Part shown: positions 1 through 64,000 of the stretch, piece after piece
Layout of the letters: each line of letters begins with the position of its first letter
Numbering within the stretch: position 1 is the stretch's first letter
From: Halorubrum sp. PV6
GTDB lineage: Archaea; Halobacteriota; Halobacteria; Halobacteriales; Haloferacaceae
Reading direction: 5' to 3'
DNA length: 64,000 nucleotides
NCBI RefSeq assembly: GCF_003990725.2
Contig: NZ_CP030064.1
Location: 1,240,001 to 1,304,000, forward strand
Notes under the pieces: generated by a model
Seen by the model: only the letters and a program-made list of their open reading frames with translations
What the model was told of the DNA's origin: nothing
Database searches by the model: none
Position numbers and translations under genes: made by a program

Positions 1-1652
1 TCGTCTTCGGTGAGGTCGACGGTCAGGTCGCGCTCGGGGATGTCGACCGTGACGTGGTCGCCGTCCTCGATGAGCCCGATCGGGCCGCCGTCTGCGGCCT
101 CCGGCGCGACGTGGCCGATCATCGGGCCGCGCGTGCCGCCCGAGAACCGACCGTCGGTGAGCAGCGCCACGTCCTCCTCGTGGCCCGCGCCGACGACGGC
201 GGCGGTGACGCCGAGCATCTCGCGCATGCCGGGGCCGCCGGTCGGTCCCTCGTTGCGGATCACGATCACGTCGCCGGAGTCGATGGCGCCCGACTGGACG
301 TACTCCATCGCGTCCTCCTCGTTTTCGAACACGCGCGCCGGCCCCTCGTGGTAGAAGGCGTCGTCGCCGGTCACCTTCAGCACGGCGCCCTCGGGCGCGA
401 GATTGCCTTTGAGAATCTTGATCGCGCCCTCCGCCTCCTTCGGGTCCTCGACGGGGTAGAGGAAGTCCGCCTCGGTCTCCGATTCCGGCGGGAGCGTGCC
501 GTTCGCTTCCAGTTCCGCCACCTCATCGGCGAGGGTACGACCGGTGACGGTCATCGCGTCGCCGTGGAGCAGGTCGGCCTCCAAGAGCCGTCGGAGGACC
601 ACCGGAACCCCGCCGAGTTCGTGGAGGTCGTTCATGACGCGGGTGCCGCCGGGCTGGAGGTTCGCGATCTTCGGGGTGCGCCGCGAAATCTCGTCGAAGT
701 CCTCGATCGCAAGATCCACGTCGGCCTCGGCGGCCAGCGCGAGCAGGTGGAGGACCGCGTTCGTGGAGCCGCCGATGGCGGTCTGCAGTGCGATCGCGTT
801 CTCGAACGACTTCCGCGAGAGGATATCCGAGGGACGGCGGTCGTTCTCGATGCAGTCCATGGCGAGTTCGCCGGCGCGCTCGGCGACCTCGTAGCGCTCC
901 GGGTCCTCGGCGGGCGCGGAGGCGGAGCCGAGCGGGGCCATCCCGAGCGCCTCGGCGATGGAGGCCATCGTGTTCGCCGTGAACATCCCGCCACAGGAGC
1001 CCGCGCCGGGGCAGGCGTGGCGCTCCAACTCGTCGAGCTCCTCGCCGCTCATGTCGCCCTCGGCGTAGGCGCCGACGCCCTCGAACACCTGCACGATGGT
1101 CACGTCGCGACCGTCGTGCTGGCCGGGCATGATCGAACCGCCGTAGAGGAACACCGAGGGGAGGTCGGTGCGGATCGCGGCCATCAGCATACCGGGGAGG
1201 TTCTTATCGCAGCCCGCGACCGTCACCAGCGCGTCCATCCGCTCGCCGAAGGAGACGAGCTCGACGCTGTCGGCGATCACTTCACGGGAGATGAGGCTCG
1301 CTTTCATCCCCTCGGTCCCCATCGAGATGGCGTCGGAGATGGTGATCGTGCCGAACTCGATCGGCATCCCGCCCGCGCCGTCGACGCCCTCGATGGCGGC
1401 GTCCGCCACGTCGTCGAGGTGGACGTTACACGGCGTGATGTCGGCCGCCGGGTTCGGGACGCCGATGATGGGCGAAGACAGGTCCTCGTCGTCGAACCCC
1501 ATCGCTCGGAACATCGCGCGGTGCGGGGCCTTGTCCGCCCCCTCCGTCACGTCTCTGCTCCGCAGGCTCTCGTCTTTCTCGCCCGCGAACCGGTCCGCGT
1601 CGTCGCGGCGTCGGGAGCCGTCTCCCTCCGACCGCGGCTGCTGGTCGCTCAT
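1..1652 (-). CDS. ilvD: Dihydroxy-acid dehydratase, 3' end cut by window edge
   Basis: Converts 2,3-dihydroxy-3-methylbutanoate and its homologue to 2-keto acids in valine and isoleucine synthesis, using an Fe-S cluster and Mg. About 550 codons are visible; the family usually has 560-590, so only a short C-terminal piece is missing beyond base 1. Seen: PCNVH near residue 70, CDKNLPG near 147 and CPGAGSCGG near 215, which carry the cluster cysteines, and PIIGVPN near the N-terminus. The first ~35 residues are an acidic, charged extension. The ATG at 1650-1652 was chosen because an AT-rich element (TTTAATAC, about 1672-1680) lies ~25 nt upstream, fitting a leaderless mRNA. No partner gene of the branched-chain pathway is adjacent in the window. 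Confidence 0.96.
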
Positions 1653-1735
1653 ACCTCACCGTGTCGCTCGGGGGTATTAAACGACCGCAACGAAACAAGG
1701 GTTGCTTGGCGAGGCGAACCGGTTCGGGGCGGGAG

Positions 1736-2128
1736 TCAGGCTCCCGCCTTGATCTCAACCCGGTACCCGAACGGGTCCCGAACGTACACCGCCGGCGACT
1801 CCCCCGTCGCGCCGAGCGGTTCGTCGAGCGACTTCTCGATTTCCACGCCGGCGGCCGCCAACTCGGCCTCGATTTCGTCGGCCGACTCCTCGACGCCGAC
1901 GGCGACGTGGTCGTAGTTCGTCGCCGTCGGCGGTTCGAAATCCGCGGTCGGCCAGCAGTGGATCACGGCGGTCGGCGACAGCCGCACGTCGAAAAAGGGC
2001 TTCTCGCCGGCTTCGTACGGGTCGTCCTCGATGTCGAACCCGAGTCGCTCACCGTAGAACTCGCGGGCGTCCGCGGCGCCGTCCGCGGGGATCCGGAGGT
2101 TGACGTGATCGATGTGGCGTGCCTGCAT
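1736..2128 (-). CDS. VOC-family (glyoxalase/bleomycin-resistance fold) protein
   Basis: A 130-aa single-domain vicinal-oxygen-chelate protein. The opening RHIDHVNLRIPAD followed by REFYGERLGF is the usual first beta-alpha unit, and YDHVAVGV (near residue 72) and YVRDPFGYRVEI (near 115) form the second. H8 and H73, with E126 near the end, are plausible metal ligands by position. The family includes lyases, dioxygenases and antibiotic-binding proteins, so no substrate can be named. It lies 57 bp downstream of purQ on the same strand and could be read through from the pur operon, but nothing links it to purine synthesis. Confidence 0.85.
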   Translation of the reverse strand: MQARHIDHVNLRIPADGAADAREFYGERLGFDIEDDPYEAGEKPFFDVRLSPTAVIHCWPTADFEPPTATNYDHVAVGVEESADEIEAELAAAGVEIEKSLDEPLGATGESPAVYVRDPFGYRVEIKAGA

Positions 2129-2185
2129 GTGAACGACCTACGCGGAGCCGCGTGAAAAAGTGATCCGGACGGCCGGCCGAACGCG

Positions 2186-2863
2186 TCAGGCGAACGCCCG
2201 CAGGATCCCCGCGCCGTCGGTGCTGCGGCCGAGGTCGGGAAGCGTCGCGCGCTCGGGGTGGGGCATTAACACGGCGACCGAGTCGCGCTCGCCGAGGACG
2301 CCGGCGATGTTGTCGGTCGAGCCGTTGGGGTTGGCTTCGTCGGTGACCGCGCCGTCGGCGTCGCAGTAGCGGAAGAGGACGCGGTCGTCGGCGACGAGGT
2401 CGGCGTGGGCCGCCTCGCTGATCTCGAAGCGCCCCTCGCCGTGCGCGATGGGGACCTCGATGACCGCGCCCTCGCCGTAGGCGGCGGTCCACGGCGTGTC
2501 GGCGCGCTCGACGCGCAGGTGAACGGGCTCACACTGGAAGCGCGCGGAGGCGTTGGTGGTGAACGCGCCGGGCGCGAGGCCGGATTCCGAGCCGATCTGG
2601 GCGCCGTTACAGACGCCGAGTACCGGGACGCCCTCCGCGGCCGCGTCTCTGACCGCTTGCAGTATCGGATCGCGGGCGGCCATCGCACCGGCTCGCAGGT
2701 AGTCGCCGTACGAGAAGCCGCCGGGGAGGACGATGCCGTCGGCGTCGTCCGGGAGGCCGTCCTCGTGCCAGACGCGCTCCGCGTCGACGCCGAGGTGGTC
2801 GAGCGCGCGGACCGCGTCGCGGTCGCAGTTCGAGCCGCCGAACTGGACGACGGCGACCGTCAC
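2186..2863 (-). CDS. purQ: Phosphoribosylformylglycinamidine synthase subunit PurQ (glutaminase)
   Basis: Glutamine amidotransferase subunit of FGAM synthase; it supplies ammonia to PurL with PurS as bridging subunit. About 225 aa, the normal size. Seen: nucleophile Cys in GVCNGAQIG, the His-Glu pair in PHPER near the C-terminus, and N-terminal AVVQFGGSNCDRD. I prefer the GTG at 2863-2861 (reads M-T-V-A-V-V-Q-F-G-G) because it overlaps the stop of the upstream 31-codon ORF in a GTGA junction; a GTG three codons further up (2872) is possible. purL is not in the window downstream, so the complex is encoded at more than one locus or outside the window. Confidence 0.95.
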   Translation of the reverse strand: MTVAVVQFGGSNCDRDAVRALDHLGVDAERVWHEDGLPDDADGIVLPGGFSYGDYLRAGAMAARDPILQAVRDAAAEGVPVLGVCNGAQIGSESGLAPGAFTTNASARFQCEPVHLRVERADTPWTAAYGEGAVIEVPIAHGEGRFEISEAAHADLVADDRVLFRYCDADGAVTDEANPNGSTDNIAGVLGERDSVAVLMPHPERATLPDLGRSTDGAGILRAFA

Positions 2864-2955
2864 GCCGCCCACCCCGCGTGGGCGGCCGCAGCGGTTCCGC
2901 CGGCGCCGCTCGCGTCGGTGACGATCGGCGTCGTCTCGGCGACGGCGACCGTCAT
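2860..2955 (-). CDS. 31-codon ORF bridging purS and purQ
   Basis: Short ORF whose ATG overlaps the purS stop (ATGA, 2955-2952) and whose TGA overlaps the purQ GTG start (GTGA, 2863-2860). It therefore fills the whole space between the two genes with two 4-nt couplings. It begins M-T-V-A-V-A and purQ begins M-T-V-A-V-V; the first 16 nt match except for ATG versus GTG. This suggests the purQ 5' end was duplicated, or that the original purS-purQ ATGA junction was split by ~92 bp of new sequence. The rest (E-T-T-P-I-V-T-D-A-S then Ala/Gly-rich, ending H-A-G-W-A-A) has no recognisable domain. It may act only as a translational relay. Not in frame with purQ. Confidence 0.45.
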   Translation of the reverse strand: MTVAVAETTPIVTDASGAGGTAAAAHAGWAA

Positions 2956-3203
2956 CGCTCCGCGACCGCGACCTCGTAGTCGTGGATGGTCGGGTTCGCG
3001 AGCAGCCGCTCGGCCATCTCGTCGGCGCGGTCGGCTGCCTCGTCGGCGTCGGCGGCGTCGAGGTCGACCTCGAATCGGTCGGCCGACCGGAGGTCGGACA
3101 GCTCGAACCCGAGGCGTTCGAGCGCCTGCTGTGTCGTCTCGGCCTCCGGGTCGAGGACGCCCCGCTTCAAGCGGACCGTCACCGTCGCGGTGTATGCCGT
3201 CAT
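2952..3203 (-). CDS. purS: Phosphoribosylformylglycinamidine synthase subunit PurS
   Basis: Small (83 aa) structural subunit that bridges PurL and PurQ in the fourth step of purine synthesis. Seen: YTATVTVRLKRGVLDPE at the start and LANPTIHDYEV near the end, both typical of PurS. The same frame stays open far upstream, but this ATG (3203) has a TATA-like element ~25 nt upstream and a palindromic operator candidate beyond it, so the longer reading is rejected. First gene of purS-orf31-purQ and divergent from purU. Confidence 0.95.
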   Translation of the reverse strand: MTAYTATVTVRLKRGVLDPEAETTQQALERLGFELSDLRSADRFEVDLDAADADEAADRADEMAERLLANPTIHDYEVAVAER

Positions 3204-3223
3204 GTGGTGGAGTGCGGAGTCGT

Positions 3224-3231
3224 GTGTAAAA
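3224..3231 (-). promoter_or_regulatory. TATA-like element of purS
   Basis: On the minus strand this reads TTTTACAC, 21-28 nt upstream of the purS ATG, the spacing expected of a leaderless haloarchaeal promoter. purD has the related TTTACAC at the same distance (34481-34487). Confidence 0.55.
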
Positions 3232-3251
3232 ACCGTTTTGGAACGTCTTTT

Positions 3252-3271
3252 ATATCCACGTTCGTGGATAT
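3252..3271. promoter_or_regulatory. Candidate pur operator, ATATCCA-N6-TGGATAT
   Basis: Perfect inverted repeat with 7-bp arms (9-bp arms here, since CG/CG also pair) in the purS-purU divergent region. It lies ~22 bp upstream of the purS TATA-like element and 49 bp from the purS ATG. The same arms with the same 6-bp spacing occur upstream of purD at 34511-34530 in the same geometry. The regulator is unknown to me; a position upstream of TATA fits an activator or a repressor that hinders TFB. Confidence 0.6.
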
Positions 3272-3384
3272 TTAGTGGTCGTTCGTGTGGGTAGCAACGT
3301 CGGCACGGAACGAAAGGGGCAAACCCCTCCGTGTTCTCGAAGTGGGTGTATGCAGCCGTTCGAACTTGCGGAGGTGATCGTCGC

Positions 3385-4368
3385 ATGACCCGCGAACTAA
3401 CCGAAATTACGGTCGTCGGAGGAGACAAGACCGGCCTCATCGCGCGAGTCACCTCCCTGCTGTTCGAGCGGGGAATCAACATCGAGGACCTCGACCAGGC
3501 GGTCCGCGAGGGCGTCTTCCGGATGACGACCCGCGTCGACGCCTCGGAGATGGAGACCTCGCGAGACGAACTCCGGCGCGCGCTCGCCGAACTCAGCCGC
3601 GAACTCGGCGTCGACATCCAGGTCCGGTTCCCGAGCGACCGCGACGCCCGCCGGATCGCGCTCCTCGTGACGAAGGAGACGCACGCGCCCGAGGCCCTCC
3701 TTGAGGCCGAGGCCAACGGCGACCTCGTCGACGACGGCGAGGGCGCCGAGATTCCGGTCGTGATCGGCAACCGCGGCGACCTCCGCTCGCTCGCGGAGCG
3801 CTACGACAAGCCCTTTTACGACGTCGGCGACGGCAACGGCAACACGGACGAAGAGCGCCTGCTCGACCTGCTGGCCGAGTACGAGATCGACCTCATCGCG
3901 TTAGCCCGCTACATGCGCATCCTCTCGCCGGAGGTCGTCTTCCGCTACGAGGGCCGGATCATCAACGTCCACCCCTCGCTTCTGCCGGCGTTCCCCGGCG
4001 CGGAGGCGTACCGACAGGCCAACGACGCCGGCGTCCGGGTCGCCGGCGTCACCGCCCACTACGTCACCACCGACCTCGATCAGGGGCCGGTGATCGCACA
4101 GCGCGCCTTCGACGTGCCCGCCGGCGCCGGCGTCGACGAGATCAAGCGTCGCGGACAACCGCTCGAAGCCGACGTGTTGCTCGACGCCGTCCGGCTCCAC
4201 CTCGCGGACGCCATCGCGATCCACCGGGGGACGGTCCACGTGCGCGAGGACGCCGACGTGGACGCCCAACTGGGGCTCAGCGACGCCGCCATCGACGCGA
4301 ACCCGGACGAGCCGGTCGACGGCGAGCCCTTATCAGACTCGCAGACGCCGACCGCCGGCAGCGACTGA
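3385..4368 (+). CDS. purU: Formyltetrahydrofolate deformylase
   Basis: Hydrolyses 10-formyl-tetrahydrofolate to formate and tetrahydrofolate; the formate can feed the formate-dependent GAR transformylase. 327 aa: an ACT domain (residues ~5-85, TVVGGDKTGLIARVTSLL), then a formyltransferase domain with N-H-P...LLPAFPG (IINVHPSLLPAFPG) and GVTAHYVTTDLDQGPVI, which carry the catalytic Asn, His and Asp. The last ~45 residues are an acidic tail. The ATG at 3385 was chosen over a longer GTG/ATG reading because GGAGGTGATC lies 6-15 nt upstream, an unusually clear Shine-Dalgarno for this window, so the mRNA has a leader. A short hairpin (AGGGG-caaa-CCCCT, 3315-3328) lies in that leader. Divergent from purS. 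Confidence 0.93.
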   Translation: MTRELTEITVVGGDKTGLIARVTSLLFERGINIEDLDQAVREGVFRMTTRVDASEMETSRDELRRALAELSRELGVDIQVRFPSDRDARRIALLVTKETHAPEALLEAEANGDLVDDGEGAEIPVVIGNRGDLRSLAERYDKPFYDVGDGNGNTDEERLLDLLAEYEIDLIALARYMRILSPEVVFRYEGRIINVHPSLLPAFPGAEAYRQANDAGVRVAGVTAHYVTTDLDQGPVIAQRAFDVPAGAGVDEIKRRGQPLEADVLLDAVRLHLADAIAIHRGTVHVREDADVDAQLGLSDAAIDANPDEPVDGEPLSDSQTPTAGSD

Positions 4369-4455
4369 CCGGGGTCGGATTCGACCGCAAGGCCCGGCCG
4401 AACCCGGTCGCGGCCGCCCCACGCTATTTATCACTCGCCGTACAACCGAACAGCG

Positions 4456-4641
4456 ATGCGTCCCCGCCGAAGCCCGTCGCAGTTCGTCGCCGACGCGAGC
4501 GCGGTCGTCAGGAGCGACGAGCGCATGATCCTGCTTTTCCTGGTCCTGCTGGCCATCGCGGCGACCGCGGTGTTCGTCTACTACACCGTCGCGCTGCTCG
4601 ACGCGCTCCCGCAGGTGCCGCCGTCCGTGCCGGGTAGTTAA
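4456..4641 (+). CDS. Small single-span membrane protein
   Basis: 61-aa protein with a basic, Ser-rich N-terminus (~22 aa), one hydrophobic helix (ILLFLVLLAIAATAVFVYYTV, ~25-45) and a short Pro-rich tail. The positive-inside rule puts the N-terminus in the cytoplasm. A TATA-like CTATTTATC (4424-4432) sits ~25 nt upstream of the ATG, which supports a real leaderless gene. Its stop overlaps the stop of the convergent methyltransferase gene by 4 bp. Family not recognised. Confidence 0.6.
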   Translation: MRPRRSPSQFVADASAVVRSDERMILLFLVLLAIAATAVFVYYTVALLDALPQVPPSVPGS

Positions 4642-5432
4642 AAACGGACGAGGAGGTCGCGGTTCGCGGCGCGGTAGGCGAGTTCGTCGGCCGCCATCGC
4701 CGCGCGGCGCCGCGCGGCCCAGTCGCTCGCGTCGTACCCGACCTCGCCGACCGCCGACTCGATGGTGTCGAGGAGGTGCGCGAGGACGGTCCGGTCGCCG
4801 GGCGAGTACGGCGGCTCGATCCGCCACGCCGACGGCCCGCTCGCGACCGTCTCGGCGGCCGCGTCCGCCAACGCCTCCGCCCCGTCCGGCCCGCCCGGAC
4901 GCCGGTCTCGCATGTGTCGGTGGTACGCCGCCAACACGGCGTCGTCGGCCGGGTCCGCCGGCGCGAGCGTCGTCTCCCCGTCGTACGTGATCGGCGCGTA
5001 CGCAACGGGAGCGACGGCGGAGAGCGCGTCGACCGCGGGGGCGGCGTCGACCACGTCGAAGAACGCGCAGCCGACGACGGCGTCGAACCGCTCGCCCGCT
5101 TCGGCGGCCTCGGCCGCGAACTCGAACGCGTCGGCGACGCGGTACGTCATCGCGACGTCGCCCACCCGGTCCCCGAGCCGGTCGCGGCCGGCCGCGAGCG
5201 CCGCATCGTGCGCGTCGACCGCGACCCACCGGCCGCCGTCGACGACCCCCCACTCGACGAGCCGCTCGACCATCGTGGCCGTGCCCGCGCCGACCTCCAG
5301 TACGGTCGGCTCGGCGGGGAGCGCGGCGCCGAACGCGTCGAGCACGTCGCGGTTCAGCGACCGGTCGTCCAATGCCCGCTTCGCGTCGAGGTACGTCGCG
5401 TGGTCCACCTCCGAGCCGCCTTCGCCCGTCAT
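4638..5432 (-). CDS. Class I SAM-dependent methyltransferase
   Basis: 264-aa Rossmann-fold methyltransferase. Seen: motif I VLEVGAGTAT (near residue 42), acidic end of strand 2 in WVAVDAH (near 72), and the DAVVGCAFFDVVDA strand-4 region (near 118). The substrate cannot be read from the sequence. Start at 5432 overlaps the stop of the upstream glycosyltransferase gene (ATGA), so translation is probably coupled; the frame continues upstream but antisense to real coding structure, so the longer reading is rejected. Last gene of a four-gene run with an MDR dehydrogenase, a PTPS-like protein and a glycosyltransferase, suggesting it modifies the same small molecule. Confidence 0.85.
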   Translation of the reverse strand: MTGEGGSEVDHATYLDAKRALDDRSLNRDVLDAFGAALPAEPTVLEVGAGTATMVERLVEWGVVDGGRWVAVDAHDAALAAGRDRLGDRVGDVAMTYRVADAFEFAAEAAEAGERFDAVVGCAFFDVVDAAPAVDALSAVAPVAYAPITYDGETTLAPADPADDAVLAAYHRHMRDRRPGGPDGAEALADAAAETVASGPSAWRIEPPYSPGDRTVLAHLLDTIESAVGEVGYDASDWAARRRAAMAADELAYRAANRDLLVRF

Positions 5433-6508
5433 CGCGACGGCACCCCTTTTAAGAAGTCGACGGCCGCGTCGAGCGTCTCGGGCCAGGTCGGCCACGCCTC
5501 GTAGGCGCGGCGGGCAGCGACCGCCATCTCGGCCAGCCGCTCGCGGTCGTCGAGGCGGCGGATGCGGTCCGTGACGGCGTCCGCGTCGTCCGGGGGGACG
5601 AGGAAGCCTGACTCGCCGTCGGCGACGAACTCGCCGGTGCCGCCGGCGGTCGAGGCGAGCGGGACGCAGCCGAACCCCATCGCCTCCAACTGCGCCATGC
5701 CGAACGGCTCGTAGCGCGAGGGGACGGCGAGGACGTGCGCCTCCCGGAGCCGCGCCGCGACCGCGTCGTCCGCGAGCCGCCCGGTGAACCGGATCCGCCC
5801 GGCGATCCCCGCCTCGGCGGCCAGTCCCCGGACGCGCTCGACGTACCCCGGATCGACTCCGGTGTCCCCGACGACGGTGAGCCGCCAGTCCACGTCGCGG
5901 TCCGGCGCCCGCTCGACGCCGGCCAGTCCCGCGACGAGCGCGGCCAGCCCCTTTCGCTCGACGACGTTGCCGAGGAAGACGAGCCTGAGCGGCCCCGCGG
6001 CGGCGCGCTCGCGGATTTCCGGCCCCGACGGCGACGGCGCGAAGCGGTCTCCCGCGGGCGGCGCGACGACGCCGACTTGCGGCCCACCGAGGGACTCGGC
6101 CCCCTCGCGGGTCGCCGTCGAGTTGTATATCGCGGCGTCGACGCCGGCGAGGAACCGGCCCTCGATCCGCCGGACGACGCGGCGAGCGACGCCCTCGCGA
6201 GCCCGCGAGGCGAGCATGTGTACGAGCGCCACGGTGGGAGTCTCCAGGAGGCGGTTCGCGGCGACGAGCGAGGGGTGCGCGAGCCCGTCTTCGACGAGCA
6301 CGTCGGCGCCCACCCCGTCGAGCTGCGCCGCGATCCGGCGCGCTCGGAGCGAGTCCGCGAGCTGTCGCGCGTACGACCGCCACGGGAGCGAACACACCGT
6401 CACCTCGTGGCCGCGCTCGCGGAGGCGGTCGCGAAGCCGCCGGTCGTAGTAGAACCCGCCCGACCGGCTGTCGATGTCGCCGGCGACGACGAGGCCGACG
6501 TGCATCAC
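5429..6508 (-). CDS. Family 4-type (GT-B) glycosyltransferase
   Basis: 359 aa (or 358 from the second Met). N-terminal Rossmann domain opens HVGLVVAGDIDSRSGGFYYD, the usual acceptor-side start of GT4 enzymes. The C-terminal domain has FLGNVVERKGL (near 175) and SRYEPFGMAQLEAMGFG (near 265), with the two Glu of the EX7E nucleotide-sugar motif. No signal peptide or membrane helix, so it acts in the cytoplasm. Start overlaps the stop of the PTPS-like gene (ATGA) and its stop overlaps the methyltransferase start. Retaining transfer is expected for the family; the acceptor is unknown, but the neighbours make a small soluble metabolite more likely than a surface glycan. Confidence 0.88.
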   Translation of the reverse strand: MMHVGLVVAGDIDSRSGGFYYDRRLRDRLRERGHEVTVCSLPWRSYARQLADSLRARRIAAQLDGVGADVLVEDGLAHPSLVAANRLLETPTVALVHMLASRAREGVARRVVRRIEGRFLAGVDAAIYNSTATREGAESLGGPQVGVVAPPAGDRFAPSPSGPEIRERAAAGPLRLVFLGNVVERKGLAALVAGLAGVERAPDRDVDWRLTVVGDTGVDPGYVERVRGLAAEAGIAGRIRFTGRLADDAVAARLREAHVLAVPSRYEPFGMAQLEAMGFGCVPLASTAGGTGEFVADGESGFLVPPDDADAVTDRIRRLDDRERLAEMAVAARRAYEAWPTWPETLDAAVDFLKGVPSR

Positions 6509-6876
6509 CGAAGCGACCCGGTGTAGGAGACGCGGGCCGTGTCGTCCTCGTGGACGGCGACGGTCAGCTCCTCGACCGCCGGGGCGTCGATGTCAGCGAG
6601 CCGGTCGAACAGGGCGCGCGCGAGCCGCTCGACGCTCGGGTTCCCTTCGAGCCGGTCGTTGAGCGTCTCGTCGCGGTACGCGTCGACCGCCTCGGCGACC
6701 CGCGCGGTCGCTACGTCGATGTCGAGGAGGTAGCCGTACTCGCCGAGCGTCGACCCGCGGAAGGTCACTTCGGCCTCGAAGGCGTGTGAGTGGAGCGCCG
6801 CCTCCTCCGGCGGCGGGCTCGGGACGGTCAGGAAGTGCTGTGCGACGAACGGTTCGGAGACGGTGAGCGCGTACAT
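6505..6876 (-). CDS. 6-pyruvoyl-tetrahydropterin synthase / QueD superfamily protein, cysteine-free
   Basis: 123-aa T-fold protein. Zn-ligand histidines fit H14 (QHF) and H29/H31 (HSH), and NPSVERLARALF (near 79) matches the family's NPTxExLA segment that binds the pterin pocket. The protein has no cysteine, so the catalytic Cys of classical PTPS and QueD is absent; a PTPS-III-like or other chemistry must be considered. It lies 22 bp after the MDR dehydrogenase and overlaps the glycosyltransferase (ATGA). No queC or queE neighbour is visible, so an archaeosine role is not supported by context. Role in modified-pterin synthesis is inference. Confidence 0.8.
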   Translation of the reverse strand: MYALTVSEPFVAQHFLTVPSPPPEEAALHSHAFEAEVTFRGSTLGEYGYLLDIDVATARVAEAVDAYRDETLNDRLEGNPSVERLARALFDRLADIDAPAVEELTVAVHEDDTARVSYTGSLR

Positions 6877-6898
6877 GTGTTGCGGCGTGAGAGCGGGG

Positions 6899-7930
6899 TT
6901 AGTAGGTGAACAGTACCTGGACGGTCGGTTCGGCGTCGTCAGCGAGCCGGCGGTACGCGGCGGGCGCCTCCTCGACGTCGAATCGGTCGGTCACGAGCCG
7001 GTCGGCGATGCGGTCTTCGGCTTGGAGCCGGCGGAGTTCGCGCCAGGCCGTCTCGCGGCGGCGGTCGGCGTCCCACCGGCCGCGAAGCTCGGGGGCGATG
7101 GTCGAGACCTGGCTGCTCTCGACGGCCACGCGCCCCCGGTGGAAGTGGTCGCCGAACCCGATCTCGGCGCGCTTCGTCCCGTACCACGACCCGACGAGGA
7201 CGCGGCCGCCGAAGCGGGTCGCCTCCACGGCGGTTTCGAGCGTCTCGGGGCGACCGCTCACCTCGACCGCGAGGTCGACGCCGCCGGTGCGATCGCGGAG
7301 CGCCTCGCTCGCGTCGACGGCCGAGGGATCGACGGTGGCGTCGGCGCCGAGCGCGTCGGCCAGGGCGCGGCGGTCCGCTCTGGGCTCGACGGCGACGACG
7401 TCCGCCGCCGGCGACCGCGAGAGGAGCGCGGTCGTCAGCAGGCCGACGACGCCCTGCCCGAACACGGCGATGCGCTCGCCGATCCGGGGCGCCCCGTCGA
7501 GCGCGAAGTTGACCGCGGTCTCGGTGTTGGCGAAAAGCGCCGCGGTCTCGGGACCGATCCCGTCCGGGACCGGCTGTAACTCCTCGGTGGAGGCGAGAAA
7601 CCGGCCCTCGTGGGGGTTAAAACCGAACACGGTCTCGCCGCGCCACGAGGGGTCGACGCCGTCGCCGACGGCGGCGACGGTCCCGACCACCGAGTAGCCG
7701 TACCGGAGGGGGTACGAGAGATCGCCGGAGAGCGCTTCGAGCGCCTCGTCGGCGGCGGTCTCGGGGTCGAGGTCGCCGCGGTACGCGAGCAGTTCCGTCC
7801 CCGCGCTGACGGCCGACACCGTCGTCTCGACGAGGACTTCGCCGCGGTCGGGCGCCGGCGGGTCGACGTCGACCACGTCGACCTCGCGAGAGGCCGAGAA
7901 CTCGATCGCGCGGGCGGCACCCACGTTCAC
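6899..7930 (-). CDS. MDR-superfamily dehydrogenase without zinc ligands
   Basis: 343 aa, medium-chain dehydrogenase/reductase fold. The N-terminal GroES-like part has VSAVSAGTELLAYRG (near 38), where the catalytic-zinc Cys of alcohol dehydrogenases is replaced. YGYSVVGTVAAVGDGV follows. The nucleotide site is VFGQGVVGLL (near 155). No structural-zinc Cys cluster is present. The S-x-G-T-E signature is shared with BchC-like and related oxidoreductases, so a zinc-independent reaction on a cofactor-like substrate is plausible. First gene of the run with the PTPS-like protein, glycosyltransferase and methyltransferase. Confidence 0.85.
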   Translation of the reverse strand: MNVGAARAIEFSASREVDVVDVDPPAPDRGEVLVETTVSAVSAGTELLAYRGDLDPETAADEALEALSGDLSYPLRYGYSVVGTVAAVGDGVDPSWRGETVFGFNPHEGRFLASTEELQPVPDGIGPETAALFANTETAVNFALDGAPRIGERIAVFGQGVVGLLTTALLSRSPAADVVAVEPRADRRALADALGADATVDPSAVDASEALRDRTGGVDLAVEVSGRPETLETAVEATRFGGRVLVGSWYGTKRAEIGFGDHFHRGRVAVESSQVSTIAPELRGRWDADRRRETAWRELRRLQAEDRIADRLVTDRFDVEEAPAAYRRLADDAEPTVQVLFTY

Positions 7931-8104
7931 GAACCCTCCGCCGTCCGCGGGGCGAGATAGATATGAGACGGCATAGCACTTTATTGAGGCCGGTGCCTAT
8001 TGGATGTTCGGTGACGTGGTGTGCGCGTGCGGGCGGTGGTGTCGGAGACGCGGCGGACGCCACGGGCACACCTAAGGGACCGGGGAACCATACCAAACGT
8101 GAAC

Positions 8105-8461
8105 ATGGCACTCACCGACAATATCGACTTCGACGCCCTGACGCCGGTCCACTGGGTCGGGATCGCCGCCGCCGCCGTCACGGGCGTGTACCACCTCGTG
8201 ACCGGGGTGCAGATCGGCGGCGTGTTCGGTGTGTCGTTCCTGTTCGCGACCGCGGGGTTCGCGCTCGGGATCGCCGCGGTGCTCGTGGCGTACCGTCCCC
8301 GGCTCGTCTACCTGCTCGGGATCCCCTTCACGGGCGGGCAGATCGTCTTGTGGTACCTGCTGAACGACGTGCCGCCGATACCCGCGGGTCACGCCGTCGA
8401 CAAGGGCGCGCAGGTCGTCCTGATCGCGGCGCTGATCGTGTTGCTTCGCCGAGAGACGTAA
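8105..8461 (+). CDS. Small integral membrane protein, four predicted helices
   Basis: 118 aa. Hydrophobic segments near residues 14-35, 40-62, 66-86 and 97-114, separated by short loops; the last residues are basic (LRRET). Looks like a conserved haloarchaeal membrane protein of unknown function, though I cannot assign the family firmly. The ATG at 8105 begins MALTDNIDF; the same frame is open upstream to 8021 but that part is Arg-rich non-coding-like sequence. Convergent with the phosphatidyltransferase gene across a 16-bp triplicated repeat. Confidence 0.75.
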   Translation: MALTDNIDFDALTPVHWVGIAAAAVTGVYHLVTGVQIGGVFGVSFLFATAGFALGIAAVLVAYRPRLVYLLGIPFTGGQIVLWYLLNDVPPIPAGHAVDKGAQVVLIAALIVLLRRET

Positions 8462-8477
8462 GGGCGACCGACGGCGG

Positions 8478-8525
8478 CTTCTGTGACCATTTGCTCCTGT
8501 GACCGTTTGCTTCTGTGACCGTTTC
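8478..8525. repeat. 16-bp tandem repeat, three copies
   Basis: Copies at 8478-8493, 8494-8509 and 8510-8525, consensus CTTCTGTGACCGTTTG with one or two substitutions each. It fills the gap between two convergent genes. No hairpin; function unknown. Confidence 0.85.
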
Positions 8526-8548
8526 GCTCCGACGACCCGCCCGCCCGA

Positions 8549-9316
8549 TCACTCGGGAGCGATAGGCGGGTCGTCGCGTCCCAACCGCCCGGTCGCGGCC
8601 GCCCAGTCGCGGACGAAACTCGCGAGGAGGACCGCCAGCGCGACGCCCGCGACCGCCGCGAGCGGTCGGCCGCCGATACCGGGAGCCAGCCCCGCGGCGA
8701 CGACGAGAAACTGCGCGATACCGATCGGTCCGCGGACGCGGCTCGGCGGGAGTTCGTAGGTCGGTTCGCCGGCGCGCTTCCGGAGCCACAGCGACCCCGC
8801 GTAGGCGTACCAGACGCCGCCGGCGACGAGGTACCACGCCGGAAGCGCCCCGCCCCCGACCGCGACGACCCCGCCGACGAGGACCGCGAGGGCGTCGACC
8901 GCCGCGTCGAGTCGTGCGCCGAGGACTGTCTCGCGGGTCCGCCTCGCGACCGCCCCGTCGACCGCGTCGAGCGACACGGCGACGCAGAACAGCGCGACCG
9001 GCACCCACCGGTTCGGCGCCGACCCGAGCGGCGCTCCCGCGAGGACGGCGAGGAGCCACCCGCGGAACAGCGTGATGGCGTTCGCGGCCCCGAGCGTCGA
9101 GCGGGCGCGAGCGGCACCCGGCGCCCGGTTCGCAGTCAGGTTGCTTCCGGCGTACACCGCCAGGTACAGGCCGACCGGCGCCGCGCCGAGCAGCCACCGC
9201 CCGCCGAAGAGCGGCCGGAGCGCGACGAGGCCGAGCGCGCCGGCGGCGACCGCTCCGAGAAACCGCCGTCGGAGGCGCGAATGGTCGGCGCGGTCGGGCG
9301 CGTCGGCGCTCGGCAT
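8549..9316 (-). CDS. CDP-alcohol phosphatidyltransferase family protein
   Basis: 255-aa membrane enzyme that moves a phospho-lipid (CDP-archaeol in archaea) or other phospho-alcohol group. The signature DxxDGxxAR...GxxxDxxxD is seen in DAVDGAVARR...GARLDAAVD near residues 135-155; its Asp residues bind the metals and CDP. Hydrophobic helices before and after the motif suggest about six spans. Start at 9316 (MPSADAPDRAD) was chosen; the longer frame to 9496 is antisense to the cmk promoter. It is shorter and less typical than PgsA or archaetidylserine synthase, so the exact alcohol is not assigned. Confidence 0.85.
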   Translation of the reverse strand: MPSADAPDRADHSRLRRRFLGAVAAGALGLVALRPLFGGRWLLGAAPVGLYLAVYAGSNLTANRAPGAARARSTLGAANAITLFRGWLLAVLAGAPLGSAPNRWVPVALFCVAVSLDAVDGAVARRTRETVLGARLDAAVDALAVLVGGVVAVGGGALPAWYLVAGGVWYAYAGSLWLRKRAGEPTYELPPSRVRGPIGIAQFLVVAAGLAPGIGGRPLAAVAGVALAVLLASFVRDWAAATGRLGRDDPPIAPE

Positions 9317-9454
9317 ACGACCGCTGATGGCGCGCGCACAGTTCGGTGTTCCGGTCTCGCAGATCGCTGCACGGCCGGGGGACGGGAGCAGACGAACCGC
9401 CCGTCGGCCGTGCCGCGATCGACCGACGCGACTCGAACTCGCCCGAACCGGCCC

Positions 9455-9462
9455 GTTTATCC
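9455..9462 (+). promoter_or_regulatory. TATA-like element of cmk
   Basis: GTTTATCC 25-32 nt upstream of the cmk ATG with no Shine-Dalgarno between, consistent with a leaderless transcript. Confidence 0.5.
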
Positions 9463-9486
9463 GGGGTCCGTCCGTGGCGCCCACGT

Positions 9487-10101
9487 ATGAGTACACCCTC
9501 GGCGTCGACGGAGCGCGATATCGACCGGAACCTCTTCATAACGGTCTCGGGGCCGCCGGGCTGCGGCGCGACGACGCTGGTGGAAGAGCTCGCGGCGACG
9601 CTCGACTGCGGCTTCGTCTCGGGCGGCGAACTGTTCCGCGAGATCGCCGCGGAGCGAGACATGAGCCTCTCACAGCTGATCGCGAAGACGGGCGAGTCCG
9701 AGGAGATCGACCGGGCGCTGGACGAGCGCCTCCGCCGGATCGCCGAGAAGTGGGGCACCGCGAACAAGGCGTTCGTGCTCGAATCGCGGCTCGCGGGCTG
9801 GATCGCCGGCAACCGCGCCGACATGCGGATCTGGCTCGACGCGCCCGACGAGGTGCGCGCCGACCGGACGCTCGACCGCGAGGAGATGACCTCCGAGATG
9901 CAGGTGCGCGAGGTGATCGAAGAGCAGCGCTACCAGTCGTACTACGGTATCGATCTCTCGGACCGGTCGATCTACGACCTGGCGATCAACACCGGCCGCT
10001 GGGACGCCGAGTCGACGCTGGAACTCGCCCTCACGGCCATCGAGAACTACGACATCGAGGCCGACGAGGGCGCGTTCGACACGCCCGACTTCGAAATCTG
10101 A
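9487..10101 (+). CDS. cmk: Cytidylate kinase
   Basis: Phosphorylates CMP and dCMP with ATP. 204 aa, the short archaeal form. Seen: P-loop SGPPGCGATT (near residue 21), FVSGGELFREIA where the archaeal family has the CMP-contacting segment, VLESRLAGWIA, and the lid/Arg-rich DEVRADRTLDREE. An acidic ~10-residue N-terminal extension precedes the P-loop. Convergent with the YihY gene. Upstream TATA element at 9455-9462 supports this start over the longer open frame. Confidence 0.93.
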   Translation: MSTPSASTERDIDRNLFITVSGPPGCGATTLVEELAATLDCGFVSGGELFREIAAERDMSLSQLIAKTGESEEIDRALDERLRRIAEKWGTANKAFVLESRLAGWIAGNRADMRIWLDAPDEVRADRTLDREEMTSEMQVREVIEEQRYQSYYGIDLSDRSIYDLAINTGRWDAESTLELALTAIENYDIEADEGAFDTPDFEI

Positions 10102-10164
10102 CCGGGCGCGCCGGTCCGCGTGGTCGCCGCGGGTCGCTTGGTTATAAACACCGACCGCGGGGTC

Positions 10165-11223
10165 CTACTCGCGTTCCGCGTTCGCCGACTCCTTTGCCCA
10201 CCAGTGGAGCGTGAGGCTGACGGCCCGGTCGAGGCCGAAGACGCCGGACGTCCGGCCGACGCTCGCCGTGTGTGGCGTCCCCAGTTCGACGCACACGCCG
10301 TCGTCGAACTCGATCACGACGCCGGCGTCCGTCTCGGCGACTTCCGCGACGACCGCCTCCAGCCGTTCGACGAGTTCGGCCCGATCTACGGCGCCGTCGT
10401 CGGCCCGCGACCACCGGGGAACCCCGCCGAACACGGGGTCCACGTCGACGTCGCTGGAGCGGTTCGAGAACACCGCGTTGATCGCCGCGCCGACCAACAA
10501 CAGCAGGCCGATGATGTACAGCCAGGTCAACAAGACGAGGATGCTCGCGACGAGGTTGCCGCCGGTCGCGCCGCTCTTAAAGAGCGTGAACACGACCTGA
10601 GCGGTCGCGACGCCGACGGCCGCGAACGCCGCGCCGGGGAGGACCTCCCGCGCGGAGACGTCGGTGTCCGGGAAAATGTAGTACATCGGATAGAAGACGA
10701 CGAACAGCCCGACGACGGTCGTGAGGGTTCGGAAGGCCGTCCCGCCGACGCCCGCCCCGGTCGCGGGAAGGCGGCTCCCGATCACGCTCGCGGCGACTAT
10801 CGAGAGCGTCACCGTCGCGAGCAACACCAGTCCGTCGCTGAGCTGGTCGGCGAACGTGTTCTCCGCCTCCGTCTCGTAGATGTCCGAGAACGCGGTGTCC
10901 ATCCCGCGGAAGATCCGCAGGGCGCCCCAGACGAGGAACGCCGCGCCGAGCAGTGAGACGGACGCATCCGCCTCGGAGAGCCCCTGCTGGATGAGCGCGC
11001 TCGCCTCGGCCGTGAGCACCGCCTGCATGAGTCCGATGATGGAGTCCTGTAACGCGGTGTTTTGCGTCTGCTGTAGCAGGGTCACGACCAGCAAGATGAG
11101 CGGGAGAATCGAGATGAACGCGTGGTACGCGATGGATCCGGCGACGAACGTGAGCTTCTCGACGCGGACCTCGTGGACGACCGCGCGGAGGAGTTCCTCC
11201 CCCCGCCTTCGGTGGGTTTGCAT
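10165..11223 (-). CDS. YihY/BrkB-family inner-membrane protein
   Basis: 352 aa with about six hydrophobic spans between residues 25 and 265 and a ~90-aa cytoplasmic C-terminal tail. Diagnostic segments: FVAGSIAYHAFISILPLILL (start of the YihY domain), VWGALRIFRGMDTAFSDIY, and the final LTWLYIIGLLLLVGAAINA. The biochemical function of the family is not established; earlier annotation as ribonuclease BN was an error. The C-terminal tail (after NRSSDVDVD) looks like a small alpha/beta addition specific to haloarchaea. Confidence 0.9.
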   Translation of the reverse strand: MQTHRRRGEELLRAVVHEVRVEKLTFVAGSIAYHAFISILPLILLVVTLLQQTQNTALQDSIIGLMQAVLTAEASALIQQGLSEADASVSLLGAAFLVWGALRIFRGMDTAFSDIYETEAENTFADQLSDGLVLLATVTLSIVAASVIGSRLPATGAGVGGTAFRTLTTVVGLFVVFYPMYYIFPDTDVSAREVLPGAAFAAVGVATAQVVFTLFKSGATGGNLVASILVLLTWLYIIGLLLLVGAAINAVFSNRSSDVDVDPVFGGVPRWSRADDGAVDRAELVERLEAVVAEVAETDAGVVIEFDDGVCVELGTPHTASVGRTSGVFGLDRAVSLTLHWWAKESANAERE

Positions 11224-11291
11224 GAGTCGTAGTCGACGCTCGCGGGTATCAACCTACGCACGGACGCCGGCGACACGCCGCTCGTCGCCCG

Positions 11292-11723
11292 TCACTCCTC
11301 CCGGTCGCCCCGCACCGCGACCGTCTCCTGTTCGAACCCGTCGGCTCCGCGCCACCGCCACGACCCGACGAACGGTGCGCCGTCGAGCGCGCAGATCACG
11401 TACGAGTGCCCCGGCCACGTCGCTCGCTCGGCGTCCGTCTGGCTCGGGCGGGTCGGACCGGCCGGGTGTGAGTGGTAGAACCCGACCACGTCGAGGCCCG
11501 CGGCCTCCGCCCGCTCGATGAGCTCCAGCTGCTCTTCGGCGTCCATCGCGTACCGCGTTTGGGGTGTTTCGGCGACGTTCTCGGCCGCGTACGCTTCGGT
11601 GGCCACGCTCGGCTCGCCGTCTCCCCCGCGGACGCCGGCGAGGAGGCCGCAGACCTCCAACGCGCCGCCGTCGCGGGCGTGGGCGACGATGTGGTCGTAG
11701 GTTGGCCGCGAGAGTTCGATCAT
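11292..11723 (-). CDS. JAMM/MPN+ metalloprotease (desampylase-like)
   Basis: 143 aa, one MPN+ domain. Full JAMM set is present: E23 (ALEVCGLL), H84 and H86 (FYHSHPAG), S94 and D97 (SQTD), giving the zinc site. Haloferax HvJAMM1, of the same small size and arrangement, removes SAMP ubiquitin-like proteins from targets and from precursors; that activity is inferred here from family membership. A SAMP, E1 or MoaD gene is not seen nearby. Lies upstream of YihY on the same strand with a 68-bp gap. Confidence 0.9.
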   Translation of the reverse strand: MIELSRPTYDHIVAHARDGGALEVCGLLAGVRGGDGEPSVATEAYAAENVAETPQTRYAMDAEEQLELIERAEAAGLDVVGFYHSHPAGPTRPSQTDAERATWPGHSYVICALDGAPFVGSWRWRGADGFEQETVAVRGDREE

Positions 11724-11739
11724 GGTGAGTGCGTGGGTC

Positions 11740-11784
11740 GGTCGGGGTCGTGCCGGTTGGGGTCGTGCCGGTCGGCGTCGCGCG
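11740..11784. repeat. 15-bp imperfect tandem repeat, three copies
   Basis: GGTCGGGGTCGTGCC at 11740-11754, then 11755-11769 (one change) and a weaker copy 11770-11784. It occupies the gap between the MGMT-like and JAMM genes, upstream of the JAMM start. Confidence 0.7.
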
Positions 11785-11796
11785 CCGCGATCCGGT

Positions 11797-12261
11797 TTAT
11801 AAACCCTCTGCGCGTCGGAACGCCGCGCGCACGTCGCTCGGGGTGGCGTACGGGCCGCCCTGCACGCGGTGGTCCGGGAAGAGGATCGGAATCGGGTTCT
11901 CCCGGAGCGCGTCGGTGACCAGTTCGAGGTCGTCGGCGTCGTCGGCGTCGAGCGCGGCCAGCCGGGTCAGGCGACTCACCGACACCTCCTCGCCGTACGG
12001 AATCGTTTCGAGCGCTTCGAGGACCGCGCGGCGGTCGGTCGGGACCGTGAGCCCGGTGGCGACATCGCCGAGCGCGTCGCGCTCGCCGTCGAGGAACGCC
12101 TCGATCCGGTCGAGCAGGTCGTGGTCGTCGTCCGCGTCCGCCGGCGCCGTGGCCGGAAACGACACCGAGATGACCCGCCCGCCGGCGAATCCGACCTCGA
12201 TCGCCCGCCCGACTCCGTCGACCTCGCGGGCGAAGACGCCCGTCGTCCCCGTCGTGTCCAT
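11797..12261 (-). CDS. MGMT/Ogt-fold protein with active-site Cys replaced by Asp
   Basis: 154 aa. The DNA-binding half of O6-alkylguanine alkyltransferases is clear: ETIPYGEEVSVSRL, RENPIPILFPDHRV, and a following G-G-Y. The invariant PCHR is PDHR, so the methyl-accepting cysteine is missing and suicide repair is not possible. This resembles alkyltransferase-like (ATL) proteins, which bind O6-alkylguanine and recruit excision repair but usually carry Trp or Ala there. The N-terminal ~65 residues are acidic and divergent. ATG at 12261 was chosen over the GTG at 12267 because a TTATTTAA element at ~12286-12293 lies ~27 nt upstream. The stop lies inside the perfect palindrome GGTTTATAAACC (11794-11805). 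Confidence 0.8.
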   Translation of the reverse strand: MDTTGTTGVFAREVDGVGRAIEVGFAGGRVISVSFPATAPADADDDHDLLDRIEAFLDGERDALGDVATGLTVPTDRRAVLEALETIPYGEEVSVSRLTRLAALDADDADDLELVTDALRENPIPILFPDHRVQGGPYATPSDVRAAFRRAEGL

Positions 12262-12389
12262 GGACACACACTGTCACCGGGGTGGTTAAATAATCCGGAG
12301 GCGGCCGGGGTTCGCGCGCCGCCACCCATTTCTCGCCGCCCGCTCGCGAATCGCTGTCGGTGCCCGCAAGTCTTATGAACAGATACGTG

Positions 12390-12407
12390 CATTAGTGTAC
12401 ACTAATG
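12390..12407. promoter_or_regulatory. 18-bp perfect palindrome over the trpC start codon
   Basis: CATTAGTGTACACTAATG, self-complementary over all 18 bp, and its last three bases are the trpC ATG. A TATA-like TCTTATGA (12371-12378) lies ~27 nt upstream of the ATG, so the transcription start should fall at the palindrome. Core TGTACA equals the TRP-box consensus of TrpY, the tryptophan repressor of Methanothermobacter. Likely operator of trpCBA; the haloarchaeal regulator is not in the window. Confidence 0.65.
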
Positions 12408-13211
12408 GAGGATCAAACCGAGTTGGCCCCGGCGGTCAGATCGATCCTGTCCGCCGCTCGCGACCGGGCGGCCGAGGGCCGATCCGGCGCGGTCAGCGTC
12501 GACCCCCGCGACCTGCGGGCGGCGTTCGACCGGGCCGCGGCCGACGGACGCGTTCCGCTCATCGCCGAAATCAAGCCCACGAGCCCGACGACGGACGGCA
12601 CCCGCGACGACGACCCGGTGACGCTCGCGAAGGGGATGGTCGCCGGGGGCGCGGCCGCGCTGAGCGTCCTCACCGAGCCCGCGCACTTCGGCGGGAGCGT
12701 CGAGACGCTCGAACGGGTGCGCGAGGCCGTCGACGTGCCCGTCCTCCGGAAGGACTTCGTCGTCGACGAGTCGCAGCTCGACGCCGTCGAGAGCGACGTG
12801 ATCCTGCTCATCGCCCGGTTCGTCGGCGACGACCTCGCGGACCTGCTCGCCGCCGCGCGCGACCGGGGCTTCCAGGTCCTCGTCGAAGTCCACGACCGCG
12901 ACGAGTTGGAGCGAGCGATCGACGCGGGCGCGACGATCGTCGGCGTGAACAACCGCGACCTCGCCGAACTGGTCGTCGACCTCGAAACGTTCGAGTCGGT
13001 GGCGCCCCATGTTCCAGACGACGTGACCCTCATCGCTGAAAGCGGGATCGGCTCGCCGGCCGACGTCCGACGAATGCGCGCCGCCGGCGCCGACGCCCTC
13101 CTCGTCGGCAGCGCGATCATGGACGGCGACGTGACGGCGAACGCGCGAGCGCTGACGCGAGCGACGACCGACGAGCGGGACACCCCAGACACCACGGAGA
13201 CATCCACATGA
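12405..13211 (+). CDS. trpC: Indole-3-glycerol-phosphate synthase
   Basis: TIM-barrel enzyme closing the indole ring from CdRP. 268 aa. Seen: [10 protein letters not shown] (catalytic Lys and substrate Ser), [19 protein letters not shown] (catalytic Lys and Phe-Asp-Val), [23 protein letters not shown], and LLVGSAIM at the phosphate site. First gene of trpCBA; its stop overlaps the trpB start (ATGA). The C-terminal ~25 residues are an acidic tail. Trp-dependent control is suggested by the palindrome on its start codon. Confidence 0.97.
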
Positions 13212-14539
13212 GCGAGACGGAATCCACGACGAGCGAGGCGACGAGCGCGGGAGACGCGGCCGACGCGGCGACGCCGTCGCGACGGCCCGGTCGCGAGCGC
13301 GGCCGCGAGGACGGGAAGTTCGGACGCTACGGGGGCCAGTACGTCCCCGAGGCGCTGATGCCCGCCATCGAGGAACTGTCCGACGCCTACCACCGGTACG
13401 TCCTCAACAACGAGGACGGGTTCATGGACGAGTTCCGCGAGCGGCTCGCGGACTTCGGGGGGCGACCGACGCCGCTCCAGCGCGCCGACCGGCTCTCCGA
13501 GCGGTACGACCGCGAGGTGTACCTCAAACGCGAAGACCTGCTCCACGGTGGGGCACACAAGCTGAACAACGCGCTCGGACAGGCGCTGCTCGCGAAGTAC
13601 ATGGGCAAAGAGCGGATCATCGCGGAGACCGGCGCCGGCCAACACGGCACCGCGACCGCGATGGCGGCCGCCCACCTCGATATGCCCTGCGAGATCTACA
13701 TGGGCGAGCGCGACATCAACCGCCAGCGCCCCAACGTCTTCCGGATGAAGCTCAACGGCGCCGAGGTGAACCCGGTCACCGCCGGGCGAGGCACATTGAA
13801 GGAGGCCATCTCGGAGACGATGCGCGACTGGGCGACCACCGTCGAGAACACCCACTACATCATCGGGTCGGTCGTCGGTCCGCACCCGTTCCCGGTGATG
13901 GTCCGCGACTTCCAGGCGGTCATCGCCGAGGAGGCGCGCAAGCAGTCGATGGCGAAGCTGGGCGACCTGCCGACCGACGTGGTCGCCTGCGCGGGCGGCG
14001 GCTCGAACACGATGGGCACGTTCGCCGGCTTCGTCGACGACGAGTCGGTCGCGCTCCACGCGGTCGAGGCCGGCGGCTCGACGCTCGAAGTCAACGAGGA
14101 GACCGGCGTCGCCCCGAACTCGGCGTCGCTGTACGCCGGCGCGGAGGGGGTTCTCCACGGGGCGCGCACCAAACTGCTCCAGGACTCTGACGGCCAGATC
14201 ATGGAGAGCCACTCCATCTCGTCCGGGCTCGACTACGCCGGCGTCGGCCCCGAACTCGCGTACCTCGTCGACGAGGGACGGGTGAACCCCGTCGCCGTCG
14301 ACGACGACGCGGCGCTCGAAGGGTTCCACCGGCTCTCGTCGACCGAAGGGATCATCCCCGCGTTAGAGACCGCCCACGCGTTCGGGTTCCTGGAGGAACA
14401 CCACGAGGAGCTCGGCGAGCGCGTCGTCGTGAACGTCTCGGGGCGCGGCGACAAGGATCTGGACGCCGCCATCGAGGAGACCGACAAACGCGACATCGAA
14501 GAAGCGCCCGATATGTCGATGTTCACGGGGGGGATCTGA
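13208..14539 (+). CDS. trpB: Tryptophan synthase beta chain
   Basis: PLP enzyme joining indole and serine. 443 aa with a ~35-residue acidic/Arg extension before the conserved [15 protein letters not shown]. Catalytic Lys is in [11 protein letters not shown], the PLP-phosphate loop is AGGGSNTMG, and GAGQHG plus the [10 protein letters not shown] segment place it in the TrpB1 (trpA-partnered) class. Coupled to trpC (4-bp overlap) and directly followed by trpA (TGA then ATG with no gap). Confidence 0.97.
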
Positions 14540-15394
14540 ATGGCGGAGACGGGCAACTCGGCCGCCATCGCGGCCGCGTTCGACGACGGCCCCGCCTATA
14601 TCCCGTACCTCGCCGTCGGCGACCCGGACTACGAGTCGTCGAAGGCGTACGTCGAGGCGCTCGACCGCGGCGGCGCCGACGTGATCGAGTTGGGACTCCC
14701 CTTCTCGGAACCGATCGCGGAGGGGCCGACGATCCAGGGCGCCCTCGTGCGCTCGCTCGACGGCGGGATGACACCCGGTCGGTTCTTCGAGTTCGCCGAG
14801 GAGGTGGACGTGGAGGCGCCGCTCGTCTGCATGACCTACTACAACCTGATTTATCAGTACGGAGAGGCCGACGGCCCCCGCCCCTTCGTCGAGCGCGCCG
14901 CCGCGGCCGGGATCGAGGGGCTCGTCGTCCCGGACCTACCGGCGGAAGAGGCCGACCCGCTGCGGGAGGCCTGCGACGAGTTCGGCCTCGACCTCGTGTT
15001 CATCGTCGCCCCGACCACGGTGGGCGACCGCCTCGACCGGATCATGGGACAGGTGTCGGGGTACGTCTACGTGCAGGCGCGGCTCGGGACGACCGGCGCG
15101 CGCGACGACGTCTCCGACCAGACCACGAGCAGCCTCGACCGACTGCGCGAGTACGACGTGCCGAAGGCCGTCGGCTTCGGCATCTCGGCCGGCGACCACG
15201 CCGAACGCATCGTCGCCGGCGGCGCAGACGGGATCATCGTCGGGTCGGCGCTGGTCGACATCGTCGCCGAGGGCGTCGAAAACGACCTGTCGACCGAGGC
15301 GGTCGCCGACCGCCTCGAAGCCCTCTCGCGGGAGCTGACCGCGGGCGCGGAACGGGGTCAGGCGGCCCGCACCGAGGCCGTGGAGTCGCGGTAG
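14540..15394 (+). CDS. trpA: Tryptophan synthase alpha chain
   Basis: Cleaves indole-3-glycerol phosphate to indole and G3P in the alpha2beta2 complex. 284 aa TIM barrel. Seen: [19 protein letters not shown] (catalytic Glu and loop), [23 protein letters not shown] (catalytic Asp region), [11 protein letters not shown] and GISAGDHAE. Some loops use Tyr-Val-Gln-Ala where bacteria have Tyr-Val-Ser; the rest is standard. Starts immediately after the trpB stop, so it is translated from the same mRNA. Confidence 0.97.
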
Positions 15395-15475
15395 CCGCCG
15401 CTTGAAGTCAATACGTCCCCGAACGAAACCCACTTACCTTCGATTGCCACACTCTCACACAACGACCGTACCACT

Positions 15476-16267
15476 ATGACAGCAGGACTCTCGGCACGAC
15501 TCGACCGCATCTCCACGAACGACAAGTACCTCATCGTCCCGATGGACCACGGGCTCACGATGGGCGCCGTCGAGGGGCTCGTCGACATCGAGTCGACGAT
15601 AGACGGCGTGACGAGCGGCGGCGCGGACGCCGTCCTCACGCAGCGCGGCATCGCGCCGCGCGTCCACGAGCACAAAAACGACGCGGGCTACATCGTCCAC
15701 GTCAACGGGTCGACGACCATCGGTCCCGACGAACAGGACAAACGCGTCACCGGCACCGCCGAGGACGCGGTGCGCGCGGGCGCCGACGCCGTCTCGTTCC
15801 ACATCAACGTCGGCTCCGAACACGAGCCGGACCAGATCGAGGACCTCTCGCAACTGACCGCCGAGGCCTCGCGGCTCGGCATGCCGGTCCTCGCGATGGC
15901 GTACGCGCGCGGCGAGGGCGTCGACGAGACCGACCCCGAGTCGCTGGGCCACGCGGTCCGGCTCGCCGAGGAGGTCGGCGCCGACGTAGTGAAAACCGGC
16001 TACTCCGGCGATGGCGACTCCTTCGCTCGCGTCACCGAGTCCACTCGGCTCCCGGTCGTCATCGCCGGCGGGTCGCGGGGTACGGACCGCGACACCATCG
16101 AGATGGTCCGCGGCGCGATGGACGGCAACGCCGCCGGCGTGTCGATGGGGCGGTCTATCTTCCAGCACGAGGACCCCGAAGGGATCGCCCGCGCGGTGTC
16201 GGCGGTCATCCACGACGACGCGAGCGTCGACGAGGCGCTCCGGGCCGGCGGCTTCGTCGAGGCGTAA
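15476..16267 (+). CDS. fba2: 2-amino-3,7-dideoxy-D-threo-hept-6-ulosonate synthase (AroA'), class I aldolase fold
   Basis: First step of the archaeal route to 3-dehydroquinate: it joins L-aspartate semialdehyde to a 6-deoxy-sugar phosphate. 263 aa. Seen: IVPMDHGLTMG, GADAVLTQRG, LAMAYARGEG, the Schiff-base Lys in DVVKTGYSGD, and VIAGGSRGTD at the phosphate site. The DhnA-type aldolase family also contains fructose-bisphosphate aldolases, but the position next to trpCBA and near AroB' supports the shikimate role. It lies 81 bp after trpA with its own TATA-like element (ACTTACC, ~15431). Confidence 0.88.
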   Translation: MTAGLSARLDRISTNDKYLIVPMDHGLTMGAVEGLVDIESTIDGVTSGGADAVLTQRGIAPRVHEHKNDAGYIVHVNGSTTIGPDEQDKRVTGTAEDAVRAGADAVSFHINVGSEHEPDQIEDLSQLTAEASRLGMPVLAMAYARGEGVDETDPESLGHAVRLAEEVGADVVKTGYSGDGDSFARVTESTRLPVVIAGGSRGTDRDTIEMVRGAMDGNAAGVSMGRSIFQHEDPEGIARAVSAVIHDDASVDEALRAGGFVEA

Positions 16268-16270
16268 GAC

Positions 16271-16849
16271 TCACTCGGCGCCGACGTTCTGTCCGGACTC
16301 GAACGAGTCCGGGTCCGGCTCGATGTCGGCGTACTGTACCGCGCGACGCCCCAGCGTGAGCACCCGGTCGTCGAGGGCGTCGTCGACGACGTCGCCGGCC
16401 TCGAACTGCGCGTGGGCGCGGGGGACGGCCACCTGATGGGGGATCACCCACGCGTTGAGCGCGCGACAGACGGACCGGAGGTGTTCTAGCGCCGTCACCG
16501 GGAACCCGCCGCCGGCGACCGCGAGCAGCCCGACCGTCTCGTCTTCGAACTCCTCGAAGCCGCAGTAGTCGAGCGCCGCCTTCAGCGCGGACGAGTACGA
16601 GCCGTGATACACCGGCGTCCCGAGGAGGACCGCGTCGGCCTCGCGAACGAGCCTTTTAAATTCGCCCGCGTCCCCCGCCTCGTCGGCGTCGGCGTCGTAC
16701 GTCGGGAGGTCGTACGCTCGGAGGTCGATCAGTTCGGCGGTTCCCCCCGCACGGCGGACGCCGTCGAGCGCGCGACCGACGCCGAGGCGAGTGTAACTCT
16801 CGTCTCGGAGGCTGCCGGCGATACCGACGACGTGCGGTGAGTCGGACAT
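16271..16849 (-). CDS. NADPH-dependent FMN reductase family protein
   Basis: 192-aa flavodoxin-fold protein. Seen: VVGIAGSLRDESYTR (FMN-phosphate loop), DLRAYDLPTYDAD, LLGTPVYHGSYSSALKAALDY (the family's TPxYxxxxxxxLKxxxD signature) and LLAVAGGGFP. It reduces flavin or quinone-like acceptors; substrate unknown. ATG 16849 preferred over a GTG three codons upstream. Convergent with fba2, with only 3 bp between stops. Confidence 0.9.
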   Translation of the reverse strand: MSDSPHVVGIAGSLRDESYTRLGVGRALDGVRRAGGTAELIDLRAYDLPTYDADADEAGDAGEFKRLVREADAVLLGTPVYHGSYSSALKAALDYCGFEEFEDETVGLLAVAGGGFPVTALEHLRSVCRALNAWVIPHQVAVPRAHAQFEAGDVVDDALDDRVLTLGRRAVQYADIEPDPDSFESGQNVGAE

Positions 16850-16950
16850 GGTCCGCACGACGCGCCAGCCACGGTAAAACGCTCGGGGCGCCCCGCACCG
16901 CTCGGGACATCCCGCACCCCCCGACGCTCCGCCCGCGACGACGATCCCTC

Positions 16951-18501
16951 TCAGCAGGCGACCCGCACCTTCTCCTCCGTCACCGGGTCACCTACCGGCC
17001 CGTCGGGATCGACCGGCTGTTCGACGTGGAAGACGGTCACGGCGGTCACGTTGCGGTCCGACTGCTCACAGGCGTACGCCGCCAGCGGCCGGTACCGATC
17101 GGCTCCGGCGCTTTTCATCCTGAATCCGAACTGGTGCCAGAGCGTGGACGGATACGTCTCCGCCGCGTCTGGCGGGCGGTCGTAGGTGACCGCGCCGCCG
17201 TCGCGCAGGTCGATCGCGTCGCCCGATTCGAGCGTCCCGCGGACGACGTACCAGTTGGAGCCGTCGGGCGTGTTCGGCGCGAAGAACGACCAGCTCACCT
17301 CCGAGAGCCCGCCGTCCGACTCCGAGGCCGGGAGGTCGACGAGCCCGACCCCCGCGGCCTGCCACCACACGAGGGCGACGAAGAAGCCCACGAGAAGCAG
17401 GGTCGACCCCCCTCGAATCGCCCGGCGACCCCTCGACCGGGGCGCCGCGTCGGTCGCGGACCCGTCGCCGCGGCGCTCGGGCCCGGCCGCGCTCCCGCCG
17501 TCGCCTCGGTAGGCGGAGTCCGCCTCCGCGGGGCGAGACGAACCGCGGAGCGTCGGCGTGACGGACTCGAAGAGCGTCCAGACGCCGGGCGGGAGAAACA
17601 ACAGGAGGATCGAGATCATCACGAACGGGAACACGCCGAGCCGCATCGTCGCGGCCATGCCGAGGTGTGCCGAGACGAACGCGAGGACGACCCCGGTCCT
17701 GAGCCGACCGGTCGCGACGACCAACAGCACGGACGCCGACAGGAGCGCGGTCCAGAGCCAGTTGACGGTTTCGAGGATCGCGGCGTGTTCCGCGACGAAC
17801 GGCCCGAATCGCACGACGAACTCCGACAACTGGAATATCTGGGCGACCGCGCCGCCCGACATCCACGCGTCGCTCCGGTACTTGGCGACCGCGTTGACCG
17901 TGTAAATCGACACGAGCGTCAGGAGCGTGACGGCCGTGCCGACCGAACAGCGCCGCGGGTCCGCGTCGTCGTCGGCTCGGTCGGTCTCGCCGCTCCGGCG
18001 GCCCGCCCCGAGCGACCAGCGCGCGTCGAGCGGGAGCGAGAGGCTGACGAAGAGAACCACGACCAGAACCGTGTTCCCCCCGTTGATCACGTAGGGGTTC
18101 CGGGCGTACAGCGACGCGAGCAGGATTAGCGAGACGACCGCTGCCAGCCGCGTTCGATAGCCGACGAGCAGGCAGACGGCGGCACACGCCGCGAGCGCGA
18201 GCAGCCCCGTCTGCGCCCACGCCGAGCCGGACAGCGCGTGGATCGAGACGGCCTCTAACAGCGGAAACGCCTCTGCGAGCGTCGAGCGCGGGAGGACGCC
18301 ACCGTCCGTGTAGAACGCGCTCACGCCGGGAAGCCGGTAGACGAGCAGGTCCCACAGCAGGACGAGCGCCAGCGCGATACGGAACGCGCCGAGCGCTCGC
18401 GGATCGATCCCGAGAAACGGTGCGGCGCGCTCGCCGAGCGACTCGCGGACCGCGGCGTATCGAGACCGCGCGTTCGAGAGGTGCCGGCCTGAGCGCGTCA
18501 T
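16951..18501 (-). CDS. HTTM-domain membrane protein (vitamin K-dependent carboxylase-like)
   Basis: 516 aa. HTTM domain in residues ~30-300 with several membrane spans (RIALALVLLWDLLVYR, LAACAAVCLLVGYRTRL, NTVLVVVLFVSLSLPL, GVFPFVMISILLLFLP), then a long charged, Arg/Asp-rich linker (~305-360), another span (TLLLVGFFVALVWW) and a globular C-terminal part (~390-516) probably outside the cell. In eukaryotes the fold is found in gamma-glutamyl carboxylase; most prokaryotic members have no proven function. Divergent from aroB; TTATC-N5-GATAA (18525-18539) overlaps its putative TATA region. Confidence 0.88.
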   Translation of the reverse strand: MTRSGRHLSNARSRYAAVRESLGERAAPFLGIDPRALGAFRIALALVLLWDLLVYRLPGVSAFYTDGGVLPRSTLAEAFPLLEAVSIHALSGSAWAQTGLLALAACAAVCLLVGYRTRLAAVVSLILLASLYARNPYVINGGNTVLVVVLFVSLSLPLDARWSLGAGRRSGETDRADDDADPRRCSVGTAVTLLTLVSIYTVNAVAKYRSDAWMSGGAVAQIFQLSEFVVRFGPFVAEHAAILETVNWLWTALLSASVLLVVATGRLRTGVVLAFVSAHLGMAATMRLGVFPFVMISILLLFLPPGVWTLFESVTPTLRGSSRPAEADSAYRGDGGSAAGPERRGDGSATDAAPRSRGRRAIRGGSTLLLVGFFVALVWWQAAGVGLVDLPASESDGGLSEVSWSFFAPNTPDGSNWYVVRGTLESGDAIDLRDGGAVTYDRPPDAAETYPSTLWHQFGFRMKSAGADRYRPLAAYACEQSDRNVTAVTVFHVEQPVDPDGPVGDPVTEEKVRVAC

Positions 18502-18621
18502 TCGGTGGTGTACATCGAACGGTGTTATCTCTGTGATAAGTGCTTTGTCGTCGACGCGTCCGTGCCCGCAACGCAGGACCCTTCCGCAGTTTTCAAGCCC
18601 GCCCGCCGTGAGGTTCCGACA

Positions 18622-19794
18622 ATGACACGCACGGTCTGGGTGAAAGCCGACGGCGACGTCGGCGACTGGGAGACGCGCAAACAGCGTATCACGGCCGCCA
18701 TCGAAGCGGGCGCAGACTGGGTCCTCGTCGACGAGGCGGACGTGGGGCGCGCCCGCGAGCTGGGCGACATCTCAGTCGCCGCGTTCCGCTCCGAGGCGGA
18801 CGTGATAGACGACGCCGAGGCCGACGCCGAGGCCGACGCGTACTTCGTCGGCAAGGCCGGCGAGGGGGACGGGACCATCGACATGCCCGAGGATCTCGCC
18901 GGATCGGCGGACCTCACGACGATCCGCCGCCGCGACGACCGGGCGCAGGGCGCGTACGTCCGCGTTCTCGGCACCGAGTACGAGAAGTTCGCCGAGGAGG
19001 CCGCCACCGCCGCCGACTTCACGGTCATCATCGGCGAGGACTGGTCGATCATCCCGCTCGAAAACCTGATCGCGCGGGTCGGCGACGAGACGCACCTCGT
19101 CGCGGGCGCGACGACCGCCGCCGAGGCGCAGACGGCCTTCGAGACGCTCGAGATCGGCGCCGACGGCGTCCTCCTCGACAGCGACTCCCCCGACGAGATT
19201 CGGGGCGCCGTCGAAGCGCGCGACGCCGCCGACCGCGAGACGCTGGACCTCCAGCACGCCGAGGTGACCGCGGTCGAGCGCACCGGGATGGCCGACCGCG
19301 TCTGTATCGACACCGGGTCGCTGATGGACGACGACGAGGGGATGTTGGTCGGGTCGATGTCGCGGGGGCTGTTCTTCGTCCACGCCGAGACGGCCGAGTC
19401 GCCGTACGTCGAGTCGCGCCCGTTCCGGGTGAACGCCGGCGCTGTCCACGCGTACGTCCGTAACCCGGAGGGCGGCACGAACTACCTCGCCGAGCTATCG
19501 AGCGGCGACGAGGTCCAACTGGTCGACACCGAGGGGCACACGCGAGAGGCCATCGTCGGGCGCGTGAAAATCGAGAAGCGACCGATGTTCCGGCTGCAGG
19601 CCGAAGTAGAGACCGACGAGGGGGTCGACCGCGTCGAGACGCTCATCCAGAACGCCGAGACGGTGAAGGTCGCGACCGCTGAGGGGCGAAAGGCGGTCAC
19701 CGACCTCGAAGTCGGCGACGAGGCGCTCGTCTACTACGAGGACGTGGCGCGCCACTTCGGCGAGGCGGTCGAAGAGAGCATCATCGAGAAGTAG
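18622..19794 (+). CDS. aroB: 3-dehydroquinate synthase II (AroB')
   Basis: NAD-dependent oxidative deamination and cyclisation of the AroA' product to 3-dehydroquinate. 390 aa. Seen: TVWVKADGDVGDWETRK at the start, EDWSIIPLENLIA, GMLVGSMSRGLFFVHAET, RPFRVNAGAVHAYV and TNYLAELSSGDEV, all typical of the archaeal family. Start at 18622 has GAGGT 8-12 nt upstream, so initiation is probably SD-assisted; the longer open frame into the HTTM promoter is rejected. Works with fba2 to supply the shikimate pathway feeding trpCBA. Confidence 0.95.
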   Translation: MTRTVWVKADGDVGDWETRKQRITAAIEAGADWVLVDEADVGRARELGDISVAAFRSEADVIDDAEADAEADAYFVGKAGEGDGTIDMPEDLAGSADLTTIRRRDDRAQGAYVRVLGTEYEKFAEEAATAADFTVIIGEDWSIIPLENLIARVGDETHLVAGATTAAEAQTAFETLEIGADGVLLDSDSPDEIRGAVEARDAADRETLDLQHAEVTAVERTGMADRVCIDTGSLMDDDEGMLVGSMSRGLFFVHAETAESPYVESRPFRVNAGAVHAYVRNPEGGTNYLAELSSGDEVQLVDTEGHTREAIVGRVKIEKRPMFRLQAEVETDEGVDRVETLIQNAETVKVATAEGRKAVTDLEVGDEALVYYEDVARHFGEAVEESIIEK

Positions 19795-19823
19795 CGGGGC
19801 CGAGCAGCGCGAGGCCCCGTACG

Positions 19824-19913
19824 CGAGCGGTGAAACCGCGAGCCGAGTGGCCGAGCGGACGCGAGGCCACTGAATACGAACGGCGGAGCCGTGGACCGAG
19901 TGACCGAAGCGAC
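19824..19913. repeat. Two imperfect 37-bp copies with hairpins after aroB
   Basis: Copies at 19824-19860 and 19877-19913, about 70% identical by eye. Each carries a short stem (GCGG-tgaaa-CCGC at 19827-19839; CGGC-gga-GCCG at 19881-19891). They follow the aroB stop and may act in 3'-end formation. A stretch here resembles a tRNA D-arm but no acceptor stem or T-arm is present. Confidence 0.5.
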
Positions 19914-19979
19914 CGCTCGCCGCCGAAACTATTAATAAATATTCTACATGTCTGCCATCCATGGCTGTGAGTCACGAGC

Positions 19980-20489
19980 ATGGTCGCGTCACAGAGCGTC
20001 CGATCGGCGAGCGGCTCCAACACCTCGCCGCGGCTGCTCTTTTATACCCACGTCGCCGCCGGCGCGGTGTGGTTCGGGTTCGCGCTGATCTTCCCGGCGG
20101 TCATCGGGCCGACGCTCGGCGGCCTCGACCGCGAGACCGCGTCCGCGGTGACGACCGCGCTCACGCCGAAGGTCGTCTTCTTCCTCCTCGGGTTCTCGCT
20201 GACCACGGTCCTCTCCGGGACGCTGCTGCTCTCCGGCGACCTCGGTCTCGGCTACGGGTTCTCGGGGCGCTGGCCGACGCTCTCGCTGGGCGTCGGGTGG
20301 GGGCTGTTCGCCTTCGGACTCGTCGTGCCGAACCGGATCCACCTGCGCGCCTACTACGAGAGCCGCCGCGAGGAGCCGGACCCCGAACGGCTCGAATCCA
20401 TCGAGAAGACGAACCTCGTCGTCGGCCTGTTCGAGGCGGCCGTCATGCTCGGAATCATCGTGCTGATGACCGGGCTTCGGCTGGGGTGA
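19980..20489 (+). CDS. Four-helix membrane protein, possibly CopD/DUF2269-like
   Basis: 169 aa. Helices near residues 18-46, 62-90, 98-118 and 144-166. The first begins FYTHVAAGAVWFGFAL, similar to the H-x-x-x-A-x-x-W-x-G helix start of CopD-like and other putative haem-binding membrane families; this is a resemblance only. The AT-rich TTAATAAATATT at 19931-19942 is its promoter candidate. F-Y-T at the start of helix 1 is spelled TTT TAT ACC, against the local G/C third-base rule. Confidence 0.7.
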   Translation: MVASQSVRSASGSNTSPRLLFYTHVAAGAVWFGFALIFPAVIGPTLGGLDRETASAVTTALTPKVVFFLLGFSLTTVLSGTLLLSGDLGLGYGFSGRWPTLSLGVGWGLFAFGLVVPNRIHLRAYYESRREEPDPERLESIEKTNLVVGLFEAAVMLGIIVLMTGLRLG

Positions 20490-20548
20490 GCGGCGGGCGC
20501 GGCGACCCGGTCGTTCCGCTCGCGTCCGCCGGGCCGTCGTTGTCGCGC

Positions 20549-22075
20549 TTATAAATCGTACAGGTCGCCGTACTTGCTCTCGACGTAGTCGGTGAACGCG
20601 TCGGCCGAGAACGGGTCGCCGGTCGCGCGCTCGACGAGCTCGTTCGTCTCGTAGCGAGCGCCGTGTTCGTGAACGTTCTCGTTGAGCCACGCTTGGAGGT
20701 CGTCGAAGTCGCCCGCCGCGATCTTCGCGTCGAGGTCGTCGATCTCGCTCTCGGCGGCGTCGAACAGTTGGGCGGCCATCACGGAGCCGAGCGAGTAGGT
20801 GGGGAAGTAGCCGAAGTTGCCGTGGCTCCAGTGGATGTCCTGTAGGCAGCCCTCGCTGTCGGTTTCCGGACGGATTCCGAGGTACTGCTCGTACTTGTCG
20901 TTCCAGACCTCGGGCACGTCTTCGACCGCGAGGTCGCCGCGGACCAGGTCGCGTTCGATCTCGAACCGGACGACGATGTGGAGGTGGTAGGTGAGCTCGT
21001 CGGCCTCGACCCGGATGAGGTTGTCCTCGTGGACCTGATTGAACGCCTGGTAGGCGTCCTCGACGGTCGCGTCGTCGGTCTGCGGGAAGTGCTCCTGGAA
21101 GACCGGCAGGAAGCGCTCCCAGAACGCCCGGCTGCGACCGACGTGGTTCTCCCAGAGCCGCGACTGCGACTCGTGGACCGAGAGGTCGCGCGACTCGCCG
21201 AGGGGCGTTCCGAACTGCTCCTGCGGAAGCCCGAGGTTGTACTGCGCGTGGCCGAACTCGTGGATCGTCGAGCCGACGGCACCCAGCGGGTCCGACTCGT
21301 CGAACCGGGTGGTCACGCGACAGTCGAACTGGTTGCCTGCGGTGAACGGGTGCGAGGAGACGTCGAGGCGGCCGCGGTCGAAGTCGTACCCGACCAGTTC
21401 GAGGGCGTCGCGGGCGAGCGCCTCCTGGTCGTCCTCGGGGAAGGTACCCTCGAAGGTGTCGACGGCGAGGTCGGCGTCCGACTCGCGGATCGCGTCGATC
21501 ATGGGGACGAGCGTCTCGCGGAGTTCCGCCAGTATCTCCTCCGTTCGTTCCATCGAGAGACACGGCTCGAACTCCTCGAAGAGGACCTCGTAGGGGTCTC
21601 TGTCGGGGTCGATGTGTTCGGCGTACTCGCGCTGCAGTTCGACGTGTTTCTCCAGGTGCGGCGCGAACGCCTCGAAGTCGTCGTCGGCCTTCGCGGCCTC
21701 CCACGCCTGCAGCGCCTCGCTGCTGGTCTCGGATATCTCCTCGACGAGTTCGACGGGGACGGCGTCGGCGCGCTCGTAGTCGCGACGGATCTCGCGGACG
21801 ACCGCCGCCTGCTCGTCGGTGAGGTCGGCGTCGGCGAGTTCGGTCAGGAGGGCGCCGGTCTCCTCGTCCGTGACCATGTCGTGGCGGATCGACGAGAGCG
21901 TCGAGAGCTGTTTCGACCGCGCGGGGGTGCCCCCCTCGGGCATCATCACCTGCTGATCCCACCCGAGGACGCCGGCGGCGCTCCCGACCGTGTTCCATCG
22001 GCGAACTCGGTCGAGGAGGGCTTCGTACGCGTCGGGGGCCTCCGCCGTCTCGTCGGCCGCTGCTTCCGCTGTCAT
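20549..22075 (-). CDS. M32-family metallocarboxypeptidase
   Basis: Zinc carboxypeptidase of the Taq/Pfu type. 508 aa, normal length. Seen: HEFGH in STIHEFGHAQYNLG (HExxH zinc site, near residue 270) with the later Glu in VHESQSRLWENHVGRS, DELTYHLHIVVRFEIER, and GNFGYFPTYSLGSVMAAQLF, all family hallmarks. Cytoplasmic, highly acidic. Start MTAEAAADE at 22075 chosen because the 24 codons upstream are Arg-rich. It ends D-L-stop spelled GAT TTA TAA inside a TTATAA island. Confidence 0.95.
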   Translation of the reverse strand: MTAEAAADETAEAPDAYEALLDRVRRWNTVGSAAGVLGWDQQVMMPEGGTPARSKQLSTLSSIRHDMVTDEETGALLTELADADLTDEQAAVVREIRRDYERADAVPVELVEEISETSSEALQAWEAAKADDDFEAFAPHLEKHVELQREYAEHIDPDRDPYEVLFEEFEPCLSMERTEEILAELRETLVPMIDAIRESDADLAVDTFEGTFPEDDQEALARDALELVGYDFDRGRLDVSSHPFTAGNQFDCRVTTRFDESDPLGAVGSTIHEFGHAQYNLGLPQEQFGTPLGESRDLSVHESQSRLWENHVGRSRAFWERFLPVFQEHFPQTDDATVEDAYQAFNQVHEDNLIRVEADELTYHLHIVVRFEIERDLVRGDLAVEDVPEVWNDKYEQYLGIRPETDSEGCLQDIHWSHGNFGYFPTYSLGSVMAAQLFDAAESEIDDLDAKIAAGDFDDLQAWLNENVHEHGARYETNELVERATGDPFSADAFTDYVESKYGDLYDL

Positions 22076-22275
22076 ACCTCTACGATCGGCCGCGCGAGTT
22101 AAGAAGGGACCGGAGCCGGCGACCGCCCGCCGACCGGCTGGGGGCACGCGACACTGACGGGCGGTCTCGGGCCCCGGCCGCTAATCCGAGACCCCCGGCC
22201 GCCGATCTGAAACCCCCGGCCGCACCGCCCCGAGCGCGACCTATTTCCGCCCGGCCGCCGAACCGCCGGCAACGA

Positions 22276-23322
22276 ATGGAGATCGACGAGGACACCATCG
22301 ACCTGCGATCCGACACCGTCACCACGCCCTCCGAGGCGATGCGCGAGGCGGCCGCGACCGCCGAGGTCGGCGACGACGTGTATCGCGACGACCCCACGGT
22401 CAACGAGCTAGAGCGGCGCGCAGCCGAGGCGGTCGGCACCGAGGCGGCGCTGTACGTCCCCTCGGGGACGATGGCGAACCAGATCGCGGTCCACGTCCAC
22501 ACCGAACCGGGCCAAGAGCTCCTCTTGGAACGGGAGTCACACATCTACCGCTGGGAGCTCGCCGGCGCCGCGAAGCTCTCCGGCGTCCAGACACGGACGA
22601 TCGACGCGGGCGGGCGCTGCGTCCCGACTCCCGACGCGGTCGCCGCCGGGCTCGTGAGCGAGGACTTACACCGCCCCGGCACCGGTCTCCTGTCGCTTGA
22701 GAACACCCACAACTACCGCGGCGGGGTCGCGGTCCCGGTCGAGGAGATAGAGGCGGCCGCGGCGGTCGCCGGCGACGCCGACGTGCCGGTTCACCTCGAC
22801 GGCGCACGGGTGTTCAACGCGGCCGTCGCGCTCGGCGTCGACGCGAGCGAGATCGTCGCGCCCGTCGACAGCGTCACGTTCTGTCTCTCGAAGGGGCTCG
22901 GCGCGCCCGTCGGCTCGATCCTCGCCGGCGACGAGGCGTTCGTCGACGAGGCGCGGCGCGTCCGGAAACTGTTCGGGGGCGGGATGCGGCAGGCGGGGAT
23001 GATCGCCGCACCCGGTCTCCGCGCGTTGGAGAACGTCGACCGACTCGCGGAGGACCACGCGAGCGCCGAGCGACTGGCCGCCGGCCTCGACGCGTTGAGC
23101 GGCGTCACGGCGCCCGAACCGGACACGAACATCGTCGTCGCCCACACCGACGCGGCTGGCGTCGAGGCGGCCGACCTCGTGACGGCGTGTAAAGACGCCG
23201 GCGTCGGCTGCGTGGAGTTCGACGAGTACACGACGCGGTTCACCACCCACCTCGACGTCGACGACGCGGACGTTGCGGACGCCGTCGACCGGATCGGCGA
23301 CGCGCTCGCGTCGCTGGCGTAA
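22276..23322 (+). CDS. ltaE: Low-specificity L-threonine aldolase (beta-eliminating lyase family)
   Basis: PLP enzyme splitting threonine and allo-threonine to glycine and acetaldehyde. 348 aa, fold type I. Seen: IDLRSDTVTTPSEAMREA at the start, GDDVYRDDPTVNELE, PSGTMANQIAVH, ENTHNYRGG, VHLDGARVFNAAVALG (Asp that pairs with the PLP nitrogen) and the PLP-Lys in FCLSKGLGAPVGS. Stands alone between the M32 peptidase (divergent) and a 250-bp gap. Confidence 0.93.
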   Translation: MEIDEDTIDLRSDTVTTPSEAMREAAATAEVGDDVYRDDPTVNELERRAAEAVGTEAALYVPSGTMANQIAVHVHTEPGQELLLERESHIYRWELAGAAKLSGVQTRTIDAGGRCVPTPDAVAAGLVSEDLHRPGTGLLSLENTHNYRGGVAVPVEEIEAAAAVAGDADVPVHLDGARVFNAAVALGVDASEIVAPVDSVTFCLSKGLGAPVGSILAGDEAFVDEARRVRKLFGGGMRQAGMIAAPGLRALENVDRLAEDHASAERLAAGLDALSGVTAPEPDTNIVVAHTDAAGVEAADLVTACKDAGVGCVEFDEYTTRFTTHLDVDDADVADAVDRIGDALASLA

Positions 23323-23572
23323 GCGCCGGAGACACCCGCAGCTGCGTGGCTTGACTTTCGACCGACCGAGCGACGATCCGACGGCTCAGCGGTGTAAGGC
23401 GACCGCCGCTACGGTGCGGACGTTGAAAGGTGACCGCCCCGCGCGAACGCGAGACGACCAGTTGTGTCGCACACCGGCGGCCGGTCGAGTGAACGTCGAC
23501 CGCTCGGGTATTTAAACCCTCGTTCATGCGGCTCCCCCGGTTGTTGAGTGCGAGCGGGCGATACTACCGCGG
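23323..23572. other. 250-bp intergenic region with an orphan TATA-like element
   Basis: Convergent gap between ltaE and the next minus-strand gene. It holds GGTATTTAAACC-like sequence (23508-23519) 10 nt before an ATG that opens only a 20-codon ORF (23526-23588). Minus-strand reading through ltaE is Arg-rich and not coding-like. A short RNA is possible but nothing else supports it. Confidence 0.3.
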
Positions 23573-24433
23573 TCACTCCGGCCGGTGAACTTCCCCGTCG
23601 CGCTCGTCGGCGTCCTTCCGGCGGAGCGCGGCGGCCGCGTTGTTGGCGTCGTACCCGAAGAACACGTCTTTGGCGTACGTCTCGGCGACCTCCGTGGCGT
23701 GAATGAGGTCGTCGACGGCGACGTCGACCGCGTACAGTTCGAGCGAGAACGGCGTCTCCGGCGGCGCGCCGTGGACGTCGTAGTCGCCGCCGAGCCGAGA
23801 CCGGAACCCGCGGGCGATGGTCTCCAGCCAGTAGGTGGTGGCGTACTCCGTGTCGTACAGCGGGACCACGAACTCGTCGACGTGGTCGGCCAGCCGGTCG
23901 AGGTCGAGGCCCGCCCGCGCCCGCAGGTGGTCGGGGTACGGGTCCGGGTACAGCGTCAGCAACACGCGACCGGGGATCCGGTCGGCGGCCTCGGCGACGA
24001 ACTCGGTGATGACGTCGGCGCGCCAGTCGCTCCAGTCGTCGCGGTCGCTCTCGGCGAACAGTCGCTCGCAGCGCTCGCAGTGACAGAACCCCTCGCGGGG
24101 AAACCCCACGTCGTCGAGTCGCACGTCGCCGTTTTCGGCCGCGCAGTCCTCGATGATCTCTAACAGTCCCGCGCGGTACTCCGGGTGGGTCGGGCAGATG
24201 TACGCCCAGTCGAAGTAGTCGCGGTCGCGGGTCGCCGGCTCGCCGCGCTCGTCGACCGGCACGAGGTCGGGGTTCTCCCCCGCCGCGGCGTTGTCGCCGA
24301 AACACGACACCATGTTCACGGCGTTCGGCAGCGGGGCGGCAGACCGCCCCGTGACGTCTTTCACCTCGTAGAAGCCGAGGTCGAACGGCTCCATCTCGAC
24401 CTCGTCGGCGTTGCGCGTGACGACCCCGTACAT
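23573..24433 (-). CDS. Conserved hypothetical protein, probable TIM-barrel fold
   Basis: 286 aa, soluble, acidic. Pattern of DYFDWAYICPTHPEYRAGLLEIIEDC, VRLDDVGFPREGFCHCERC, RVLLTLYPDPYPDHL and DEFVVPLYDTEYAT suggests alternating strands and helices with active-site-like Asp residues at strand ends, as in glycoside-hydrolase-like TIM barrels (inference). The FCHCERCERLF segment could bind metal. No signal peptide. I do not recognise a named family and give no activity. Confidence 0.7.
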   Translation of the reverse strand: MYGVVTRNADEVEMEPFDLGFYEVKDVTGRSAAPLPNAVNMVSCFGDNAAAGENPDLVPVDERGEPATRDRDYFDWAYICPTHPEYRAGLLEIIEDCAAENGDVRLDDVGFPREGFCHCERCERLFAESDRDDWSDWRADVITEFVAEAADRIPGRVLLTLYPDPYPDHLRARAGLDLDRLADHVDEFVVPLYDTEYATTYWLETIARGFRSRLGGDYDVHGAPPETPFSLELYAVDVAVDDLIHATEVAETYAKDVFFGYDANNAAAALRRKDADERDGEVHRPE

Positions 24434-24523
24434 GGCTGTCGCTACGTGACTGACGGATAAAAACGGCGGGCATCCGCGCCCGCGGGAGGCGGTCGGCGAA
24501 CGGTGCGGCGGGGCCGTGGGACC

Positions 24524-24619
24524 TTACTCGACCGTTACCGGCTCCTTGTCGCCGGCGAACAGGAAGTACGCGAGTGCGACCAGCGACAGGACCACGACGA
24601 GCTTCACTTTCTTGCTCAT
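24524..24619 (-). CDS. 31-aa single-span membrane peptide
   Basis: Reads M-S-K-K-V-K-L then a hydrophobic helix VVVLSLVALAYFLFA and the acidic tail GDKEPVTVE. A Met three codons upstream (24628) could also start it. Lys-rich start and acidic end fit N-in topology. Its compact signal-anchor design and G/C third-base use support a real gene, but it is too short to be sure. It lies between pyrI and the hypothetical gene on the same strand. Confidence 0.5.
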   Translation of the reverse strand: MSKKVKLVVVLSLVALAYFLFAGDKEPVTVE

Positions 24620-24698
24620 ATTCGACATAACGCGGGGCGGGCGCTAAAAGTTACCGGAGCCAACGCGGGCCGCCGTCGCGACCGCGACGCCGACCGAC

Positions 24699-25157
24699 TC
24701 ACACGTCGATGTGATCGGCGATGTCCGCGCGCAGGATCGTCGAGCAGTAGTCACAGCGGACGCCGTCCGCGACCACGTCGAACCGGGTGTCCACCGGCTC
24801 GCCGGCGTTGGTGATGCAGTTCCGGTTCGGACAGGAGAGGACGCCCTCGACGCTGTCCGGGCGGGTGACGCGGTTCTTCTCGACCACCTCGAAGTCGCGG
24901 ACGATGTTGATCGTCGCCTCGGGCGCGATGAGCGAGAGCACGTCGACCTCCGACTGCGAGAGCTCTCGCTCTTCGACTTTCACGATGTCCTTGCGACCGA
25001 GCCTGTCCGAGGGAACGTTCATCCCGACCGAGACGCCGTACCCCTCGGAGCCGTCGATGCCGAGAATCGCGAGGACGTTGAGCGCCTGTCCGCCCTCGAC
25101 GTGGTCGATCACGGTGCCGTCACGGATCTTCGAGACGCGGAGTTCGTGCTCGCTCAT
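24699..25157 (-). CDS. pyrI: Aspartate carbamoyltransferase regulatory chain
   Basis: Nucleotide-binding regulatory subunit of ATCase. 152 aa: allosteric domain ([28 protein letters not shown]) and a C-terminal zinc domain with the four Cys in [13 protein letters not shown] and CDYCSTIL. It should bind CTP/ATP and hold catalytic trimers together. Start overlaps the pyrB stop (ATGA). Confidence 0.97.
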
Positions 25158-26095
25158 CGGTCCACCTCCGTCCCCTCGGCGGCCTCAGCGTTCTCCAAGA
25201 GGGTGTCGAGCAGCGCCATCCGCACCGGAATCCCGTTGTGCGCCTGCTCGAAGTACGTCGCGTGGTCGGTCTCGTCGACGTCGGGGGCGATCTCGTCGAC
25301 CCGCGGGAGCGGGTGCATCACGGTGAGATCGTCGGCGGCGTCTTCGAGCGTCTCGGCGTCGATCTGGTACTCGCCGGCGACGCGGTGGTACTCGTTTTCG
25401 TCCGGGAATCGCTCCTTCTGGATCCGGGTGACGTACAGCACGTCGAGCTCTTCGAGTACCGCTTCGAGGTCGGTGTGCTCGCGCACCTGCGCGCCGGTCT
25501 CGTGGAGGTCGAACCGGACCGACCGGGGGAGCCGCAGCGACTCGGGACTGATGAAGTGCTGGTTGGCGTCGAACTCGGTGAGCGCGGCCGCGAGCGAGTG
25601 GACCGTACGGCCGTACTTCAGGTCGCCCATGATACCGACCGTGAGGTCGTCGAGCCCGTGGTTCTCGCGGATGGTGTGGAGATCCAGGAGGGTCTGTGAG
25701 GGGTGCTGGCCCGCGCCGTCGCCGGCGTTGACGACGGGGACGGAGACGTGTTCGGCGGCCAGCGTCGCGGCGCCCTCGCTCGGGTGGCGGAGCACCAGGG
25801 CGTCCGCGTAGCCCTCGATGACGCGGACGGTGTCGGAGAGCGACTCTCCCTTCGAGACCGACGAGGAGTCGACATCGCCCATGTCGACCGTCTCGATCCC
25901 GAGGCGTTTGGCCGCGCTATCGAAACTCATCCGGGTGCGCGTGCTCGGTTCGAAAAAACAGAGCGCGAGCACGCGCCCGGCGTGCCGGTCCGCGAAGGCA
26001 GCCGGGTCGTCGGCGACCTCGCGGGCCCGGTCGAGCACCGCCTCGATGTCATCCCGCGAGAGCTGTGTCGCGGTGATGAGGTGGTCCTGACGCAT
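25154..26095 (-). CDS. pyrB: Aspartate carbamoyltransferase catalytic chain
   Basis: First committed step of pyrimidine synthesis. 313 aa. Seen: [20 protein letters not shown] (carbamoyl-phosphate loop), [26 protein letters not shown] (80s loop Ser and Lys), [31 protein letters not shown] (240s loop). First gene of pyrB-pyrI. Confidence 0.97.
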
Positions 26096-26252
26096 CGTCG
26101 GAGAAGGGGGTCGGCAGTATCTTGAATCCCTCGGCTCGGCCGCCGGCGAGGGTGTTCACGTCCGTGATCACGAGCGCGGGAGACGCCTTCGAGATTCGCA
26201 GAACGCGCGGCCCGTCACCACGCGCCGTGCGCCCGCGCCGCACCGACCGCGC

Positions 26253-26258
26253 TTATAA
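26253..26258 (+). promoter_or_regulatory. TATA box of the ASCH gene
   Basis: TTATAA within GCTTATAAAC, 26-31 nt upstream of the ATG at 26284; leaderless geometry. Confidence 0.55.
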
Positions 26259-26283
26259 ACCGATCCGCGACCAACGGAGGGGT

Positions 26284-26625
26284 ATGAGCGAGAGCGACCC
26301 GGCGGACGCGTCCGCCAACGACCCGGCCGACCTGCTCCCGAACGACCGCGTGAAACAGGCCGCCCTCTCCGGCGACGTGACCCAACTGCACCGCGGGAAC
26401 CGGTACGGCGAGGAAGGCGACACCTTCGACATCGACGGCGTAACCTTCGAACTCACCGAGGTGACCGAACGCAAACTCGGCGACATGACCGACGAGGACG
26501 CGAAGCGGGAGGGGTCGCCGTCGCTGGCGGCGTACAAAGAGCGGATGGTCGAGGCGCACGGCGGCAACTTCGAGTGGGACGACGACGCCGACGTGGTGCG
26601 ACACCAGTTCGCACGGGTAGAGTGA
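26284..26625 (+). CDS. ASCH-domain protein
   Basis: 113 aa. After an acidic ~17-residue start come VKQAALSGDVTQLHRGNRYGEEGDTFDIDGVTFELTEV and LGDMTDEDAKREGSPSLAAYKERM, the beta-barrel-plus-helix of ASCH proteins, which are PUA-like and thought to bind RNA. Function in haloarchaea is unknown. Start supported by the TATA box 26-31 nt upstream. Stop is close to the convergent DUF2797 gene. Confidence 0.8.
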   Translation: MSESDPADASANDPADLLPNDRVKQAALSGDVTQLHRGNRYGEEGDTFDIDGVTFELTEVTERKLGDMTDEDAKREGSPSLAAYKERMVEAHGGNFEWDDDADVVRHQFARVE

Positions 26626-26646
26626 GGCGGTTCGACGCGCCGGGCG

Positions 26647-27399
26647 TCACTCCCCGAACGCGCCGAGGCTCGACTGCAGCTCGCGGTCCGGCACCGCCTC
26701 GGTGAGCTCGTAGCCGACCAGCTCCCTGGCGTCGACGGCGTACGTCGACCCGCCGCGGGCTAACAGCAACACGCGCCCCTTCCACCCGCGCACCGTGCCG
26801 GCCGCCATCGTCTCCGTGACGGGCCGGTCTTCGAGCGTGACCCCGTCGTCGAACGCGAACCGTTCGATCGGGTCGAACGCGTCTACCAACCGCTCCCACC
26901 CGGCTCGGTCCACGTCGCGACCGAAGCCGGCGATCTTCGTCGGGACGCGGACGCGGTCGACCAGGTCGTCGCGCGCGGCGAGTTCGGCCTCAACCTCGCG
27001 GGCGACGCGCCCGTCCGGGTAGGTCCGGATGTGGACGGCGCGGTCGGCTCCCTGCTCGCGAAGCCGGGTTTCGAGCCGCCACAGGCGGGTGACGCCGACC
27101 TTCCACACGTCGGGCGCGAAGCCGGCGAGGTACACCGCGTGCTCTTCGTGACAGTCCATCTCGTCTTTTAAACACGTCCCCGTACAGCGGGCACACACCC
27201 AGACGTGGCTGTGCGCGTCGCAGTAGGGTGCGTCGGCGGCGTCGCAGGCGATATGGCGACCGTCGTGGACCGTTCCCGCACAGCGGCGGTCGCCGAGCCC
27301 GAACGCCAACTCGGTGCCGGGCGTCGCTTCGACGAACTCGACCGCGCCGCCGCTGGCGACGTGGAGTCCCTCGCCCGACTCGTAGCCGACGACTTGCAC
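26647..27399 (-). CDS. DUF2797-family protein
   Basis: 250 aa. A Cys/His-rich region (CAGTVHDGRHIACDAA...CDAH...CARCTGTCLKDEMDC, residues ~45-90) probably binds zinc. It is followed by YLAGFAPDVWKVGVTRLWRLETRLREQGA, which resembles the core of GIY-YIG nucleases, though the two Tyr signatures are not exact. No experimental function known to me. I chose the GTG at 27399 (reads M-Q-V-V-G-Y); a GTG three codons upstream is the alternative. Same strand and 77 bp after menD. Confidence 0.78.
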   Translation of the reverse strand: MQVVGYESGEGLHVASGGAVEFVEATPGTELAFGLGDRRCAGTVHDGRHIACDAADAPYCDAHSHVWVCARCTGTCLKDEMDCHEEHAVYLAGFAPDVWKVGVTRLWRLETRLREQGADRAVHIRTYPDGRVAREVEAELAARDDLVDRVRVPTKIAGFGRDVDRAGWERLVDAFDPIERFAFDDGVTLEDRPVTETMAAGTVRGWKGRVLLLARGGSTYAVDARELVGYELTEAVPDRELQSSLGAFGE

Positions 27400-27476
27400 G
27401 GGTGTCACTACGCGGAGCGCCGACTTAGGCGCGTCGTCGCACCGGGCGTCCGGTCGGCGCCGTCCGCCGCGACACG

Positions 27477-29318
27477 CTACTCCGCCGGGTCGCCGTGAAC
27501 CGCGCGCTCGACTGCCGCTTCGAGGCGCTCGCGGGTGCGATGGCTCGGCTCGGCGTCCGTGCGCACTTCGATCAGGTGCGAGCCGGGCGTCTCGCGGGCC
27601 TCGGTGAGCGCGTCGGCGAGCGCGTCGGCCGTCGCCGTCGGGGCCGTCGCCGCGCCCTCGGCGTCCGGTCGCGCGTCGATGCGGGCGTACGCCAGCCCGT
27701 GTAAGTCGGCCAGGGGCTCGAACTCGATCCCGTGCGGCGTCTTGAACGCCTCCGTGAACTCCGGCTCGAACGACTCGATGGGGAGCTTGTGGAAGATGCC
27801 GCCGCCGTCGTTGTTGATCAGGACGACCGTCGCGTCGACGTCGCACCGGTCGAGCGCCAGCAGGCCGTTCGAGTCGTGGTAGAGGGCCAGGTCGCCGACG
27901 ACGAGCGTGAGGTCGTCGGTCGTCGCGGAGCCGGCGCCGAGCGCGCTGGACACGATCCCGTCGATCCCGGAGACGCCGCGGTTGCCGAGCGCGGTGACGC
28001 TCGTCGTCGTGGGGGAAACGAAGCGGTCCAGGTCGCGGACCGGCATCGAGTTGGAGACGAAGAGCGTCGCGGGGTCGGGGAGCGCGTCGGCGACGACCCG
28101 GAGCGCGTCGCCCTCGTGGAAGGGGAAGGGGTCGTCCGTCGCTTCGGCGTCCGCGTCTCGCCCGTGGATCGCCGCCGCGGTGCGGTCGGCAGCCTCCCAC
28201 TGCGCGCGCCAGTCGCCGTCGCCGTCACCGCCGGCGACGAGCCGAGAGAGGCGGGCACAGAGGCGGCTCGGCTCGGCGACGACCAGATCCGTCGCCGCGA
28301 ACTCTGCTTCGCGCCAGCGACCCGCGGGGTCGACCTGGTACTGGTCGGCGTCGGTTCCGGCGAGGTACTTCCGGAGTCGCTTCGAGGTGGGGGAGGCGCC
28401 GAGTCGGACGACGAGTTCGGGGTCGGTCCAGCCGTGCGACTCGCCGGCGACCGCCGCCGAGAGGTACGCGTCGTAGGCGCCGATCACGGGCGCGACGCGG
28501 GTGTGCCCGCCGAATCGGACCCCGGAGAGGGGGTCGGCGAGGATCGGGAACCCCGTCGCGTGCGACAGCGCCGTGATCGCCTCGGCGTCGAGCCCCGGCG
28601 GGTCCGCGGGGCCGGCGACGATCAGGCCGCGCTCGGTCGTCGACAGCGCGTTTGCGAGCCGCCGGAGCTCGTCGTCGCCCGGCGACGGCGATCCGGGTGT
28701 CACGTCGACGTAGGCGCCGTCGCGGCCGCGCTCGGCGGACGGGTCGAGGTCGGCCGGCACGTCGTCGGCCACCCGCGTCGGCTCCAGCGGCTTTTTAAAT
28801 GGGACGTTGAGGTGGACGGGTCCGGGGTCGGCGCCCTCGGCGGTCCCGACGGCGCGCGCGACGGTGGTCCGAAGCGAGCGCAGCGCCCGGTCGTTCGGCG
28901 CCGGCTCCGGGAGGTCCTTATAAAACCGGACGGCGTCGCCGTACAGCTTCTCCTGGTCCGCGGTCTGGTTCGCGCCCGAGTCGCGCAGTTCCGGCGGTCG
29001 GTCGGCCGTGAGCGCGAGCAGCGGGACGCGGGCCTCGCTCGCCTCCATCACGGCCGGGTGGTAGTTGGCGGCGGCGGTGCCGGAGGTACAGATAAGCGGC
29101 GTCACCGTCCCGGTCCGGCGCGCGCGGCCTAAGGCGAAGTAGGCGGCCGAGCGCTCGTCCAACTGGGAGAACACTCGTAGCTCGTCGTTGCGCGCGGCGG
29201 CCATCGTCAGCGGCGTGGAGCGGCTTCCGGGCGAGGCGACGACGGCGTCGACGCCCGCGGCGACGAGCTCGTCGACGAGGGCGCGCGCCCACAGCGTGTT
29301 CCGGTTCGGCGCGGTCAT
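27477..29318 (-). CDS. menD: SEPHCHC synthase (menaquinone synthesis)
   Basis: ThDP enzyme joining isochorismate and 2-oxoglutarate. 613 aa, normal length. Seen: PGSRSTPLTMAAARN (N-terminal motif), DERSAAYFALGRAR with the catalytic Glu region, CTSGTAAANYHPAVMEA, ADRPPELRDSGANQTADQ, and the ThDP/Mg site GDLALYHDSNGLLAL...NNDGGGIFHKLP. Haloarchaea use menaquinone as respiratory quinone, which fits. Promoter: TTTAAATAC at 29341-29349, ~25 nt upstream. F-Y-K and F-K-K in this gene are spelled with A/T-ending codons. Confidence 0.96.
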   Translation of the reverse strand: MTAPNRNTLWARALVDELVAAGVDAVVASPGSRSTPLTMAAARNDELRVFSQLDERSAAYFALGRARRTGTVTPLICTSGTAAANYHPAVMEASEARVPLLALTADRPPELRDSGANQTADQEKLYGDAVRFYKDLPEPAPNDRALRSLRTTVARAVGTAEGADPGPVHLNVPFKKPLEPTRVADDVPADLDPSAERGRDGAYVDVTPGSPSPGDDELRRLANALSTTERGLIVAGPADPPGLDAEAITALSHATGFPILADPLSGVRFGGHTRVAPVIGAYDAYLSAAVAGESHGWTDPELVVRLGASPTSKRLRKYLAGTDADQYQVDPAGRWREAEFAATDLVVAEPSRLCARLSRLVAGGDGDGDWRAQWEAADRTAAAIHGRDADAEATDDPFPFHEGDALRVVADALPDPATLFVSNSMPVRDLDRFVSPTTTSVTALGNRGVSGIDGIVSSALGAGSATTDDLTLVVGDLALYHDSNGLLALDRCDVDATVVLINNDGGGIFHKLPIESFEPEFTEAFKTPHGIEFEPLADLHGLAYARIDARPDAEGAATAPTATADALADALTEARETPGSHLIEVRTDAEPSHRTRERLEAAVERAVHGDPAE

Positions 29319-29340
29319 TACGACCGATTGGAGGTCGGGA

Positions 29341-29349
29341 TTTAAATAC
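29341..29349 (-). promoter_or_regulatory. TATA-like element of menD
   Basis: Minus strand GTATTTAAA, centred ~27 nt upstream of the menD ATG. Confidence 0.5.
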
Positions 29350-29409
29350 TCCCGCGGGTCGGGCGCGTCGGGACTGGGGACGGCGGCGGCCGCGCCTCCC
29401 CGGTGCCGC

Positions 29410-30351
29410 TCACCGCCGGTCCAGCCGCGAGAGCCCGTGCCACACCGCGTCGACGAGGCGGTCTTCCCCGTCGCCCTCCGCCGCTTCCCACCCGCGAGCG
29501 AGCGCGTCCTCCAGCACGGGGACGGGGTGGTTTTCGAAGTTGTTCATCCCGCGGAACGTCTCCAGGGCGTCGCGCTCGGCGTCGCCGAACGCCGCGTCGT
29601 CGCCCGCCCCGACTTCACCCGCGTCGAGGTACCCGAGGTCGACGAGCGCGGCCGACACCGCCGCCGCGGTCTCGCCGGTCAGTTCCCGGGTTTCGTCGGG
29701 CGACTCGCGCTCCAGCAGGGTCACGTCGTACAGCTTGAACACCCGCTCTAACTCGTCGATCGGCGCCTCGTGGTCGTCGACGCGCACGTCGACCCACCGG
29801 TCGTTGCGCCCGTCGTAGCCGCCCTCCGGCTTGGCGACGTACAGCGCCGCCGACTGCTCGCCGCGCTTGTCGCCGCCGGCCTCGTTGCCGGCGTGGAGCG
29901 CCGCGATCAGCCGTTCGGGGAGGCCGCCGTCGGTCGCCTCGAACGTCTCCGCCATCGCGTCGAGGGTGGCGGCGTTCTCCAGGATGTTACCTTGGACGGT
30001 GTAGTGGTCGCCCTGCCGGTCGCCGGCGTGGTCGTGACACTCGTCGCCGGTGAACGCCGCCACCGAGCCGTCGGCGCCGACGACGCCGACCTGTCGCGAG
30101 GGCGCCTCCTCGTCCTCGTCGGTGAGCCGCTCGACGACCGCGGGGGCGTCGTCGCCCTCGCGCAGGAGGTCGAGTCCGTCGGGTCCGTACGCGACGTTCG
30201 CGTAGCTCTGGGTGGCGATCGCGCCGGCGTCGGCGCTCGCGAACGGGACGACGGCGCCGACGCCGACGAACTTCGACTGGACCGCGACGCCGACGGCGTC
30301 GGTCTCCGGGTCGCGCGCGACGATCGAGAAGGTCGAGGGGCGGACTGGCAT
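29410..30351 (-). CDS. DUF1028-family Ntn-hydrolase-like protein
   Basis: 313 aa. N-terminal STFSIVARDPETDAVGVAVQSKFVGVGAVVPFA is the DUF1028 (Ntn-fold) start, followed by IATQSYANVAYGPDGLDLL and QVGVVGADGSVAAFTGDECHDHAGDRQGDHYTVQGN. The C-terminal ~90 residues are the extra domain often found in longer members, once described as peptidoglycan-binding-like, which would make little sense in an archaeon. Catalytic activity is unproven. Start at the internal ATG (30351) because homologous sequence begins there. Confidence 0.85.
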   Translation of the reverse strand: MPVRPSTFSIVARDPETDAVGVAVQSKFVGVGAVVPFASADAGAIATQSYANVAYGPDGLDLLREGDDAPAVVERLTDEDEEAPSRQVGVVGADGSVAAFTGDECHDHAGDRQGDHYTVQGNILENAATLDAMAETFEATDGGLPERLIAALHAGNEAGGDKRGEQSAALYVAKPEGGYDGRNDRWVDVRVDDHEAPIDELERVFKLYDVTLLERESPDETRELTGETAAAVSAALVDLGYLDAGEVGAGDDAAFGDAERDALETFRGMNNFENHPVPVLEDALARGWEAAEGDGEDRLVDAVWHGLSRLDRR

Positions 30352-30474
30352 ACGGTTCGGACCGTCGGGCGCGGGCGGCATAAATCCGGTCGGGTCGCCC
30401 CGGTTCGGGCCGCCTCGCCCGCGCGTCCGTTCCGTTCTGCAACGCTTATGCCCGCCGACCGACTTCTATTGGAC

Positions 30475-31167
30475 ATGAGCGACGACGACGCCGTCGACGT
30501 CGAGGTCGAGTCCCCCGACGACGCCGCGAGCGACGCGGCGCGAACGAACGGCACCGCGGACGCGGCGACAGAAGAACCGAGCGACGAGGGCGCCGGCGCG
30601 GAGGACGAAGCCGGCGTCAAGGATATCGCTGACGACCGCGAGGCGCTCGCCGCCGCCGTCGCCGAGCACGACGAGGCGCTCGCGCGGGAAGTCGCGGCCC
30701 TGGAGGCGGAACTCGACGAGACGCGCGACGAACTGTTAGACGCCGAGGCGGAAAACGAGGAGCTTACCAGCAAACTGGCGCGGGTCAAAGCCGACTTCAG
30801 CAACTACAAACAGCGCGCGAAACGCAAGCAAGACGAGATCCGCGAGCGCGCCTCTGAGCAGCTCGTCGAGCGCATCACCCCGGTCCGCAACGACCTCCTG
30901 CGTGCGCTCGACCAGGAGGCGGGCAGCGACCTCCGCCCCGGCGTCGAGTCGACGCTGGAGAAGTTCGACGAGGTGCTGGCCGACGAGGGCGTCGAGCCGA
31001 TCGAACCCGATCCGGGCGAGGACGTGGACCCGGCCCGCCATCAGGTGATGTTGCGCGTCGAGAGCGACCGCCCCGCGGGCACCGTTCACGAGGTGTACGA
31101 ACCGGGCTACGAGATGGGCGACCGCGTGATCAGGGAAGCGAAAGTCACCGTCAGCGACGACGAGTAA
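30475..31167 (+). CDS. grpE: GrpE nucleotide-exchange factor
   Basis: Releases ADP from DnaK. 230 aa: a long acidic N-terminus (~1-60), coiled coil (ALAREVAALEAELDETRDELLDAEAENEELTSKLARVKADFSNYKQRAKRK, ~60-120) and the C-terminal beta domain with MLRVESDRPAGTVHEVYEPGYEMGDRVIREAKVTV. dnaK and dnaJ, which often follow grpE, are not in this window; instead surE follows on the opposite strand. Confidence 0.95.
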   Translation: MSDDDAVDVEVESPDDAASDAARTNGTADAATEEPSDEGAGAEDEAGVKDIADDREALAAAVAEHDEALAREVAALEAELDETRDELLDAEAENEELTSKLARVKADFSNYKQRAKRKQDEIRERASEQLVERITPVRNDLLRALDQEAGSDLRPGVESTLEKFDEVLADEGVEPIEPDPGEDVDPARHQVMLRVESDRPAGTVHEVYEPGYEMGDRVIREAKVTVSDDE

Positions 31168-31191
31168 CCCGAATTTCTCAGTCGGCGTCGG

Positions 31192-31998
31192 CTACGCGCT
31201 GTCGGTCACGCCGCCGTACGCCGCCGCCAACTCGTCGAGGTCCGCGTCCGGGGCCGTCTCGTGTGGCACGGACAGCGGCGAGACGGAGACCTCGCCGTCG
31301 ACGACCGCGCGGCGGTCGGTCCCGACCGGGTCCGGTACGTCCTCCGCGTTCATCTTCCCCCAGATCGGGTCCGAGAAGGTGACGCGCCCGTTCCCGTCGT
31401 GAGCCGCCTCCATCCCGTACCACGGCGAGGGGTCGGTGACGCGCATCGGCGCCGCCGCCTCGTCGTCGCCCTCCGTGATCGGCGCGTTGATATTTAAATA
31501 GTCGACGCGCTCGAACGCGCCGGCCGCGGTCGCCTCCCGAATCAAAAATCGGGTCGCGCGCGTCGCATTCGCGAACTCGGGCGGCGAGAACTCCCGTTTC
31601 CACCAGTCGTCTCCGCCGGGCACGTACATCGACGCCGCGACCGCGGGCACGCCGAAGAAGGCGGCCTCGACCGCGGCGGAGACGGTTCCGGAGCGTCCGA
31701 GGGTGTACGCCCCGAGGTTCGCGCCCTCGTTACAGCCGGCGACGACCATGTCGGCGTCCGGGACCAGCGCGTCGAGCCCCGCGACCACGCAGTCGACCGG
31801 GGTGCCGTCGACGGCGTACCCCAGCTCGTGTTCCGCGACATCGACGCCGTCCGAGAGGGTGCGCCCGGTCGAAGACTGGTCGTCGGTGGGTGCGACCGCG
31901 ACCACGTCGTAGTCGGCCGACAGGCCCTCGTAGAGCGCCCTGATACCGGCGGCGTCGATGCCGTCGTCGTTCGTCAACAATACGCGTTCGACACTCAT
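31192..31998 (-). CDS. surE: 5'/3'-nucleotidase SurE
   Basis: Metal-dependent nucleoside-monophosphate phosphatase. 268 aa. Seen: VLLTNDDGIDAAGIRAL (metal-binding Asp-Asp), APTDDQSSTGRTLSDG, YAVDGTPVDCVVAGLDAL and VAGCNEGANLGAYTLGRSGTVSAAVEAAFFGVPAVAAS. Start MSVERVLL at 31998; the frame is open far upstream but only as non-coding-like Arg-rich sequence. One internal Y-L-N-I is spelled TAT TTA AAT ATC. Confidence 0.95.
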   Translation of the reverse strand: MSVERVLLTNDDGIDAAGIRALYEGLSADYDVVAVAPTDDQSSTGRTLSDGVDVAEHELGYAVDGTPVDCVVAGLDALVPDADMVVAGCNEGANLGAYTLGRSGTVSAAVEAAFFGVPAVAASMYVPGGDDWWKREFSPPEFANATRATRFLIREATAAGAFERVDYLNINAPITEGDDEAAAPMRVTDPSPWYGMEAAHDGNGRVTFSDPIWGKMNAEDVPDPVGTDRRAVVDGEVSVSPLSVPHETAPDADLDELAAAYGGVTDSA

Positions 31999-32055
31999 AC
32001 GATCTGTTCGGGCGGTTCGGGCAAAAGTCCACCGTCGCGAGGCGACGCGGCGAGT

Positions 32056-32115
32056 CGCCGGCCGCGCGCCGCTCCCGTTCCGAACCGCCGGCCGCGCGAC
32101 GCCCCCGTTCCGAAC
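32056..32115. repeat. 30-bp tandem duplication
   Basis: Two adjacent copies, 32056-32085 and 32086-32115, differing at two positions, in the divergent gap between surE and the DUF5798 gene. Confidence 0.8.
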
Positions 32116-32151
32116 GGAAAGGCCCACGTACCACCGGTCCGATCGCCCGGT

Positions 32152-32469
32152 ATGGGATTCGGGGACACGGCAAAAAAGATTCAGACGCTCGCCGACAAGG
32201 CGGAGCGCACGTACCAGAAGATCAACGAACTTCGCGAGGAGGTCGAGACCACCCAGTCGACCGTCGTTGAGACCTCCGAGCGAGTCCAACTGCTCGAAAA
32301 CGAGATGGCCGAACAGCGCGCCGTCCTCGACGCTGTCGCTCGCGGGGTCGGCGTCGACTTGGAGAGCGTGAGCACGGAAGCGCACATCACCGACGCCGAG
32401 GCGGCGGCGACGGACGGCGACGGCGCGGACGCGACCGCCGAGTCCGGCGGCGAGAGCGGCGAACAGTAA
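32152..32469 (+). CDS. DUF5798-type coiled-coil protein
   Basis: 105 aa. Opens MGFGDTAKKIQTLADKAERTYQKINELREEVE, then a heptad-rich coiled coil to ~residue 68 and an acidic Ala/Glu/Gly tail. Fits the small haloarchaeal DUF5798 family. Function unknown; the coiled coil suggests oligomerisation. ATG 32152 chosen because upstream codons in frame run through the 30-bp duplication. Confidence 0.78.
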   Translation: MGFGDTAKKIQTLADKAERTYQKINELREEVETTQSTVVETSERVQLLENEMAEQRAVLDAVARGVGVDLESVSTEAHITDAEAAATDGDGADATAESGGESGEQ

Positions 32470-32531
32470 GACGCGCGCAGCGTCCGATCGGTCGGGGCGT
32501 CTCGGTCGCGTTCGCGTCGGTGCGGTGGTGC

Positions 32532-33125
32532 TTATTCGTCGGACTCGTCGGACTCGTCGCCGGCGTCGGTCGTTTCTTTCGCCCGCGAGACGACCTCGGC
32601 CGGCACGCCCGCGACCGTCGTGTCCGGGGGCACGTCGTCGGCGACGAGCGAGTTCGCGGCCACCTGCGCGCCCTCGCCGACCGTCACGCCCGGCAGGACG
32701 ACCGCGCCGGCCCCGATCATCGCGCCCGCCTCGACGACGACGTCGCCGAGGCGGTACTCGTCGCGGAGGAACTCGTGACAGAGCAGCGTCGCGTCGTAAC
32801 CGATGATCGCGTGGTCGCCGACCGTGATCCGCTCGGGCCAGAACACGTCCGGCGTCGACTCTAACCCCCACGCGACGCCGGTGCCGACCGTGACGCCGAT
32901 CCGACTGAGCAGCCAGTTTTTCAGCGCGAGGCTCGGGCAGATCCGCGCGAGGACGATGACGACGTAGTTGCGAACGACGACGAGCGGCGACTTCGCGTCC
33001 GGCCACGACCACAGCGAGTTGCGCGCGCCGCCGGTCCGGTGTCGCTCCAGTCTGTCGGTCCGGGCGCCGCCGGGGGCCTCCTTGTCGGTTGCGGCGGCGT
33101 CGGACCGCCCGTCGTCGTGAGTCAC
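32532..33125 (-). CDS. Left-handed beta-helix (hexapeptide) acyltransferase
   Basis: 197 aa. Hexapeptide repeats run from ITVGDHAIIGYDATLLC to VVVEAGAMIGAGAVVLPGVTVGEGAQVAANSLVADDVPPDTTVAGVPAEVV, the usual end of the LbH domain. The first ~45 residues are charged, followed by VVVRNYVVIVLARICPSLALKNWLL, which could sit on the membrane. Acyl-CoA-dependent O- or N-acetylation is likely; the acceptor is unknown. Ends in a run of D-E-S repeats. Confidence 0.87.
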   Translation of the reverse strand: MTHDDGRSDAAATDKEAPGGARTDRLERHRTGGARNSLWSWPDAKSPLVVVRNYVVIVLARICPSLALKNWLLSRIGVTVGTGVAWGLESTPDVFWPERITVGDHAIIGYDATLLCHEFLRDEYRLGDVVVEAGAMIGAGAVVLPGVTVGEGAQVAANSLVADDVPPDTTVAGVPAEVVSRAKETTDAGDESDESDE

Positions 33126-33173
33126 GGAGGGTCGTTCGGGCGGCGCCGGTAAAAGGGTCGCTGCCGAGGCGGG

Positions 33174-34457
33174 TTACCGGCGGATCTCGGCCATGTGGTC
33201 GATCCGGCGCTGGACGAGGTCGGCTTTCCCCACGTCGTGGCGGATCCGGACTCGGTCGCCGGCGGCCGAGAGACCGTCTTCGGCCTGCGCCTCCGCGGCG
33301 GCGATGGAGTCGCCGCGGCCGACGACCGCGAACGCCCGCGAGGTGGTCGTGTACAGGCCGTCGTCCCGTTCGTCGACGCTGGCGTAGTAGAGGAGCGCGT
33401 CGCCGACGCTCTCCTCGTCGACCGCGATCTTCGCGCCCGCGTCGGGGTCGACCGGGTAGCCGTCCGGGACGGCGTACTTACAGACCGTCGCCTCGCCGGA
33501 GAAGCCGAGTTCGGGGAGCGGGTCCTCGTCGCGCGCGGCCGTGAGCACGTCCACGAACGGCGTCGACAAGGCCGGGAGCGTGTTCATCGCCTCCGGGTCG
33601 CCGAAGCGCGCGTTGAACTCGACGACCTTCGGCCCCTCGTCGGTGAGCATGAACTGGCCGTAGAGGACGCCCTTGTAGTCGGGGAGCGACTCGACGACCG
33701 CGTCCAGCACCGCGACGGCGGCCTCGTAGTCGCCCTCGGCCATGAAGGGAAGCGAAAGGCCCGTGTCCGAGTACGACCCCATCCCGCCGGTGTTCGGCCC
33801 CTCGTCGCCCTCGTAGGCGCGCTTGTGGTCCTGGACCGCGGGCGTCGTCCGCACGTCGCCGTTGGCGACGAACGCCTGAATCGTGAACTCCTCGCCGACG
33901 AGTCGCTCTTCGAGCACGACGCGCTCGTAGTCGGAGTCGCGGAGGTACGCCTTCGCGCCCTCGGCGTCCACCTGATCGCCCATCACTTTCACGCCCTTGC
34001 CGCCGGTGAGTCCGACCGGCTTCACGGCGAGGTCGCCCTCGTAGTCGTCGATGTAGTCGCAGGCGGCCTCGATGTCGTCGAACACCGCGTAGTCGGGACA
34101 GCCGGGGATCTCGGCCTCCTCCATGAACTCGCGCTGGAACGCTTTATCCGTCTCCAGTCGCGCTTCCTCGGCCTGCGGGCCGAACGCGTACACGCCGGCC
34201 GCGTCGAGCGCGTCGGCGACGCCCGCCGCGAGCGCGGACTCCGGGCCGATCACGGCGATGTCCGCGCCGACCGCGGTCGCGTAGTCGGCGACCGCCTCGG
34301 CGTCGGTCTCGTCTATCGTCTCGAACCCGTCGGCGAGGCGTCGAATTCCCGGATTGCGGTTGCTCGCGCAGGCGTACAGCGCACAGTCGTCGGCGACGGC
34401 GCGGGCAATGGCGTGTTCGCGCCCGCCGCCCCCCACCAGGAGTACGGTCTCCGTCAT
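33174..34457 (-). CDS. purD: Phosphoribosylamine-glycine ligase
   Basis: Second step of purine synthesis (GAR synthetase), ATP-grasp fold. 427 aa. Seen: VLLVGGGGREHAIARAVA at the start, VIGPESALAAGVADAL, PVGLTGGKGVKVM (ATP loop), and EDPLPELGFSGEATVCKYAVPDGYP; the family's DxNARFGDPE segment is present as EFNARFGDPEAMNTLP. A leaderless promoter (TTTACAC, 34481-34487) and the ATATCCA-N6-TGGATAT palindrome lie upstream, in the same order as at purS. Confidence 0.96.
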   Translation of the reverse strand: MTETVLLVGGGGREHAIARAVADDCALYACASNRNPGIRRLADGFETIDETDAEAVADYATAVGADIAVIGPESALAAGVADALDAAGVYAFGPQAEEARLETDKAFQREFMEEAEIPGCPDYAVFDDIEAACDYIDDYEGDLAVKPVGLTGGKGVKVMGDQVDAEGAKAYLRDSDYERVVLEERLVGEEFTIQAFVANGDVRTTPAVQDHKRAYEGDEGPNTGGMGSYSDTGLSLPFMAEGDYEAAVAVLDAVVESLPDYKGVLYGQFMLTDEGPKVVEFNARFGDPEAMNTLPALSTPFVDVLTAARDEDPLPELGFSGEATVCKYAVPDGYPVDPDAGAKIAVDEESVGDALLYYASVDERDDGLYTTTSRAFAVVGRGDSIAAAEAQAEDGLSAAGDRVRIRHDVGKADLVQRRIDHMAEIRR

Positions 34458-34480
34458 GTGCGACCGATAACTGCACGGTA

Positions 34481-34487
34481 GTGTAAA
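34481..34487 (-). promoter_or_regulatory. TATA-like element of purD
   Basis: Minus strand TTTACAC, 24-30 nt upstream of the purD ATG, matching the element of purS at 3224-3231. Confidence 0.55.
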
Positions 34488-34510
34488 CTTTGCTTTCTTT
34501 CTACAGCCGA

Positions 34511-34530
34511 ATATCCACTATCTTGGATAT
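34511..34530. promoter_or_regulatory. Candidate pur operator, ATATCCA-N6-TGGATAT
   Basis: Second copy of the 20-bp palindrome seen at 3252-3271. The arms are identical while the 6-bp centre differs (CTATCT here, CGTTCG there), as expected of a dimeric protein site. It lies 24 bp upstream of the purD TATA-like element. Confidence 0.6.
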
Positions 34531-34587
34531 GCGCTCGCGGCGGCGCTCGTGAGACGGGTTTTTGCCGCGCCGGGCCGAATCGGCCCT

Positions 34588-36768
34588 ATGTCACAGCCGA
34601 CCGAACGGAACCGCCTCGATGGGGAGGCGAGCCCGTACCTCCAGCAGCACGCCGACAACCCCGTCAACTGGCAGCCGTGGGGCGACGAGGCGTTCGAGCG
34701 CGCCCGCGAGCACGACGTGCCGGTGTTCGTCTCCATCGGCTACTCCTCGTGTCACTGGTGTCACGTCATGGCCGAGGAGAGCTTCGAAGACGAGTCGCTC
34801 GCCGCCGTGCTCAACGACGAGTTCGTCCCGGTCAAAGTCGACCGCGAGGAGCGCCCCGACGTCGACAGCACCTTCATGACCGTCTCACAGCTCGTCACCG
34901 GGGGCGGCGGGTGGCCGCTCTCCGCGTGGTGTACCCCCGAGGGAGAGCCGTTCTACGTGGGTACCTACTTCCCGCCGGAGCCGCGCCAGAACCAGCCGGG
35001 GTTCCGCGACCTCTGTGAGCGCATCGCCGACTCGTGGGCGGACCCCGAACAGCGCGAGGAGATGCGCCGGCGCGCGGACCAGTGGACGACGAGCGCCCGC
35101 GACGAGTTGGAATCGGTCCCATCCCAACCCGCCGGCGACGACGCGGAGGCCCCCGGCTCCGACCTCCTCGACGAGGCCGCGGCCGCCGCGGTCCGGGGCT
35201 ACGACGACTCGTACGGCGGCTTCGGCAGCGGGGGCCCGAAGTTCCCGATGCCGGGCCGGATCGACGTCCTCCTGCGAGCGTACGCGCAGAACGGCCGCGA
35301 CGCCGTCCTCGCGGCCGCGACGGGGACCCTCGACGGGATGGCCGCCGGCGGAATGTACGACCAGGTCGGCGGCGGGTTCCACCGGTACGCGGTCGACCGC
35401 CAGTGGACGGTCCCCCACTTCGAGAAGATGCTGTACGACAACGCGGAGCTGCCGCTGGCGTACCTCGACGGGTACCAACTGACGGGCGACCCCACCTACG
35501 CCCGCGTCGCGAGCGAGACCCTCGGCTTCCTCGACCGCGAGCTCCGCCACGACGACGGCGGCTTCTTCAGCACGCTCGACGCACGGAGTCGCCCCCCGGC
35601 GAGCCGAGGGGGCGGGGACGCCGACGTGGAGGGCGCGTTCTACGTCTGGACGCCGTCTGAAGTCGACGAAGTCCTCGACGAGCCCGCGGCGTCGCTCGCG
35701 AAGGACCGGTTCGGGATCGAGTCCGGCGGGAACTTCGAGCGCGGCACGACCGTCCTCACGGTCGCGGCGTCGATCGCGGAGCTCGCGGAGGCGCACGACA
35801 TGTCACCCGAATCGGTTCGAGAGGCGCTCACGGCGGCCCGCGTCGCACTGTTCGAGGCGCGCGAGTCGCGGCCGCGCCCCGCCCGCGACGAGAAGGTGCT
35901 CGCGTCGTGGAACGGGCGAGCGATCTCCGCGTTCGCCGCCGCGAGCCGCGTCCTCGGCGAACCGTACGCCGACATCGCCAGCGAGGCGCTCGCGTTCTGT
36001 CGCGACCGCCTGTACGACGAGGAGACGGGCGCGCTCGCGCGGCGCTGGCTGGACGGCGACGTCCGCGGGCCGGGGTACCTCGACGACTACGCGTTCCTCG
36101 CTCGCGGCGCGCTCGACGTGTACTCGGCCACCGGCGACCCGGACGCGCTCGGCTTCGCGCTCGACCTGTCCGAGACGATCGTCGCCGACTTCTACGACGC
36201 CGACGACGGGACGATCTACTTCACCCGCGACCCCGCGGCCCACGGCGACCACGGCGACGACACGCTCTTCGCCCGGCCGCAGGAGTTCACCGACCGGTCG
36301 ACGCCGTCGAGCCTCGGCGTGGCGGCCGAGACGCTCGCGCTCGTCGACGGCTTCCGGACCGACCGGGAGTTCGCGTCGGTCGCGGAGACGGTTGTGACGA
36401 CCCACGCCGACCGGATCCGCGCCAGCCCGCTGGAGCACGTCTCCCTCGTGCGCGCCGCCGACCGCGTCGCCACTGGGGGAATCGAAGTCACCGTCGCCGC
36501 CGACGGGGTCCCCGACGCGTGGCGCGAGACGCTCGGCGAGCGCTACCTGCCCGGCGCGCTCGTCGCCCCGCGCCCGCCGACGGAGGACGGGTTGACGGCG
36601 TGGCTCGACCGACTCGGGCTGTCAGAGGCCCCGCCGATCTGGGCCGACCGCGACGCGGTCGACGGCGAGCCGACCGCCTACGTCTGCGAGGGGCGGACGT
36701 GCTCGCCGCCGGAGACCGACCTCGACGCGGCCTTGGAGTGGCTGGCGGACCGACGCCGGTCGGCGTAG
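34588..36768 (+). CDS. YyaL/SSP411-type thioredoxin-domain protein (DUF255)
   Basis: 726 aa. N-terminal thioredoxin-like domain: SPYLQQHADNPVNWQPWGDEAFERA, GYSSCHWCHVMAEESFEDE with the CxxC pair (near residue 56), and VPVKVDREERPDVD. The rest is an (alpha/alpha) barrel like N-acyl-glucosamine 2-epimerases (GGMYDQVGGGFHRYAVDRQWTVPHFEKMLYDNA, EKVLASWNGRAISAFA). Widespread from bacteria to humans (SPATA20) with no settled activity. Shares the purD promoter region divergently but has no evident link to purines. Confidence 0.9.
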   Translation: MSQPTERNRLDGEASPYLQQHADNPVNWQPWGDEAFERAREHDVPVFVSIGYSSCHWCHVMAEESFEDESLAAVLNDEFVPVKVDREERPDVDSTFMTVSQLVTGGGGWPLSAWCTPEGEPFYVGTYFPPEPRQNQPGFRDLCERIADSWADPEQREEMRRRADQWTTSARDELESVPSQPAGDDAEAPGSDLLDEAAAAAVRGYDDSYGGFGSGGPKFPMPGRIDVLLRAYAQNGRDAVLAAATGTLDGMAAGGMYDQVGGGFHRYAVDRQWTVPHFEKMLYDNAELPLAYLDGYQLTGDPTYARVASETLGFLDRELRHDDGGFFSTLDARSRPPASRGGGDADVEGAFYVWTPSEVDEVLDEPAASLAKDRFGIESGGNFERGTTVLTVAASIAELAEAHDMSPESVREALTAARVALFEARESRPRPARDEKVLASWNGRAISAFAAASRVLGEPYADIASEALAFCRDRLYDEETGALARRWLDGDVRGPGYLDDYAFLARGALDVYSATGDPDALGFALDLSETIVADFYDADDGTIYFTRDPAAHGDHGDDTLFARPQEFTDRSTPSSLGVAAETLALVDGFRTDREFASVAETVVTTHADRIRASPLEHVSLVRAADRVATGGIEVTVAADGVPDAWRETLGERYLPGALVAPRPPTEDGLTAWLDRLGLSEAPPIWADRDAVDGEPTAYVCEGRTCSPPETDLDAALEWLADRRRSA

Positions 36769-36816
36769 CGAGGCGGACCGCGTCGCAATTATACCTCCGG
36801 GTCGCAATCTACCGGT

Positions 36817-37926
36817 ATGCACGATTTCGTCGTCGTCGGTGCCGGCCCGCCGGGGTCGCGGTTCGCCCGGCGCGCCGCCGAGGCCGGCCGCGACGTCGTC
36901 GCCTTCGAGAAGGGGACCGTTGGGACCCCCCTCGCCTGCTCCGGTCACGTCTCGGACGACGTGTGGGAGTACGTGCCCGACGAGGCCCGCGAGGAACTGC
37001 TCCAGAACCGGGTGTACGGCGCGCGCTTCCACGTCGGCGGGCCGGCGTCGCGGGCGTACCCGTTTTATAAGACCGAGCCGGTCTCGAACGTCATCGACCG
37101 CGTCGGACTCGACCGGACCCTCGCCGACCTCGCGCGCGACGCGGGCGCCGACGTGCGGGAGAATCATACCGTTGTCGGCGTCGAGGAGCGACCGGATCGC
37201 GTCGTCGTCGAGGTGAAGACGCCGGGGGGCGACGTCGAGGAGGTCGAGGCGCGGATGCTCGCCGGCTGCGACGGGCCGACCTCGCGCGTCCGGCGGTCGC
37301 TCGATCTGCCCGAACCGGACGAACTGCTCCACGGCGTGTTGGCCTTCGACGACGCGCCCGATGACGGCGACCTCGTGGACGTTCACCTCACCGCGCCGAC
37401 GTTCTTCGCGTGGCGGATCCCCCGCGGCCCGGCCGGCGTCGAGTACGGCCTCGCCGCGCCGCCGAGCGACGACGTGTCGGCCATGTTCGACCGGCTCACC
37501 GACGCCTACGACGTGACCACGGACCGGTTCTGTTCGGGCGCGATCCCGGTCGGGCCGCCGGACCGGGTCACGACCGACCGGGCGTTCCTGATCGGCGACG
37601 CGGCGGCACAGACGAAGCCGTTCACCGGCGGCGGCATCCTGTACGGGATGACCGCGGCCGACGTGGCGGCAGAGACGATCGACCCGACGGACCCCGCGAC
37701 GCTCGCCGACTACGAGGCGGGGTGGCGCGACGCGCTCGAAATGGAGATCCGGCTCGGCTCGGCCGTCCGGCGGTGTTACTCGCTTCCGGAGCCGGTCCAG
37801 CGCGCGGGACTGTGGGCGCTGTCGGGAGAGATCGGCGTCCACATGGACCGGCCGAGTTCGTTCTTCTCGCCGGCGCACCTCAAGAAGCTGTTCTCGCGAA
37901 CGACGCCCGAGGACGCGCCGCGGTAG
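36817..37926 (+). CDS. Geranylgeranyl reductase-family flavoprotein
   Basis: 369 aa. FAD site VVGAGPPGSRFARRAAEAG, then KGTVGTPLACSGHVSDDVW, MLAGCDGPTSRVRRSL and the second FAD motif FLIGDAAAQTKPFTGGGILYGMTAADVAAE. Archaeal members saturate the isoprenoid chains of archaeal lipids or menaquinone; this paralogue is shorter than the main digeranylgeranylglycerophospholipid reductase, so the substrate is open. Starts 48 bp after the YyaL-type gene on the same strand. Confidence 0.87.
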   Translation: MHDFVVVGAGPPGSRFARRAAEAGRDVVAFEKGTVGTPLACSGHVSDDVWEYVPDEAREELLQNRVYGARFHVGGPASRAYPFYKTEPVSNVIDRVGLDRTLADLARDAGADVRENHTVVGVEERPDRVVVEVKTPGGDVEEVEARMLAGCDGPTSRVRRSLDLPEPDELLHGVLAFDDAPDDGDLVDVHLTAPTFFAWRIPRGPAGVEYGLAAPPSDDVSAMFDRLTDAYDVTTDRFCSGAIPVGPPDRVTTDRAFLIGDAAAQTKPFTGGGILYGMTAADVAAETIDPTDPATLADYEAGWRDALEMEIRLGSAVRRCYSLPEPVQRAGLWALSGEIGVHMDRPSSFFSPAHLKKLFSRTTPEDAPR

Positions 37927-37947
37927 CGCTCTCGGGGAGCCCTTCCG

Positions 37948-38418
37948 TTACGTTTCGACGACTTCCGCGAACGAGACGTTCTCGCGGACGCTCGTGATCT
38001 TCACGATCGGCTCGTCGCCCGGCTCGGAGTCCGGGACGATGACGACGTAGCCGCGTTCGATCTTCGCGATCCCGTCGCCTTTGTCGCCGAGGGTCTCGAT
38101 CGTGACCTCTCGCACGTCGCCCTCGGAGACCGGGGGCCCCGACGCCCCGCGAGTCGTCTCTCGGGTCGTGGACGCGCGGCTCCCGCGGTCGCCGTTCTCG
38201 GAGACGGACTGGCTCCGTGCGCTGGACTCGCCGTCGACGGCGACGCTCGCGGCCTCCGTGCCGTCCTCGCGTTTGATGAGCGCGACGCGGTACGATCCTC
38301 CCGCCTCGACCGTGCCGTGTTCGATCTCCGTGGCGGGGATTCGGACGACGTGATCGTCTCCCCGCTCTTCGACGGTGCCGGTAAAGAGACACTTCAGCGA
38401 ATCCGTGAGTTCGACCAT
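37948..38418 (-). CDS. TRAM-domain protein
   Basis: 156 aa. C-terminal TRAM domain (~95-156): VSEGDVREVTIETLGDKGDGIAKIERGYVVIVPDSEPGDEPIVKITSVRENVSFAEVVE, a beta-barrel that binds RNA; in archaea single TRAM proteins act as RNA chaperones. The N-terminal ~55 residues (LKCLFTGTVEERGDDHVVRIPATEIEHG) form a second small beta unit, linked by a Ser/Arg-rich low-complexity stretch. Convergent with the GGR gene. Confidence 0.85.
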   Translation of the reverse strand: MVELTDSLKCLFTGTVEERGDDHVVRIPATEIEHGTVEAGGSYRVALIKREDGTEAASVAVDGESSARSQSVSENGDRGSRASTTRETTRGASGPPVSEGDVREVTIETLGDKGDGIAKIERGYVVIVPDSEPGDEPIVKITSVRENVSFAEVVET

Positions 38419-38514
38419 GCCGCTACTTGCGAGTACGACAATGAAAAGGTCCCTATTCGGGCGAGCCCTCGTGGCAGGCGCTGAGGCGGACGTGAGTCGG
38501 CCCCCGAAGGAACA

Positions 38515-38524
38515 TAAACGTTTA
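38515..38524 (+). promoter_or_regulatory. TAAACGTTTA palindrome in the dehydratase promoter
   Basis: 10-bp perfect palindrome 26-35 nt upstream of the ATG at 38550, where the TATA box is expected. It may be the promoter element itself or overlap an operator. Confidence 0.35.
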
Positions 38525-38549
38525 CCCTGTTCCGAATAAATCGAGAGCC

Positions 38550-39788
38550 ATGAGCCGAAACTACGAGTCGCTCCACGACCCGAACGCGGAGTACACGATG
38601 CGAGAACTCTCCGCAGAGACGATGGGGACCACGGGGTCGCGGGGCGGCGGCCGCGACGTCGAGATCACTGACGTGCAGACGACGATGGTCGACGGGAACT
38701 TCCCGTGGACGCTGGTCCGCGTGTACACCGACGCGGGCGTCGTCGGCACCGGCGAAGCCTACTGGGGCGCGGGCGTCCCGGAGCTCATCGAGCGCATGAA
38801 GCCGTTCGTGATCGGGGAGAACCCGCTCGACATCGACCGCCTCTACGAGCATCTCATCCAGAAGATGTCGGGCGAGGGCTCCGTCGAGGGCGTCACCGTC
38901 ACGGCGATTTCGGGGATCGAGGTCGCCCTCCACGACGTGGCCGGCAAGATCCTCGACGTGCCCGCCTACCAGCTGCTCGGCGGGAAGTACCGCGACGAGA
39001 TGCGCGTCTACTGCGACTGCCACACCGAAGAGGAGGCGGACCCCGAGGCCTGCGCCGACGAGGCAGAGCGCGTCGTCGACGAACTCGGCTACGACGCGCT
39101 GAAGTTCGACCTCGACGTCCCCTCGGGCTTCGAGAAGGACCGCGCGAACCGCCACCTTCGCCCCGGCGAGATCCGCCACAAGGCGGAGATAGTCGAGACG
39201 GTCACCGAGCGCGTCAAGGACAAGGCCGACGTGGCCTTCGACTGCCACTGGACGTTCTCGGGCGGCTCCGCGAAGCGCCTCGCGGACGCCATCGAGGAGT
39301 ACGACGTGTGGTGGCTCGAAGACCCCGTGCCGCCGGAGAACCTCGAAGTGCAGGAGGAAGTGACGAAAAACACCGTCACGCCCATCGCGGTCGGCGAGAA
39401 CCGCTACCGCGTCACCGAACTGCGCCGGCTCATCGAGAGCCAGGCGGTCGACATCGTCGCGCCCGACCTGCCGAAGGTCGGCGGGATGCGCGAGACCCGC
39501 AAGATCGCGGACGTAGCGAACCAGTACTACGTCCCGGTCGCGATGCACAACGTCGCGTCGCCCATCGCGACGATGGCGGCGACCCACGTCGGCGCCTCCA
39601 TCCCGAACTCGCTCGCCATCGAGTACCACTCCTACGAGCTGGGCTGGTGGGAGGACCTCGTCGAGGAGGACGTCATCGAGGACGGCTACATCGAGGTGCC
39701 GGAGAAGCCCGGTCTCGGCCTGACGCTCGACATGGACGCCGTCGAGGAGCACATGGTCGACGGCGAGACCCTCTTCGACGAAGCGTAA
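38550..39788 (+). CDS. Enolase-superfamily sugar-acid dehydratase (gluconate/xylonate type)
   Basis: 412 aa, mandelate racemase/muconate lactonizing subgroup. Metal and catalytic residues visible: KFDLD (K-x-D), FDCHW (Asp, near 231), WLEDPVPPEN (Glu, near 257), VGENRYR (Glu, near 283) and AMHNVASPIAT (His, near 332). Haloarchaeal D-gluconate dehydratase (GnaD) and D-xylonate dehydratase (XacD) share this length and layout, and I cannot separate them from sequence alone. No KDG kinase, aldolase or sugar dehydrogenase lies nearby, so context does not decide. Confidence 0.85.
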   Translation: MSRNYESLHDPNAEYTMRELSAETMGTTGSRGGGRDVEITDVQTTMVDGNFPWTLVRVYTDAGVVGTGEAYWGAGVPELIERMKPFVIGENPLDIDRLYEHLIQKMSGEGSVEGVTVTAISGIEVALHDVAGKILDVPAYQLLGGKYRDEMRVYCDCHTEEEADPEACADEAERVVDELGYDALKFDLDVPSGFEKDRANRHLRPGEIRHKAEIVETVTERVKDKADVAFDCHWTFSGGSAKRLADAIEEYDVWWLEDPVPPENLEVQEEVTKNTVTPIAVGENRYRVTELRRLIESQAVDIVAPDLPKVGGMRETRKIADVANQYYVPVAMHNVASPIATMAATHVGASIPNSLAIEYHSYELGWWEDLVEEDVIEDGYIEVPEKPGLGLTLDMDAVEEHMVDGETLFDEA

Positions 39789-39939
39789 GCAGAACGCCTT
39801 TTATACGCGAGCCGTAGGCCGCCCGGAGACGGCGGCAGTCTGGCGCCCGGAGGTCGCGGAACCGGCGGTCGCTGCAGGATAAATTCGTTGAAAGTTCATT
39901 TATTAATCATTTTATCATTGACGCGTGTTGACTTTCCCC

Positions 39940-42030
39940 ATGGTGGGGAATGACAACTTGGTCGGTCGGGTCGTCTCCGGGAGCGATCGGCCGCTAGCGG
40001 GGCGAATCGTCATCGGTGAACGACGGGACGACCGGAGCGACGCGAGCGGTCCGGTCGGCCACGGGACCACGGACGACGACGGACTGTTCGTCATCGAGGC
40101 CGACGGCGGCGTCGACGTCGAAGCGGTCTCGTTCACGGTTCGAGACCCGATGCGAGGCGGTAGCGAGGAGTCGATCCGGCGCCGCGAGCGGCCCGCGGAT
40201 GGCAGGGAGACGATTCGGCTCACCGTGAGCGAGCGCCGCGGGACGCCTCACGGGGGAACGGAACATCGCGGGATGAACGAGGCCGCGTGCACGCGCGCCG
40301 GAGCCGTCCGGAGTCACCGGTTTTACACGCAGTTCCCCGAACTCGACACGTACGACCGGAGCGAGGACCTGATCCGGACCCTCGGGGGAGCCGACGGGGA
40401 AACGGACGCCCCCGCCGCCGACGGTGCGCCGATGATGGAGTCGCCCGACGACCCGGTCGGCGATGCCGAGACGCCGGCCGCATACGGGATTTTCGGGCAG
40501 TTCGTCGATCACGACATCACCTTCGATCCGACCTCCGACATCGATCGGCGAAACGACCCCGCGGCGCTGCGCAACTTCCGGACGCCGGCGCTCGACTTAG
40601 ACTCGGTCTACCGCCACGGGAGCGAGACGGCGCCGTTCCTGTACGACCACGACAGCGACGAGGCGCACCTGATCACCGGTGAGGCGGAGGGTGCCCCGGA
40701 CCGCCCGGACGGGCTTCCGGGGACTGACTTGCAACGGAACGAGCAGGGGTTCGCGCTGATCGGCGATCCGCGGAACGACGAGACCGTCCTCGTCTCGCAG
40801 CTCCAACTCGCGTTCGTGAACTTCCACAACCGCGTCGTCGACCACCTCCGCGGACCGGGGTCGTCGCTCGTCGCGTCCGACGAGACCGTGCTCGAAGCGG
40901 CCCAGCGGCTCGTCAGATGGCACTACCAGTGGATCGTCCGCCACGACTTCCTCCCGCAGATCTGCGACGAGTACGTCCTCGACGACGTCGAACGGAACGG
41001 CCGACGGTTCTTCCTTCCGGAGGGGTCGCAGGTCGCTATCGCCGTCGAGTTCGCCGGCGCGGCCTATCGGTTCGGTCACAGCATGATCCGCGACGCGTAC
41101 GACGTGAACGACCGGTCCGGGAACGTGCCGCTGTTCCCCTCGGAGCCGAACGAGTCGCCGAACCTCCGCGGGTTCGGCCCCGTCCGCTACGAGGTGACCG
41201 TCGACTGGACCCGCCTGCTCGACACGGGCGACGGGGCGTACCAGCGGTCTCGCAAGATCGATGCGCTGCTCCCGCCGGCGCTGTTCAACCTGCCGATGGC
41301 CGGGGAGGACTCGCTCGCCGTGCGGAACCTGCTTCGGGGGGAGGCGCTAGGGCTCCCGGCCGGACAGGACGTGGCCCGCCGGATGGGGATCGACCCGATC
41401 CGCAACGAGGAGTTCGGCGAGGAGTCGGGGGTCATGCAGACCCTTCGGCGGCACGGTCGGGGGGCGGACCCCGACGCCCCGCTGTGGTACTACATCCTCG
41501 ACGAGGCGCGCTACCAGCAGGACGGCGAGCGGTTGGGGGCGGTCGGGAGCCGGATCGTTGCCGAGACGCTGATCGGGCTCGTCGAACGCAACGAGACCGC
41601 GTACCCGAACGCCGCGCCGGACGGGTGGGAGCCGTCGCTCCCCCGGCTCGTCCCCACCGGGGGGTACACGCTCGCCGACCTGACCGCGTTCGCCGAGGAG
41701 GCGCGTCCCGAGGGGCTGGTGATCGACTCGCTCGACCCCGTCGCAGCCCCTGGGGACGACCCGACCGACGAGTCGGTGACCCTTCGAAACGACGCGAACG
41801 ACCCGGTCGACCTGGACGGGTACGTCCTCGATCTCGGCGGCCAACGCGACCCGCTCCCGGCGGAAACGGTTCCGCCCGGCGCGACGCTCACGATCCGGAT
41901 TGGGGCCGGGACCGACTCCGCCGGCGAGATCCATCTCGGTCGGGAGGCCGCGGCGCTCAACGACGACGGCGACGCGGTGACGCTCTTGACGCCCGACGGC
42001 GAGGTCAGCACGCGACGGGTGTACGACTGA
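39940..42030 (+). CDS. Animal-type haem peroxidase with C-terminal lamin-tail domain
   Basis: 696 aa. Residues ~5-75 look like a small beta-sandwich (LVGRVVSGSDRPLAGRIVIGE...GHGTTDDDGLFVIEA), as in carboxypeptidase-regulatory domains. The peroxidase domain (~110-585) has GIFGQFVDHDITFDPTSD with distal H191 and VEFAGAAYRFGHSMIRDAYDVN with proximal H380, plus QLQLAFVNFHNRVVDHL and FLPQICDEYVLDDV. Residues ~600-696 (VIDSLDPVAAPGDDPTDESVTLRNDANDPVDLDGYVLDLGG) form a lamin-tail beta-sandwich. No signal peptide or Tat motif is seen. ATG at 39940 preferred to a GTG at 39925; the AT-rich promoter lies at 39896-39918. Peroxide-dependent oxidation is expected; substrate unknown. Confidence 0.88.
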   Translation: MVGNDNLVGRVVSGSDRPLAGRIVIGERRDDRSDASGPVGHGTTDDDGLFVIEADGGVDVEAVSFTVRDPMRGGSEESIRRRERPADGRETIRLTVSERRGTPHGGTEHRGMNEAACTRAGAVRSHRFYTQFPELDTYDRSEDLIRTLGGADGETDAPAADGAPMMESPDDPVGDAETPAAYGIFGQFVDHDITFDPTSDIDRRNDPAALRNFRTPALDLDSVYRHGSETAPFLYDHDSDEAHLITGEAEGAPDRPDGLPGTDLQRNEQGFALIGDPRNDETVLVSQLQLAFVNFHNRVVDHLRGPGSSLVASDETVLEAAQRLVRWHYQWIVRHDFLPQICDEYVLDDVERNGRRFFLPEGSQVAIAVEFAGAAYRFGHSMIRDAYDVNDRSGNVPLFPSEPNESPNLRGFGPVRYEVTVDWTRLLDTGDGAYQRSRKIDALLPPALFNLPMAGEDSLAVRNLLRGEALGLPAGQDVARRMGIDPIRNEEFGEESGVMQTLRRHGRGADPDAPLWYYILDEARYQQDGERLGAVGSRIVAETLIGLVERNETAYPNAAPDGWEPSLPRLVPTGGYTLADLTAFAEEARPEGLVIDSLDPVAAPGDDPTDESVTLRNDANDPVDLDGYVLDLGGQRDPLPAETVPPGATLTIRIGAGTDSAGEIHLGREAAALNDDGDAVTLLTPDGEVSTRRVYD

Positions 42031-42170
42031 CGGGGCGGCCGTCGCGCCCGGGCGCCGGGGGCCCTCGACCACGGAAACGTTCAATTCTACCGGTGCCGTA
42101 TCGGGACGCATGGAGACGAGACTCGTGGGACCGGCCGCGCGCCCCGACCGAACCGAGGTGACGGCGGCCC

Positions 42171-42545
42171 ATCCCTGAGGTCGTCGGCGTCGACATCAGC
42201 GGTCGCCACGAGGAGGCCGGCGAGTACCTGATGGTCGCGGCCGCGGTCCACGCCCGGATCGACTCGGCGCGCATCCGGTCGGTCGAGGGGATGGGCTTTG
42301 CCGCCGTGCGCGAGGGTCCGACGCTCGACGCGACCGTCGCGCTCACGGCCGAGGCGGTCGGGAACCTCCCGGAGCCGCCCTCCGGACCGATCGTCGCCGA
42401 GGGCGGGGAGTTCTACGAGGAGCCGGCCGAGCGCGTGGGGCTGAGCTTCCAACCCGAGTTTAAATACGTCGAGAGCATAGGAGAACGCGAAACTGTGCAG
42501 GCAGCACACCACGCCGCGTACGCCGCCCGTACCCTCCTGTTATGA
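42171..42545 (+). CDS. DUF2209-like protein, start codon unresolved
   Basis: The frame encodes VVGVDISGRHEEAGEYLMVAAAVHARIDSAR, which looks like the conserved N-terminus of archaeal DUF2209 proteins (Asp-rich strand of a possible RNase H-like fold). The first standard start in frame is the ATG at 42231, inside this segment; upstream the frame is open only from 42162 and has no ATG, GTG or TTG. The given start (ATC, 42171) is a placeholder for the likely protein start. An ATG at 42110 in another frame runs 22 codons to a stop, so a frameshift or sequence error is possible. The stop overlaps the hflX ATG (ATGA). Confidence 0.5.
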   Translation: MPEVVGVDISGRHEEAGEYLMVAAAVHARIDSARIRSVEGMGFAAVREGPTLDATVALTAEAVGNLPEPPSGPIVAEGGEFYEEPAERVGLSFQPEFKYVESIGERETVQAAHHAAYAARTLLL

Positions 42546-43891
42546 CGGGGAGCATCGACGGGCGAGGCACCGACACCGAGCCGCCGGCCGCCGAGCGGCG
42601 CGCCGTCGTCGCGAAGCGCGTCGAGTCCGGATCGGCCGATCTGACCGAGATCACCGATCTCGCGGCCGCCGCCGGGTACGACGTGGCCGGAGAGCTCACC
42701 CAGACCCGCACCGAGGACGCCGCGTTCATGTTCGGGAAGGGGAAAGTCGCCGAACTCCGCGAGGTGGTCCGCCGGACCGGCGCCGAGACGGTCATCATCG
42801 ACAACGACGTCGGCCCCTATCAGACGTTCAACATCGGCGGCGAACTCCCCGACGGCGTGGAGGTCGTCGACCGCTTCACGCTCATCCTCGAGATATTCGG
42901 CCAGCGCGCCAACACCCGGAAGGCCCAGCTGCAGGTCGAACTGGCCGAGTTGCGGTACGAACTCCCGCGGGCGGAGGCGAAGGCGAGCCTCGCGAAACGC
43001 GACGAGCGGCCGGGGTTCATGGGGCTCGGCGAGTACGACGAGAGCGTCGAGCGCGACATCAAACGACAGATATCGGAGATCCGCGACGAGTTGGCGTCGA
43101 TCGCCGACAAAGAGGAGTCCCGCCGCGAGCAGCGCCGCGACTCCGGGTTCGACCTGGTCGCGCTCGCGGGGTACACGAACGCCGGCAAGTCGACGCTGAT
43201 GCGCCGGCTGGCCGCCGAGATCGACGTCGACGAGAACGCCGACCGCCACCCCGACCTCGACACGACCGCGGAGTCTCAGGACATGCTCTTCACCACGCTC
43301 GGCACCACGACCCGGCGCGCCGAGATGGAGAAGCGCGACGTCCTCCTCACCGACACGGTCGGGTTCATCGCGGACCTGCCGCACTGGCTGGTGGAGTCGT
43401 TCGAGTCGACGCTCGACTCGGTGTACCGCGCCGACCTCGTGTTGCTCGTCGTCGACGCCAGCGAGTCGGTCGAGGAGATGCGCGAGAAGCTGGTCACGAG
43501 CCACGACACCCTGTACGAGCGCAACGAGGCGCCCATCGTCACCGTGTTCAACAAGGTCGACCGGCTCGCGCCGGGCGAGTTGGCGGACAAACGCGCCGCG
43601 CTCTCCGGGGTCGCGCCGGACCCGGTCGCCGTCTCGGCGCGGACCGGCGCGGGCGTCGCCGAACTTCGCGACCGCGTGGAGTCGGAGCTCCCCGACTGGG
43701 AGCGCGAGCGCCTCGTCTTACCCCTCTCGGACGAGGCGATGAGCCTCGTCTCGTGGATCCACGACCACGGTCACGTCGCCGAGGAGTCGTACGCCGACGA
43801 CCAGGTCGCGCTCGACTTCGAGGCGAAGCCGTCGATCGTCGCCCGCGCTCGGTCGAAGGCGGCCGGGCTCGCGCCGGTGGAGTCGACGTAA
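42542..43891 (+). CDS. hflX: HflX GTPase
   Basis: Ribosome-associated GTPase that splits or rescues stalled ribosomes. 449 aa. N-terminal HflX domain (AGYDVAGELTQTRTEDAAFMFGKGKVAEL, DRFTLILEIFGQRANTRKAQLQVELAELRYELPR), a Lys/Glu helix, then the G domain: G1 GYTNAGKSTLM, G3 LTDTVGFI, G4 FNKVDRL, G5 VSARTGAG. A final ~60-residue domain follows. Translationally coupled to the DUF2209-like gene. Confidence 0.95.
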   Translation: MTGSIDGRGTDTEPPAAERRAVVAKRVESGSADLTEITDLAAAAGYDVAGELTQTRTEDAAFMFGKGKVAELREVVRRTGAETVIIDNDVGPYQTFNIGGELPDGVEVVDRFTLILEIFGQRANTRKAQLQVELAELRYELPRAEAKASLAKRDERPGFMGLGEYDESVERDIKRQISEIRDELASIADKEESRREQRRDSGFDLVALAGYTNAGKSTLMRRLAAEIDVDENADRHPDLDTTAESQDMLFTTLGTTTRRAEMEKRDVLLTDTVGFIADLPHWLVESFESTLDSVYRADLVLLVVDASESVEEMREKLVTSHDTLYERNEAPIVTVFNKVDRLAPGELADKRAALSGVAPDPVAVSARTGAGVAELRDRVESELPDWERERLVLPLSDEAMSLVSWIHDHGHVAEESYADDQVALDFEAKPSIVARARSKAAGLAPVEST

Positions 43892-43988
43892 TATCCGACA
43901 GGTCTCACGCCGGTGGGGGCGACCGGCCGCCGTCTCGTCGCCGAGCGCTCGGACAAAGTATACATTCCTCCGATTGCCATAATACGGC

Positions 43989-45947
43989 ATGGATTACGCC
44001 GGAGTCGACGGCCAGCCGACGGGCGGGGGCGCCGCCGGCGACGACGTCGTCGAGCCACCCGACGCGTTCGACGACCGGGCCGCCGCCAGCGACGCGGACC
44101 TGTACGACGCGTTCGACGAGGAGGGACCGGACGCGTGGCGGCGGGCGGCCGACCTCCTCGACTGGGAGACCGACTACGACACCGTCCTCGACGACAGCGA
44201 CCCGCCCTTTTATAAGTGGTTTCCGGACGGACGGCTCAACGCCGCGGCCAACTGCATCGACCGCCACCTCGACGAGCGGCGGAACCAGCTCGCGATCCGC
44301 TGGTTCGGCAAGCGCGGGGAGCGCCGGTCGTACACCTACCTCGACTTACACCGCGAGGTGAACGCGCTCGCCGCCGGCCTCCGCGACCTCGGGGTCGAAG
44401 CCGACGACGTGGTGACGCTGTACCTCCCGATGGTCCCCGAGTTACCGATCGCGATGTTGGCGTGCGCCCGGATCGGCGCGCCCCACAACGTCGTCTTCGC
44501 GGGGCTGTCCGCGGAGGCGCTCGCGACGCGCATCGACGCCGCCGACTCGTCGTACCTCGTCACCTGCGACGGGTACTACCGGCGGGAGGACGCGTTCAAC
44601 CAGAAGTCGAAGGCGGACAACGCCCGGCTCCGCGCCGACGCCGACCTCTCGGCGACCGTCGTCGTCGACCGGCTCGGCGACGCGCTCGACGTGTCGCTCG
44701 GCGCCGACGAACACGCGTACGAGGCCGTCGTCGAGGCCAACGACGGGGAGACGGTCGAGCCGGTCGCGCGCGACGCCACCGACCTCCTCTTCGTCATGTA
44801 CACCTCCGGGACCACGGGGCGCCCGAAGGGCGTCGAGCACGCGACGGGCGGGTACCTCTCGCACGTCGCGTGGACGACCCGGAACGTCCTCGACGTGCGG
44901 CCCGACGACACCTACTGGTGTGCGGCCGACATCGGCTGGATCACGGGCCACTCGTACGGCGTGTACGGCCCGCTCTCGGTCGGGACCACGACCGTCCTCT
45001 ACGAGGGCTCGCCGGACTACCCGGACCGCGACCGGGTGTGGGACCTGATCGAGCGCAACGCGGTCAGCGTCTTTTATACGTCGCCGACCGCGATTCGGTC
45101 GTTCATGAAGTGGGGCGCCGAGTACCCAGACGACCACGACCTGTCCTCGATCCGGCTTCTGGGGACCGTCGGCGAGTCGATCACGCCGAAGGCGTGGCAC
45201 TGGTACCACGACCACGTCGGCGGCGGGGAGGCGCCGGTAGTCGACACGTGGTGGCAGACCGAGACGGGCGCCATCTCCCTCGCGACCCTGCCGGGAGTCA
45301 CGCCGATGAAGCCCGGAAAGGTCGGCCCGCCGTTGCCGGGTATCGACGCCCGCGTCGTCGACGAGGACGGCGAGCCAGTCGACCCCGGCGAGCCGGGGTA
45401 CCTCACGATCGCCGCCCCGTGGCCCGGAATGCTCAGGGGGCTTCGCGAGGGCGACGAGCGCTACCGCCGGGAGTACTGGCTGGAGGGCGACGACGGGTGG
45501 CGGTATCGGACCGGAGACGGCGCGACCGTCGACGAGGACGGGTACATCACGATCCTCGGGCGCGTCGACGACGTGATCAACGTCCGGACCCACCGGTTCA
45601 ACACCGCCGAGTTGGAGGCGGCCATCGTCGAGGCCGACGGCGTCACCGAAGCCGCGGTCGTCGGCGACGACGACGGTCGGATCGTCGCCTACGTCACCAC
45701 TCGCGGCGACGTCGATCCGGACGAACCGCTCCGCGAAGCGATCGGCGAGGGGCTCGTCCGGTCGGTCGGCGACGTGGCGCGGCCGGACCGGATCGTGTTC
45801 ACGCCCGACTTGCCGAAGACGCGCTCGGGGAAGATCATGCGTCGGCTGCTCGAAGACATCGCCCGCGGCGACGAGTTCGGCGACGTGAGCGCCCTGCGCA
45901 ACCCCGAGGTCGTCGGCGAGATCGAGTCGGCGGTTCGCGAGGAGTGA
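43989..45947 (+). CDS. acs: Acetyl-CoA synthetase-type acyl-CoA ligase (acs paralogue 1)
   Basis: 652 aa. ANL superfamily: YTSGTTGRPKG phosphate loop, DTWWQTETGAIS with the Trp that limits the acyl pocket, and catalytic K615 in KTRSGKIMRRL. The hinge segment differs from normal Acs: NVRTHRFNTAELE instead of NVSGHRLGTxEIE, so substrate or regulation may differ from the paralogue at 48070. Promoter candidate AAGTATACATT (~43956-43966). Separated from that paralogue by a Bat-like regulator. F-Y-K and F-Y-T are spelled with TTT TAT codons. Confidence 0.88.
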   Translation: MDYAGVDGQPTGGGAAGDDVVEPPDAFDDRAAASDADLYDAFDEEGPDAWRRAADLLDWETDYDTVLDDSDPPFYKWFPDGRLNAAANCIDRHLDERRNQLAIRWFGKRGERRSYTYLDLHREVNALAAGLRDLGVEADDVVTLYLPMVPELPIAMLACARIGAPHNVVFAGLSAEALATRIDAADSSYLVTCDGYYRREDAFNQKSKADNARLRADADLSATVVVDRLGDALDVSLGADEHAYEAVVEANDGETVEPVARDATDLLFVMYTSGTTGRPKGVEHATGGYLSHVAWTTRNVLDVRPDDTYWCAADIGWITGHSYGVYGPLSVGTTTVLYEGSPDYPDRDRVWDLIERNAVSVFYTSPTAIRSFMKWGAEYPDDHDLSSIRLLGTVGESITPKAWHWYHDHVGGGEAPVVDTWWQTETGAISLATLPGVTPMKPGKVGPPLPGIDARVVDEDGEPVDPGEPGYLTIAAPWPGMLRGLREGDERYRREYWLEGDDGWRYRTGDGATVDEDGYITILGRVDDVINVRTHRFNTAELEAAIVEADGVTEAAVVGDDDGRIVAYVTTRGDVDPDEPLREAIGEGLVRSVGDVARPDRIVFTPDLPKTRSGKIMRRLLEDIARGDEFGDVSALRNPEVVGEIESAVREE

Positions 45948-46126
45948 CGGCCGCCGATCGCTCGGGCCGACGCGAGACGCCGGGGGCGAGCGGGTGCGCG
46001 GTCGGGCTAGCGCAGTCGTTTCGCGTTTAAATCTATAGCCGAAACAGAATCCAGACAGTTTTCTCTAAAGGTCGGCCGTGAGCGCGACTCATCCGGACAC
46101 AGTCGCTCGGCACGGCACCAGAGGCT

Positions 46127-46142
46127 CGTTTCAGGCGAAACG
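46127..46142. promoter_or_regulatory. Inverted repeat upstream of the Bat-like gene
   Basis: CGTTTC-AGGC-GAAACG, 35-50 nt upstream of the ATG at 46177. The 229-bp gap after acs also holds GTTTCGCGTTTAAATC (46018-46033) and a later CCGAAAC; these could be sites for autoregulation. Confidence 0.4.
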
Positions 46143-46176
46143 CTTACTTCGGTTTCCTGTGTGAATACGAACCGAG

Positions 46177-47961
46177 ATGGGCGAGGGACTGGACGCCGAC
46201 GCGTACGACGCGCTCGTGACCGCGGCGGAGACGTACCGCGCCGCGCTCGTCGTCCGGCTCGGCGGCGAGGCGGGGCTTCGGACCGGCGAGATCACTCGCG
46301 TCGCCCCCCGAGACCTCCGAGAAACGGAGCGACACGCCGACCTGGCTCTCCTCGCGGTCCCGGCGGCAGAGCCGGGTCCCGAGAGCGGCGAGACGCCCGA
46401 GTCCGATCCGGCGGCCGCGGCGGACGGCCGCGACAGGATCGACCGCGAGACGGTCGTCCCGGCGTCGCTGGCGGCGGAGTTACGCCGGTACGCGGAGAGC
46501 GCGGACCTCGACGAGTCGGAGCCGTTCGTGGACGTGACGCCGCGCCGCGTCCAGATGATCGTCAGCGAGACGGCCTCGCGCGCGGCGTCCCGGACCGACG
46601 GGCTCGTCGACCCGGACGTGACGCCGCGAGACCTCCGGCGGACCTTCGCGCGGCGGCTCCTCGCCGACCGCGGCGTCGACGCCCACACCGTCCGCGAGGC
46701 GGGCGGCTGGGAGACGATGGCGACGCTCGACGACTACCTCGGACCGCTCGACGGCGACGCGATCGTCTCGGCGATCGCGGACAGACGGGACGACCCGGGA
46801 GATGGGGCCGCGGCGACCGCGCTCGGCGGCTTCGAGGCCCTCGCCGACGGCGACACGCGAGCGACCCCCCTCGCGGCGGTTCCCGAGGGCGTCGTCGAGT
46901 CGCACCGGTGGGCGGAGGCGTGGGTCGTCCGCGGCGCCGGGGATCGCGACCGCGCCGAGATCGCGGGGACGGCCGGCGTGGGGCGCGAGGAGCTCGCGGA
47001 CCGCGGCGTCCCGACCGACGGGCCGTGGCGAGAGGCGGTCACCAACGGGGACGCGGTCGTGAGCGAGGGGACGCCGGCGACCGCGGGCCGACCGGCGATC
47101 GCCGTCCCCGTTCGATACCGGGACGTGACACACGGCGCGCTGTGTGTCGTCGCCGGCGACGACCCGCCGGTCGGCCCGGTCTCGTCGAGCGAGCGGCGGG
47201 AACTGACGGCGCTCGGCCGGTGTCTCGGCTGGGCCGTGACCGCGGGACGCTGGCGCGACTTACTCCACTCCGACGCGGTGACCGAGGTGGAGTTTCACAC
47301 GGGGGACGACGACGCATTCCTCGCCCGCGCGAGCGCGGCGCTCGACTGCCGGATCGAGTTGGCTTCGACCGTGACGGTCGACGACGACACGTCGCGGTTT
47401 TATTTATCAGTCGAGGGCGCGCGTCCCCAGCCGCTCGCCGACGTGATCGCCGGGGCGTCCGGCGTCTCGGACCTGCGCGTCATCGAGACGCGCGAGGCCG
47501 GCTGCGACGTGTCGGTCCGCGTCACGGGCGGCTCCGCGGTGCGCACGCTCACGGAACACGGCGCGACTGTCCGGGACGCGACCGCCGACGACGGCCGGGT
47601 TCGCGTCGTCGCGCACCTCCCCGAGGGCGCCGACGTGCGGCCCGTCGCCGACGGGCTGCGGACCGCCTTCACCGGGGCGCGCCTCGCGAGCAAGCGGTCC
47701 GTCCCGCGGGAGCCGCGGAGCGAGGATTCGCTTCGGGAGGGCGTCGCCGACCGGTTCACGGACCGCCAGTGGGCCGCGCTGTCGGCCGCGTACCACGGCG
47801 GATACTTCGACTGGCCGCGGGGGAGCACGGCGGAGGAAGTCGCCGACGCCATGGGCGTCTCCTCGCCGACGTTCCACAACCACCTCCGGAAGGCACAGCG
47901 GCAGCTCCTCGACGGACTCTTTGAAGACGGGCCGCGGACTCGGCGGGCCGACCGGGACTGA
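46177..47961 (+). CDS. Bat-like HTH_10 regulator with N-terminal tyrosine-recombinase-like domain
   Basis: 594 aa. Residues ~10-190 follow the catalytic domain of tyrosine recombinases: R35 (GLRTGEI), RDLRRTFARRLL with R154, GGW at 176-178 and Y187; the H of the HxxR box is R151, so strand-exchange activity is doubtful. Residues ~215-365 look like a GAF sensor, ~375-510 like the bacterio-opsin-activator associated domain (VTEVEFHTGDDDAFL), and ~530-585 are the HTH_10 (FTDRQWAALSAAYHGGYFDWPRGSTAEEVADAMGVSSPTFHNHLRKAQ). Such proteins are transcription regulators in haloarchaea. Position between two acs genes and upstream of the acetate transporter suggests control of acetate use. Confidence 0.85.
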   Translation: MGEGLDADAYDALVTAAETYRAALVVRLGGEAGLRTGEITRVAPRDLRETERHADLALLAVPAAEPGPESGETPESDPAAAADGRDRIDRETVVPASLAAELRRYAESADLDESEPFVDVTPRRVQMIVSETASRAASRTDGLVDPDVTPRDLRRTFARRLLADRGVDAHTVREAGGWETMATLDDYLGPLDGDAIVSAIADRRDDPGDGAAATALGGFEALADGDTRATPLAAVPEGVVESHRWAEAWVVRGAGDRDRAEIAGTAGVGREELADRGVPTDGPWREAVTNGDAVVSEGTPATAGRPAIAVPVRYRDVTHGALCVVAGDDPPVGPVSSSERRELTALGRCLGWAVTAGRWRDLLHSDAVTEVEFHTGDDDAFLARASAALDCRIELASTVTVDDDTSRFYLSVEGARPQPLADVIAGASGVSDLRVIETREAGCDVSVRVTGGSAVRTLTEHGATVRDATADDGRVRVVAHLPEGADVRPVADGLRTAFTGARLASKRSVPREPRSEDSLREGVADRFTDRQWAALSAAYHGGYFDWPRGSTAEEVADAMGVSSPTFHNHLRKAQRQLLDGLFEDGPRTRRADRD

Positions 47962-48004
47962 ACCGACCGCGAACGCCCTCGCGGCGGTGATCCGCGGGTG
48001 GATC

Positions 48005-48020
48005 TATCACGATTTTTCGT
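48005..48020. promoter_or_regulatory. TATCACGA-TTTT-TCGT motif upstream of acs2
   Basis: Contains the inverted repeat ACGA-TTTT-TCGT (48009-48020), ~14 bp upstream of the TATA box. A close match precedes the transporter operon at 50129-50145. Confidence 0.45.
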
Positions 48021-48033
48021 ATTTAGCGTCGCC

Positions 48034-48041
48034 GTTTATAT
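48034..48041 (+). promoter_or_regulatory. TATA box of acs2
   Basis: GTTTATAT, ~29-36 nt upstream of the ATG at 48070; transcription would start close to the start codon. Confidence 0.5.
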
Positions 48042-48069
48042 GGTGAGATCGGTTGGGTACGTCCGTACC

Positions 48070-50064
48070 ATGACAGAGGGCGAAGGTCAACTGGAAGCGA
48101 GACTCGCAGAGCAGGAGGTGTTCGAGCCGCCGGAGTCGTTCGTCGAACAGGCGAACGTCTCGGATCCCGACGTGTACGACGAGTTCGAGGAGAACTGGCC
48201 GGAGTGTTGGGAGGGGGCCGCCGACCTGCTCGACTGGGAAACCGACTACGATCAGGTGCTCGACGACAGCAACCCGCCCTTCTACGAATGGTTCACGGGC
48301 GGCGAACTGAACGCGTCGGCCAACTGCCTCGACCGACACCTCGACGAGCGCGGCGACGAGGTCGCGATCGAGTGGGTCGGCGAGCCCGTCGACGAGGACG
48401 ACCGCTCGTACACCTATGAAGAACTCCATCGCGAGGTAAACGAGTTCGCGGCCGCGCTCCGGGAGCAGGGCGTCGAGGAAGACGACGTGGTGACGATGTA
48501 CATGCCGATGATCCCGGAGCTGCCGATCGCGATGCTGGCGTGTGCGCGGATCGGCGCGCCACACAGCGTCGTCTTCGCCGGGTTCTCGGCCGACGCGCTC
48601 GCGACGCGGATGAACAGCGCGGACTCCGAGTACCTGGTCACCTGCGACGGCTACTACCGCCGCGGCGACCCGCTCGACCACCTCGACAAGGCGAACGAGG
48701 GGCTCGCGGGCGTCGACCACGAGACGACGACGGTCGTCGTCGATCGACTCGGGCCGAACGACGACGGCTTCGGTCACGACCTCGGCGACGACCAGCTTGA
48801 CTACGACGACCTCGTCGCGGACCACGAGGGCGCCGAAGTCGAGCCGGTGACCCGCGACGCCGAGGACATGCTGTTCTTAATGTACACCTCGGGGACGACG
48901 GGGAAGCCGAAGGGCGTGAAACACACGACCGGCGGCTACCTCTCGTGGGTGTCGTGGACCTCGCAGTCGGTCCTCGACATCAAGCCGGATGACACGTACT
49001 TCTGTTCGGCCGACATCGGCTGGATCACCGGCCACTCGTACATCGTCTACGGGCCACTCTCGCTCGGGACGACGACGATGATGTACGAGGGGACCCCGGA
49101 CCACCCCGAGCGCGACCGGCTCTGGGAGATCGTCGAGGAGTACGAGGCGACCCAGCTGTACACCGCGCCGACCGCGATCCGCGCGTTCATGAAGTGGGGC
49201 GCGGAGTACCCCGACGCGCACGACCTCTCGTCGCTGCGGCTGCTCGGGACGGTCGGCGAGCCGATCAACCCCCGCGCGTGGAAGTGGTACTACCAGCACA
49301 TCGGCGACGAGGAGTGTCCCATCGTCGACACCTGGTGGCAGACGGAGACCGGCGGCATGATGGTCACGACGCTACCGGGCGTCAAAGACATGAAACCGGG
49401 AGCGGCCGGACCGCCGCTTCCGGGCCTCGACGTACAGATTCTGGACACGCTCGGCGATGAAGTAGAGCCCGGAAAGGCGGGCTACCTGACGGTACAGAAG
49501 CCGTGGCCCGGCATGCTGCGGACGCTGTACAACAACGACGAGCGCTACATCGACGAGTACTGGGCCGAGTACTCGGACACCGACAGCGACGACCCCGAAG
49601 ACTGGGTGTACTTCCCGGAGGACGGGGCGAAGATCGACGAGGACGGCTACATCACCGTGCTCGGTCGCGTCGACGACGTGCTCAACGTCTCCGGCCACCG
49701 GCTCGGGACGATGGAAATCGAGTCCGCCATCGTCGGCGTCGAGGGCGTCGCGGAGGCCGCGGTCGTTGGTGGGGACCACGACATCAAAGGCGAGGCCGTC
49801 TACGCGTACGTGACCACCGAAGACGGCTACGAGGGCAACGACGAACTCCGCGACGCGATCGTCGCCGGCGTCGAGGACGCCATCGGGCCGATCGCCCGAC
49901 CGGAGCAGGTCGTGTTCACGCCGGACCTGCCGAAGACGCGGTCCGGGAAGATCATGCGGCGTCTGCTCGAGAACATCGCCGACGGGAAGGAGCTGGGTAA
50001 CACCAGCACCCTCCGGAACCCGGAGATCGTCGAAGAGATCCAGCAGAAGGCGGCGGGCGAGTAG
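48070..50064 (+). CDS. acs: Acetyl-CoA synthetase (acs paralogue 2)
   Basis: Activates acetate to acetyl-CoA through acetyl-AMP. 664 aa. All standard motifs present: YTSGTTGKPKG, WITGHSYIVYGPL, DTWWQTETGGMM, DDVLNVSGHRLGTMEIESA (hinge and C-terminal start) and catalytic K627 in KTRSGKIMRRLLE. Start MTEGEGQ at 48070 was chosen because it follows the TATA box at leaderless distance; the upstream GTG frame crosses the promoter. Same strand as the Bat-like regulator before it and the transporter operon after it. Confidence 0.95.
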   Translation: MTEGEGQLEARLAEQEVFEPPESFVEQANVSDPDVYDEFEENWPECWEGAADLLDWETDYDQVLDDSNPPFYEWFTGGELNASANCLDRHLDERGDEVAIEWVGEPVDEDDRSYTYEELHREVNEFAAALREQGVEEDDVVTMYMPMIPELPIAMLACARIGAPHSVVFAGFSADALATRMNSADSEYLVTCDGYYRRGDPLDHLDKANEGLAGVDHETTTVVVDRLGPNDDGFGHDLGDDQLDYDDLVADHEGAEVEPVTRDAEDMLFLMYTSGTTGKPKGVKHTTGGYLSWVSWTSQSVLDIKPDDTYFCSADIGWITGHSYIVYGPLSLGTTTMMYEGTPDHPERDRLWEIVEEYEATQLYTAPTAIRAFMKWGAEYPDAHDLSSLRLLGTVGEPINPRAWKWYYQHIGDEECPIVDTWWQTETGGMMVTTLPGVKDMKPGAAGPPLPGLDVQILDTLGDEVEPGKAGYLTVQKPWPGMLRTLYNNDERYIDEYWAEYSDTDSDDPEDWVYFPEDGAKIDEDGYITVLGRVDDVLNVSGHRLGTMEIESAIVGVEGVAEAAVVGGDHDIKGEAVYAYVTTEDGYEGNDELRDAIVAGVEDAIGPIARPEQVVFTPDLPKTRSGKIMRRLLENIADGKELGNTSTLRNPEIVEEIQQKAAGE

Positions 50065-50128
50065 CCGCGCGACGGCGCCGTTTTCGAGACACGAAACGAA
50101 AGACGGCGCGCACGACACCGCGATTAAA

Positions 50129-50145
50129 TATCACGATAAAATCGT
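50129..50145. promoter_or_regulatory. TATCACGAT-AAA-ATCGT motif upstream of the transporter operon
   Basis: TATCACGAT followed by AAA and ATCGT; ACGAT-AAA-ATCGT is a perfect inverted repeat (50133-50145). It overlaps the AT-rich ATTAAATA promoter region (50123-50130), 34 nt before the ATG. Shares TATCACGA and TCGT with 48005-48020. Confidence 0.45.
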
Positions 50146-50178
50146 ACAAACGGACCACGACACTACACACCACAACAC

Positions 50179-50712
50179 ATGACAGATAATCGCTCACAAC
50201 AAGACGACGCGGTTACCGACGGTGGTCGCGCAGCGGACGACGCGGTCACCGATGGGGGTCGCGCAGCGGACGACGCGGCCACCGATGGGGGACGCGCAGC
50301 GAACGACGCGGCCACCGACGGCGGCGTCACCGCGAGCGCGGCACAGAAGCACAGCAACACCGACTACCTCAGCGAGGAGGTGAACCTGCTGAAACCGAGC
50401 ACCGCGTACATGCGGGATCACCTCAGAATCGTCTGGACCGGGTTCATCGTCTGGGCGGTGATCGTCTTCGGCCCGGTCACGATGACGATGCTCGCGCCGG
50501 GCACGATGACGACGACGATGCCGGTACTCGGGTTCCCCTGGCACTACTTCCTCGTCGCCTTCGGTGCGCCGACGGGCGCGCTGATCTTGGCGGCCGTCTA
50601 CGCCCGCCAGCGCGACAAGTTGGACGACAAGTACGGGATCGACCACAGCACCGCCGTTGAGCCGGACGACTCCGGTGCCACAGCCGCAACCGACGGAGGG
50701 CAGCAGGAATGA
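50179..50712 (+). CDS. DUF4212-type small subunit of a sodium:solute symporter
   Basis: 177 aa. After a repetitive acidic N-terminus (~1-55) the conserved core begins: YLSEEVNLLKPSTAYMRDHLRIVWTGFIVWAVIVFGP, with two membrane helices (~80-98 and ~115-140) and the C-terminal Y-A-R-Q-R-D-K-L-D. DUF4212 proteins pair with VC_2705-type symporters. The N-terminus holds 3.7 copies of an 11-residue repeat (DDAVTDGGRAA). Its stop overlaps the symporter start (ATGA). Confidence 0.88.
   Translation: MTDNRSQQDDAVTDGGRAADDAVTDGGRAADDAATDGGRAANDAATDGGVTASAAQKHSNTDYLSEEVNLLKPSTAYMRDHLRIVWTGFIVWAVIVFGPVTMTMLAPGTMTTTMPVLGFPWHYFLVAFGAPTGALILAAVYARQRDKLDDKYGIDHSTAVEPDDSGATAATDGGQQE
50203..50325 (+). repeat. 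In-frame 33-bp coding minisatellite
   Basis: Units at 50203-50235, 50236-50268, 50269-50301 and a partial 50302-50325, each coding DDA(V/A)TDGGRAA. Unit length keeps the frame, so copy number can change without breaking the gene. Confidence 0.9.
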
Positions 50713-52424
50713 CGGTCCCGCTGCAAGCGGAAGCGCTCGACATTTCCTTTAAACTCCTCCCGGCGATCATCGTCTTCCTGATGATGGCCTCGTTCCTGGT
50801 CATCGGCTTCGTGTTCAAGGTGGCGGACACCGAGGGCATGTGGGTCGCCGGCCGGGGAATCGGCAACATCGAGAACGGGATGGCCATCGGCGCCAACTGG
50901 ATGTCCGCCGCCTCGTACCTCGGGCTCGCGGGGCTGGTCGCGCTCGCCGGCTTCTACGGGCTGGCGTTCATCGTCGGCTGGACGACCGGCTACTTCGTCC
51001 TGCTCATCTTCCTCGCGGCCCAGATGCGCCGGTTCGGGAAGTACACCGCGCCGGACTTCGTCGCGGACCGATTCAACTCCCCGATGGCGCGCGCGCTGGC
51101 CGCGTTCACCACGCTGCTCATCGCGTACGTCTACTCCGTGGGCCAGGCCCGCGGGATGGGGCTGGTCGGGCAGTACGTGTTCGGGCTCGACATCATCCCG
51201 ATGATCATCGTGATGATGACCATCACCGTCGGCTACCTCGCGCTCTCCGGCATGCTGGGCGCGACGAAGAACATGGCCGTCCAGTACGTGATCCTCATCG
51301 TCGCGTTCCTCGCCGGCGTCTACGTCGTCGGCTTCTCGCAGGGGTACTCGACCGTGCTCCCGCAGATCGAGTACGGCGCCCTGTTCAGCGAACTCGGCCG
51401 CCAGTTCAGCGAGCCGTTCATCGGCGGCAACAGCTACTACCTGTGGGTCGCCACGGCGTTCTCGCTCATCGTCGGGACGTGCGGTCTCCCGCACGTCCTG
51501 GTCCGGTTCTACACGGTCGAAAGCGAGCGGACCGCCCGCTGGTCCACCGTGTGGGGGCTGTTCTTCATCCTCCTCCTGTACTGGGCCGCGCCCGCGATGG
51601 CGGCGTTCGGCGTCGACCTCTTCGCCGCCGTGAACGGGATCTCCTCTGAAGCGGTGTTCAGCGGCGAGCAGGCGATGTCCGGCGCGGAGGGCGACGTCAT
51701 CGTCGTGCTGGCCGCGCAGTTCGCCCAGCTGCCGACCTGGTTCGTCGGGTTGGTCGCCGCCGGCGCGATGGCGGCCGCGATCGCGACGACGGCGGGGCTG
51801 TTCATCACCGCCTCCTCCGCCGTCGCCCACGACATCTACGCCGAACTCATCAACCCCGACGCGACCCAGCGGCAGCAGGTGCTCATCGGTCGAGCGACCA
51901 TCATCGGCATCGGCGCGCTCGTCACGGTGACCGCGTTCAACCCGCCGGCGCTCATCGGCGAGCTCGTCGCCTACGCGTTCTCGCTCGCGGGCACCGTCCT
52001 GTTCCCGATGTTCTTCCTCGGCCTGTGGTGGGAGAACACCAACCGGCAGGGGGCCTTAGCGGGGATGACCGTCGGCCTGCTGCTGTGGTTCACCTCGATC
52101 ATCAACAGCGTCCTGCCGGCCTACGTCGGCTTCCTCGCCGACATCGCCGGTGGCTCCGGACAGGCGCTCATCCCGATCTACGCCCAGTACGTCCCGCCGA
52201 TCGGCGCTGCCCTGATCGGGACGCCGCTCGTGTTCCTCGTCACCATCGCCGTCTCGATGGCGACGCCGGAACCCCCACTGGAGACCAAGCGGATGGTGCG
52301 CCAGTGTCACAGCCCCGAGCCGATGGGTCAACAGCAGAGCGCGGAAGACGTCGTCGCCGACGGCGGCGAGGAGATGGCGGCCGACGGCGGCACCACCGCT
52401 GACGAGACGGACACGGAGGCGTAA
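50709..52424 (+). CDS. Sodium:solute symporter, VC_2705/ActP-like
   Basis: 571 aa with about 13 hydrophobic helices. Seen: MWVAGRGIGNIENGMAIGANWMSAASYLGLAGLVALAGFYG, the SSS-family core with its sodium-site helix, TAPDFVADRFNSP, and AVQYVILIVAFLAGVYVVGFSQGY. The tail after residue ~525 is cytoplasmic and acidic with V-A-D-G-G / A-A-D-G-G segments like those in its partner subunit. With DUF4212, UspA and acs2 next to it, acetate or another short carboxylate is the likely substrate. Confidence 0.9.
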   Translation: MTVPLQAEALDISFKLLPAIIVFLMMASFLVIGFVFKVADTEGMWVAGRGIGNIENGMAIGANWMSAASYLGLAGLVALAGFYGLAFIVGWTTGYFVLLIFLAAQMRRFGKYTAPDFVADRFNSPMARALAAFTTLLIAYVYSVGQARGMGLVGQYVFGLDIIPMIIVMMTITVGYLALSGMLGATKNMAVQYVILIVAFLAGVYVVGFSQGYSTVLPQIEYGALFSELGRQFSEPFIGGNSYYLWVATAFSLIVGTCGLPHVLVRFYTVESERTARWSTVWGLFFILLLYWAAPAMAAFGVDLFAAVNGISSEAVFSGEQAMSGAEGDVIVVLAAQFAQLPTWFVGLVAAGAMAAAIATTAGLFITASSAVAHDIYAELINPDATQRQQVLIGRATIIGIGALVTVTAFNPPALIGELVAYAFSLAGTVLFPMFFLGLWWENTNRQGALAGMTVGLLLWFTSIINSVLPAYVGFLADIAGGSGQALIPIYAQYVPPIGAALIGTPLVFLVTIAVSMATPEPPLETKRMVRQCHSPEPMGQQQSAEDVVADGGEEMAADGGTTADETDTEA

Positions 52425-52427
52425 TCC

Positions 52428-52886
52428 ATGTACGAACGAATCCTCGTCCCCACCGACGGAAGCGACGTCGCAGAGGCCGCCGTCGACCACGCGCTCGATC
52501 TGGCCGAGAAGTACGACGCGGAGGTGCACGCCCTGTACGTCGTCGACATCGACTCCGTGAACCTCAGCCTCGGCACCGAGCAGGTCGACCGGCTCAAACA
52601 GGGTCGGTTCGACGAGATGGAGGAGCTGAAAGAACAGGCGGACGCGGCGACCGGCGTCGTGGCCGAGCGCGCCGACGAACGCGGCGTCTCGGTCGTCGAG
52701 CACGTCGCGGGCGGTCGCCCGCACAAGCTGATACGCAACTACGCCGACAACCACGACATCGACCTCATCGTGATGGGGAGCCACGGGCGCGCCGGCATCC
52801 GCCGCGCGCTCCTCGGCAGCGTCACCGAGCGCACGCTGCGCTCGACGCACGTGCCGATCCTCGTGGTCGACTACGAGGGAGAGTAA
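52428..52886 (+). CDS. UspA-family universal stress protein
   Basis: 152 aa. ILVPTDGSDVAEAAVDHALDLA at the start and the ATP-binding motif VMGSHGRAGIRRALLGSVTERTLRSTHVPILVV (G-2x-G-9x-G-S/T) near the end. Starts 3 bp after the symporter stop, so it is in the same operon; UspA proteins commonly accompany haloarchaeal SSS transporters and may modulate them. Confidence 0.93.
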   Translation: MYERILVPTDGSDVAEAAVDHALDLAEKYDAEVHALYVVDIDSVNLSLGTEQVDRLKQGRFDEMEELKEQADAATGVVAERADERGVSVVEHVAGGRPHKLIRNYADNHDIDLIVMGSHGRAGIRRALLGSVTERTLRSTHVPILVVDYEGE

Positions 52887-52982
52887 CGCGGGCGACGCCA
52901 CCCGTTCGCCCGTTCGTGACCGTCCGACCGCACACCGACCGATTGCAGAATACCGACGTACCCGGCGCCCGACGCGCATCAC

Positions 52983-53246
52983 ATGCCCGACACCGACACC
53001 ACCCAGCCAGACGACTCGGAGCCCGAGACCGTCGTCGACCGTCTCCGCAGCCACGTCAGCGAGAACCGCGGCGGGATGTTCTACGACCTCGTGTTCGCGC
53101 TCGTCTGGGTGACGAGCGTCTCGCTGCTGTACAACGGGCTGTTCACCGGCGCCCCGCAGTGGGTGTTGTACATGTTCATGCTCGCCGGGATCCCCGCGTA
53201 CTACGGCTTCTTCCTGTCGCTGTCGATGGCGAAAGAACAGGCCTGA
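52983..53246 (+). CDS. Small two-helix membrane protein
   Basis: 87 aa. Acidic N-terminus (~1-28), then FYDLVFALVWVTSVSLLYNGLF and VLYMFMLAGIPAYYGFFLSLSMAKE as two helices. It could be an accessory to the transporter operon (96 bp downstream of uspA, same strand) but this is only position. Family not recognised. Confidence 0.65.
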   Translation: MPDTDTTQPDDSEPETVVDRLRSHVSENRGGMFYDLVFALVWVTSVSLLYNGLFTGAPQWVLYMFMLAGIPAYYGFFLSLSMAKEQA

Positions 53247-53270
53247 TCCGCGCGCTCCCCGGACACCCCG

Positions 53271-53927
53271 TCAGGTGCCGAGCGCGCGAATGTCGGCCAC
53301 GTCGAGGAGCGACTCGTCGGGGTCGAGCGCGGTCCGGTAGGTCGCCCGCGCGACCGTCTCGACGGCGAGCGGGCGACGTTCGCCGAGCCGGTCGGCGATC
53401 GGCGGCGCGGACGCGACCAGTCGGAAGAGCCCGTCGACCGCTCGCGGACCGGGCGCGTCGCGGGAGCCGTACACGGGACCGGGACGAAGCGTCACCGCTT
53501 TTAAATCGAGCCCGGCGATCGCGGTCTCCGCTCGGCGTTTCGCCGTGAGGTAGGCGTTCCTGACGCCGGGCGGTTTCACCGACGCCGAGAGGAACACGAA
53601 CGCCTCGGCGCCGGCGCGCTCGGCTTCGAGGGCCGCGAGGATCGCGGCGTCGCCGTTGACGCGCTCGAAGGTCTTCCCCTCGGTCGGCGACTCGGTTATC
53701 GCGCCGACGGCGTGGACGACCGCGTCGGCGCCGTCGAGACGGCTTCGCCACGCGTCGGGGCGGAACAGGTCGGCGCTGGTCCACGACACCGCGTCGGCCC
53801 AAGGCGCGTCGATCGCCGGACGCCCGCCGCGGGAGACGCTTCGGACGTCGTGTCCGTCGCGGACCGCGAGCCGACACACCTCGCGACCGATAAACCCGCT
53901 GCCGCCGACGACGAGGAGGGTAGCCAT
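53271..53927 (-). CDS. NAD(P)-binding atypical SDR (NDUFA9-like)
   Basis: 218 aa. TLLVVGGSGFIGREVCRLAVRDGHDVRSVSRGG is the dinucleotide loop of extended/atypical SDRs, followed by VVHAVGAI, FVFLSASVKPP and YLTAKRRAETAI where the YxxxK pair sits (Y-L-T-A-K), then LRPGPVYGSRD. Substrate unknown; related proteins include complex I subunit NDUFA9 and quinone/sugar epimerase relatives. ATG 53927 chosen; the upstream frame is Arg-rich. Confidence 0.87.
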   Translation of the reverse strand: MATLLVVGGSGFIGREVCRLAVRDGHDVRSVSRGGRPAIDAPWADAVSWTSADLFRPDAWRSRLDGADAVVHAVGAITESPTEGKTFERVNGDAAILAALEAERAGAEAFVFLSASVKPPGVRNAYLTAKRRAETAIAGLDLKAVTLRPGPVYGSRDAPGPRAVDGLFRLVASAPPIADRLGERRPLAVETVARATYRTALDPDESLLDVADIRALGT

Positions 53928-54121
53928 ACCCGAGCGTCGGCGCCGAACGCCCTTGGCGTTTCGGTCGGTGGACGACCGGGATCGGCGGCGGGCGCGGCGT
54001 CGACCGTCTCCCGGCGAGCGCCCGTTTAGGGACGATGAGCCACGGATCGGACTGAATTCTCGTTGATAAACGCCGGACGCACACAACATTTATGTCCTAT
54101 TCGAGAGAGGGAGTAGACGCG

Positions 54122-54316
54122 ATGGCGACAGGCAAGGTCGACTTCTTTAACGACACTGGCGGCTACGGATTCATCGAGACTGACGACGCTGACGAGGACG
54201 TGTTCTTCCACATGGAAGACGTCGGCGGCCCGGACCTCGAAGAGGGACAGGAAGTAGAGTTCGAGATCGAGGAGGCGGACAAGGGGCCGCGCGCGACGAA
54301 CCTCACCCGGCTGTAA
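54122..54316 (+). CDS. cspA: Cold-shock-domain protein
   Basis: 64 aa, one cold-shock domain. RNP1-like GGYGFIETDD and RNP2-like VFFHMED bind single-stranded RNA or DNA. ATGGCGACAGGC at 54122 was chosen; an in-frame ATG ten codons upstream exists, but the ACATTTATG element (54085-54093) places the transcript start between them. Confidence 0.95.
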   Translation: MATGKVDFFNDTGGYGFIETDDADEDVFFHMEDVGGPDLEEGQEVEFEIEEADKGPRATNLTRL

Positions 54317-54369
54317 CCTCGACGACCCCTCGAATCGCTCTCGAAACGCGTTCCGCGTATATCACAGTC

Positions 54370-54432
54370 TCAGCGGCGGCGCTGGCGTTTTCAGCGGCGG
54401 CGCCGACGGTTTCAGCGGCGGCGCCGACGTTT
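54370..54432. repeat. 21-bp tandem repeat, three copies, in the promoter of the next gene
   Basis: Copies 54370-54390, 54391-54411 and 54412-54432, consensus TCAGCGGCGGCGCCGACGTTT with one to three changes. The last copy ends in GTTTT, forming the AT-rich element GTTTTACTC ~25 nt before the ATG at 54459, so the repeat multiplies the promoter-proximal unit. Confidence 0.9.
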
Positions 54433-54458
54433 TACTCGCCGAGCGGAAAGCGGTGAGC

Positions 54459-54998
54459 ATGGCCACGGTCGATCTCGAAGCCTTCGTCGCCGAGAACCTC
54501 GATCGCTACGACCAGACGCAGGGCGTCCTCCCGGACCGGCTCGCGTCGTTCGGCGACCGGTACCGGTCGCAGGGGTATCTGACGCGCGAGCAGCTGTACG
54601 AGATTGCCTACGAGTCGTCGACGCGAAGCGCGTACCACGTCGAGACGAACCCGGAGTCGCGGTGCCGCGAGGTGACGCGAAACGTCTGGGCAGTCGAGGG
54701 CGACTTCTCCGCCGTCCACCTGCTAACCGGGCTGTCGGGGTTTCAGGCGCCGACCGCATCGTGCGTGCTGGCGGCGCTCGACGGCGACAGCCACGCGGTG
54801 GTCGACACCCGCGTGTGGGCGTCGCTGGAGCGTCTCGGCTACGTCGACGGCCGCAAGGAGTCGTTCGACGCCGCCGACTACGTGACGATGATCGAGCCGA
54901 TCCGTGAAATTGCAGAGGAGACCGGGCACGCGCCGGTCGACGTGGGGTACGCGCTGTTCGCGCACGACGCCCACGTGCGAGAGGGGACGCTCCACTAG
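54459..54998 (+). CDS. Conserved hypothetical, possible HhH-type DNA-glycosylase-like fold
   Basis: 179 aa, mostly helical. FGDRYRSQGYLTREQLYEIAYESSTRS is followed by LTGLSGFQAPTASCVLAALDGDSHAVVDTRVWASLERLGYVDG. The latter resembles the G-[IV]-x-x-x-T-A-x-x-[IL]-L and D-x-R-V-W pattern of helix-hairpin-helix glycosylase-like proteins, including the Asp at the catalytic position. Resemblance is by eye and not certain. Not an operon member; single gene with a repeated promoter segment. Confidence 0.6.
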   Translation: MATVDLEAFVAENLDRYDQTQGVLPDRLASFGDRYRSQGYLTREQLYEIAYESSTRSAYHVETNPESRCREVTRNVWAVEGDFSAVHLLTGLSGFQAPTASCVLAALDGDSHAVVDTRVWASLERLGYVDGRKESFDAADYVTMIEPIREIAEETGHAPVDVGYALFAHDAHVREGTLH

Positions 54999-55020
54999 GG
55001 CGGCCTCCGGGGGCGGCTGT

Positions 55021-55971
55021 TTATAAGTCGAACTCGACGCCGGTCGCGTCGGTCGAGTACTCCCAGAGCCGTTCGGCGTCGGGACGGCTGTACGACGCGT
55101 CGTTCGACCGACCGATGGTCGGATGTCCGCGCATGTTCATCAGGCCGCCCGGCTCGACGTAGGCGCCGCCGTCGACGTCGGCGGTGGCCGCGTACAGCAT
55201 GGGCTCGGCGCCGACGTCGGCGTCCTGTCCGAGGACGGCGTTGGCGGCTTTCATGCCTACTTTCATCAGGGGGTTGCCGCTCTCGGCCGCGGTCCGCATC
55301 TGGAGGTTCGTGTCGGTGTAGCCGGGGTGACAGGCTATGCTGCGGACGCCGAGGTCGTCGTCCGCCGCGTCGATCCGGCGCTGGAGCTCGTAGGCGAACA
55401 GCAGGTTCGCGAGCTTGCTCCGGCCGTACGCCTTCCACTTGCCGTACGACCGCTCCCAGTTGAGGTCCGAAAAGTCCATCTCGCCCTGCTCGTGGGCGCC
55501 CGACGACTGCGTGACGACGCGGGCGACGCCCTCGACTCCCTCGGCGGCTTTTAAAAGCGGGAGGAGGCGGCCGGTGAGCGCGAAGTGGCCGAGATGGTTG
55601 ACGCCGAACTGCGTCTCGAAGCCGTCCTCGGTCTCGCTCCGGGGGATCGCCATCACGCCGGCGTTGTTACAGAGGACGTCGACCGCGTCGTAGTCGGCTT
55701 CGAGTCCGTCCGCGAACGCCGCCACCGAGTCGAGCGACGCGAGGTCGCACTCGCGCACGTCGAGCGCGCCCGCCACGTCGCCGCCGGCGTCGGCCCGGAT
55801 CTCGTCGGCGGCGCGCTCGGCGCGCGCCATGTTCCGACACGCCATCACCACGGTGGCGCCCTTCGCGGCGAACGCGCGCGTTCCCTCGTAGCCGAGGCCG
55901 CTGTTCGCGCCGGTGACGACCACCGTCTTCCCGTCTACGTTCGGCATCGCCGCGGCAGTCCAGTCTGTCAT
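55021..55971 (-). CDS. Short-chain dehydrogenase/reductase (WWOX/retinol-dehydrogenase-like)
   Basis: 316 aa. TVVVTGANSGLGYEGTRAFAAKGATVVMACRN (TGxxxGxG), DVLCNNAGVMAIP (NNAG), VTQSSGAHEQGEMDF and Y-G-R-S-K (catalytic YxxxK, in KAYGRSKLANLLFAYEL). Likely NADP-dependent; the substrate is unknown. Ends D-L-stop spelled GAC TTA TAA within a TTATAA island. Confidence 0.9.
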   Translation of the reverse strand: MTDWTAAAMPNVDGKTVVVTGANSGLGYEGTRAFAAKGATVVMACRNMARAERAADEIRADAGGDVAGALDVRECDLASLDSVAAFADGLEADYDAVDVLCNNAGVMAIPRSETEDGFETQFGVNHLGHFALTGRLLPLLKAAEGVEGVARVVTQSSGAHEQGEMDFSDLNWERSYGKWKAYGRSKLANLLFAYELQRRIDAADDDLGVRSIACHPGYTDTNLQMRTAAESGNPLMKVGMKAANAVLGQDADVGAEPMLYAATADVDGGAYVEPGGLMNMRGHPTIGRSNDASYSRPDAERLWEYSTDATGVEFDL

Positions 55972-56140
55972 GGGCGATACCAGGGGCGTCACGGGGAGAA
56001 ACCTGTCGGCGGGATCGACCGTTTCCGCCTCCGCGGGCCGCTCGTGAACGAGCCACCGAGACGCCGTCTGTCGCCCGACTCCACTTTCACCTCGCTGCCG
56101 GTGCGTTTTTAGGTGCTTCGGCGAAATGAGTAGACACTGA

Positions 56141-58579
56141 ATGACGTCCTTCCAGTCGACGATCGGCGACGAGGAGGGGATCGCGGAGGAGCTGGCCGAG
56201 GGTCAGCGCGAGATCTCCATCGCCGAGTTCTTCGAGAAGAACAAACACATGCTCGGGTTCGACTCGGGCGCCCGCGGGCTCGTCACCGCCGTCAAGGAGG
56301 CGGTCGACAACGCGCTCGACGCGACCGAGGAGGCCGGCGTCCTCCCGGACATCTACATCGAGATCGAGGAAGTGGGCGATTACTACCGGCTCGTCATCGA
56401 GGACAACGGGCCGGGCATCACCAAAGAACAGCTCCCGAAAGTGTTCGGGAAACTCCTGTATGGGAGTCGGTTTCACGCCCGTGAGCAGTCACGTGGCCAG
56501 CAGGGAATCGGGATCTCAGCGGCTGTACTGTACTCTCAGTTGACTTCCGGCCAGCCCGCGAAGATCACCTCACGGCCCAAGGGGCAGTCGCGCGCGCAGT
56601 ACTTCGAGCTCATCATCGACACCGACACGAACGAGCCGGAGATCAAGGCGGACGAGGAGACGACGTGGGACCGCCCCCACGGCACCCGGATCGAGTTGGA
56701 GATGGAGGCGAACATGCGCGCCCGCCAGCAGCTTCACGACTACGTGAAACACACCGCGGTCGTCAACCCCCACGCGCGGATCGAACTGCGGGAGCCCGGC
56801 CTCGACGAGCCGCTGAAGTTCGAGCGCGCGACCAACGATCTGCCGGCGGAGACCGAAGAGATCCGCCCGCACCCGCACGGCGTCGAACTCGGCGCGCTGA
56901 TCAAGATGCTGGAGGCGACAGAGTCGTACTCGCTGTCGGGCTTCCTTCAAGAGGAGTTCACCCGTGTCGGCAAGAAGACCTCCGAGTCGGTCATCGACAA
57001 CTTCCGTGACGTCTACTACGGCCGGGAACTCGCGTGGGCGCCGCCGAAGGCGCACGGCGACCGCGACGTGGCGGCCGCGGTCGCGGAAGCGGTCGCCAAC
57101 AAGGGGAAGACGGCGACGACCGCCTTCTCTGAGGGAGTCGCGGAGACGGTCGGAAGCAACGACCGGCTCTCCCGCGCCGAGCTCGCGACCATCGTCGAGA
57201 ACATCGCGGAGACGGTCGCGGCGGACACGGGCAAGACGTTCGGCGAGACCGTCCGCGAGAACGCGGTCGACGCGGCGTGGCAGGCGATAACCGGTGCCGG
57301 CGACGACGAGGAGTCCGACGGGGACGCCGACGGGGAGTCGCCCCTCGTCCCCGACGCCTACGCCGTCGTCGACGAGGCCACGTCGACGCGGAAGGACGAC
57401 GCGACGGTCCAGGCGATGGCCGACGCGCTCGCGCGCCGCTTCGAGAACCTCGACGGCGACGCGTTCCGAGTCGCGCTCGACGACCTCGAACACCTCGTCG
57501 CGGACGCGGCCACCTTCGTCGGCGAGCAGCACGAGGCGACCTTCGGCGAGACCGCCCGCGAGAACGTCGTGGAGGCGTTCTGGTCGCGGGCCCGGACGGT
57601 CCCGGACGACCCCCCGAAAGTGAACGCGATTGCGGGCGACCGCGACGCCGCGGCCGACCTGCTCGAAGCGATGCGGTCGACCGACATCCTCGCGCCGCCG
57701 ACCGACTGCCTCGCGCCGATCACGGCCGAACTGGTCGAGGCGGGGCTGCGGAAGGAGTACGACGCCGACTTCTACGCGGCGGCGACCCGCGACGCGGAGG
57801 TCCACGGGGGCGACCCGTTCATCGTCGAGGCCGGCATCGCGTACGGCGGTGAGATTCCGGCGGAGGGGTCGGTCGAACTGCTCCGGTTCGCGAACCGCGT
57901 CCCGCTGGTCTACCAGCGCGGCGCCTGCGCGACCACGGACGTGATCAAACAGATCGGGTGGCGAAACTACGGGTTAGACCAGCCCGGCGGCTCGGGGCTC
58001 CCGAACGGGCCGGCCGTCATCAGCATCCACGTGGCCTCCACGAACGTCCCGTTCACGAGCGAGTCGAAGGACGCGCTCGCGAACGTCCCGGCGATCGAAG
58101 ACGAGATCGAACTCGCGGTGCGGGAGGCCGCCCGCGACCTCAAATCGTACCTCAGCAAGCGGCGCTCGATGCAGCAGCGCCGGGAGAAACAGGACGTGTT
58201 AGGACGTATCCTCCCCGAGATGGCCGACAAGGTCTCGGAGGTCACGGGTCGCCCGCGTCCCGACATCGACGGCGCGCTGGCGCGGATCATGAACAACGTC
58301 AGCGTCGAGCGCGAACAGAACGGCGAGACGGTGACGCTCGTCGTGGAGAACCACTCCGACGTCACCGAGAACCTCGATATCACGGACATCGTCTCCGTGG
58401 AACCGACCGACCTCTCCGACGGGACGGTCGTCGACATGGACGGCGAGTGGTTCGTCCAGTGGAAACCCGAGGTGCCCTCGGGCGACGAGCGGGAACTGAC
58501 CTACACGATCGACGGCGACGCCGACTTCGAGGTCAGCGTCGGCGGCGTGGAAACGGAGAAACTCACGGTGAACGCGTAA
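56141..58579 (+). CDS. top6B: DNA topoisomerase VI subunit B
   Basis: ATPase subunit of the archaeal type IIB topoisomerase. 812 aa. GHKL/Bergerat ATPase: N-box [42 protein letters not shown]-box [10 protein letters not shown], then the H2TH and transducer domains with [18 protein letters not shown]. An insertion of ~180 residues (~305-485: repeated [14 protein letters not shown] / [14 protein letters not shown] units plus an acidic loop) enlarges the H2TH region relative to Sulfolobus Top6B (~530 aa). The ATP-lid codons are unusually A/T-ending (56459-56584). Stop abuts the top6A start. Confidence 0.97.
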
Positions 58580-59665
58580 ATGACGAGTGAAAGCGACGCA
58601 CGAGACCAACTCATCGACCTGGCCGCGGACTTCTACGACCAGTTCGCCGACGGGACGATCCCGGAGATGGAACTGCCGACGCGAACGAAGAGCAACATCC
58701 AGTACGACACCGAGAGCGGCGTCTGGACCTACGGCGACCGCACCTCGACCCGCAGCGCCAACTCGGTGCGGGGCGCCCGCAAACTGCTGAAGGCCGCGTA
58801 CACGATCGAGTTCCTCGCGAACCAGCTCGACGAAGACCGCTCGTCGACCCTGCGTGAGCTGTACTACCTCTCCGAGTCGTGGGACAACGACGAGGCGCAG
58901 TTCTCCTCACAGGACGAGTCGAACGACCTCGTCGAGGACTTGGAGATCGTCACGGGCGTCACCCGCGAGGACTTCCACATGCGTCCCGAGGAGTCCGGCG
59001 CGACTCTGATGGGACCGCTCCTCATCCGCGAGCAGACGCGGCGCGGGGAACGCGAGATCCACTGTCAGGAGGACGTGGGGGCCGGCGGCTATCAGATCCC
59101 CAACAACCCGGACATGATCGAGTTTCTCGACGACGACATCGACTTCGCGCTCGCCGTCGAGACCGGCGGGATGCGCGACCGACTCGTCGAGAACGGGTTC
59201 GACGAGGAGTACAACTGCCTGGTCATTCACTTAAAAGGCCAGCCGGCGCGGGCGACCCGTCGGATCACCAAGCGCGTCCACGACGAACTGGACGTGCCCA
59301 TCGCCGTCTTCGCCGACGGCGACCCGTGGTCGTACCGGATCTACGGCTCCGTGGCGTACGGCTCGATCAAGTCCGCACACCTCTCGAAGTACCTCGCGAC
59401 GCCGGAAGCGCAGTTCGTGGGGATCCAGCCCGAGGACATCGTCGAGTACGACCTGCCGGCCGACCCGCTGGCCGACTCCGACATCAACGCCTTGGAGTCG
59501 GAGCTCGAAGACCCGCGCTTCCAGACCGACTACTGGGAAGAGCAGATCGAACTCCAACTCGACATCGGCAAGAAGTCCGAACAGCAGTCGCTCGCGAGCC
59601 GCGGGCTCGACTTCGTCACCGACACGTACCTCCCCGAGCGGCTCGACACGATGGGCGTGCTGTAA
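58580..59665 (+). CDS. top6A: DNA topoisomerase VI subunit A
   Basis: Spo11-like DNA-cleaving subunit. 361 aa. Catalytic Tyr in [13 protein letters not shown] (Y95 or Y96), Toprim acidic residues in [15 protein letters not shown] and [20 protein letters not shown]. Starts directly after the top6B TAA, so the A2B2 enzyme is made from one mRNA. gyrB and gyrA, which follow top6 genes in some haloarchaea, are not present here. Confidence 0.97.
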
Positions 59666-59689
59666 CGGGGGTCGACCGCCCCGAGCGCG

Positions 59690-59926
59690 TCAGTCGTCGG
59701 CGTACCGTATCTCCTCGATTTCGCGGCGCTCGCCGTCCGGATCGTCGCCCGCGTATTTATAAACGACACCGTCGGTCTCGTCGGCGGCCGCCTTGTGTGA
59801 GCCGTCACAGAGCGGCTTCGAGTCCGAGAGGCCGCACTGACAGACGTACAGCGCCCCGTCGTCGCCGGCGTCGGACTCGTCGAGGACGGCCGGTCCCTTC
59901 GCGTCGTGCGTGATTTCGCGCGCCAT
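59690..59926 (-). CDS. CDGSH iron-sulfur domain protein
   Basis: 78 aa. CQCGLSDSKPLCDGSHKAA gives three Cys and one His that hold a redox-active [2Fe-2S] cluster as in mitoNEET-type domains. N-terminus lacks a membrane anchor, so it is soluble. Role in Fe-S or redox handling is inferred. Convergent with top6A. Confidence 0.93.
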   Translation of the reverse strand: MAREITHDAKGPAVLDESDAGDDGALYVCQCGLSDSKPLCDGSHKAAADETDGVVYKYAGDDPDGERREIEEIRYADD

Positions 59927-60031
59927 ACGTGTCTGTTGCTACCGAGACACATACCAGTTGTGGCGACGGTGACAGGAACGCGGTACTCGCCCCGCCGCAA
60001 CCCCCTTGAGCGTGGGTCGCGTACGTGGGGT

Positions 60032-60451
60032 ATGAGCGAGACCGACGATCAGCCGCCGGCCGATCCCAAGACGCTGTCCGACGAGGAGTGGCGCGAACGG
60101 CTCTCCGACGAGGCGTACCGCGTGTTACGCGAGAGCGGCACCGAGGCGAAGTTCTCCGGCGAGTACGTCGACCACCATCCAGACGACGGAGAGTACCGGT
60201 GTCGGGGCTGTGGCACCGTCCTGTTCGACGCCGAGACGAAGTACGAGTCCGGCTGCGGCTGGCCCGCCTTCTACGCCGCCGAGGAGGAGTCGGTGACGAC
60301 GACGCTCGACACGAGTCACGGAATGTCCCGCACCGAGGTCCGCTGTGCGAACTGCGACTCGCACCTCGGCCACGTGTTCGACGACGGCCCCGAGCCGACG
60401 GGGAAGCGCTTCTGTATCAACTCGGTCGCGATGGAGTACGACGAGAGCTGA
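60032..60451 (+). CDS. msrB: Peptide-methionine (R)-S-oxide reductase
   Basis: Reduces methionine-R-sulfoxide in proteins. 139 aa. Zn ligands in CRGCG and CANC, W-P-A-F in SGCGWPAFYAA, and catalytic Cys in RFCINSVAMEY. The extra Cys in the SGCGWP segment may resolve the sulfenic acid. ATG 60032 follows GTGGGGT; upstream codons in frame are antisense to the CDGSH gene. Confidence 0.96.
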   Translation: MSETDDQPPADPKTLSDEEWRERLSDEAYRVLRESGTEAKFSGEYVDHHPDDGEYRCRGCGTVLFDAETKYESGCGWPAFYAAEEESVTTTLDTSHGMSRTEVRCANCDSHLGHVFDDGPEPTGKRFCINSVAMEYDES

Positions 60452-60495
60452 CCGCGTCGCGGGTCGGGCCGGTAATTTTGTAAAGCGGTCGTCGA

Positions 60496-61233
60496 CTACG
60501 CCAGCGGGAGCCTGACGACGAACACCGCGCCCTTCGGCTCGTTGTCCTCGACCCACACGTCGCCGCCGTATATCTCGACGAGCGACCGGACCAGGTACAG
60601 TCCGATCCCGGCGCCCGGACTGTCGAGCCCCTTCTCCCCTTTGCCGAATATCTCGTCGCGCTGTGGTTCGGGGACCCCCGGTCCGTTGTCGGCGATGCGT
60701 ACCTCGGCGACGTCGGCCGCCTCGTCGACGCTCGCCGAGACCGTCACCTTCGGCGGCGTCTCGTCGTTGTGCTGGATCGCGTTCCGGAGGATGTTGCGGA
60801 ACACCGAACTCAGCATCTCGTCGGCGACGACCTCCCGGTCGGGGAACGACCCGTCGACGGTGAAGACGGCCTCGGAGTACGCCGATCGGACCTCTTCGAC
60901 CTGCTGTGAGAGGACCCGGCTGAGCGAGATGTGGCTCGGCTCGGTCTCCTCTCTGAGCAGCACCTCCGCGAGGTCACGGACGGTCGTGGTAAGCGAGACG
61001 GCGCTGTCGGTGTTCTTTTTGATTATCTCTAAGTACTCTTTGCCCTCCTCGTCGACGTGGTCGTCGAGGAGTTCGGCGTACGCGCCGACGAGTTGGAGGT
61101 CGTTCCGGATGTCGTGGCGCATCACCTGATTCAACAGCTGGAGGTCGTCCCGCTGGCGTTTGAGATGCTCCTCGGGGTTCGTCTCGGTGCCGAGGGTCGC
61201 GCCGCTCGCCTCGGAACCTGCATCCTCACTCAT
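60496..61233 (-). CDS. Cytosolic sensor histidine kinase without input domain
   Basis: 245 aa. HisKA-like part with phospho-acceptor His in MRHDIRNDLQLVG (near residue 40), then HATPase_c: N-box NILRNAIQHND, G1 IADNGPGVPE, G2 GAGIGLYLVRSL. Only ~30 acidic residues precede the H-box, so sensing must be by a partner or the ATPase alone. No response regulator is adjacent. ATG 61233 chosen because a TATATAAAA-like box (61258-61266) sits at leaderless distance; ATG 61242 is the alternative. Confidence 0.88.
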   Translation of the reverse strand: MSEDAGSEASGATLGTETNPEEHLKRQRDDLQLLNQVMRHDIRNDLQLVGAYAELLDDHVDEEGKEYLEIIKKNTDSAVSLTTTVRDLAEVLLREETEPSHISLSRVLSQQVEEVRSAYSEAVFTVDGSFPDREVVADEMLSSVFRNILRNAIQHNDETPPKVTVSASVDEAADVAEVRIADNGPGVPEPQRDEIFGKGEKGLDSPGAGIGLYLVRSLVEIYGGDVWVEDNEPKGAVFVVRLPLA

Positions 61234-61300
61234 ACGTTCCATACACGGAGCGTGTAGTTTTATATGCCGGTTGTGCGCGACCGAACGCCCCGCCGCCCCG

Positions 61301-62455
61301 TTAGACCCCCTCGTCGAGCAGTTCGCGGGCGATGATGTTCTTTTGGATCTCGGTGGTGCCCTCGTAGATCTGGGTGATCTTCGCGTCGCGGTAGAGCCGT
61401 TCGACGTCGTGGTCGTTGACGAAGCCAGCGCCGCCGTGGACCTGAACCGCCTCGTCGGCGACCTCGACCGCCGTCCGCGAGGCGAACTCCTTGGCCATCG
61501 ACGCCAGCGCCGTCAGGTCGCCCGCCTCGTTGTCGACCGCCCACGCGGAGCGGTAGGTGAGCCACCGGGCGGCCTCGGTGTTCGTGTGCATCTCCGCGAG
61601 CTTGTGTTTGATCGCTTGGAAGTCCGAGATGGACCGGCCGAACTGCTCGCGCTCCTCGGCGTACTCCAGCGCGCGCTCGGCGGCGCCGCGGGCGATGCCG
61701 ACGCCCTGCGCGGCGACCGCGGTGCGGGTCTCGTCGAAGAACTGCATGAGCTGGAGAAAGCCCATCCCGCGCTGGCCGATCAGGTTCTCCTCGGGGACTC
61801 TCACGTCGTCGAACCGCAGTTCGGCGGTGTCGCTCGCGCGGATGCCGAGCTTCCCGGTTATCTTGTCGCGGCTGAGCCCCTCGCGGTCGCCCTCGACGAG
61901 GATCTGCGAGTAGCCGGAGTAGCGGTCGTCGATGTCGGGGTCGGTCTCGCAGACGACGACGAAGTAGTCGGCGACGGTCCCGTTGGTGATCCACATCTTC
62001 GAGCCGTTTATCACCCACTCGTCGCCGTCCTTCTCCGCGCGGGTCGCCACGCTCGTCACGTCAGATCCGGCCTGCGGCTCCGAGATGGCCGACCCCATCA
62101 CGGCGTCGCCCGCGGTGACCTCCGGGAGGACGCGCTCTTTCTGTGCTTCCGTGCCGAACTCCATCAGCGCCTCGGCGCCGAACCCGGCGCTTGAAACGCA
62201 GAGGCCGATTCCGGGGTCGGCGGCGAACAGCTCCTCGGTGAGGATGGCGTTTTCGAGCGAGGAGTAGCCGACGCCGCCGTACTCGACCGGGACGTGGGGC
62301 GCGAGCAGCCCCATCTCGGCCGCTTTGTCCATCACCTCGTGCGGGTACGACTCCTCAACGTCGTGATCGGTCGCGACCGGCCGGATCTCCTCGTCGGCGA
62401 ACTTCCGTACCTCCTCGCGGAGCTGTCGTTGTTCGTCTGTTAACTGGAACTCCAT
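61301..62455 (-). CDS. Acyl-CoA dehydrogenase
   Basis: FAD enzyme forming trans-2-enoyl-CoA. 384 aa. Seen: AAEMGLLAPHVPVEYGGVG, AISEPQAGSDVTSV (FAD-binding), WITNGTVADYFVVV, QVHGGAGFVNDHDVERLYRDAKITQIYEGTTEIQKNIIARELL with the catalytic Glu in YEGTTEI. Chain length specificity not readable. The stretch 62465-62482 just upstream is a palindrome and may be its operator. Confidence 0.93.
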   Translation of the reverse strand: MEFQLTDEQRQLREEVRKFADEEIRPVATDHDVEESYPHEVMDKAAEMGLLAPHVPVEYGGVGYSSLENAILTEELFAADPGIGLCVSSAGFGAEALMEFGTEAQKERVLPEVTAGDAVMGSAISEPQAGSDVTSVATRAEKDGDEWVINGSKMWITNGTVADYFVVVCETDPDIDDRYSGYSQILVEGDREGLSRDKITGKLGIRASDTAELRFDDVRVPEENLIGQRGMGFLQLMQFFDETRTAVAAQGVGIARGAAERALEYAEEREQFGRSISDFQAIKHKLAEMHTNTEAARWLTYRSAWAVDNEAGDLTALASMAKEFASRTAVEVADEAVQVHGGAGFVNDHDVERLYRDAKITQIYEGTTEIQKNIIARELLDEGV

Positions 62456-62464
62456 GCCGAGACC

Positions 62465-62482
62465 ATCACGATAGTATGTGAT
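62465..62482. promoter_or_regulatory. ATCAC-N8-GTGAT inverted repeat at the acyl-CoA dehydrogenase promoter
   Basis: Arms ATCAC and GTGAT separated by 8 bp, 10-27 nt upstream of the start codon. Minus strand reads TTATCACATAC...; the TATCAC half is shared with the acs2 and transporter motifs. Confidence 0.4.
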
Positions 62483-62585
62483 AATTGTTAGCGAACGGCC
62501 GACAATCCGCGCGAAGTTGTTCGAGGCCCGTACTGGGTATACTTGGTAAAAAGGGGATGACCGAAATCCGCGCGTGACCGCCGCC

Positions 62586-63725
62586 TCAGCGGTTCTCGAC
62601 GAACGTCGCGATCCGGTCGGTCGCCTCCTTCAACTCGCGCATCGAGGTCGCGTACGACACGCGGAGGTGCCCCTCGGCGCCCGCGCCGAAGACGGAGCCG
62701 GGGACGACCGCGACACCTTGGGCCTCCAGCAGTTCCTCGGCGAACGCCTCGTCGTCGCCGCCGCAGTCGGGGAAGGCGTAGAAGGCGCCGCCGGGCTCGA
62801 AGGTGTCGAGTCCCATCTCGTTGAACCGGGAGACGACCAGCCGGCGGCGGCGGTTGTACTCGTCGACCATCTCAGCCACCTCGTCGTCGCACCGGTCGAG
62901 CGCCTCGATGGCGGCGTACTGGGGAGTCGTCGGCGCCGACAGCATGGTGTACTGGTGGATCCGGTTCATCGCGTCGATGGCATCGGTCGGCCCCAACGCG
63001 TAGCCGAGCCGGAGCCCCGTCATCGCGTACGCCTTCGAGAAGCCGTTGACGACGACGGTCCGCTCGCGCATCTCCGGTTGGTTCGCGATCGACGCGTGGT
63101 CGGTTCCGTAGGTGAGCGCGGCGTATATCTCGTCGGCGATCACCCGGAGGTCGTTCTCGCGACAGAACGCGGCCACCTCGGCGAGCTCCTCGTCCGTCAT
63201 CGTCGCGCCGGTCGGGTTGTTCGGGTAACAGAGGACGAGTAAGTCCGCGTCAGCGGCGCCCGCCGCTTCCAGCGACGACCGGGTGAGCGCGAAGTCGTCG
63301 GCCGCGCGGGTGGGGACCGTCAGCCGCTCGCCGCCGGCCAGTTCGATCCCCGGCCCGTAGGAGATGTAGGTCGGCTCGTGGACCGCCACCGTGTCGCCGG
63401 GGTCGACCAGCGCGCGGAAGGCCAGATCGACCGCCTCGCTCGCGCCGGTCGTGACGAGTATCTCCGAGGCGGGGTCGTACGACTGGTCGTAGCGCTGGTG
63501 GTGGTCCGCGATCCGCTCTCGGAGCGCGGCCATCCCGCGGTTCGAGGTGTAGGAGGTCTTCCCGCGTTCGAGCGAGTCGATCGCGGCGGTGCGGGCGGCC
63601 CAGGGCGCGGAGAAGTCCGGCTCGCCGACGCCCAGCGAGATCACGTCGTCGCGCGCCTCGGCGAGCTCGAAGAACTTCCGTATCCCCGACTCCGGGAGGT
63701 CGCGAGCGCGCTCGGACAGCCTCAT
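62586..63725 (-). CDS. Class I/II PLP-dependent aminotransferase
   Basis: 379 aa. Seen: VISLGVGEPDFSAPW, TTGASEAVDLAFRALVDPGD, CYPNNPTGATMTDEEL (Asn pairing with PLP), DEIYAALTYG, and PLP-Lys in VVNGFSKAYAMTGLRLGYA. Probably acts on aspartate or aromatic/branched amino acids. Its start overlaps the stop of an Lrp regulator gene (ATGA); such aminotransferase-Lrp pairs are conserved in haloarchaea, and Lrp control of the pair is likely. Confidence 0.93.
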   Translation of the reverse strand: MRLSERARDLPESGIRKFFELAEARDDVISLGVGEPDFSAPWAARTAAIDSLERGKTSYTSNRGMAALRERIADHHQRYDQSYDPASEILVTTGASEAVDLAFRALVDPGDTVAVHEPTYISYGPGIELAGGERLTVPTRAADDFALTRSSLEAAGAADADLLVLCYPNNPTGATMTDEELAEVAAFCRENDLRVIADEIYAALTYGTDHASIANQPEMRERTVVVNGFSKAYAMTGLRLGYALGPTDAIDAMNRIHQYTMLSAPTTPQYAAIEALDRCDDEVAEMVDEYNRRRRLVVSRFNEMGLDTFEPGGAFYAFPDCGGDDEAFAEELLEAQGVAVVPGSVFGAGAEGHLRVSYATSMRELKEATDRIATFVENR

Positions 63726-64000
63726 GGCGACACGGAGAGGCGGTCGTCGTCGTCGCCGTCCTCGAACCGGATCCCGCCGTCCTTGTAGGTCTCCATGATG
63801 TAGTGGGTCACCGTCTGAGTGACCTCCGGCATCGGCGCGACCTGCTCGGAGATGAACCGCGAGACGTCTTGCATCGTCTCGCCGAGGACCTCCACGGCGA
63901 AGTCGTAGTCGCCGGACACCAGGTGGAGCGCGTCGACCGCGGGGAACTTCGAAATCTGGTCGGCGACCTGCTCGTAGCCGGTCTCGCGGTCGAGTTCGAC
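63722..64000 (-). CDS. Lrp/AsnC-family regulator, 5' part beyond window
   Basis: Only the C-terminal ~92 residues are in the window: the RAM ligand-binding domain, VELDRETGYEQVADQI, ALHLVSGDYDFAVEVLG and VTHYIMETYKDGGIRF. The HTH part is off the right edge. Amino-acid-responsive DNA-binding protein; coupled to the aminotransferase gene by a 4-bp overlap. Confidence 0.9.
   Translation of the reverse strand, partial: VELDRETGYEQVADQISKFPAVDALHLVSGDYDFAVEVLGETMQDVSRFISEQVAPMPEVTQTVTHYIMETYKDGGIRFEDGDDDDRLSVSP

Follow-up and report, generated by a model that had tools for sequence, protein, structure and literature searches.

A probable purine-regulon operator common to many Halobacteria and a candidate regulator hidden behind an enzyme annotation

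Introduction

Two copies of the palindrome ATATCCA-N6-TGGATAT stand at purine gene promoters in a 64,000-nucleotide stretch of the Halorubrum sp. PV6 genome, further referred to as the window. Does this palindrome serve as the operator of a purine regulon, and which protein would bind it? According to the accessible parts of PMC3794607 and PMC4540570, the purine genes of Halobacterium were inferred to be controlled by a TrmB-independent, purine-responsive factor; the former paper (2013) describes a sequence search for a PurR homologue in Halobacterium that found none. The accessible purine passages of PMC4299497 concern E. coli, except for one Halobacterium dpp isoform group enriched for purine synthesis. 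Among the papers listed by searches of PMC, none names the operator in its title or abstract opening, or presents there the candidate regulator, here called htpR, as a purine regulator.

Results

Operator copies in the window

The features of the two loci are as follows.

2186..2872, minus strand: purQ-type glutamine amidotransferase gene downstream of purS (GATase_5 PF13507, E=1.2e-40)
2952..3203, minus strand: purS, FGAM synthase subunit, 83 aa (PF02700, E=2.2e-25)
3224..3230, minus strand: TTTACAC, TATA-like element of the purS promoter, starting 27 bp before the ATG
3252..3271, unstranded: operator copy 1, palindrome ATATCCACGTTCGTGGATAT, in the purS promoter, between purS and purU
3385..4368, plus strand: purU-type formyl transferase gene with an ACT domain, divergent from purS (PF00551, PF13740)
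33174..34457, minus strand: purD, phosphoribosylglycinamide synthetase, 427 aa (GARS_A, GARS_N, GARS_C)
34481..34487, minus strand: TTTACAC, TATA-like element of the purD promoter, starting 30 bp before the ATG
34511..34530, unstranded: operator copy 2, palindrome ATATCCACTATCTTGGATAT, in the purD promoter

The sequence-only reading from which this study started had reported both copies, and both are exact. Its statement that the window holds no third copy remains true at up to three mismatches, where just the purS and purD copies were found (two sites against 0.12 expected from shuffled sequences; one of 100 shuffles also gave two). The PWM score of the purS operator (31.4) is the window maximum and that of the purD operator (21.2) the second value, the next one being 3.2. 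The reported spacings were reproduced when measured from the inner 18-mer: TTTACAC lies at 22 bp in the purS and 24 bp in the purD promoter, and the ATG, placed at about 50 bp by the earlier reading, at 49 and 54 bp, respectively. The PurS, PurD and PurU-type assignments agree with the Pfam domains listed above, GARS_N included. The arms were said to be identical, which is correct for both copies, and the 6-bp centre to be unconserved, which is not: positions 7–8 and 11–12 are YR/YR, each carrying about 1 bit, and the two central letters alone, at 0.5 bit per position, are loosely constrained. Within the arm, position 4 accepts either C or A.

Sites in the complete genome

In the whole 3.04-Mb genome the only exact copies are those of purS and purD; at two mismatches or fewer the pattern gave five sites against none for the reversed control. 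The degenerate pattern at the same threshold gave nine sites, five of which precede purS, purD, purF, azgA and purNH, while the other four (C1:382039, 525497, 848667 and 2583425) do not precede a purine gene. Searches of this genome with three mismatches yield mostly noise (63 sites against 42 for the control, and 25 against 17 in another relaxed search). The sites of purK (C1:690758) and guaB (C1:901875) appear at this level only, and were retained because of the gene and the position. The genome scan proposed by the sequence-only reading added sites before purF, azgA, purNH/purB, purK and guaB. No site for purL, purC or folD was seen among the sites read in this genome, the scan being by pattern and not by gene name, with the 3-mismatch sites read in part.

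Conservation in Halobacteria

The operator consensus, TATmCAyr-NN-yrTGkATA, was searched in 52 genomes of the same genus (122 sites against 7 for the reversed-pattern control) and in 391 genomes of Halobacteria (120 sites against 3). The surroundings were read for 70 of the 122 genus sites and 50 of the 120 class sites, with target genes named by NCBIfam and Pfam. In 107 of the 120 sites thus read (70 plus 50) the site lies 30–170 bp upstream of purF, purD, purS, purL, purK, purC, purNH, guaB, folD or a purine permease gene. The earlier reading had asked for copies at further purine promoters, and its interpretation is supported by this result. The remaining 13 sites have no purine target (L051, L056, at a contig end, L062, L076, L082, L086, L093, L104, L106, L108, L129, L130 and L178); by eye, no transcription-factor gene adjoins them where the neighbours are readable. 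The palindrome is thus very probably a pur operator, and comparison of these genomes points to a purine regulon of about ten target genes common to many Halobacteria.

The spacing in relatives is steady for most target genes, and the counts are far above the control. Each of the 31 distinct purS promoters with a site at two mismatches or fewer has it 49–50 bp from the ATG, and each of the six distinct purD promoters with a site has it at 54 bp. The sequence-only reading also raised possible control of the divergent purU gene. Among 29 distinct promoters, the operator is 104–114 bp away from purU in 28 and 85 bp away in the remaining one, a steadiness for which the fixed purS promoter could by itself account. 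Operators are located 5–53 bp upstream of TATA, with modal values for each gene, and by reasoning from this location a role at the RNA level was set aside. Helical phasing of operator and TATA (10.5 bp; TATA boxes chosen by simple matching) is suggestive only, with p=0.006 for ten promoters and 0.06 on four spacing classes.

The htpR gene and its protein

The htpR gene (C1:280734-281444, outside the window) encodes a 237-aa protein named adenine phosphoribosyltransferase in databases, with a full-length match to NF006328 (PRK08558) of 355 bits at a cut-off of 184. Two of the 14 named control genomes also exceed this cut-off, the search not giving which two, and a copy of the family may exist outside Halobacteria. 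In the Halorubrum genome the operator sits between htpR and the permease gene azgA. Of 80 named loci, 75 have azgA after htpR at a distance of up to 1.5 kb. Thirty of these azgA genes are preceded by a site at two mismatches or fewer and the other 45 are not; among 3200 random intervals, 21 had such a site. The htpR gene has a site-like sequence in front of it as well: 56 of 80 promoters have it at 55–59 bp from the ATG, and in 14 of the 80 the best one is 13–15 bp before the ATG.

The protein appears to combine an N-terminal XRE-like helix-turn-helix (HTH) with a phosphoribosyltransferase (PRT) domain resembling that of Bacillus PurR, as judged from its structure model (pLDDT 91.6). In a sequence search of the PDB, the PRT part matches B. 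subtilis PurR best (E=4e-9). In fold comparison PurR gives Z of 20.5–20.8 with rmsd 1.9–2.3 over 167–170 aligned residues, and XPRT gives Z 23; the PRPP loop VVDDLIRSGET aligns with IIDDFMKAGGT, so that the model has both the fold and the PRPP loop of the PurR/XPRT/APRT group. Modelled residues 1–75 form four helices and no strand; their fold matches are of the XRE and POU types and weak (best Foldseek E=0.15, best Z 7.3), as is the profile match (HTH_3, E=0.084, below the cut-off). The segment NRYVNGHVLP, in and after helix 3, is invariant in 42 sequences.

Joint distribution of gene and site

Of the 310 genomes that have htpR, 99 contain an exact site, compared with none of the 81 that lack the gene (p=1.9e-12); at the level of genera the counts are 38 of 68 and 0 of 18, respectively (p=4.8e-6). 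The joint-loss test covered htpR as the sole candidate. We compared promoters of 15 genomes with htpR and 15 without. The site is mostly kept with the gene and lost without it at purS (p=6.6e-6), purD (p=5.7e-5) and purF (p=1.2e-5), the last comparison being confounded because another CDS lies just upstream in 11 of the 15 genomes lacking htpR and in 2 of the 15 carrying it. The exact site is absent from 211 of the 310 htpR-carrying genomes, and sites drift in some of these lineages, e.g. Haloferax. Two genomes with htpR (G107 and G219) lack a good site at all three promoters; a third (G080) has none at purF or at the usual place at purD, and in a fourth (G084) the purD score of −8.9 about equals the best of the group without the gene.

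Discussion

Proposed mechanism

In the explanation that we consider probable, the palindrome is the operator of a purine regulon, most likely bound by an htpR dimer that more likely activates. Genome comparison shows the operator, the regulon, the neighbourhood of htpR, the joint loss of gene and sites and the domain anatomy of the protein; binding, dimer, effector and sign of control are inferred, the dimer from the palindrome. The XRE-like HTH would read the operator half-sites. PRPP, purine nucleotides or both would be sensed in the pocket of the PRT domain, as they are by PurR of Gram-positive bacteria. At high PRPP and low purines htpR would then activate the pur and permease genes, as Lactococcus PurR does. 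Activation is favoured because the operator lies upstream of TATA.

Alternative explanations

The same operator and protein could instead form a repressor system released by PRPP, like that of B. subtilis PurR; this is the less likely sign. In Bacillus, PurR represses although its PurBoxes are placed immediately before the −35 element (PMC8789054, accessible part), and the htpR promoters with a site-like sequence 13–15 bp before the ATG would suit a repressor. The drop of Halobacterium pur mRNA as purines rise, described in the accessible part of PMC4540570, fits either sign. Against repression stand the position of the operators relative to TATA and haloarchaeal TrmB, which activates when bound upstream (PMC10817205, accessible part).

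The operator could also be real and belong to another regulator, lost together with htpR and azgA, htpR being merely a salvage enzyme within the regulon. NF006328 does carry an enzyme name, and salvage genes are frequent in purine regulons. A network model suggested VNG5009H, VNG2614H and VNG2163H as regulators (PMC3794607, accessible part). We regard this explanation as unlikely, given the helical N-terminal domain of htpR with its invariant residues and XRE-like fold matches, and the absence of an exact site from all 81 genomes without the gene.

Assignment of the site to TrmB or GfcR is very unlikely. TrmB was reported to bind some Halobacterium purine promoters weakly (PMC4540570, accessible part), and GfcR is also an HTH–PRT protein (NF045507). 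Yet the TrmB motif TACT-N7-8-GAGTA has no match in the window (0.07 expected), and GfcR is a separate gene (C1:853746) of a separate family that activates sugar catabolism (PMC11519228, accessible part).

Finally, the noise of the 3-mismatch searches notwithstanding, the idea that the two copies arose by chance, or are a repeat with no part in regulation, is ruled out for practical purposes by the shuffle and reversed-pattern controls, the fixed place at orthologous promoters, the class of genes and the joint distribution.

A bolder version of the htpR proposal, which we hold only tentatively, makes the protein a trigger enzyme, that is, an active adenine phosphoribosyltransferase and the purine regulator of many Halobacteria. 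Such a salvage enzyme would read PRPP and adenine and set de novo synthesis and purine uptake. Adenine phosphoribosyltransferase activity was detected in H. salinarum, the gene being given as VNG0559G (PMC4540570, accessible part). Its HTH–PRT architecture would have an origin separate from that of Gram-positive PurR, which has a different HTH, and also from that of GfcR.

An operator, a regulon of about ten targets and one candidate regulator hidden behind an enzyme annotation are now defined, and the proposal is open to genetics in haloarchaea, a gene-knockout system being reported for Halorubrum lacusprofundi (PMC5052560). If it is true, purine regulators evolved from HTH–PRT fusions on more than one occasion.

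Comparison with known systems

Like PurR of Gram-positive bacteria (B. subtilis, L. lactis; TIGR01743), htpR appears to join an HTH to a PRT domain, and its proposed regulon, like that of PurR, is the whole purine pathway, whereas the HTH appears XRE-like in htpR and is winged in PurR. Against TIGR01743 htpR scores 41.2 bits, below the cut-off of 258.7, and three relatives score 37–55 bits; the basic residue of the PRPP loop is K in PurR and R in htpR, with A in the APRT compared. The site is a palindromic 18-mer in archaeal promoters, unlike the PurBox AWWWCCGAACWWT (PMC3547956, accessible part).

GfcR of Haloferax volcanii (NF045507) is a haloarchaeal HTH–PRT regulator as well, with a separate copy in the Halorubrum genome. 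htpR falls outside NF045507, below its cut-off: the Halorubrum protein gives no match at E<=0.1, one relative (L121) reaches 12.4 bits of 300, and two others (L181 and L260) give no match at E<=10. GfcR controls sugar catabolism (PMC11519228, accessible part). NF006328 is an enzyme family, whereas for htpR we propose a regulatory role and an N-terminal HTH.

Gelfand, Koonin and Mironov (2000) reportedly predicted, by comparison, a purine synthesis and transport regulon in Pyrococcus, archaeal and comparative like the present one and from another lineage. TrmB of Halobacterium and Haloarcula belongs to a protein family other than that of htpR, and its motif differs from the purine operator. It is likewise a haloarchaeal metabolic regulator, with sites upstream of TATA when activating (PMC10817205, accessible part). 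The effectors of E. coli PurR are hypoxanthine and guanine. This protein is unrelated to htpR. A member of the LacI family, it uses a palindromic operator across the purine regulon (PMC10912719, accessible part), likewise the arrangement found here.

Probable operator sites and their distribution

The sequence-only reading had described one palindrome at the purS and purD promoters as a candidate operator of purine genes, with no other copy in the window. Both 20-mers are exact at their positions, and neither the window nor the 3.04-Mb genome contains a further exact copy. The spacing to TTTACAC (22 bp at purS, 24 bp at purD) and the distance of about 50 bp to the ATG (49 and 54 bp) were likewise confirmed, measured from the inner 18-mer. 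The products of the adjacent genes were identified by Pfam as PurS, a PurQ-type amidotransferase, PurD and a formyl-transferase with an ACT domain.

Features in the window (W) and on contig C1 of Halorubrum sp. PV6
W 3252–3271: palindrome, purS side of purS/purU
W 3350–3388 (+): upstream ORF of 12 codons, MQPFELAEVIVA, its stop overlapping the purU ATG (3385) as ATGA
W 34511–34530: palindrome, purD
C1:280734–281444: phosphoribosyltransferase (PRT) gene directly upstream of the purine permease gene azgA
C1:281539–281556: azgA operator, between the PRT gene and azgA

The 12-codon ORF contains a Shine-Dalgarno-like stretch, GGAGGTGATC; 27 of the 29 distinct purU promoters preserve this frame, at equal length as far as the ATG of purU.

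The palindrome was matched with at most one mismatch in 21 of 59 genomes, that of PV6 included, and it lies 49–50 bp before purS in 13 of the examined loci (PV6 and 12 relatives). With the degenerate pattern TATMCAYRNNYRTGKATA, 52 congeneric genomes gave 122 sites (at most one mismatch) and 391 genomes from the class gave 120 (no mismatches), compared with 7 and 3, respectively, for the same pattern read backwards. The surroundings of 70 genus and 50 class sites were inspected. As the proposal of a purine operator had anticipated for a scan of relatives, the site was located 30–170 bp upstream of purine-related genes in 60 of the 70 and 47 of the 50 cases; the remaining 13 of the 120 inspected sites had no such target gene 30–170 bp downstream. 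The targets are purS, purF, purD, purNH, purK, purC, purL, guaB, folD and the NCS2-type permease gene azgA (PF00860). Among the named genes purF, purK, purB, guaB, purC, folD and purL pass the NCBIfam cut-offs; for purNH the PurN half passes, and the PurH half, clipped at the locus end, falls below.

The consensus, built from 101 sites with each gene and sequence counted once, is TATCCACGATCGTGGATA (24.3 bits). The arms TATmCA are followed on either side by two further conserved bases, YR, so that the centre, previously considered unconserved, is loose only in its middle pair. For most targets the distances to the start codon and to the TATA-like element vary little. The site–TATA spacings lie close to integral numbers of helical turns (ten promoters, p=0.006; four spacing classes, p=0.06); helical phasing of the two elements is only suggestive.

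Distances (bp) from the site to the ATG and to the TATA-like element
Target	ATG	TATA-like element
purS	49–50 (31 distinct promoters)	20–21
purD	54 (6 distinct promoters)	23
purK	53–55 (n=5)	21–22
purNH	53 or 56 (n=9)	20 in 7/9
purL	40 (n=6)	9–10 in 5/6
guaB	80–89 (n=6)	53
folD	72–73 (n=5)	40–44
azgA	53–63 in 23/24, 82 in 1	20–29 in 17/24
purF	65–81 in 27/28, 124 in 1	42–45 in 26/28

Several other sequences were encountered. Between purNH and purB there is a second site-like sequence, TATCCACGTCTGTGCGAC (score 2.0 by the site scoring matrix, PWM), towards purB (locus L157, 10054; PV6 C1:737490), and several relatives have similar sequences. Weak sites adjoin orthologous O-acetylhomoserine sulfhydrylase genes in PV6 (L361, C1:2583425, two mismatches) and in genome G031 (L082, C1:481634, one mismatch), making this gene a possible further target. 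In one genome each, a one-mismatch site adjoins a gene identified by eye as pyrB (aspartate carbamoyltransferase; L086, G060 C17:5380), and an exact consensus site precedes by 46 bp a 5'-nucleotidase-like gene below family cut-offs (L016, G024 C11:54410). Locus L140 (G202 C8) carries a tandem pair of azgA-like permease genes, the second of which is preceded by an exact site. The palindrome TATACACACGTGTGTATA, between genes read by eye as lactate-utilisation type (L178, G204 C21:3359), is perhaps the site of another regulator.

Candidate regulator

Whole-genome search revealed eight PRT-domain genes in PV6. The product of the one preceding azgA (237 aa) is named adenine phosphoribosyltransferase by NCBIfam (NF006328, 355 bits, cut-off 184), and its best PDB sequence matches are to B. 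subtilis PurR (E=4e-9). In structural alignment the PRT part scores Z 23 with XPRT and 20.5–20.8 with PurR. The helix-turn-helix (HTH) is below the Pfam cut-off (HTH_3, E=0.084). For the copy from Halorubrum kocurii the predicted structure reaches pLDDT 91.6; residues 1–75 modelled alone form four helices (pLDDT 92.6) with weak matches to XRE and POU-type folds (Foldseek E from 0.15, Z up to 7.3). An unvarying NRYVNGHVLP, extending from the third helix into the residues behind it, is shared by all 42 sequences compared. In genome G040 a stretch matching the HTH alone (C1:192406–192567, residues 2–55 of the regulator family, E=1.7e-14) is separated by some 2 kb from the full-length gene.

Of the 228 relatives found by a protein-alignment scan, the 80 best were retained, every one from a Halobacteria record. 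Among these 80, azgA follows the regulator gene within 1.5 kb in 75, and is preceded by a site (at most two mismatches) in 30 of the 75, compared with 21 of 3200 random intervals. A site-like sequence (at most five mismatches) occurs upstream of the regulator gene itself in all 80, versus 362 of 3200 random intervals of somewhat smaller size; for 56 of the 80 the best one is 55–59 bp ahead of the ATG, and for 14 it is 13–15 bp ahead. Since its flanks are poorly conserved, autoregulation is probable, though not certain.

Joint occurrence of the gene and the sites

The regulator gene is present in 310 of 391 class genomes (E≤1e-30). Exact sites were found in 99 of these 310 and in none of the 81 genomes without it (Fisher p=1.9e-12); counting genera, in 38 of 68 and 0 of 18 (p=4.8e-6). 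Families f1, f4, f5 and f7 contain genera with and without the gene side by side. Among 246 genomes sampled across the phylum, 38 exceeded the NF006328 cut-off, all being PV6 or members of its genus, family or order; among named control genomes, 2 of 14 did.

Two sets of 15 genomes, one lacking the gene and one carrying it, were compared at their promoters; the carriers had been picked for the absence of exact sites, and all 30 genomes encode PurF, PurD and PurS. The two sets are told apart by PWM score at purS (p=6.6e-6), purD (p=5.7e-5) and purF (p=1.2e-5). The best scores without the gene were −7.7, −9.3 and −11.9, respectively, whereas with it scores above 0, reached by 2.7% of random windows, were obtained in 12, 11 and 12 of 15. 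In the genomes with the gene, the best-scoring place was 48–50 bp from the ATG in 13 of 15 (purS) and 54–55 bp in 11 of 15 (purD). Immediately ahead of purF, 11 of the 15 genomes lacking the gene have a zinc-ribbon coding sequence, as do 2 of the 15 carrying it, which confounds the purF comparison; hence the weight rests on purS and purD. Several genomes with the gene count against this reading: G107 and G219 have no good site at purS, purD or purF; G080 has none at purF and a purD score at an unusual place; purD of G084 scores −8.9; and G102 (purD, −2.3) and G200 (purS, −3.1) score below 0, with the usual spacing.

Possible mechanism and relation to known regulators

The palindrome would be bound by a dimer of the HTH-PRT protein, whose PRT pocket would sense PRPP and perhaps also purine nucleotides or (p)ppGpp, as described for Bacillus PurR in PMC8789054. 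Bound upstream of TATA, the protein would aid the basal machinery, similarly to Lactococcus PurR, which activates with PRPP (PMC3547956). PMC10817205 states that haloarchaeal TrmB activates from upstream of TATA and inhibits from downstream. Given this analogy and the location of the sites upstream of TATA, we favour putative activation; that the protein is instead a repressor released by PRPP is less likely. Halobacterium pur mRNA drops with rising purines, according to PMC4540570.

PMC3794607 concludes that Halobacterium purine genes need a TrmB-independent regulator, lists VNG5009H, VNG2614H and VNG2163H as network suggestions, and mentions a sequence search that found no PurR homologue. 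Our search of PMC titles and abstract openings found no paper naming the operator, or the HTH-PRT protein as a purine regulator. HTH-PRT purine regulators are already known as a kind; what differs here, and is new, is the lineage, the DNA-binding domain and the operator.

Follow-up and report, generated by a model that had tools for sequence, protein, structure and literature searches.

The regulator gene lies at 46177..47961 on the forward strand of the window, the 64,000-nucleotide stretch of Halorubrum sp. PV6 DNA that was analysed, and encodes a 594-residue protein with integrase, GAF, BAT and HTH_10 domains (open reading frame, Pfam and predicted model). It is preceded by acs1 (43989..45947, +) and followed by acs2 (48070..50064, +), both coding for AMP-forming acetyl-CoA synthetases and corresponding by position to the Haloferax acs8 and acs7 orthologues, respectively. 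Downstream of acs2 on the same strand are genes for a DUF4212 protein, the small subunit of a sodium/substrate symporter (50179..50712), a VC_2705-type solute symporter of the acetate transporter type (50709..52424) and a universal stress protein, UspA (52428..52886). A family scan assigned both flanking genes to TIGR02188 (acetate-CoA ligase) and the two transporter genes to TIGR03647 and TIGR03648, confirming the predicted location of the regulator between two acs genes and upstream of an acetate-type transporter operon. Between acs2 and the DUF4212 gene (50079-50110) are an imperfect hairpin (GCCGTTTTCGAGACACGAAACGAAAGACGGC) and then an AT-rich, TATA-like stretch, which could be an attenuator or an internal promoter. 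A 71-residue, membrane-protein-like small protein is encoded 3' of the cassette (53028-53240, +); in Haloferax, Haladaptatus, Halococcus and Halocatena a relative adjoins UspA or the symporter, and relatives were seen in 115 of the fetched loci. A 701-residue open reading frame at 39925-42030 looks by eye like a haem peroxidase of the animal type whose C-terminal part resembles a lamin tail.

Comparison of the regulator with Pfam identified Phage_integrase (PF00589; E = 9 × 10−8 over residues 5-188, above the gathering score), BAT (PF15915; E = 3 × 10−42 over residues 366-520, 47272..47736) and HTH_10 (PF04967; E = 4 × 10−20 over residues 527-578, 47755..47910), together with a match to GAF_2 that falls under its gathering score (PF13185; E = 2 × 10−4 over residues 239-347). 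An AlphaFold2 model, calculated from an alignment of 39 relatives with the plasmid rows left out, has a mean pLDDT of 85, with values above 90 across most of the integrase domain. In this model, residues 1-204 (46177..46788) superimpose on the catalytic domain of XerA (4a8e; Z = 18.0, r.m.s.d. 2.8 over 159 residues), indicating a tyrosine-recombinase catalytic-domain fold, and residues 225-364 (about 46849..47268) superimpose on GAF-B of DevS (Z = 15.9). Since these matches support the two weaker Pfam domains, the fusion of integrase-like, GAF, Bat-associated and HTH_10 domains put forward in the original prediction is confirmed, and the C-terminal half combines the GAF sensor domain, BAT and HTH_10 of Bat-type regulators. 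Relatives in family f4 carry an additional PAS domain.

Gene order was inspected in 34 loci from Halorubrum and a few others, in about 30 short loci of the same genus and in 100 distant loci. The order acs-regulator-acs-DUF4212-symporter-UspA on one strand recurs in Halorubrum and in about 100 distant loci from 11 families. The gene directly 5' of the regulator is acs except in two Haladaptatus loci (L041 and L042, which are C-terminal-only matches) and on one short contig (L144). The second acs, DUF4212, symporter and UspA genes come next on the same strand wherever the contig extends far enough, with few exceptions (L081 lacks acs2; L077, L105, L128 and L167 lack an adjacent transporter). 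Five plasmid-borne copies (two from Haloferax and one each from Haladaptatus, Halococcus and Halocatena) keep the acs-regulator-acs-DUF4212-symporter core; UspA is annotated only in the two from Haloferax. Within the class, a recombinase-domain profile gave matches (E ≤ 1 × 10−22) in 305 of 391 genomes and 71 of 86 genera, counts that include some stand-alone relatives. The predicted order is thus conserved rather than scattered, relatives of the regulator being found beside acs genes in the distant loci and in Halorubrum alike, and since full-length relatives keep this order throughout the class, neither the reading frame nor its context is due to chance. A frameshift or a sequencing error interrupts the regulator's frame in L036 and L090 (H. 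kocurii, G354) and in L177 (G319), where the rest of the cassette is intact.

Twenty genomes without the regulator were compared. Thirteen have no TIGR03648 match and seven retain the symporter, accompanied by DUF4212 and a universal stress protein; six of these seven have acs2 without the acs1-regulator pair. As the transporter operon is kept in these seven genomes, the regulator is not indispensable for it. In four of the regulator-less loci with an acs2 operon (L195, L197, L198 and L199) a fragment of an HTH_10 protein is encoded 2-3 kb upstream of acs2, and another regulator may have taken over there.

The recombinase domain of the window copy retains Arg35, Arg154, Trp178 and Tyr187, and an arginine (Arg151) occupies the position of the HxxR histidine, exactly as had been read from the sequence at the outset. 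The description of the domain as decayed holds for the whole family: the histidine is kept in six of 130 copies, the catalytic tyrosine in 93 of 129, about a quarter having replaced it, and the first arginine of the catalytic set in 117 of 130, so that the complete R-H-R-W-Y set of a functional tyrosine recombinase is found in only six of 130 copies. Arg90, Arg123, Arg124, Met127, Leu153 and Arg154, in contrast, are invariant in all 130 copies; the catalytic tyrosine and histidine vary whereas noncatalytic arginines do not. Helix 122-139 of the model has Arg123 and Arg124 at its start, and the helix of Cre that probably corresponds to it bears an arginine in contact with a base. A stand-alone integrase encoded elsewhere in the same genome (L003/L203; G000:C1:1363937, outside the window) consists of the catalytic domain only (201 residues), is about 35% identical to the N-terminal domain of the regulator and has an intact R-H-R-W-Y set, with Ser, Gly and Ala at positions 123, 124 and 127; a protein of this type is a likely ancestor of the N-terminal domain. 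On the basis of these residue patterns, the recombinase domain appears to have lost DNA cutting and may well have retained specific DNA reading.

The gap between acs1 and the regulator contains, in nearly every locus, two copies of the palindrome TTTCG-N16-CGAAA (the spacer is 15 in f4 and some others). In the window, the upstream copy, candidate operator 1 (TTTCGCGTTTAAATCTATAGCCGAAA; 46019..46044, no strand), is exact and the downstream copy, candidate operator 2 (CTTCGGTTTCCTGTGTGAATACGAAC; 46147..46172, no strand), matches eight of the ten letters; the two are 128 bp apart and operator 2 ends 4 nt before the start codon of the regulator. When both copies are required, 128 of 130 loci match at least 16 of 20 letters and 127 match at least 17, compared with 12.2 and 2.4 loci, respectively, in dinucleotide shuffles. 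The motif was initially spotted by eye in part of the tested loci; loci L120-L179, fetched afterwards, largely have the same motif save for f4 and its spacer-15 relatives. The first 79 loci contain 140 sites that match at least nine of ten letters, against 2.85 expected, a spacer of 16 being prominent. The density of palindromes is 6.7 per kb in the 250 bp before the regulator and 0.03 per kb in the remainder of the cassette, a more than 200-fold difference. The spacer length (15 or 16) follows the protein tree, with seven changes compared with 35 in shuffles, a match that is explained by shared descent alone. Only three exact TTTCG-N16-CGAAA sequences occur in the whole genome. Besides operator 1, one lies in GC-rich, coding-looking sequence and the other (L202:3209-3234; G000:C1:1981708), possibly there by chance, is a single copy that precedes a DmsR-like HTH_10 gene by about 250 bp.

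The downstream copy stops 1-8 nt short of the start codon in nearly all loci and thus overlaps the core promoter of the regulator. The distances between the copies are mostly about 77, 96, 107, 117, 128, 138 and 149 bp. For the 38 distinct distances the Rayleigh resultant is largest with a 10.6-bp period (R = 0.48, p = 1.8 × 10−4, uncorrected for the scan over periods); taking one distance per genus gives a smaller p, with genera that are not independent of each other. Distances of 77-78 bp are out of phase with the others by roughly a third of a turn.

The geometry of these sites is that of recombinase sites and, together with the six copies that have a full R-H-R-W-Y set, would suit a regulator that is still an active recombinase, with the twin palindromes serving as the crossover points of a genetic switch. 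Crossover requires matching centres; within a locus, however, the two sites are 35% identical over their central 5-6 bp, against 31% for random pairs, which argues against their use as crossover sites, and the catalytic tyrosine is replaced in about a quarter of the copies and the histidine in 95%. Recombinase activity and promoter inversion were therefore rejected on the lost residues and the unmatched centres, and we regard this explanation as extremely improbable.

A second conserved element was found at the acs2 promoter. An unsupervised motif search of 102 regions upstream of acs2 returned TTtGnA(C/T)An(C/T)TAG followed after 8-9 bp by TTTA, about 30-35 nt before the ATG in essentially all regions (L077 is a misfit). 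In the window this corresponds to the box TTTTCGTATTTAG (48014..48026, +) and the TATA box TTTATATG (48035..48042, +). The window's box occurs once in the genome even with one mismatch allowed. Among 12 genomes searched with the general pattern, acs2 was the only match in seven, one of the genomes gave one extra match, and the boxes of the other five were missed because they deviate from the pattern. The box is absent from all six acs2 promoters of regulator-less genomes; as five of the six come from one genus, this absence is supportive rather than decisive. The near-palindrome GGTACG-TC-CGTACC, which immediately precedes acs2 in the window, is not conserved across Halorubrum and was discarded. 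A global regulon was likewise rejected, the palindrome and box searches of the regulator's own genome having given essentially no further sites. Of the three regions originally proposed for binding of the regulator, 46018-46142 and 48005-48020 coincide with the conserved elements at 46019-46044 and 48014-48026, and no comparable element has been shown for 50129-50145.

The palindrome and the acs2 box are unlike in both sequence and symmetry. This difference bears on the alternative that HTH_10, dimerized through the GAF and BAT domains, reads the palindromes as well as the box and that the recombinase domain is a dimerization or structural module. Bat-type regulators are established to bind DNA through HTH_10, and the recognition helix of this domain is, like the arginines of the recombinase domain, family-specific and invariant among the regulators. 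However, a single reader would have to recognize two dissimilar elements, and the invariance of Arg123 and Arg124, which are missing from the catalytically complete stand-alone relative, would be odd in a scaffold; this alternative is considered unlikely. Less likely still is a regulator whose control is confined to its own gene, and perhaps acs1, with another factor reading the box and running the acs2 operon. The clustering of palindromes at the regulator's own promoter and the persistence of the acs2 operon in genomes without the regulator, some with HTH_10 homologues nearby, would fit such an arrangement, but the regulator adjoins the acs2 operon throughout the class, and the box accompanies it while being missing from the six promoters without it.

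The link to acetate comes from gene order and from published work on Haloferax. In Haloferax volcanii, acs7-HVO_A0155-ssf-uspA28 is transcribed as one 4.6-kb transcript on acetate that is undetected on glucose or casamino acids (PMC7746861); the regulator gene lies outside this transcript. The acs8 gene is HVO_A0158 (PMC7746861), leaving one locus number, HVO_A0157, between it and the acs7 operon. Because the regulator is located between the orthologous acs genes in H. alexandrinus and H. lucentense, it should be HVO_A0157 in H. volcanii; the report on this organism (PMC7746861) mentions neither a gene between acs7 and acs8 nor any regulator. In H. mediterranei grown on acetate, HFX_5129 and HFX_5131 are upregulated 3.5-fold and 3.1-fold, respectively, and the gene between them is unmentioned in the accessible part of that paper (PMC11784441). 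Neither HVO_A0157 nor HFX_5130 is named in any paper of the literature searched, which covered few subscription papers. The acs1 gene stays beside the regulator throughout, though its Haloferax counterpart ACS8 has been reported as uninvolved in acetate activation (PMC7746861). The original statement that no acetate regulator of this type had been described stands in part: the architecture was already listed in 2021 as integrase family fam30-04 in a review by Badel et al. on the tyrosine recombinases of archaea (PMC8371274), without a function as far as its accessible text goes, while the acetate role, the class-wide gene order, the catalytic decay and both cis-elements appear to be undescribed in the literature covered. 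Control of acetate genes by the regulator is suggested by its position and by the published finding that acetate induces the orthologous operon in Haloferax (PMC7746861).

Taken together, these sequence comparisons make it likely that the protein is a dedicated, local and self-controlling regulator of acetate uptake and activation, in which a dead recombinase domain reads the palindromes in its own promoter and the BAT/HTH_10 half acts at the acs2 box. The recombinase domain would have lost cutting and been kept as a DNA reader, and the regulator, as a dimer, would bind the two palindromes of its own promoter region that resemble recombination sites. Since the nearer palindrome spans the core promoter up to the start codon, binding at operator 2 would limit synthesis of the regulator (self-repression), and the helical phasing of the pair could reflect cooperative binding or a small DNA loop. 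The GAF domain, a plausible sensor, would take in a metabolic signal, aided by PAS in the f4 relatives; the BAT/HTH_10 half, acting at the box directly 5' of the acs2 TATA box, would turn on acs2-DUF4212-symporter-uspA, positive control of this operon being more likely than negative control. We infer the assignment of the palindromes to the integrase domain and of the box to HTH_10 from conservation and geometry. A more specific version, offered tentatively and with some doubt, is that the catalytically dead recombinase pairs the two operators uncut and so acts as a transcription factor, looping its own promoter in a frozen synapse until freed by the metabolic signal borne by the GAF domain.

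In haloarchaeal carbon metabolism the use of acetate is a central decision, and none of the papers found on the acetate genes of Haloferax names a regulator; a class-wide candidate can now be named together with exact predicted DNA targets. If the recombinase domain does read the palindromes, an enzyme of mobile elements would have been domesticated into a metabolic transcription factor, with two-site pairing possibly kept and cutting lost.

The closest described architecture is that of fam30-04 (PMC8371274), which combines Phage_integrase, BAT and HTH_10 in one chain, as the regulator does, with GAF_2 in some members; this likeness is one of domain architecture. In the accessible part of that review, fam30-04 is an integrase family by clustering only, with no function, decay, context or DNA sites given. 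The acetate-induced operon of H. volcanii (PMC7746861) is the orthologue of the acs2 operon. The Bat (bacterio-opsin activator) family resembles the C-terminal half (GAF-BAT-HTH_10) and likewise uses a regulatory promoter element 5' of the controlled genes (the Bat UAS; PMC1502140, PMC1447603), the element here being a candidate; the regulator differs from this family in its decayed recombinase domain, its acetate locus and the twin palindromes of its own promoter. XerA and Cre share the fold of the catalytic domain and a palindromic site made of two arms and a short centre. Unlike these enzymes, however, the regulator lacks an N-terminal DNA-clamp domain, most of its members lack the catalytic histidine and many the tyrosine, and its recombinase domain is fused to sensor and HTH domains.
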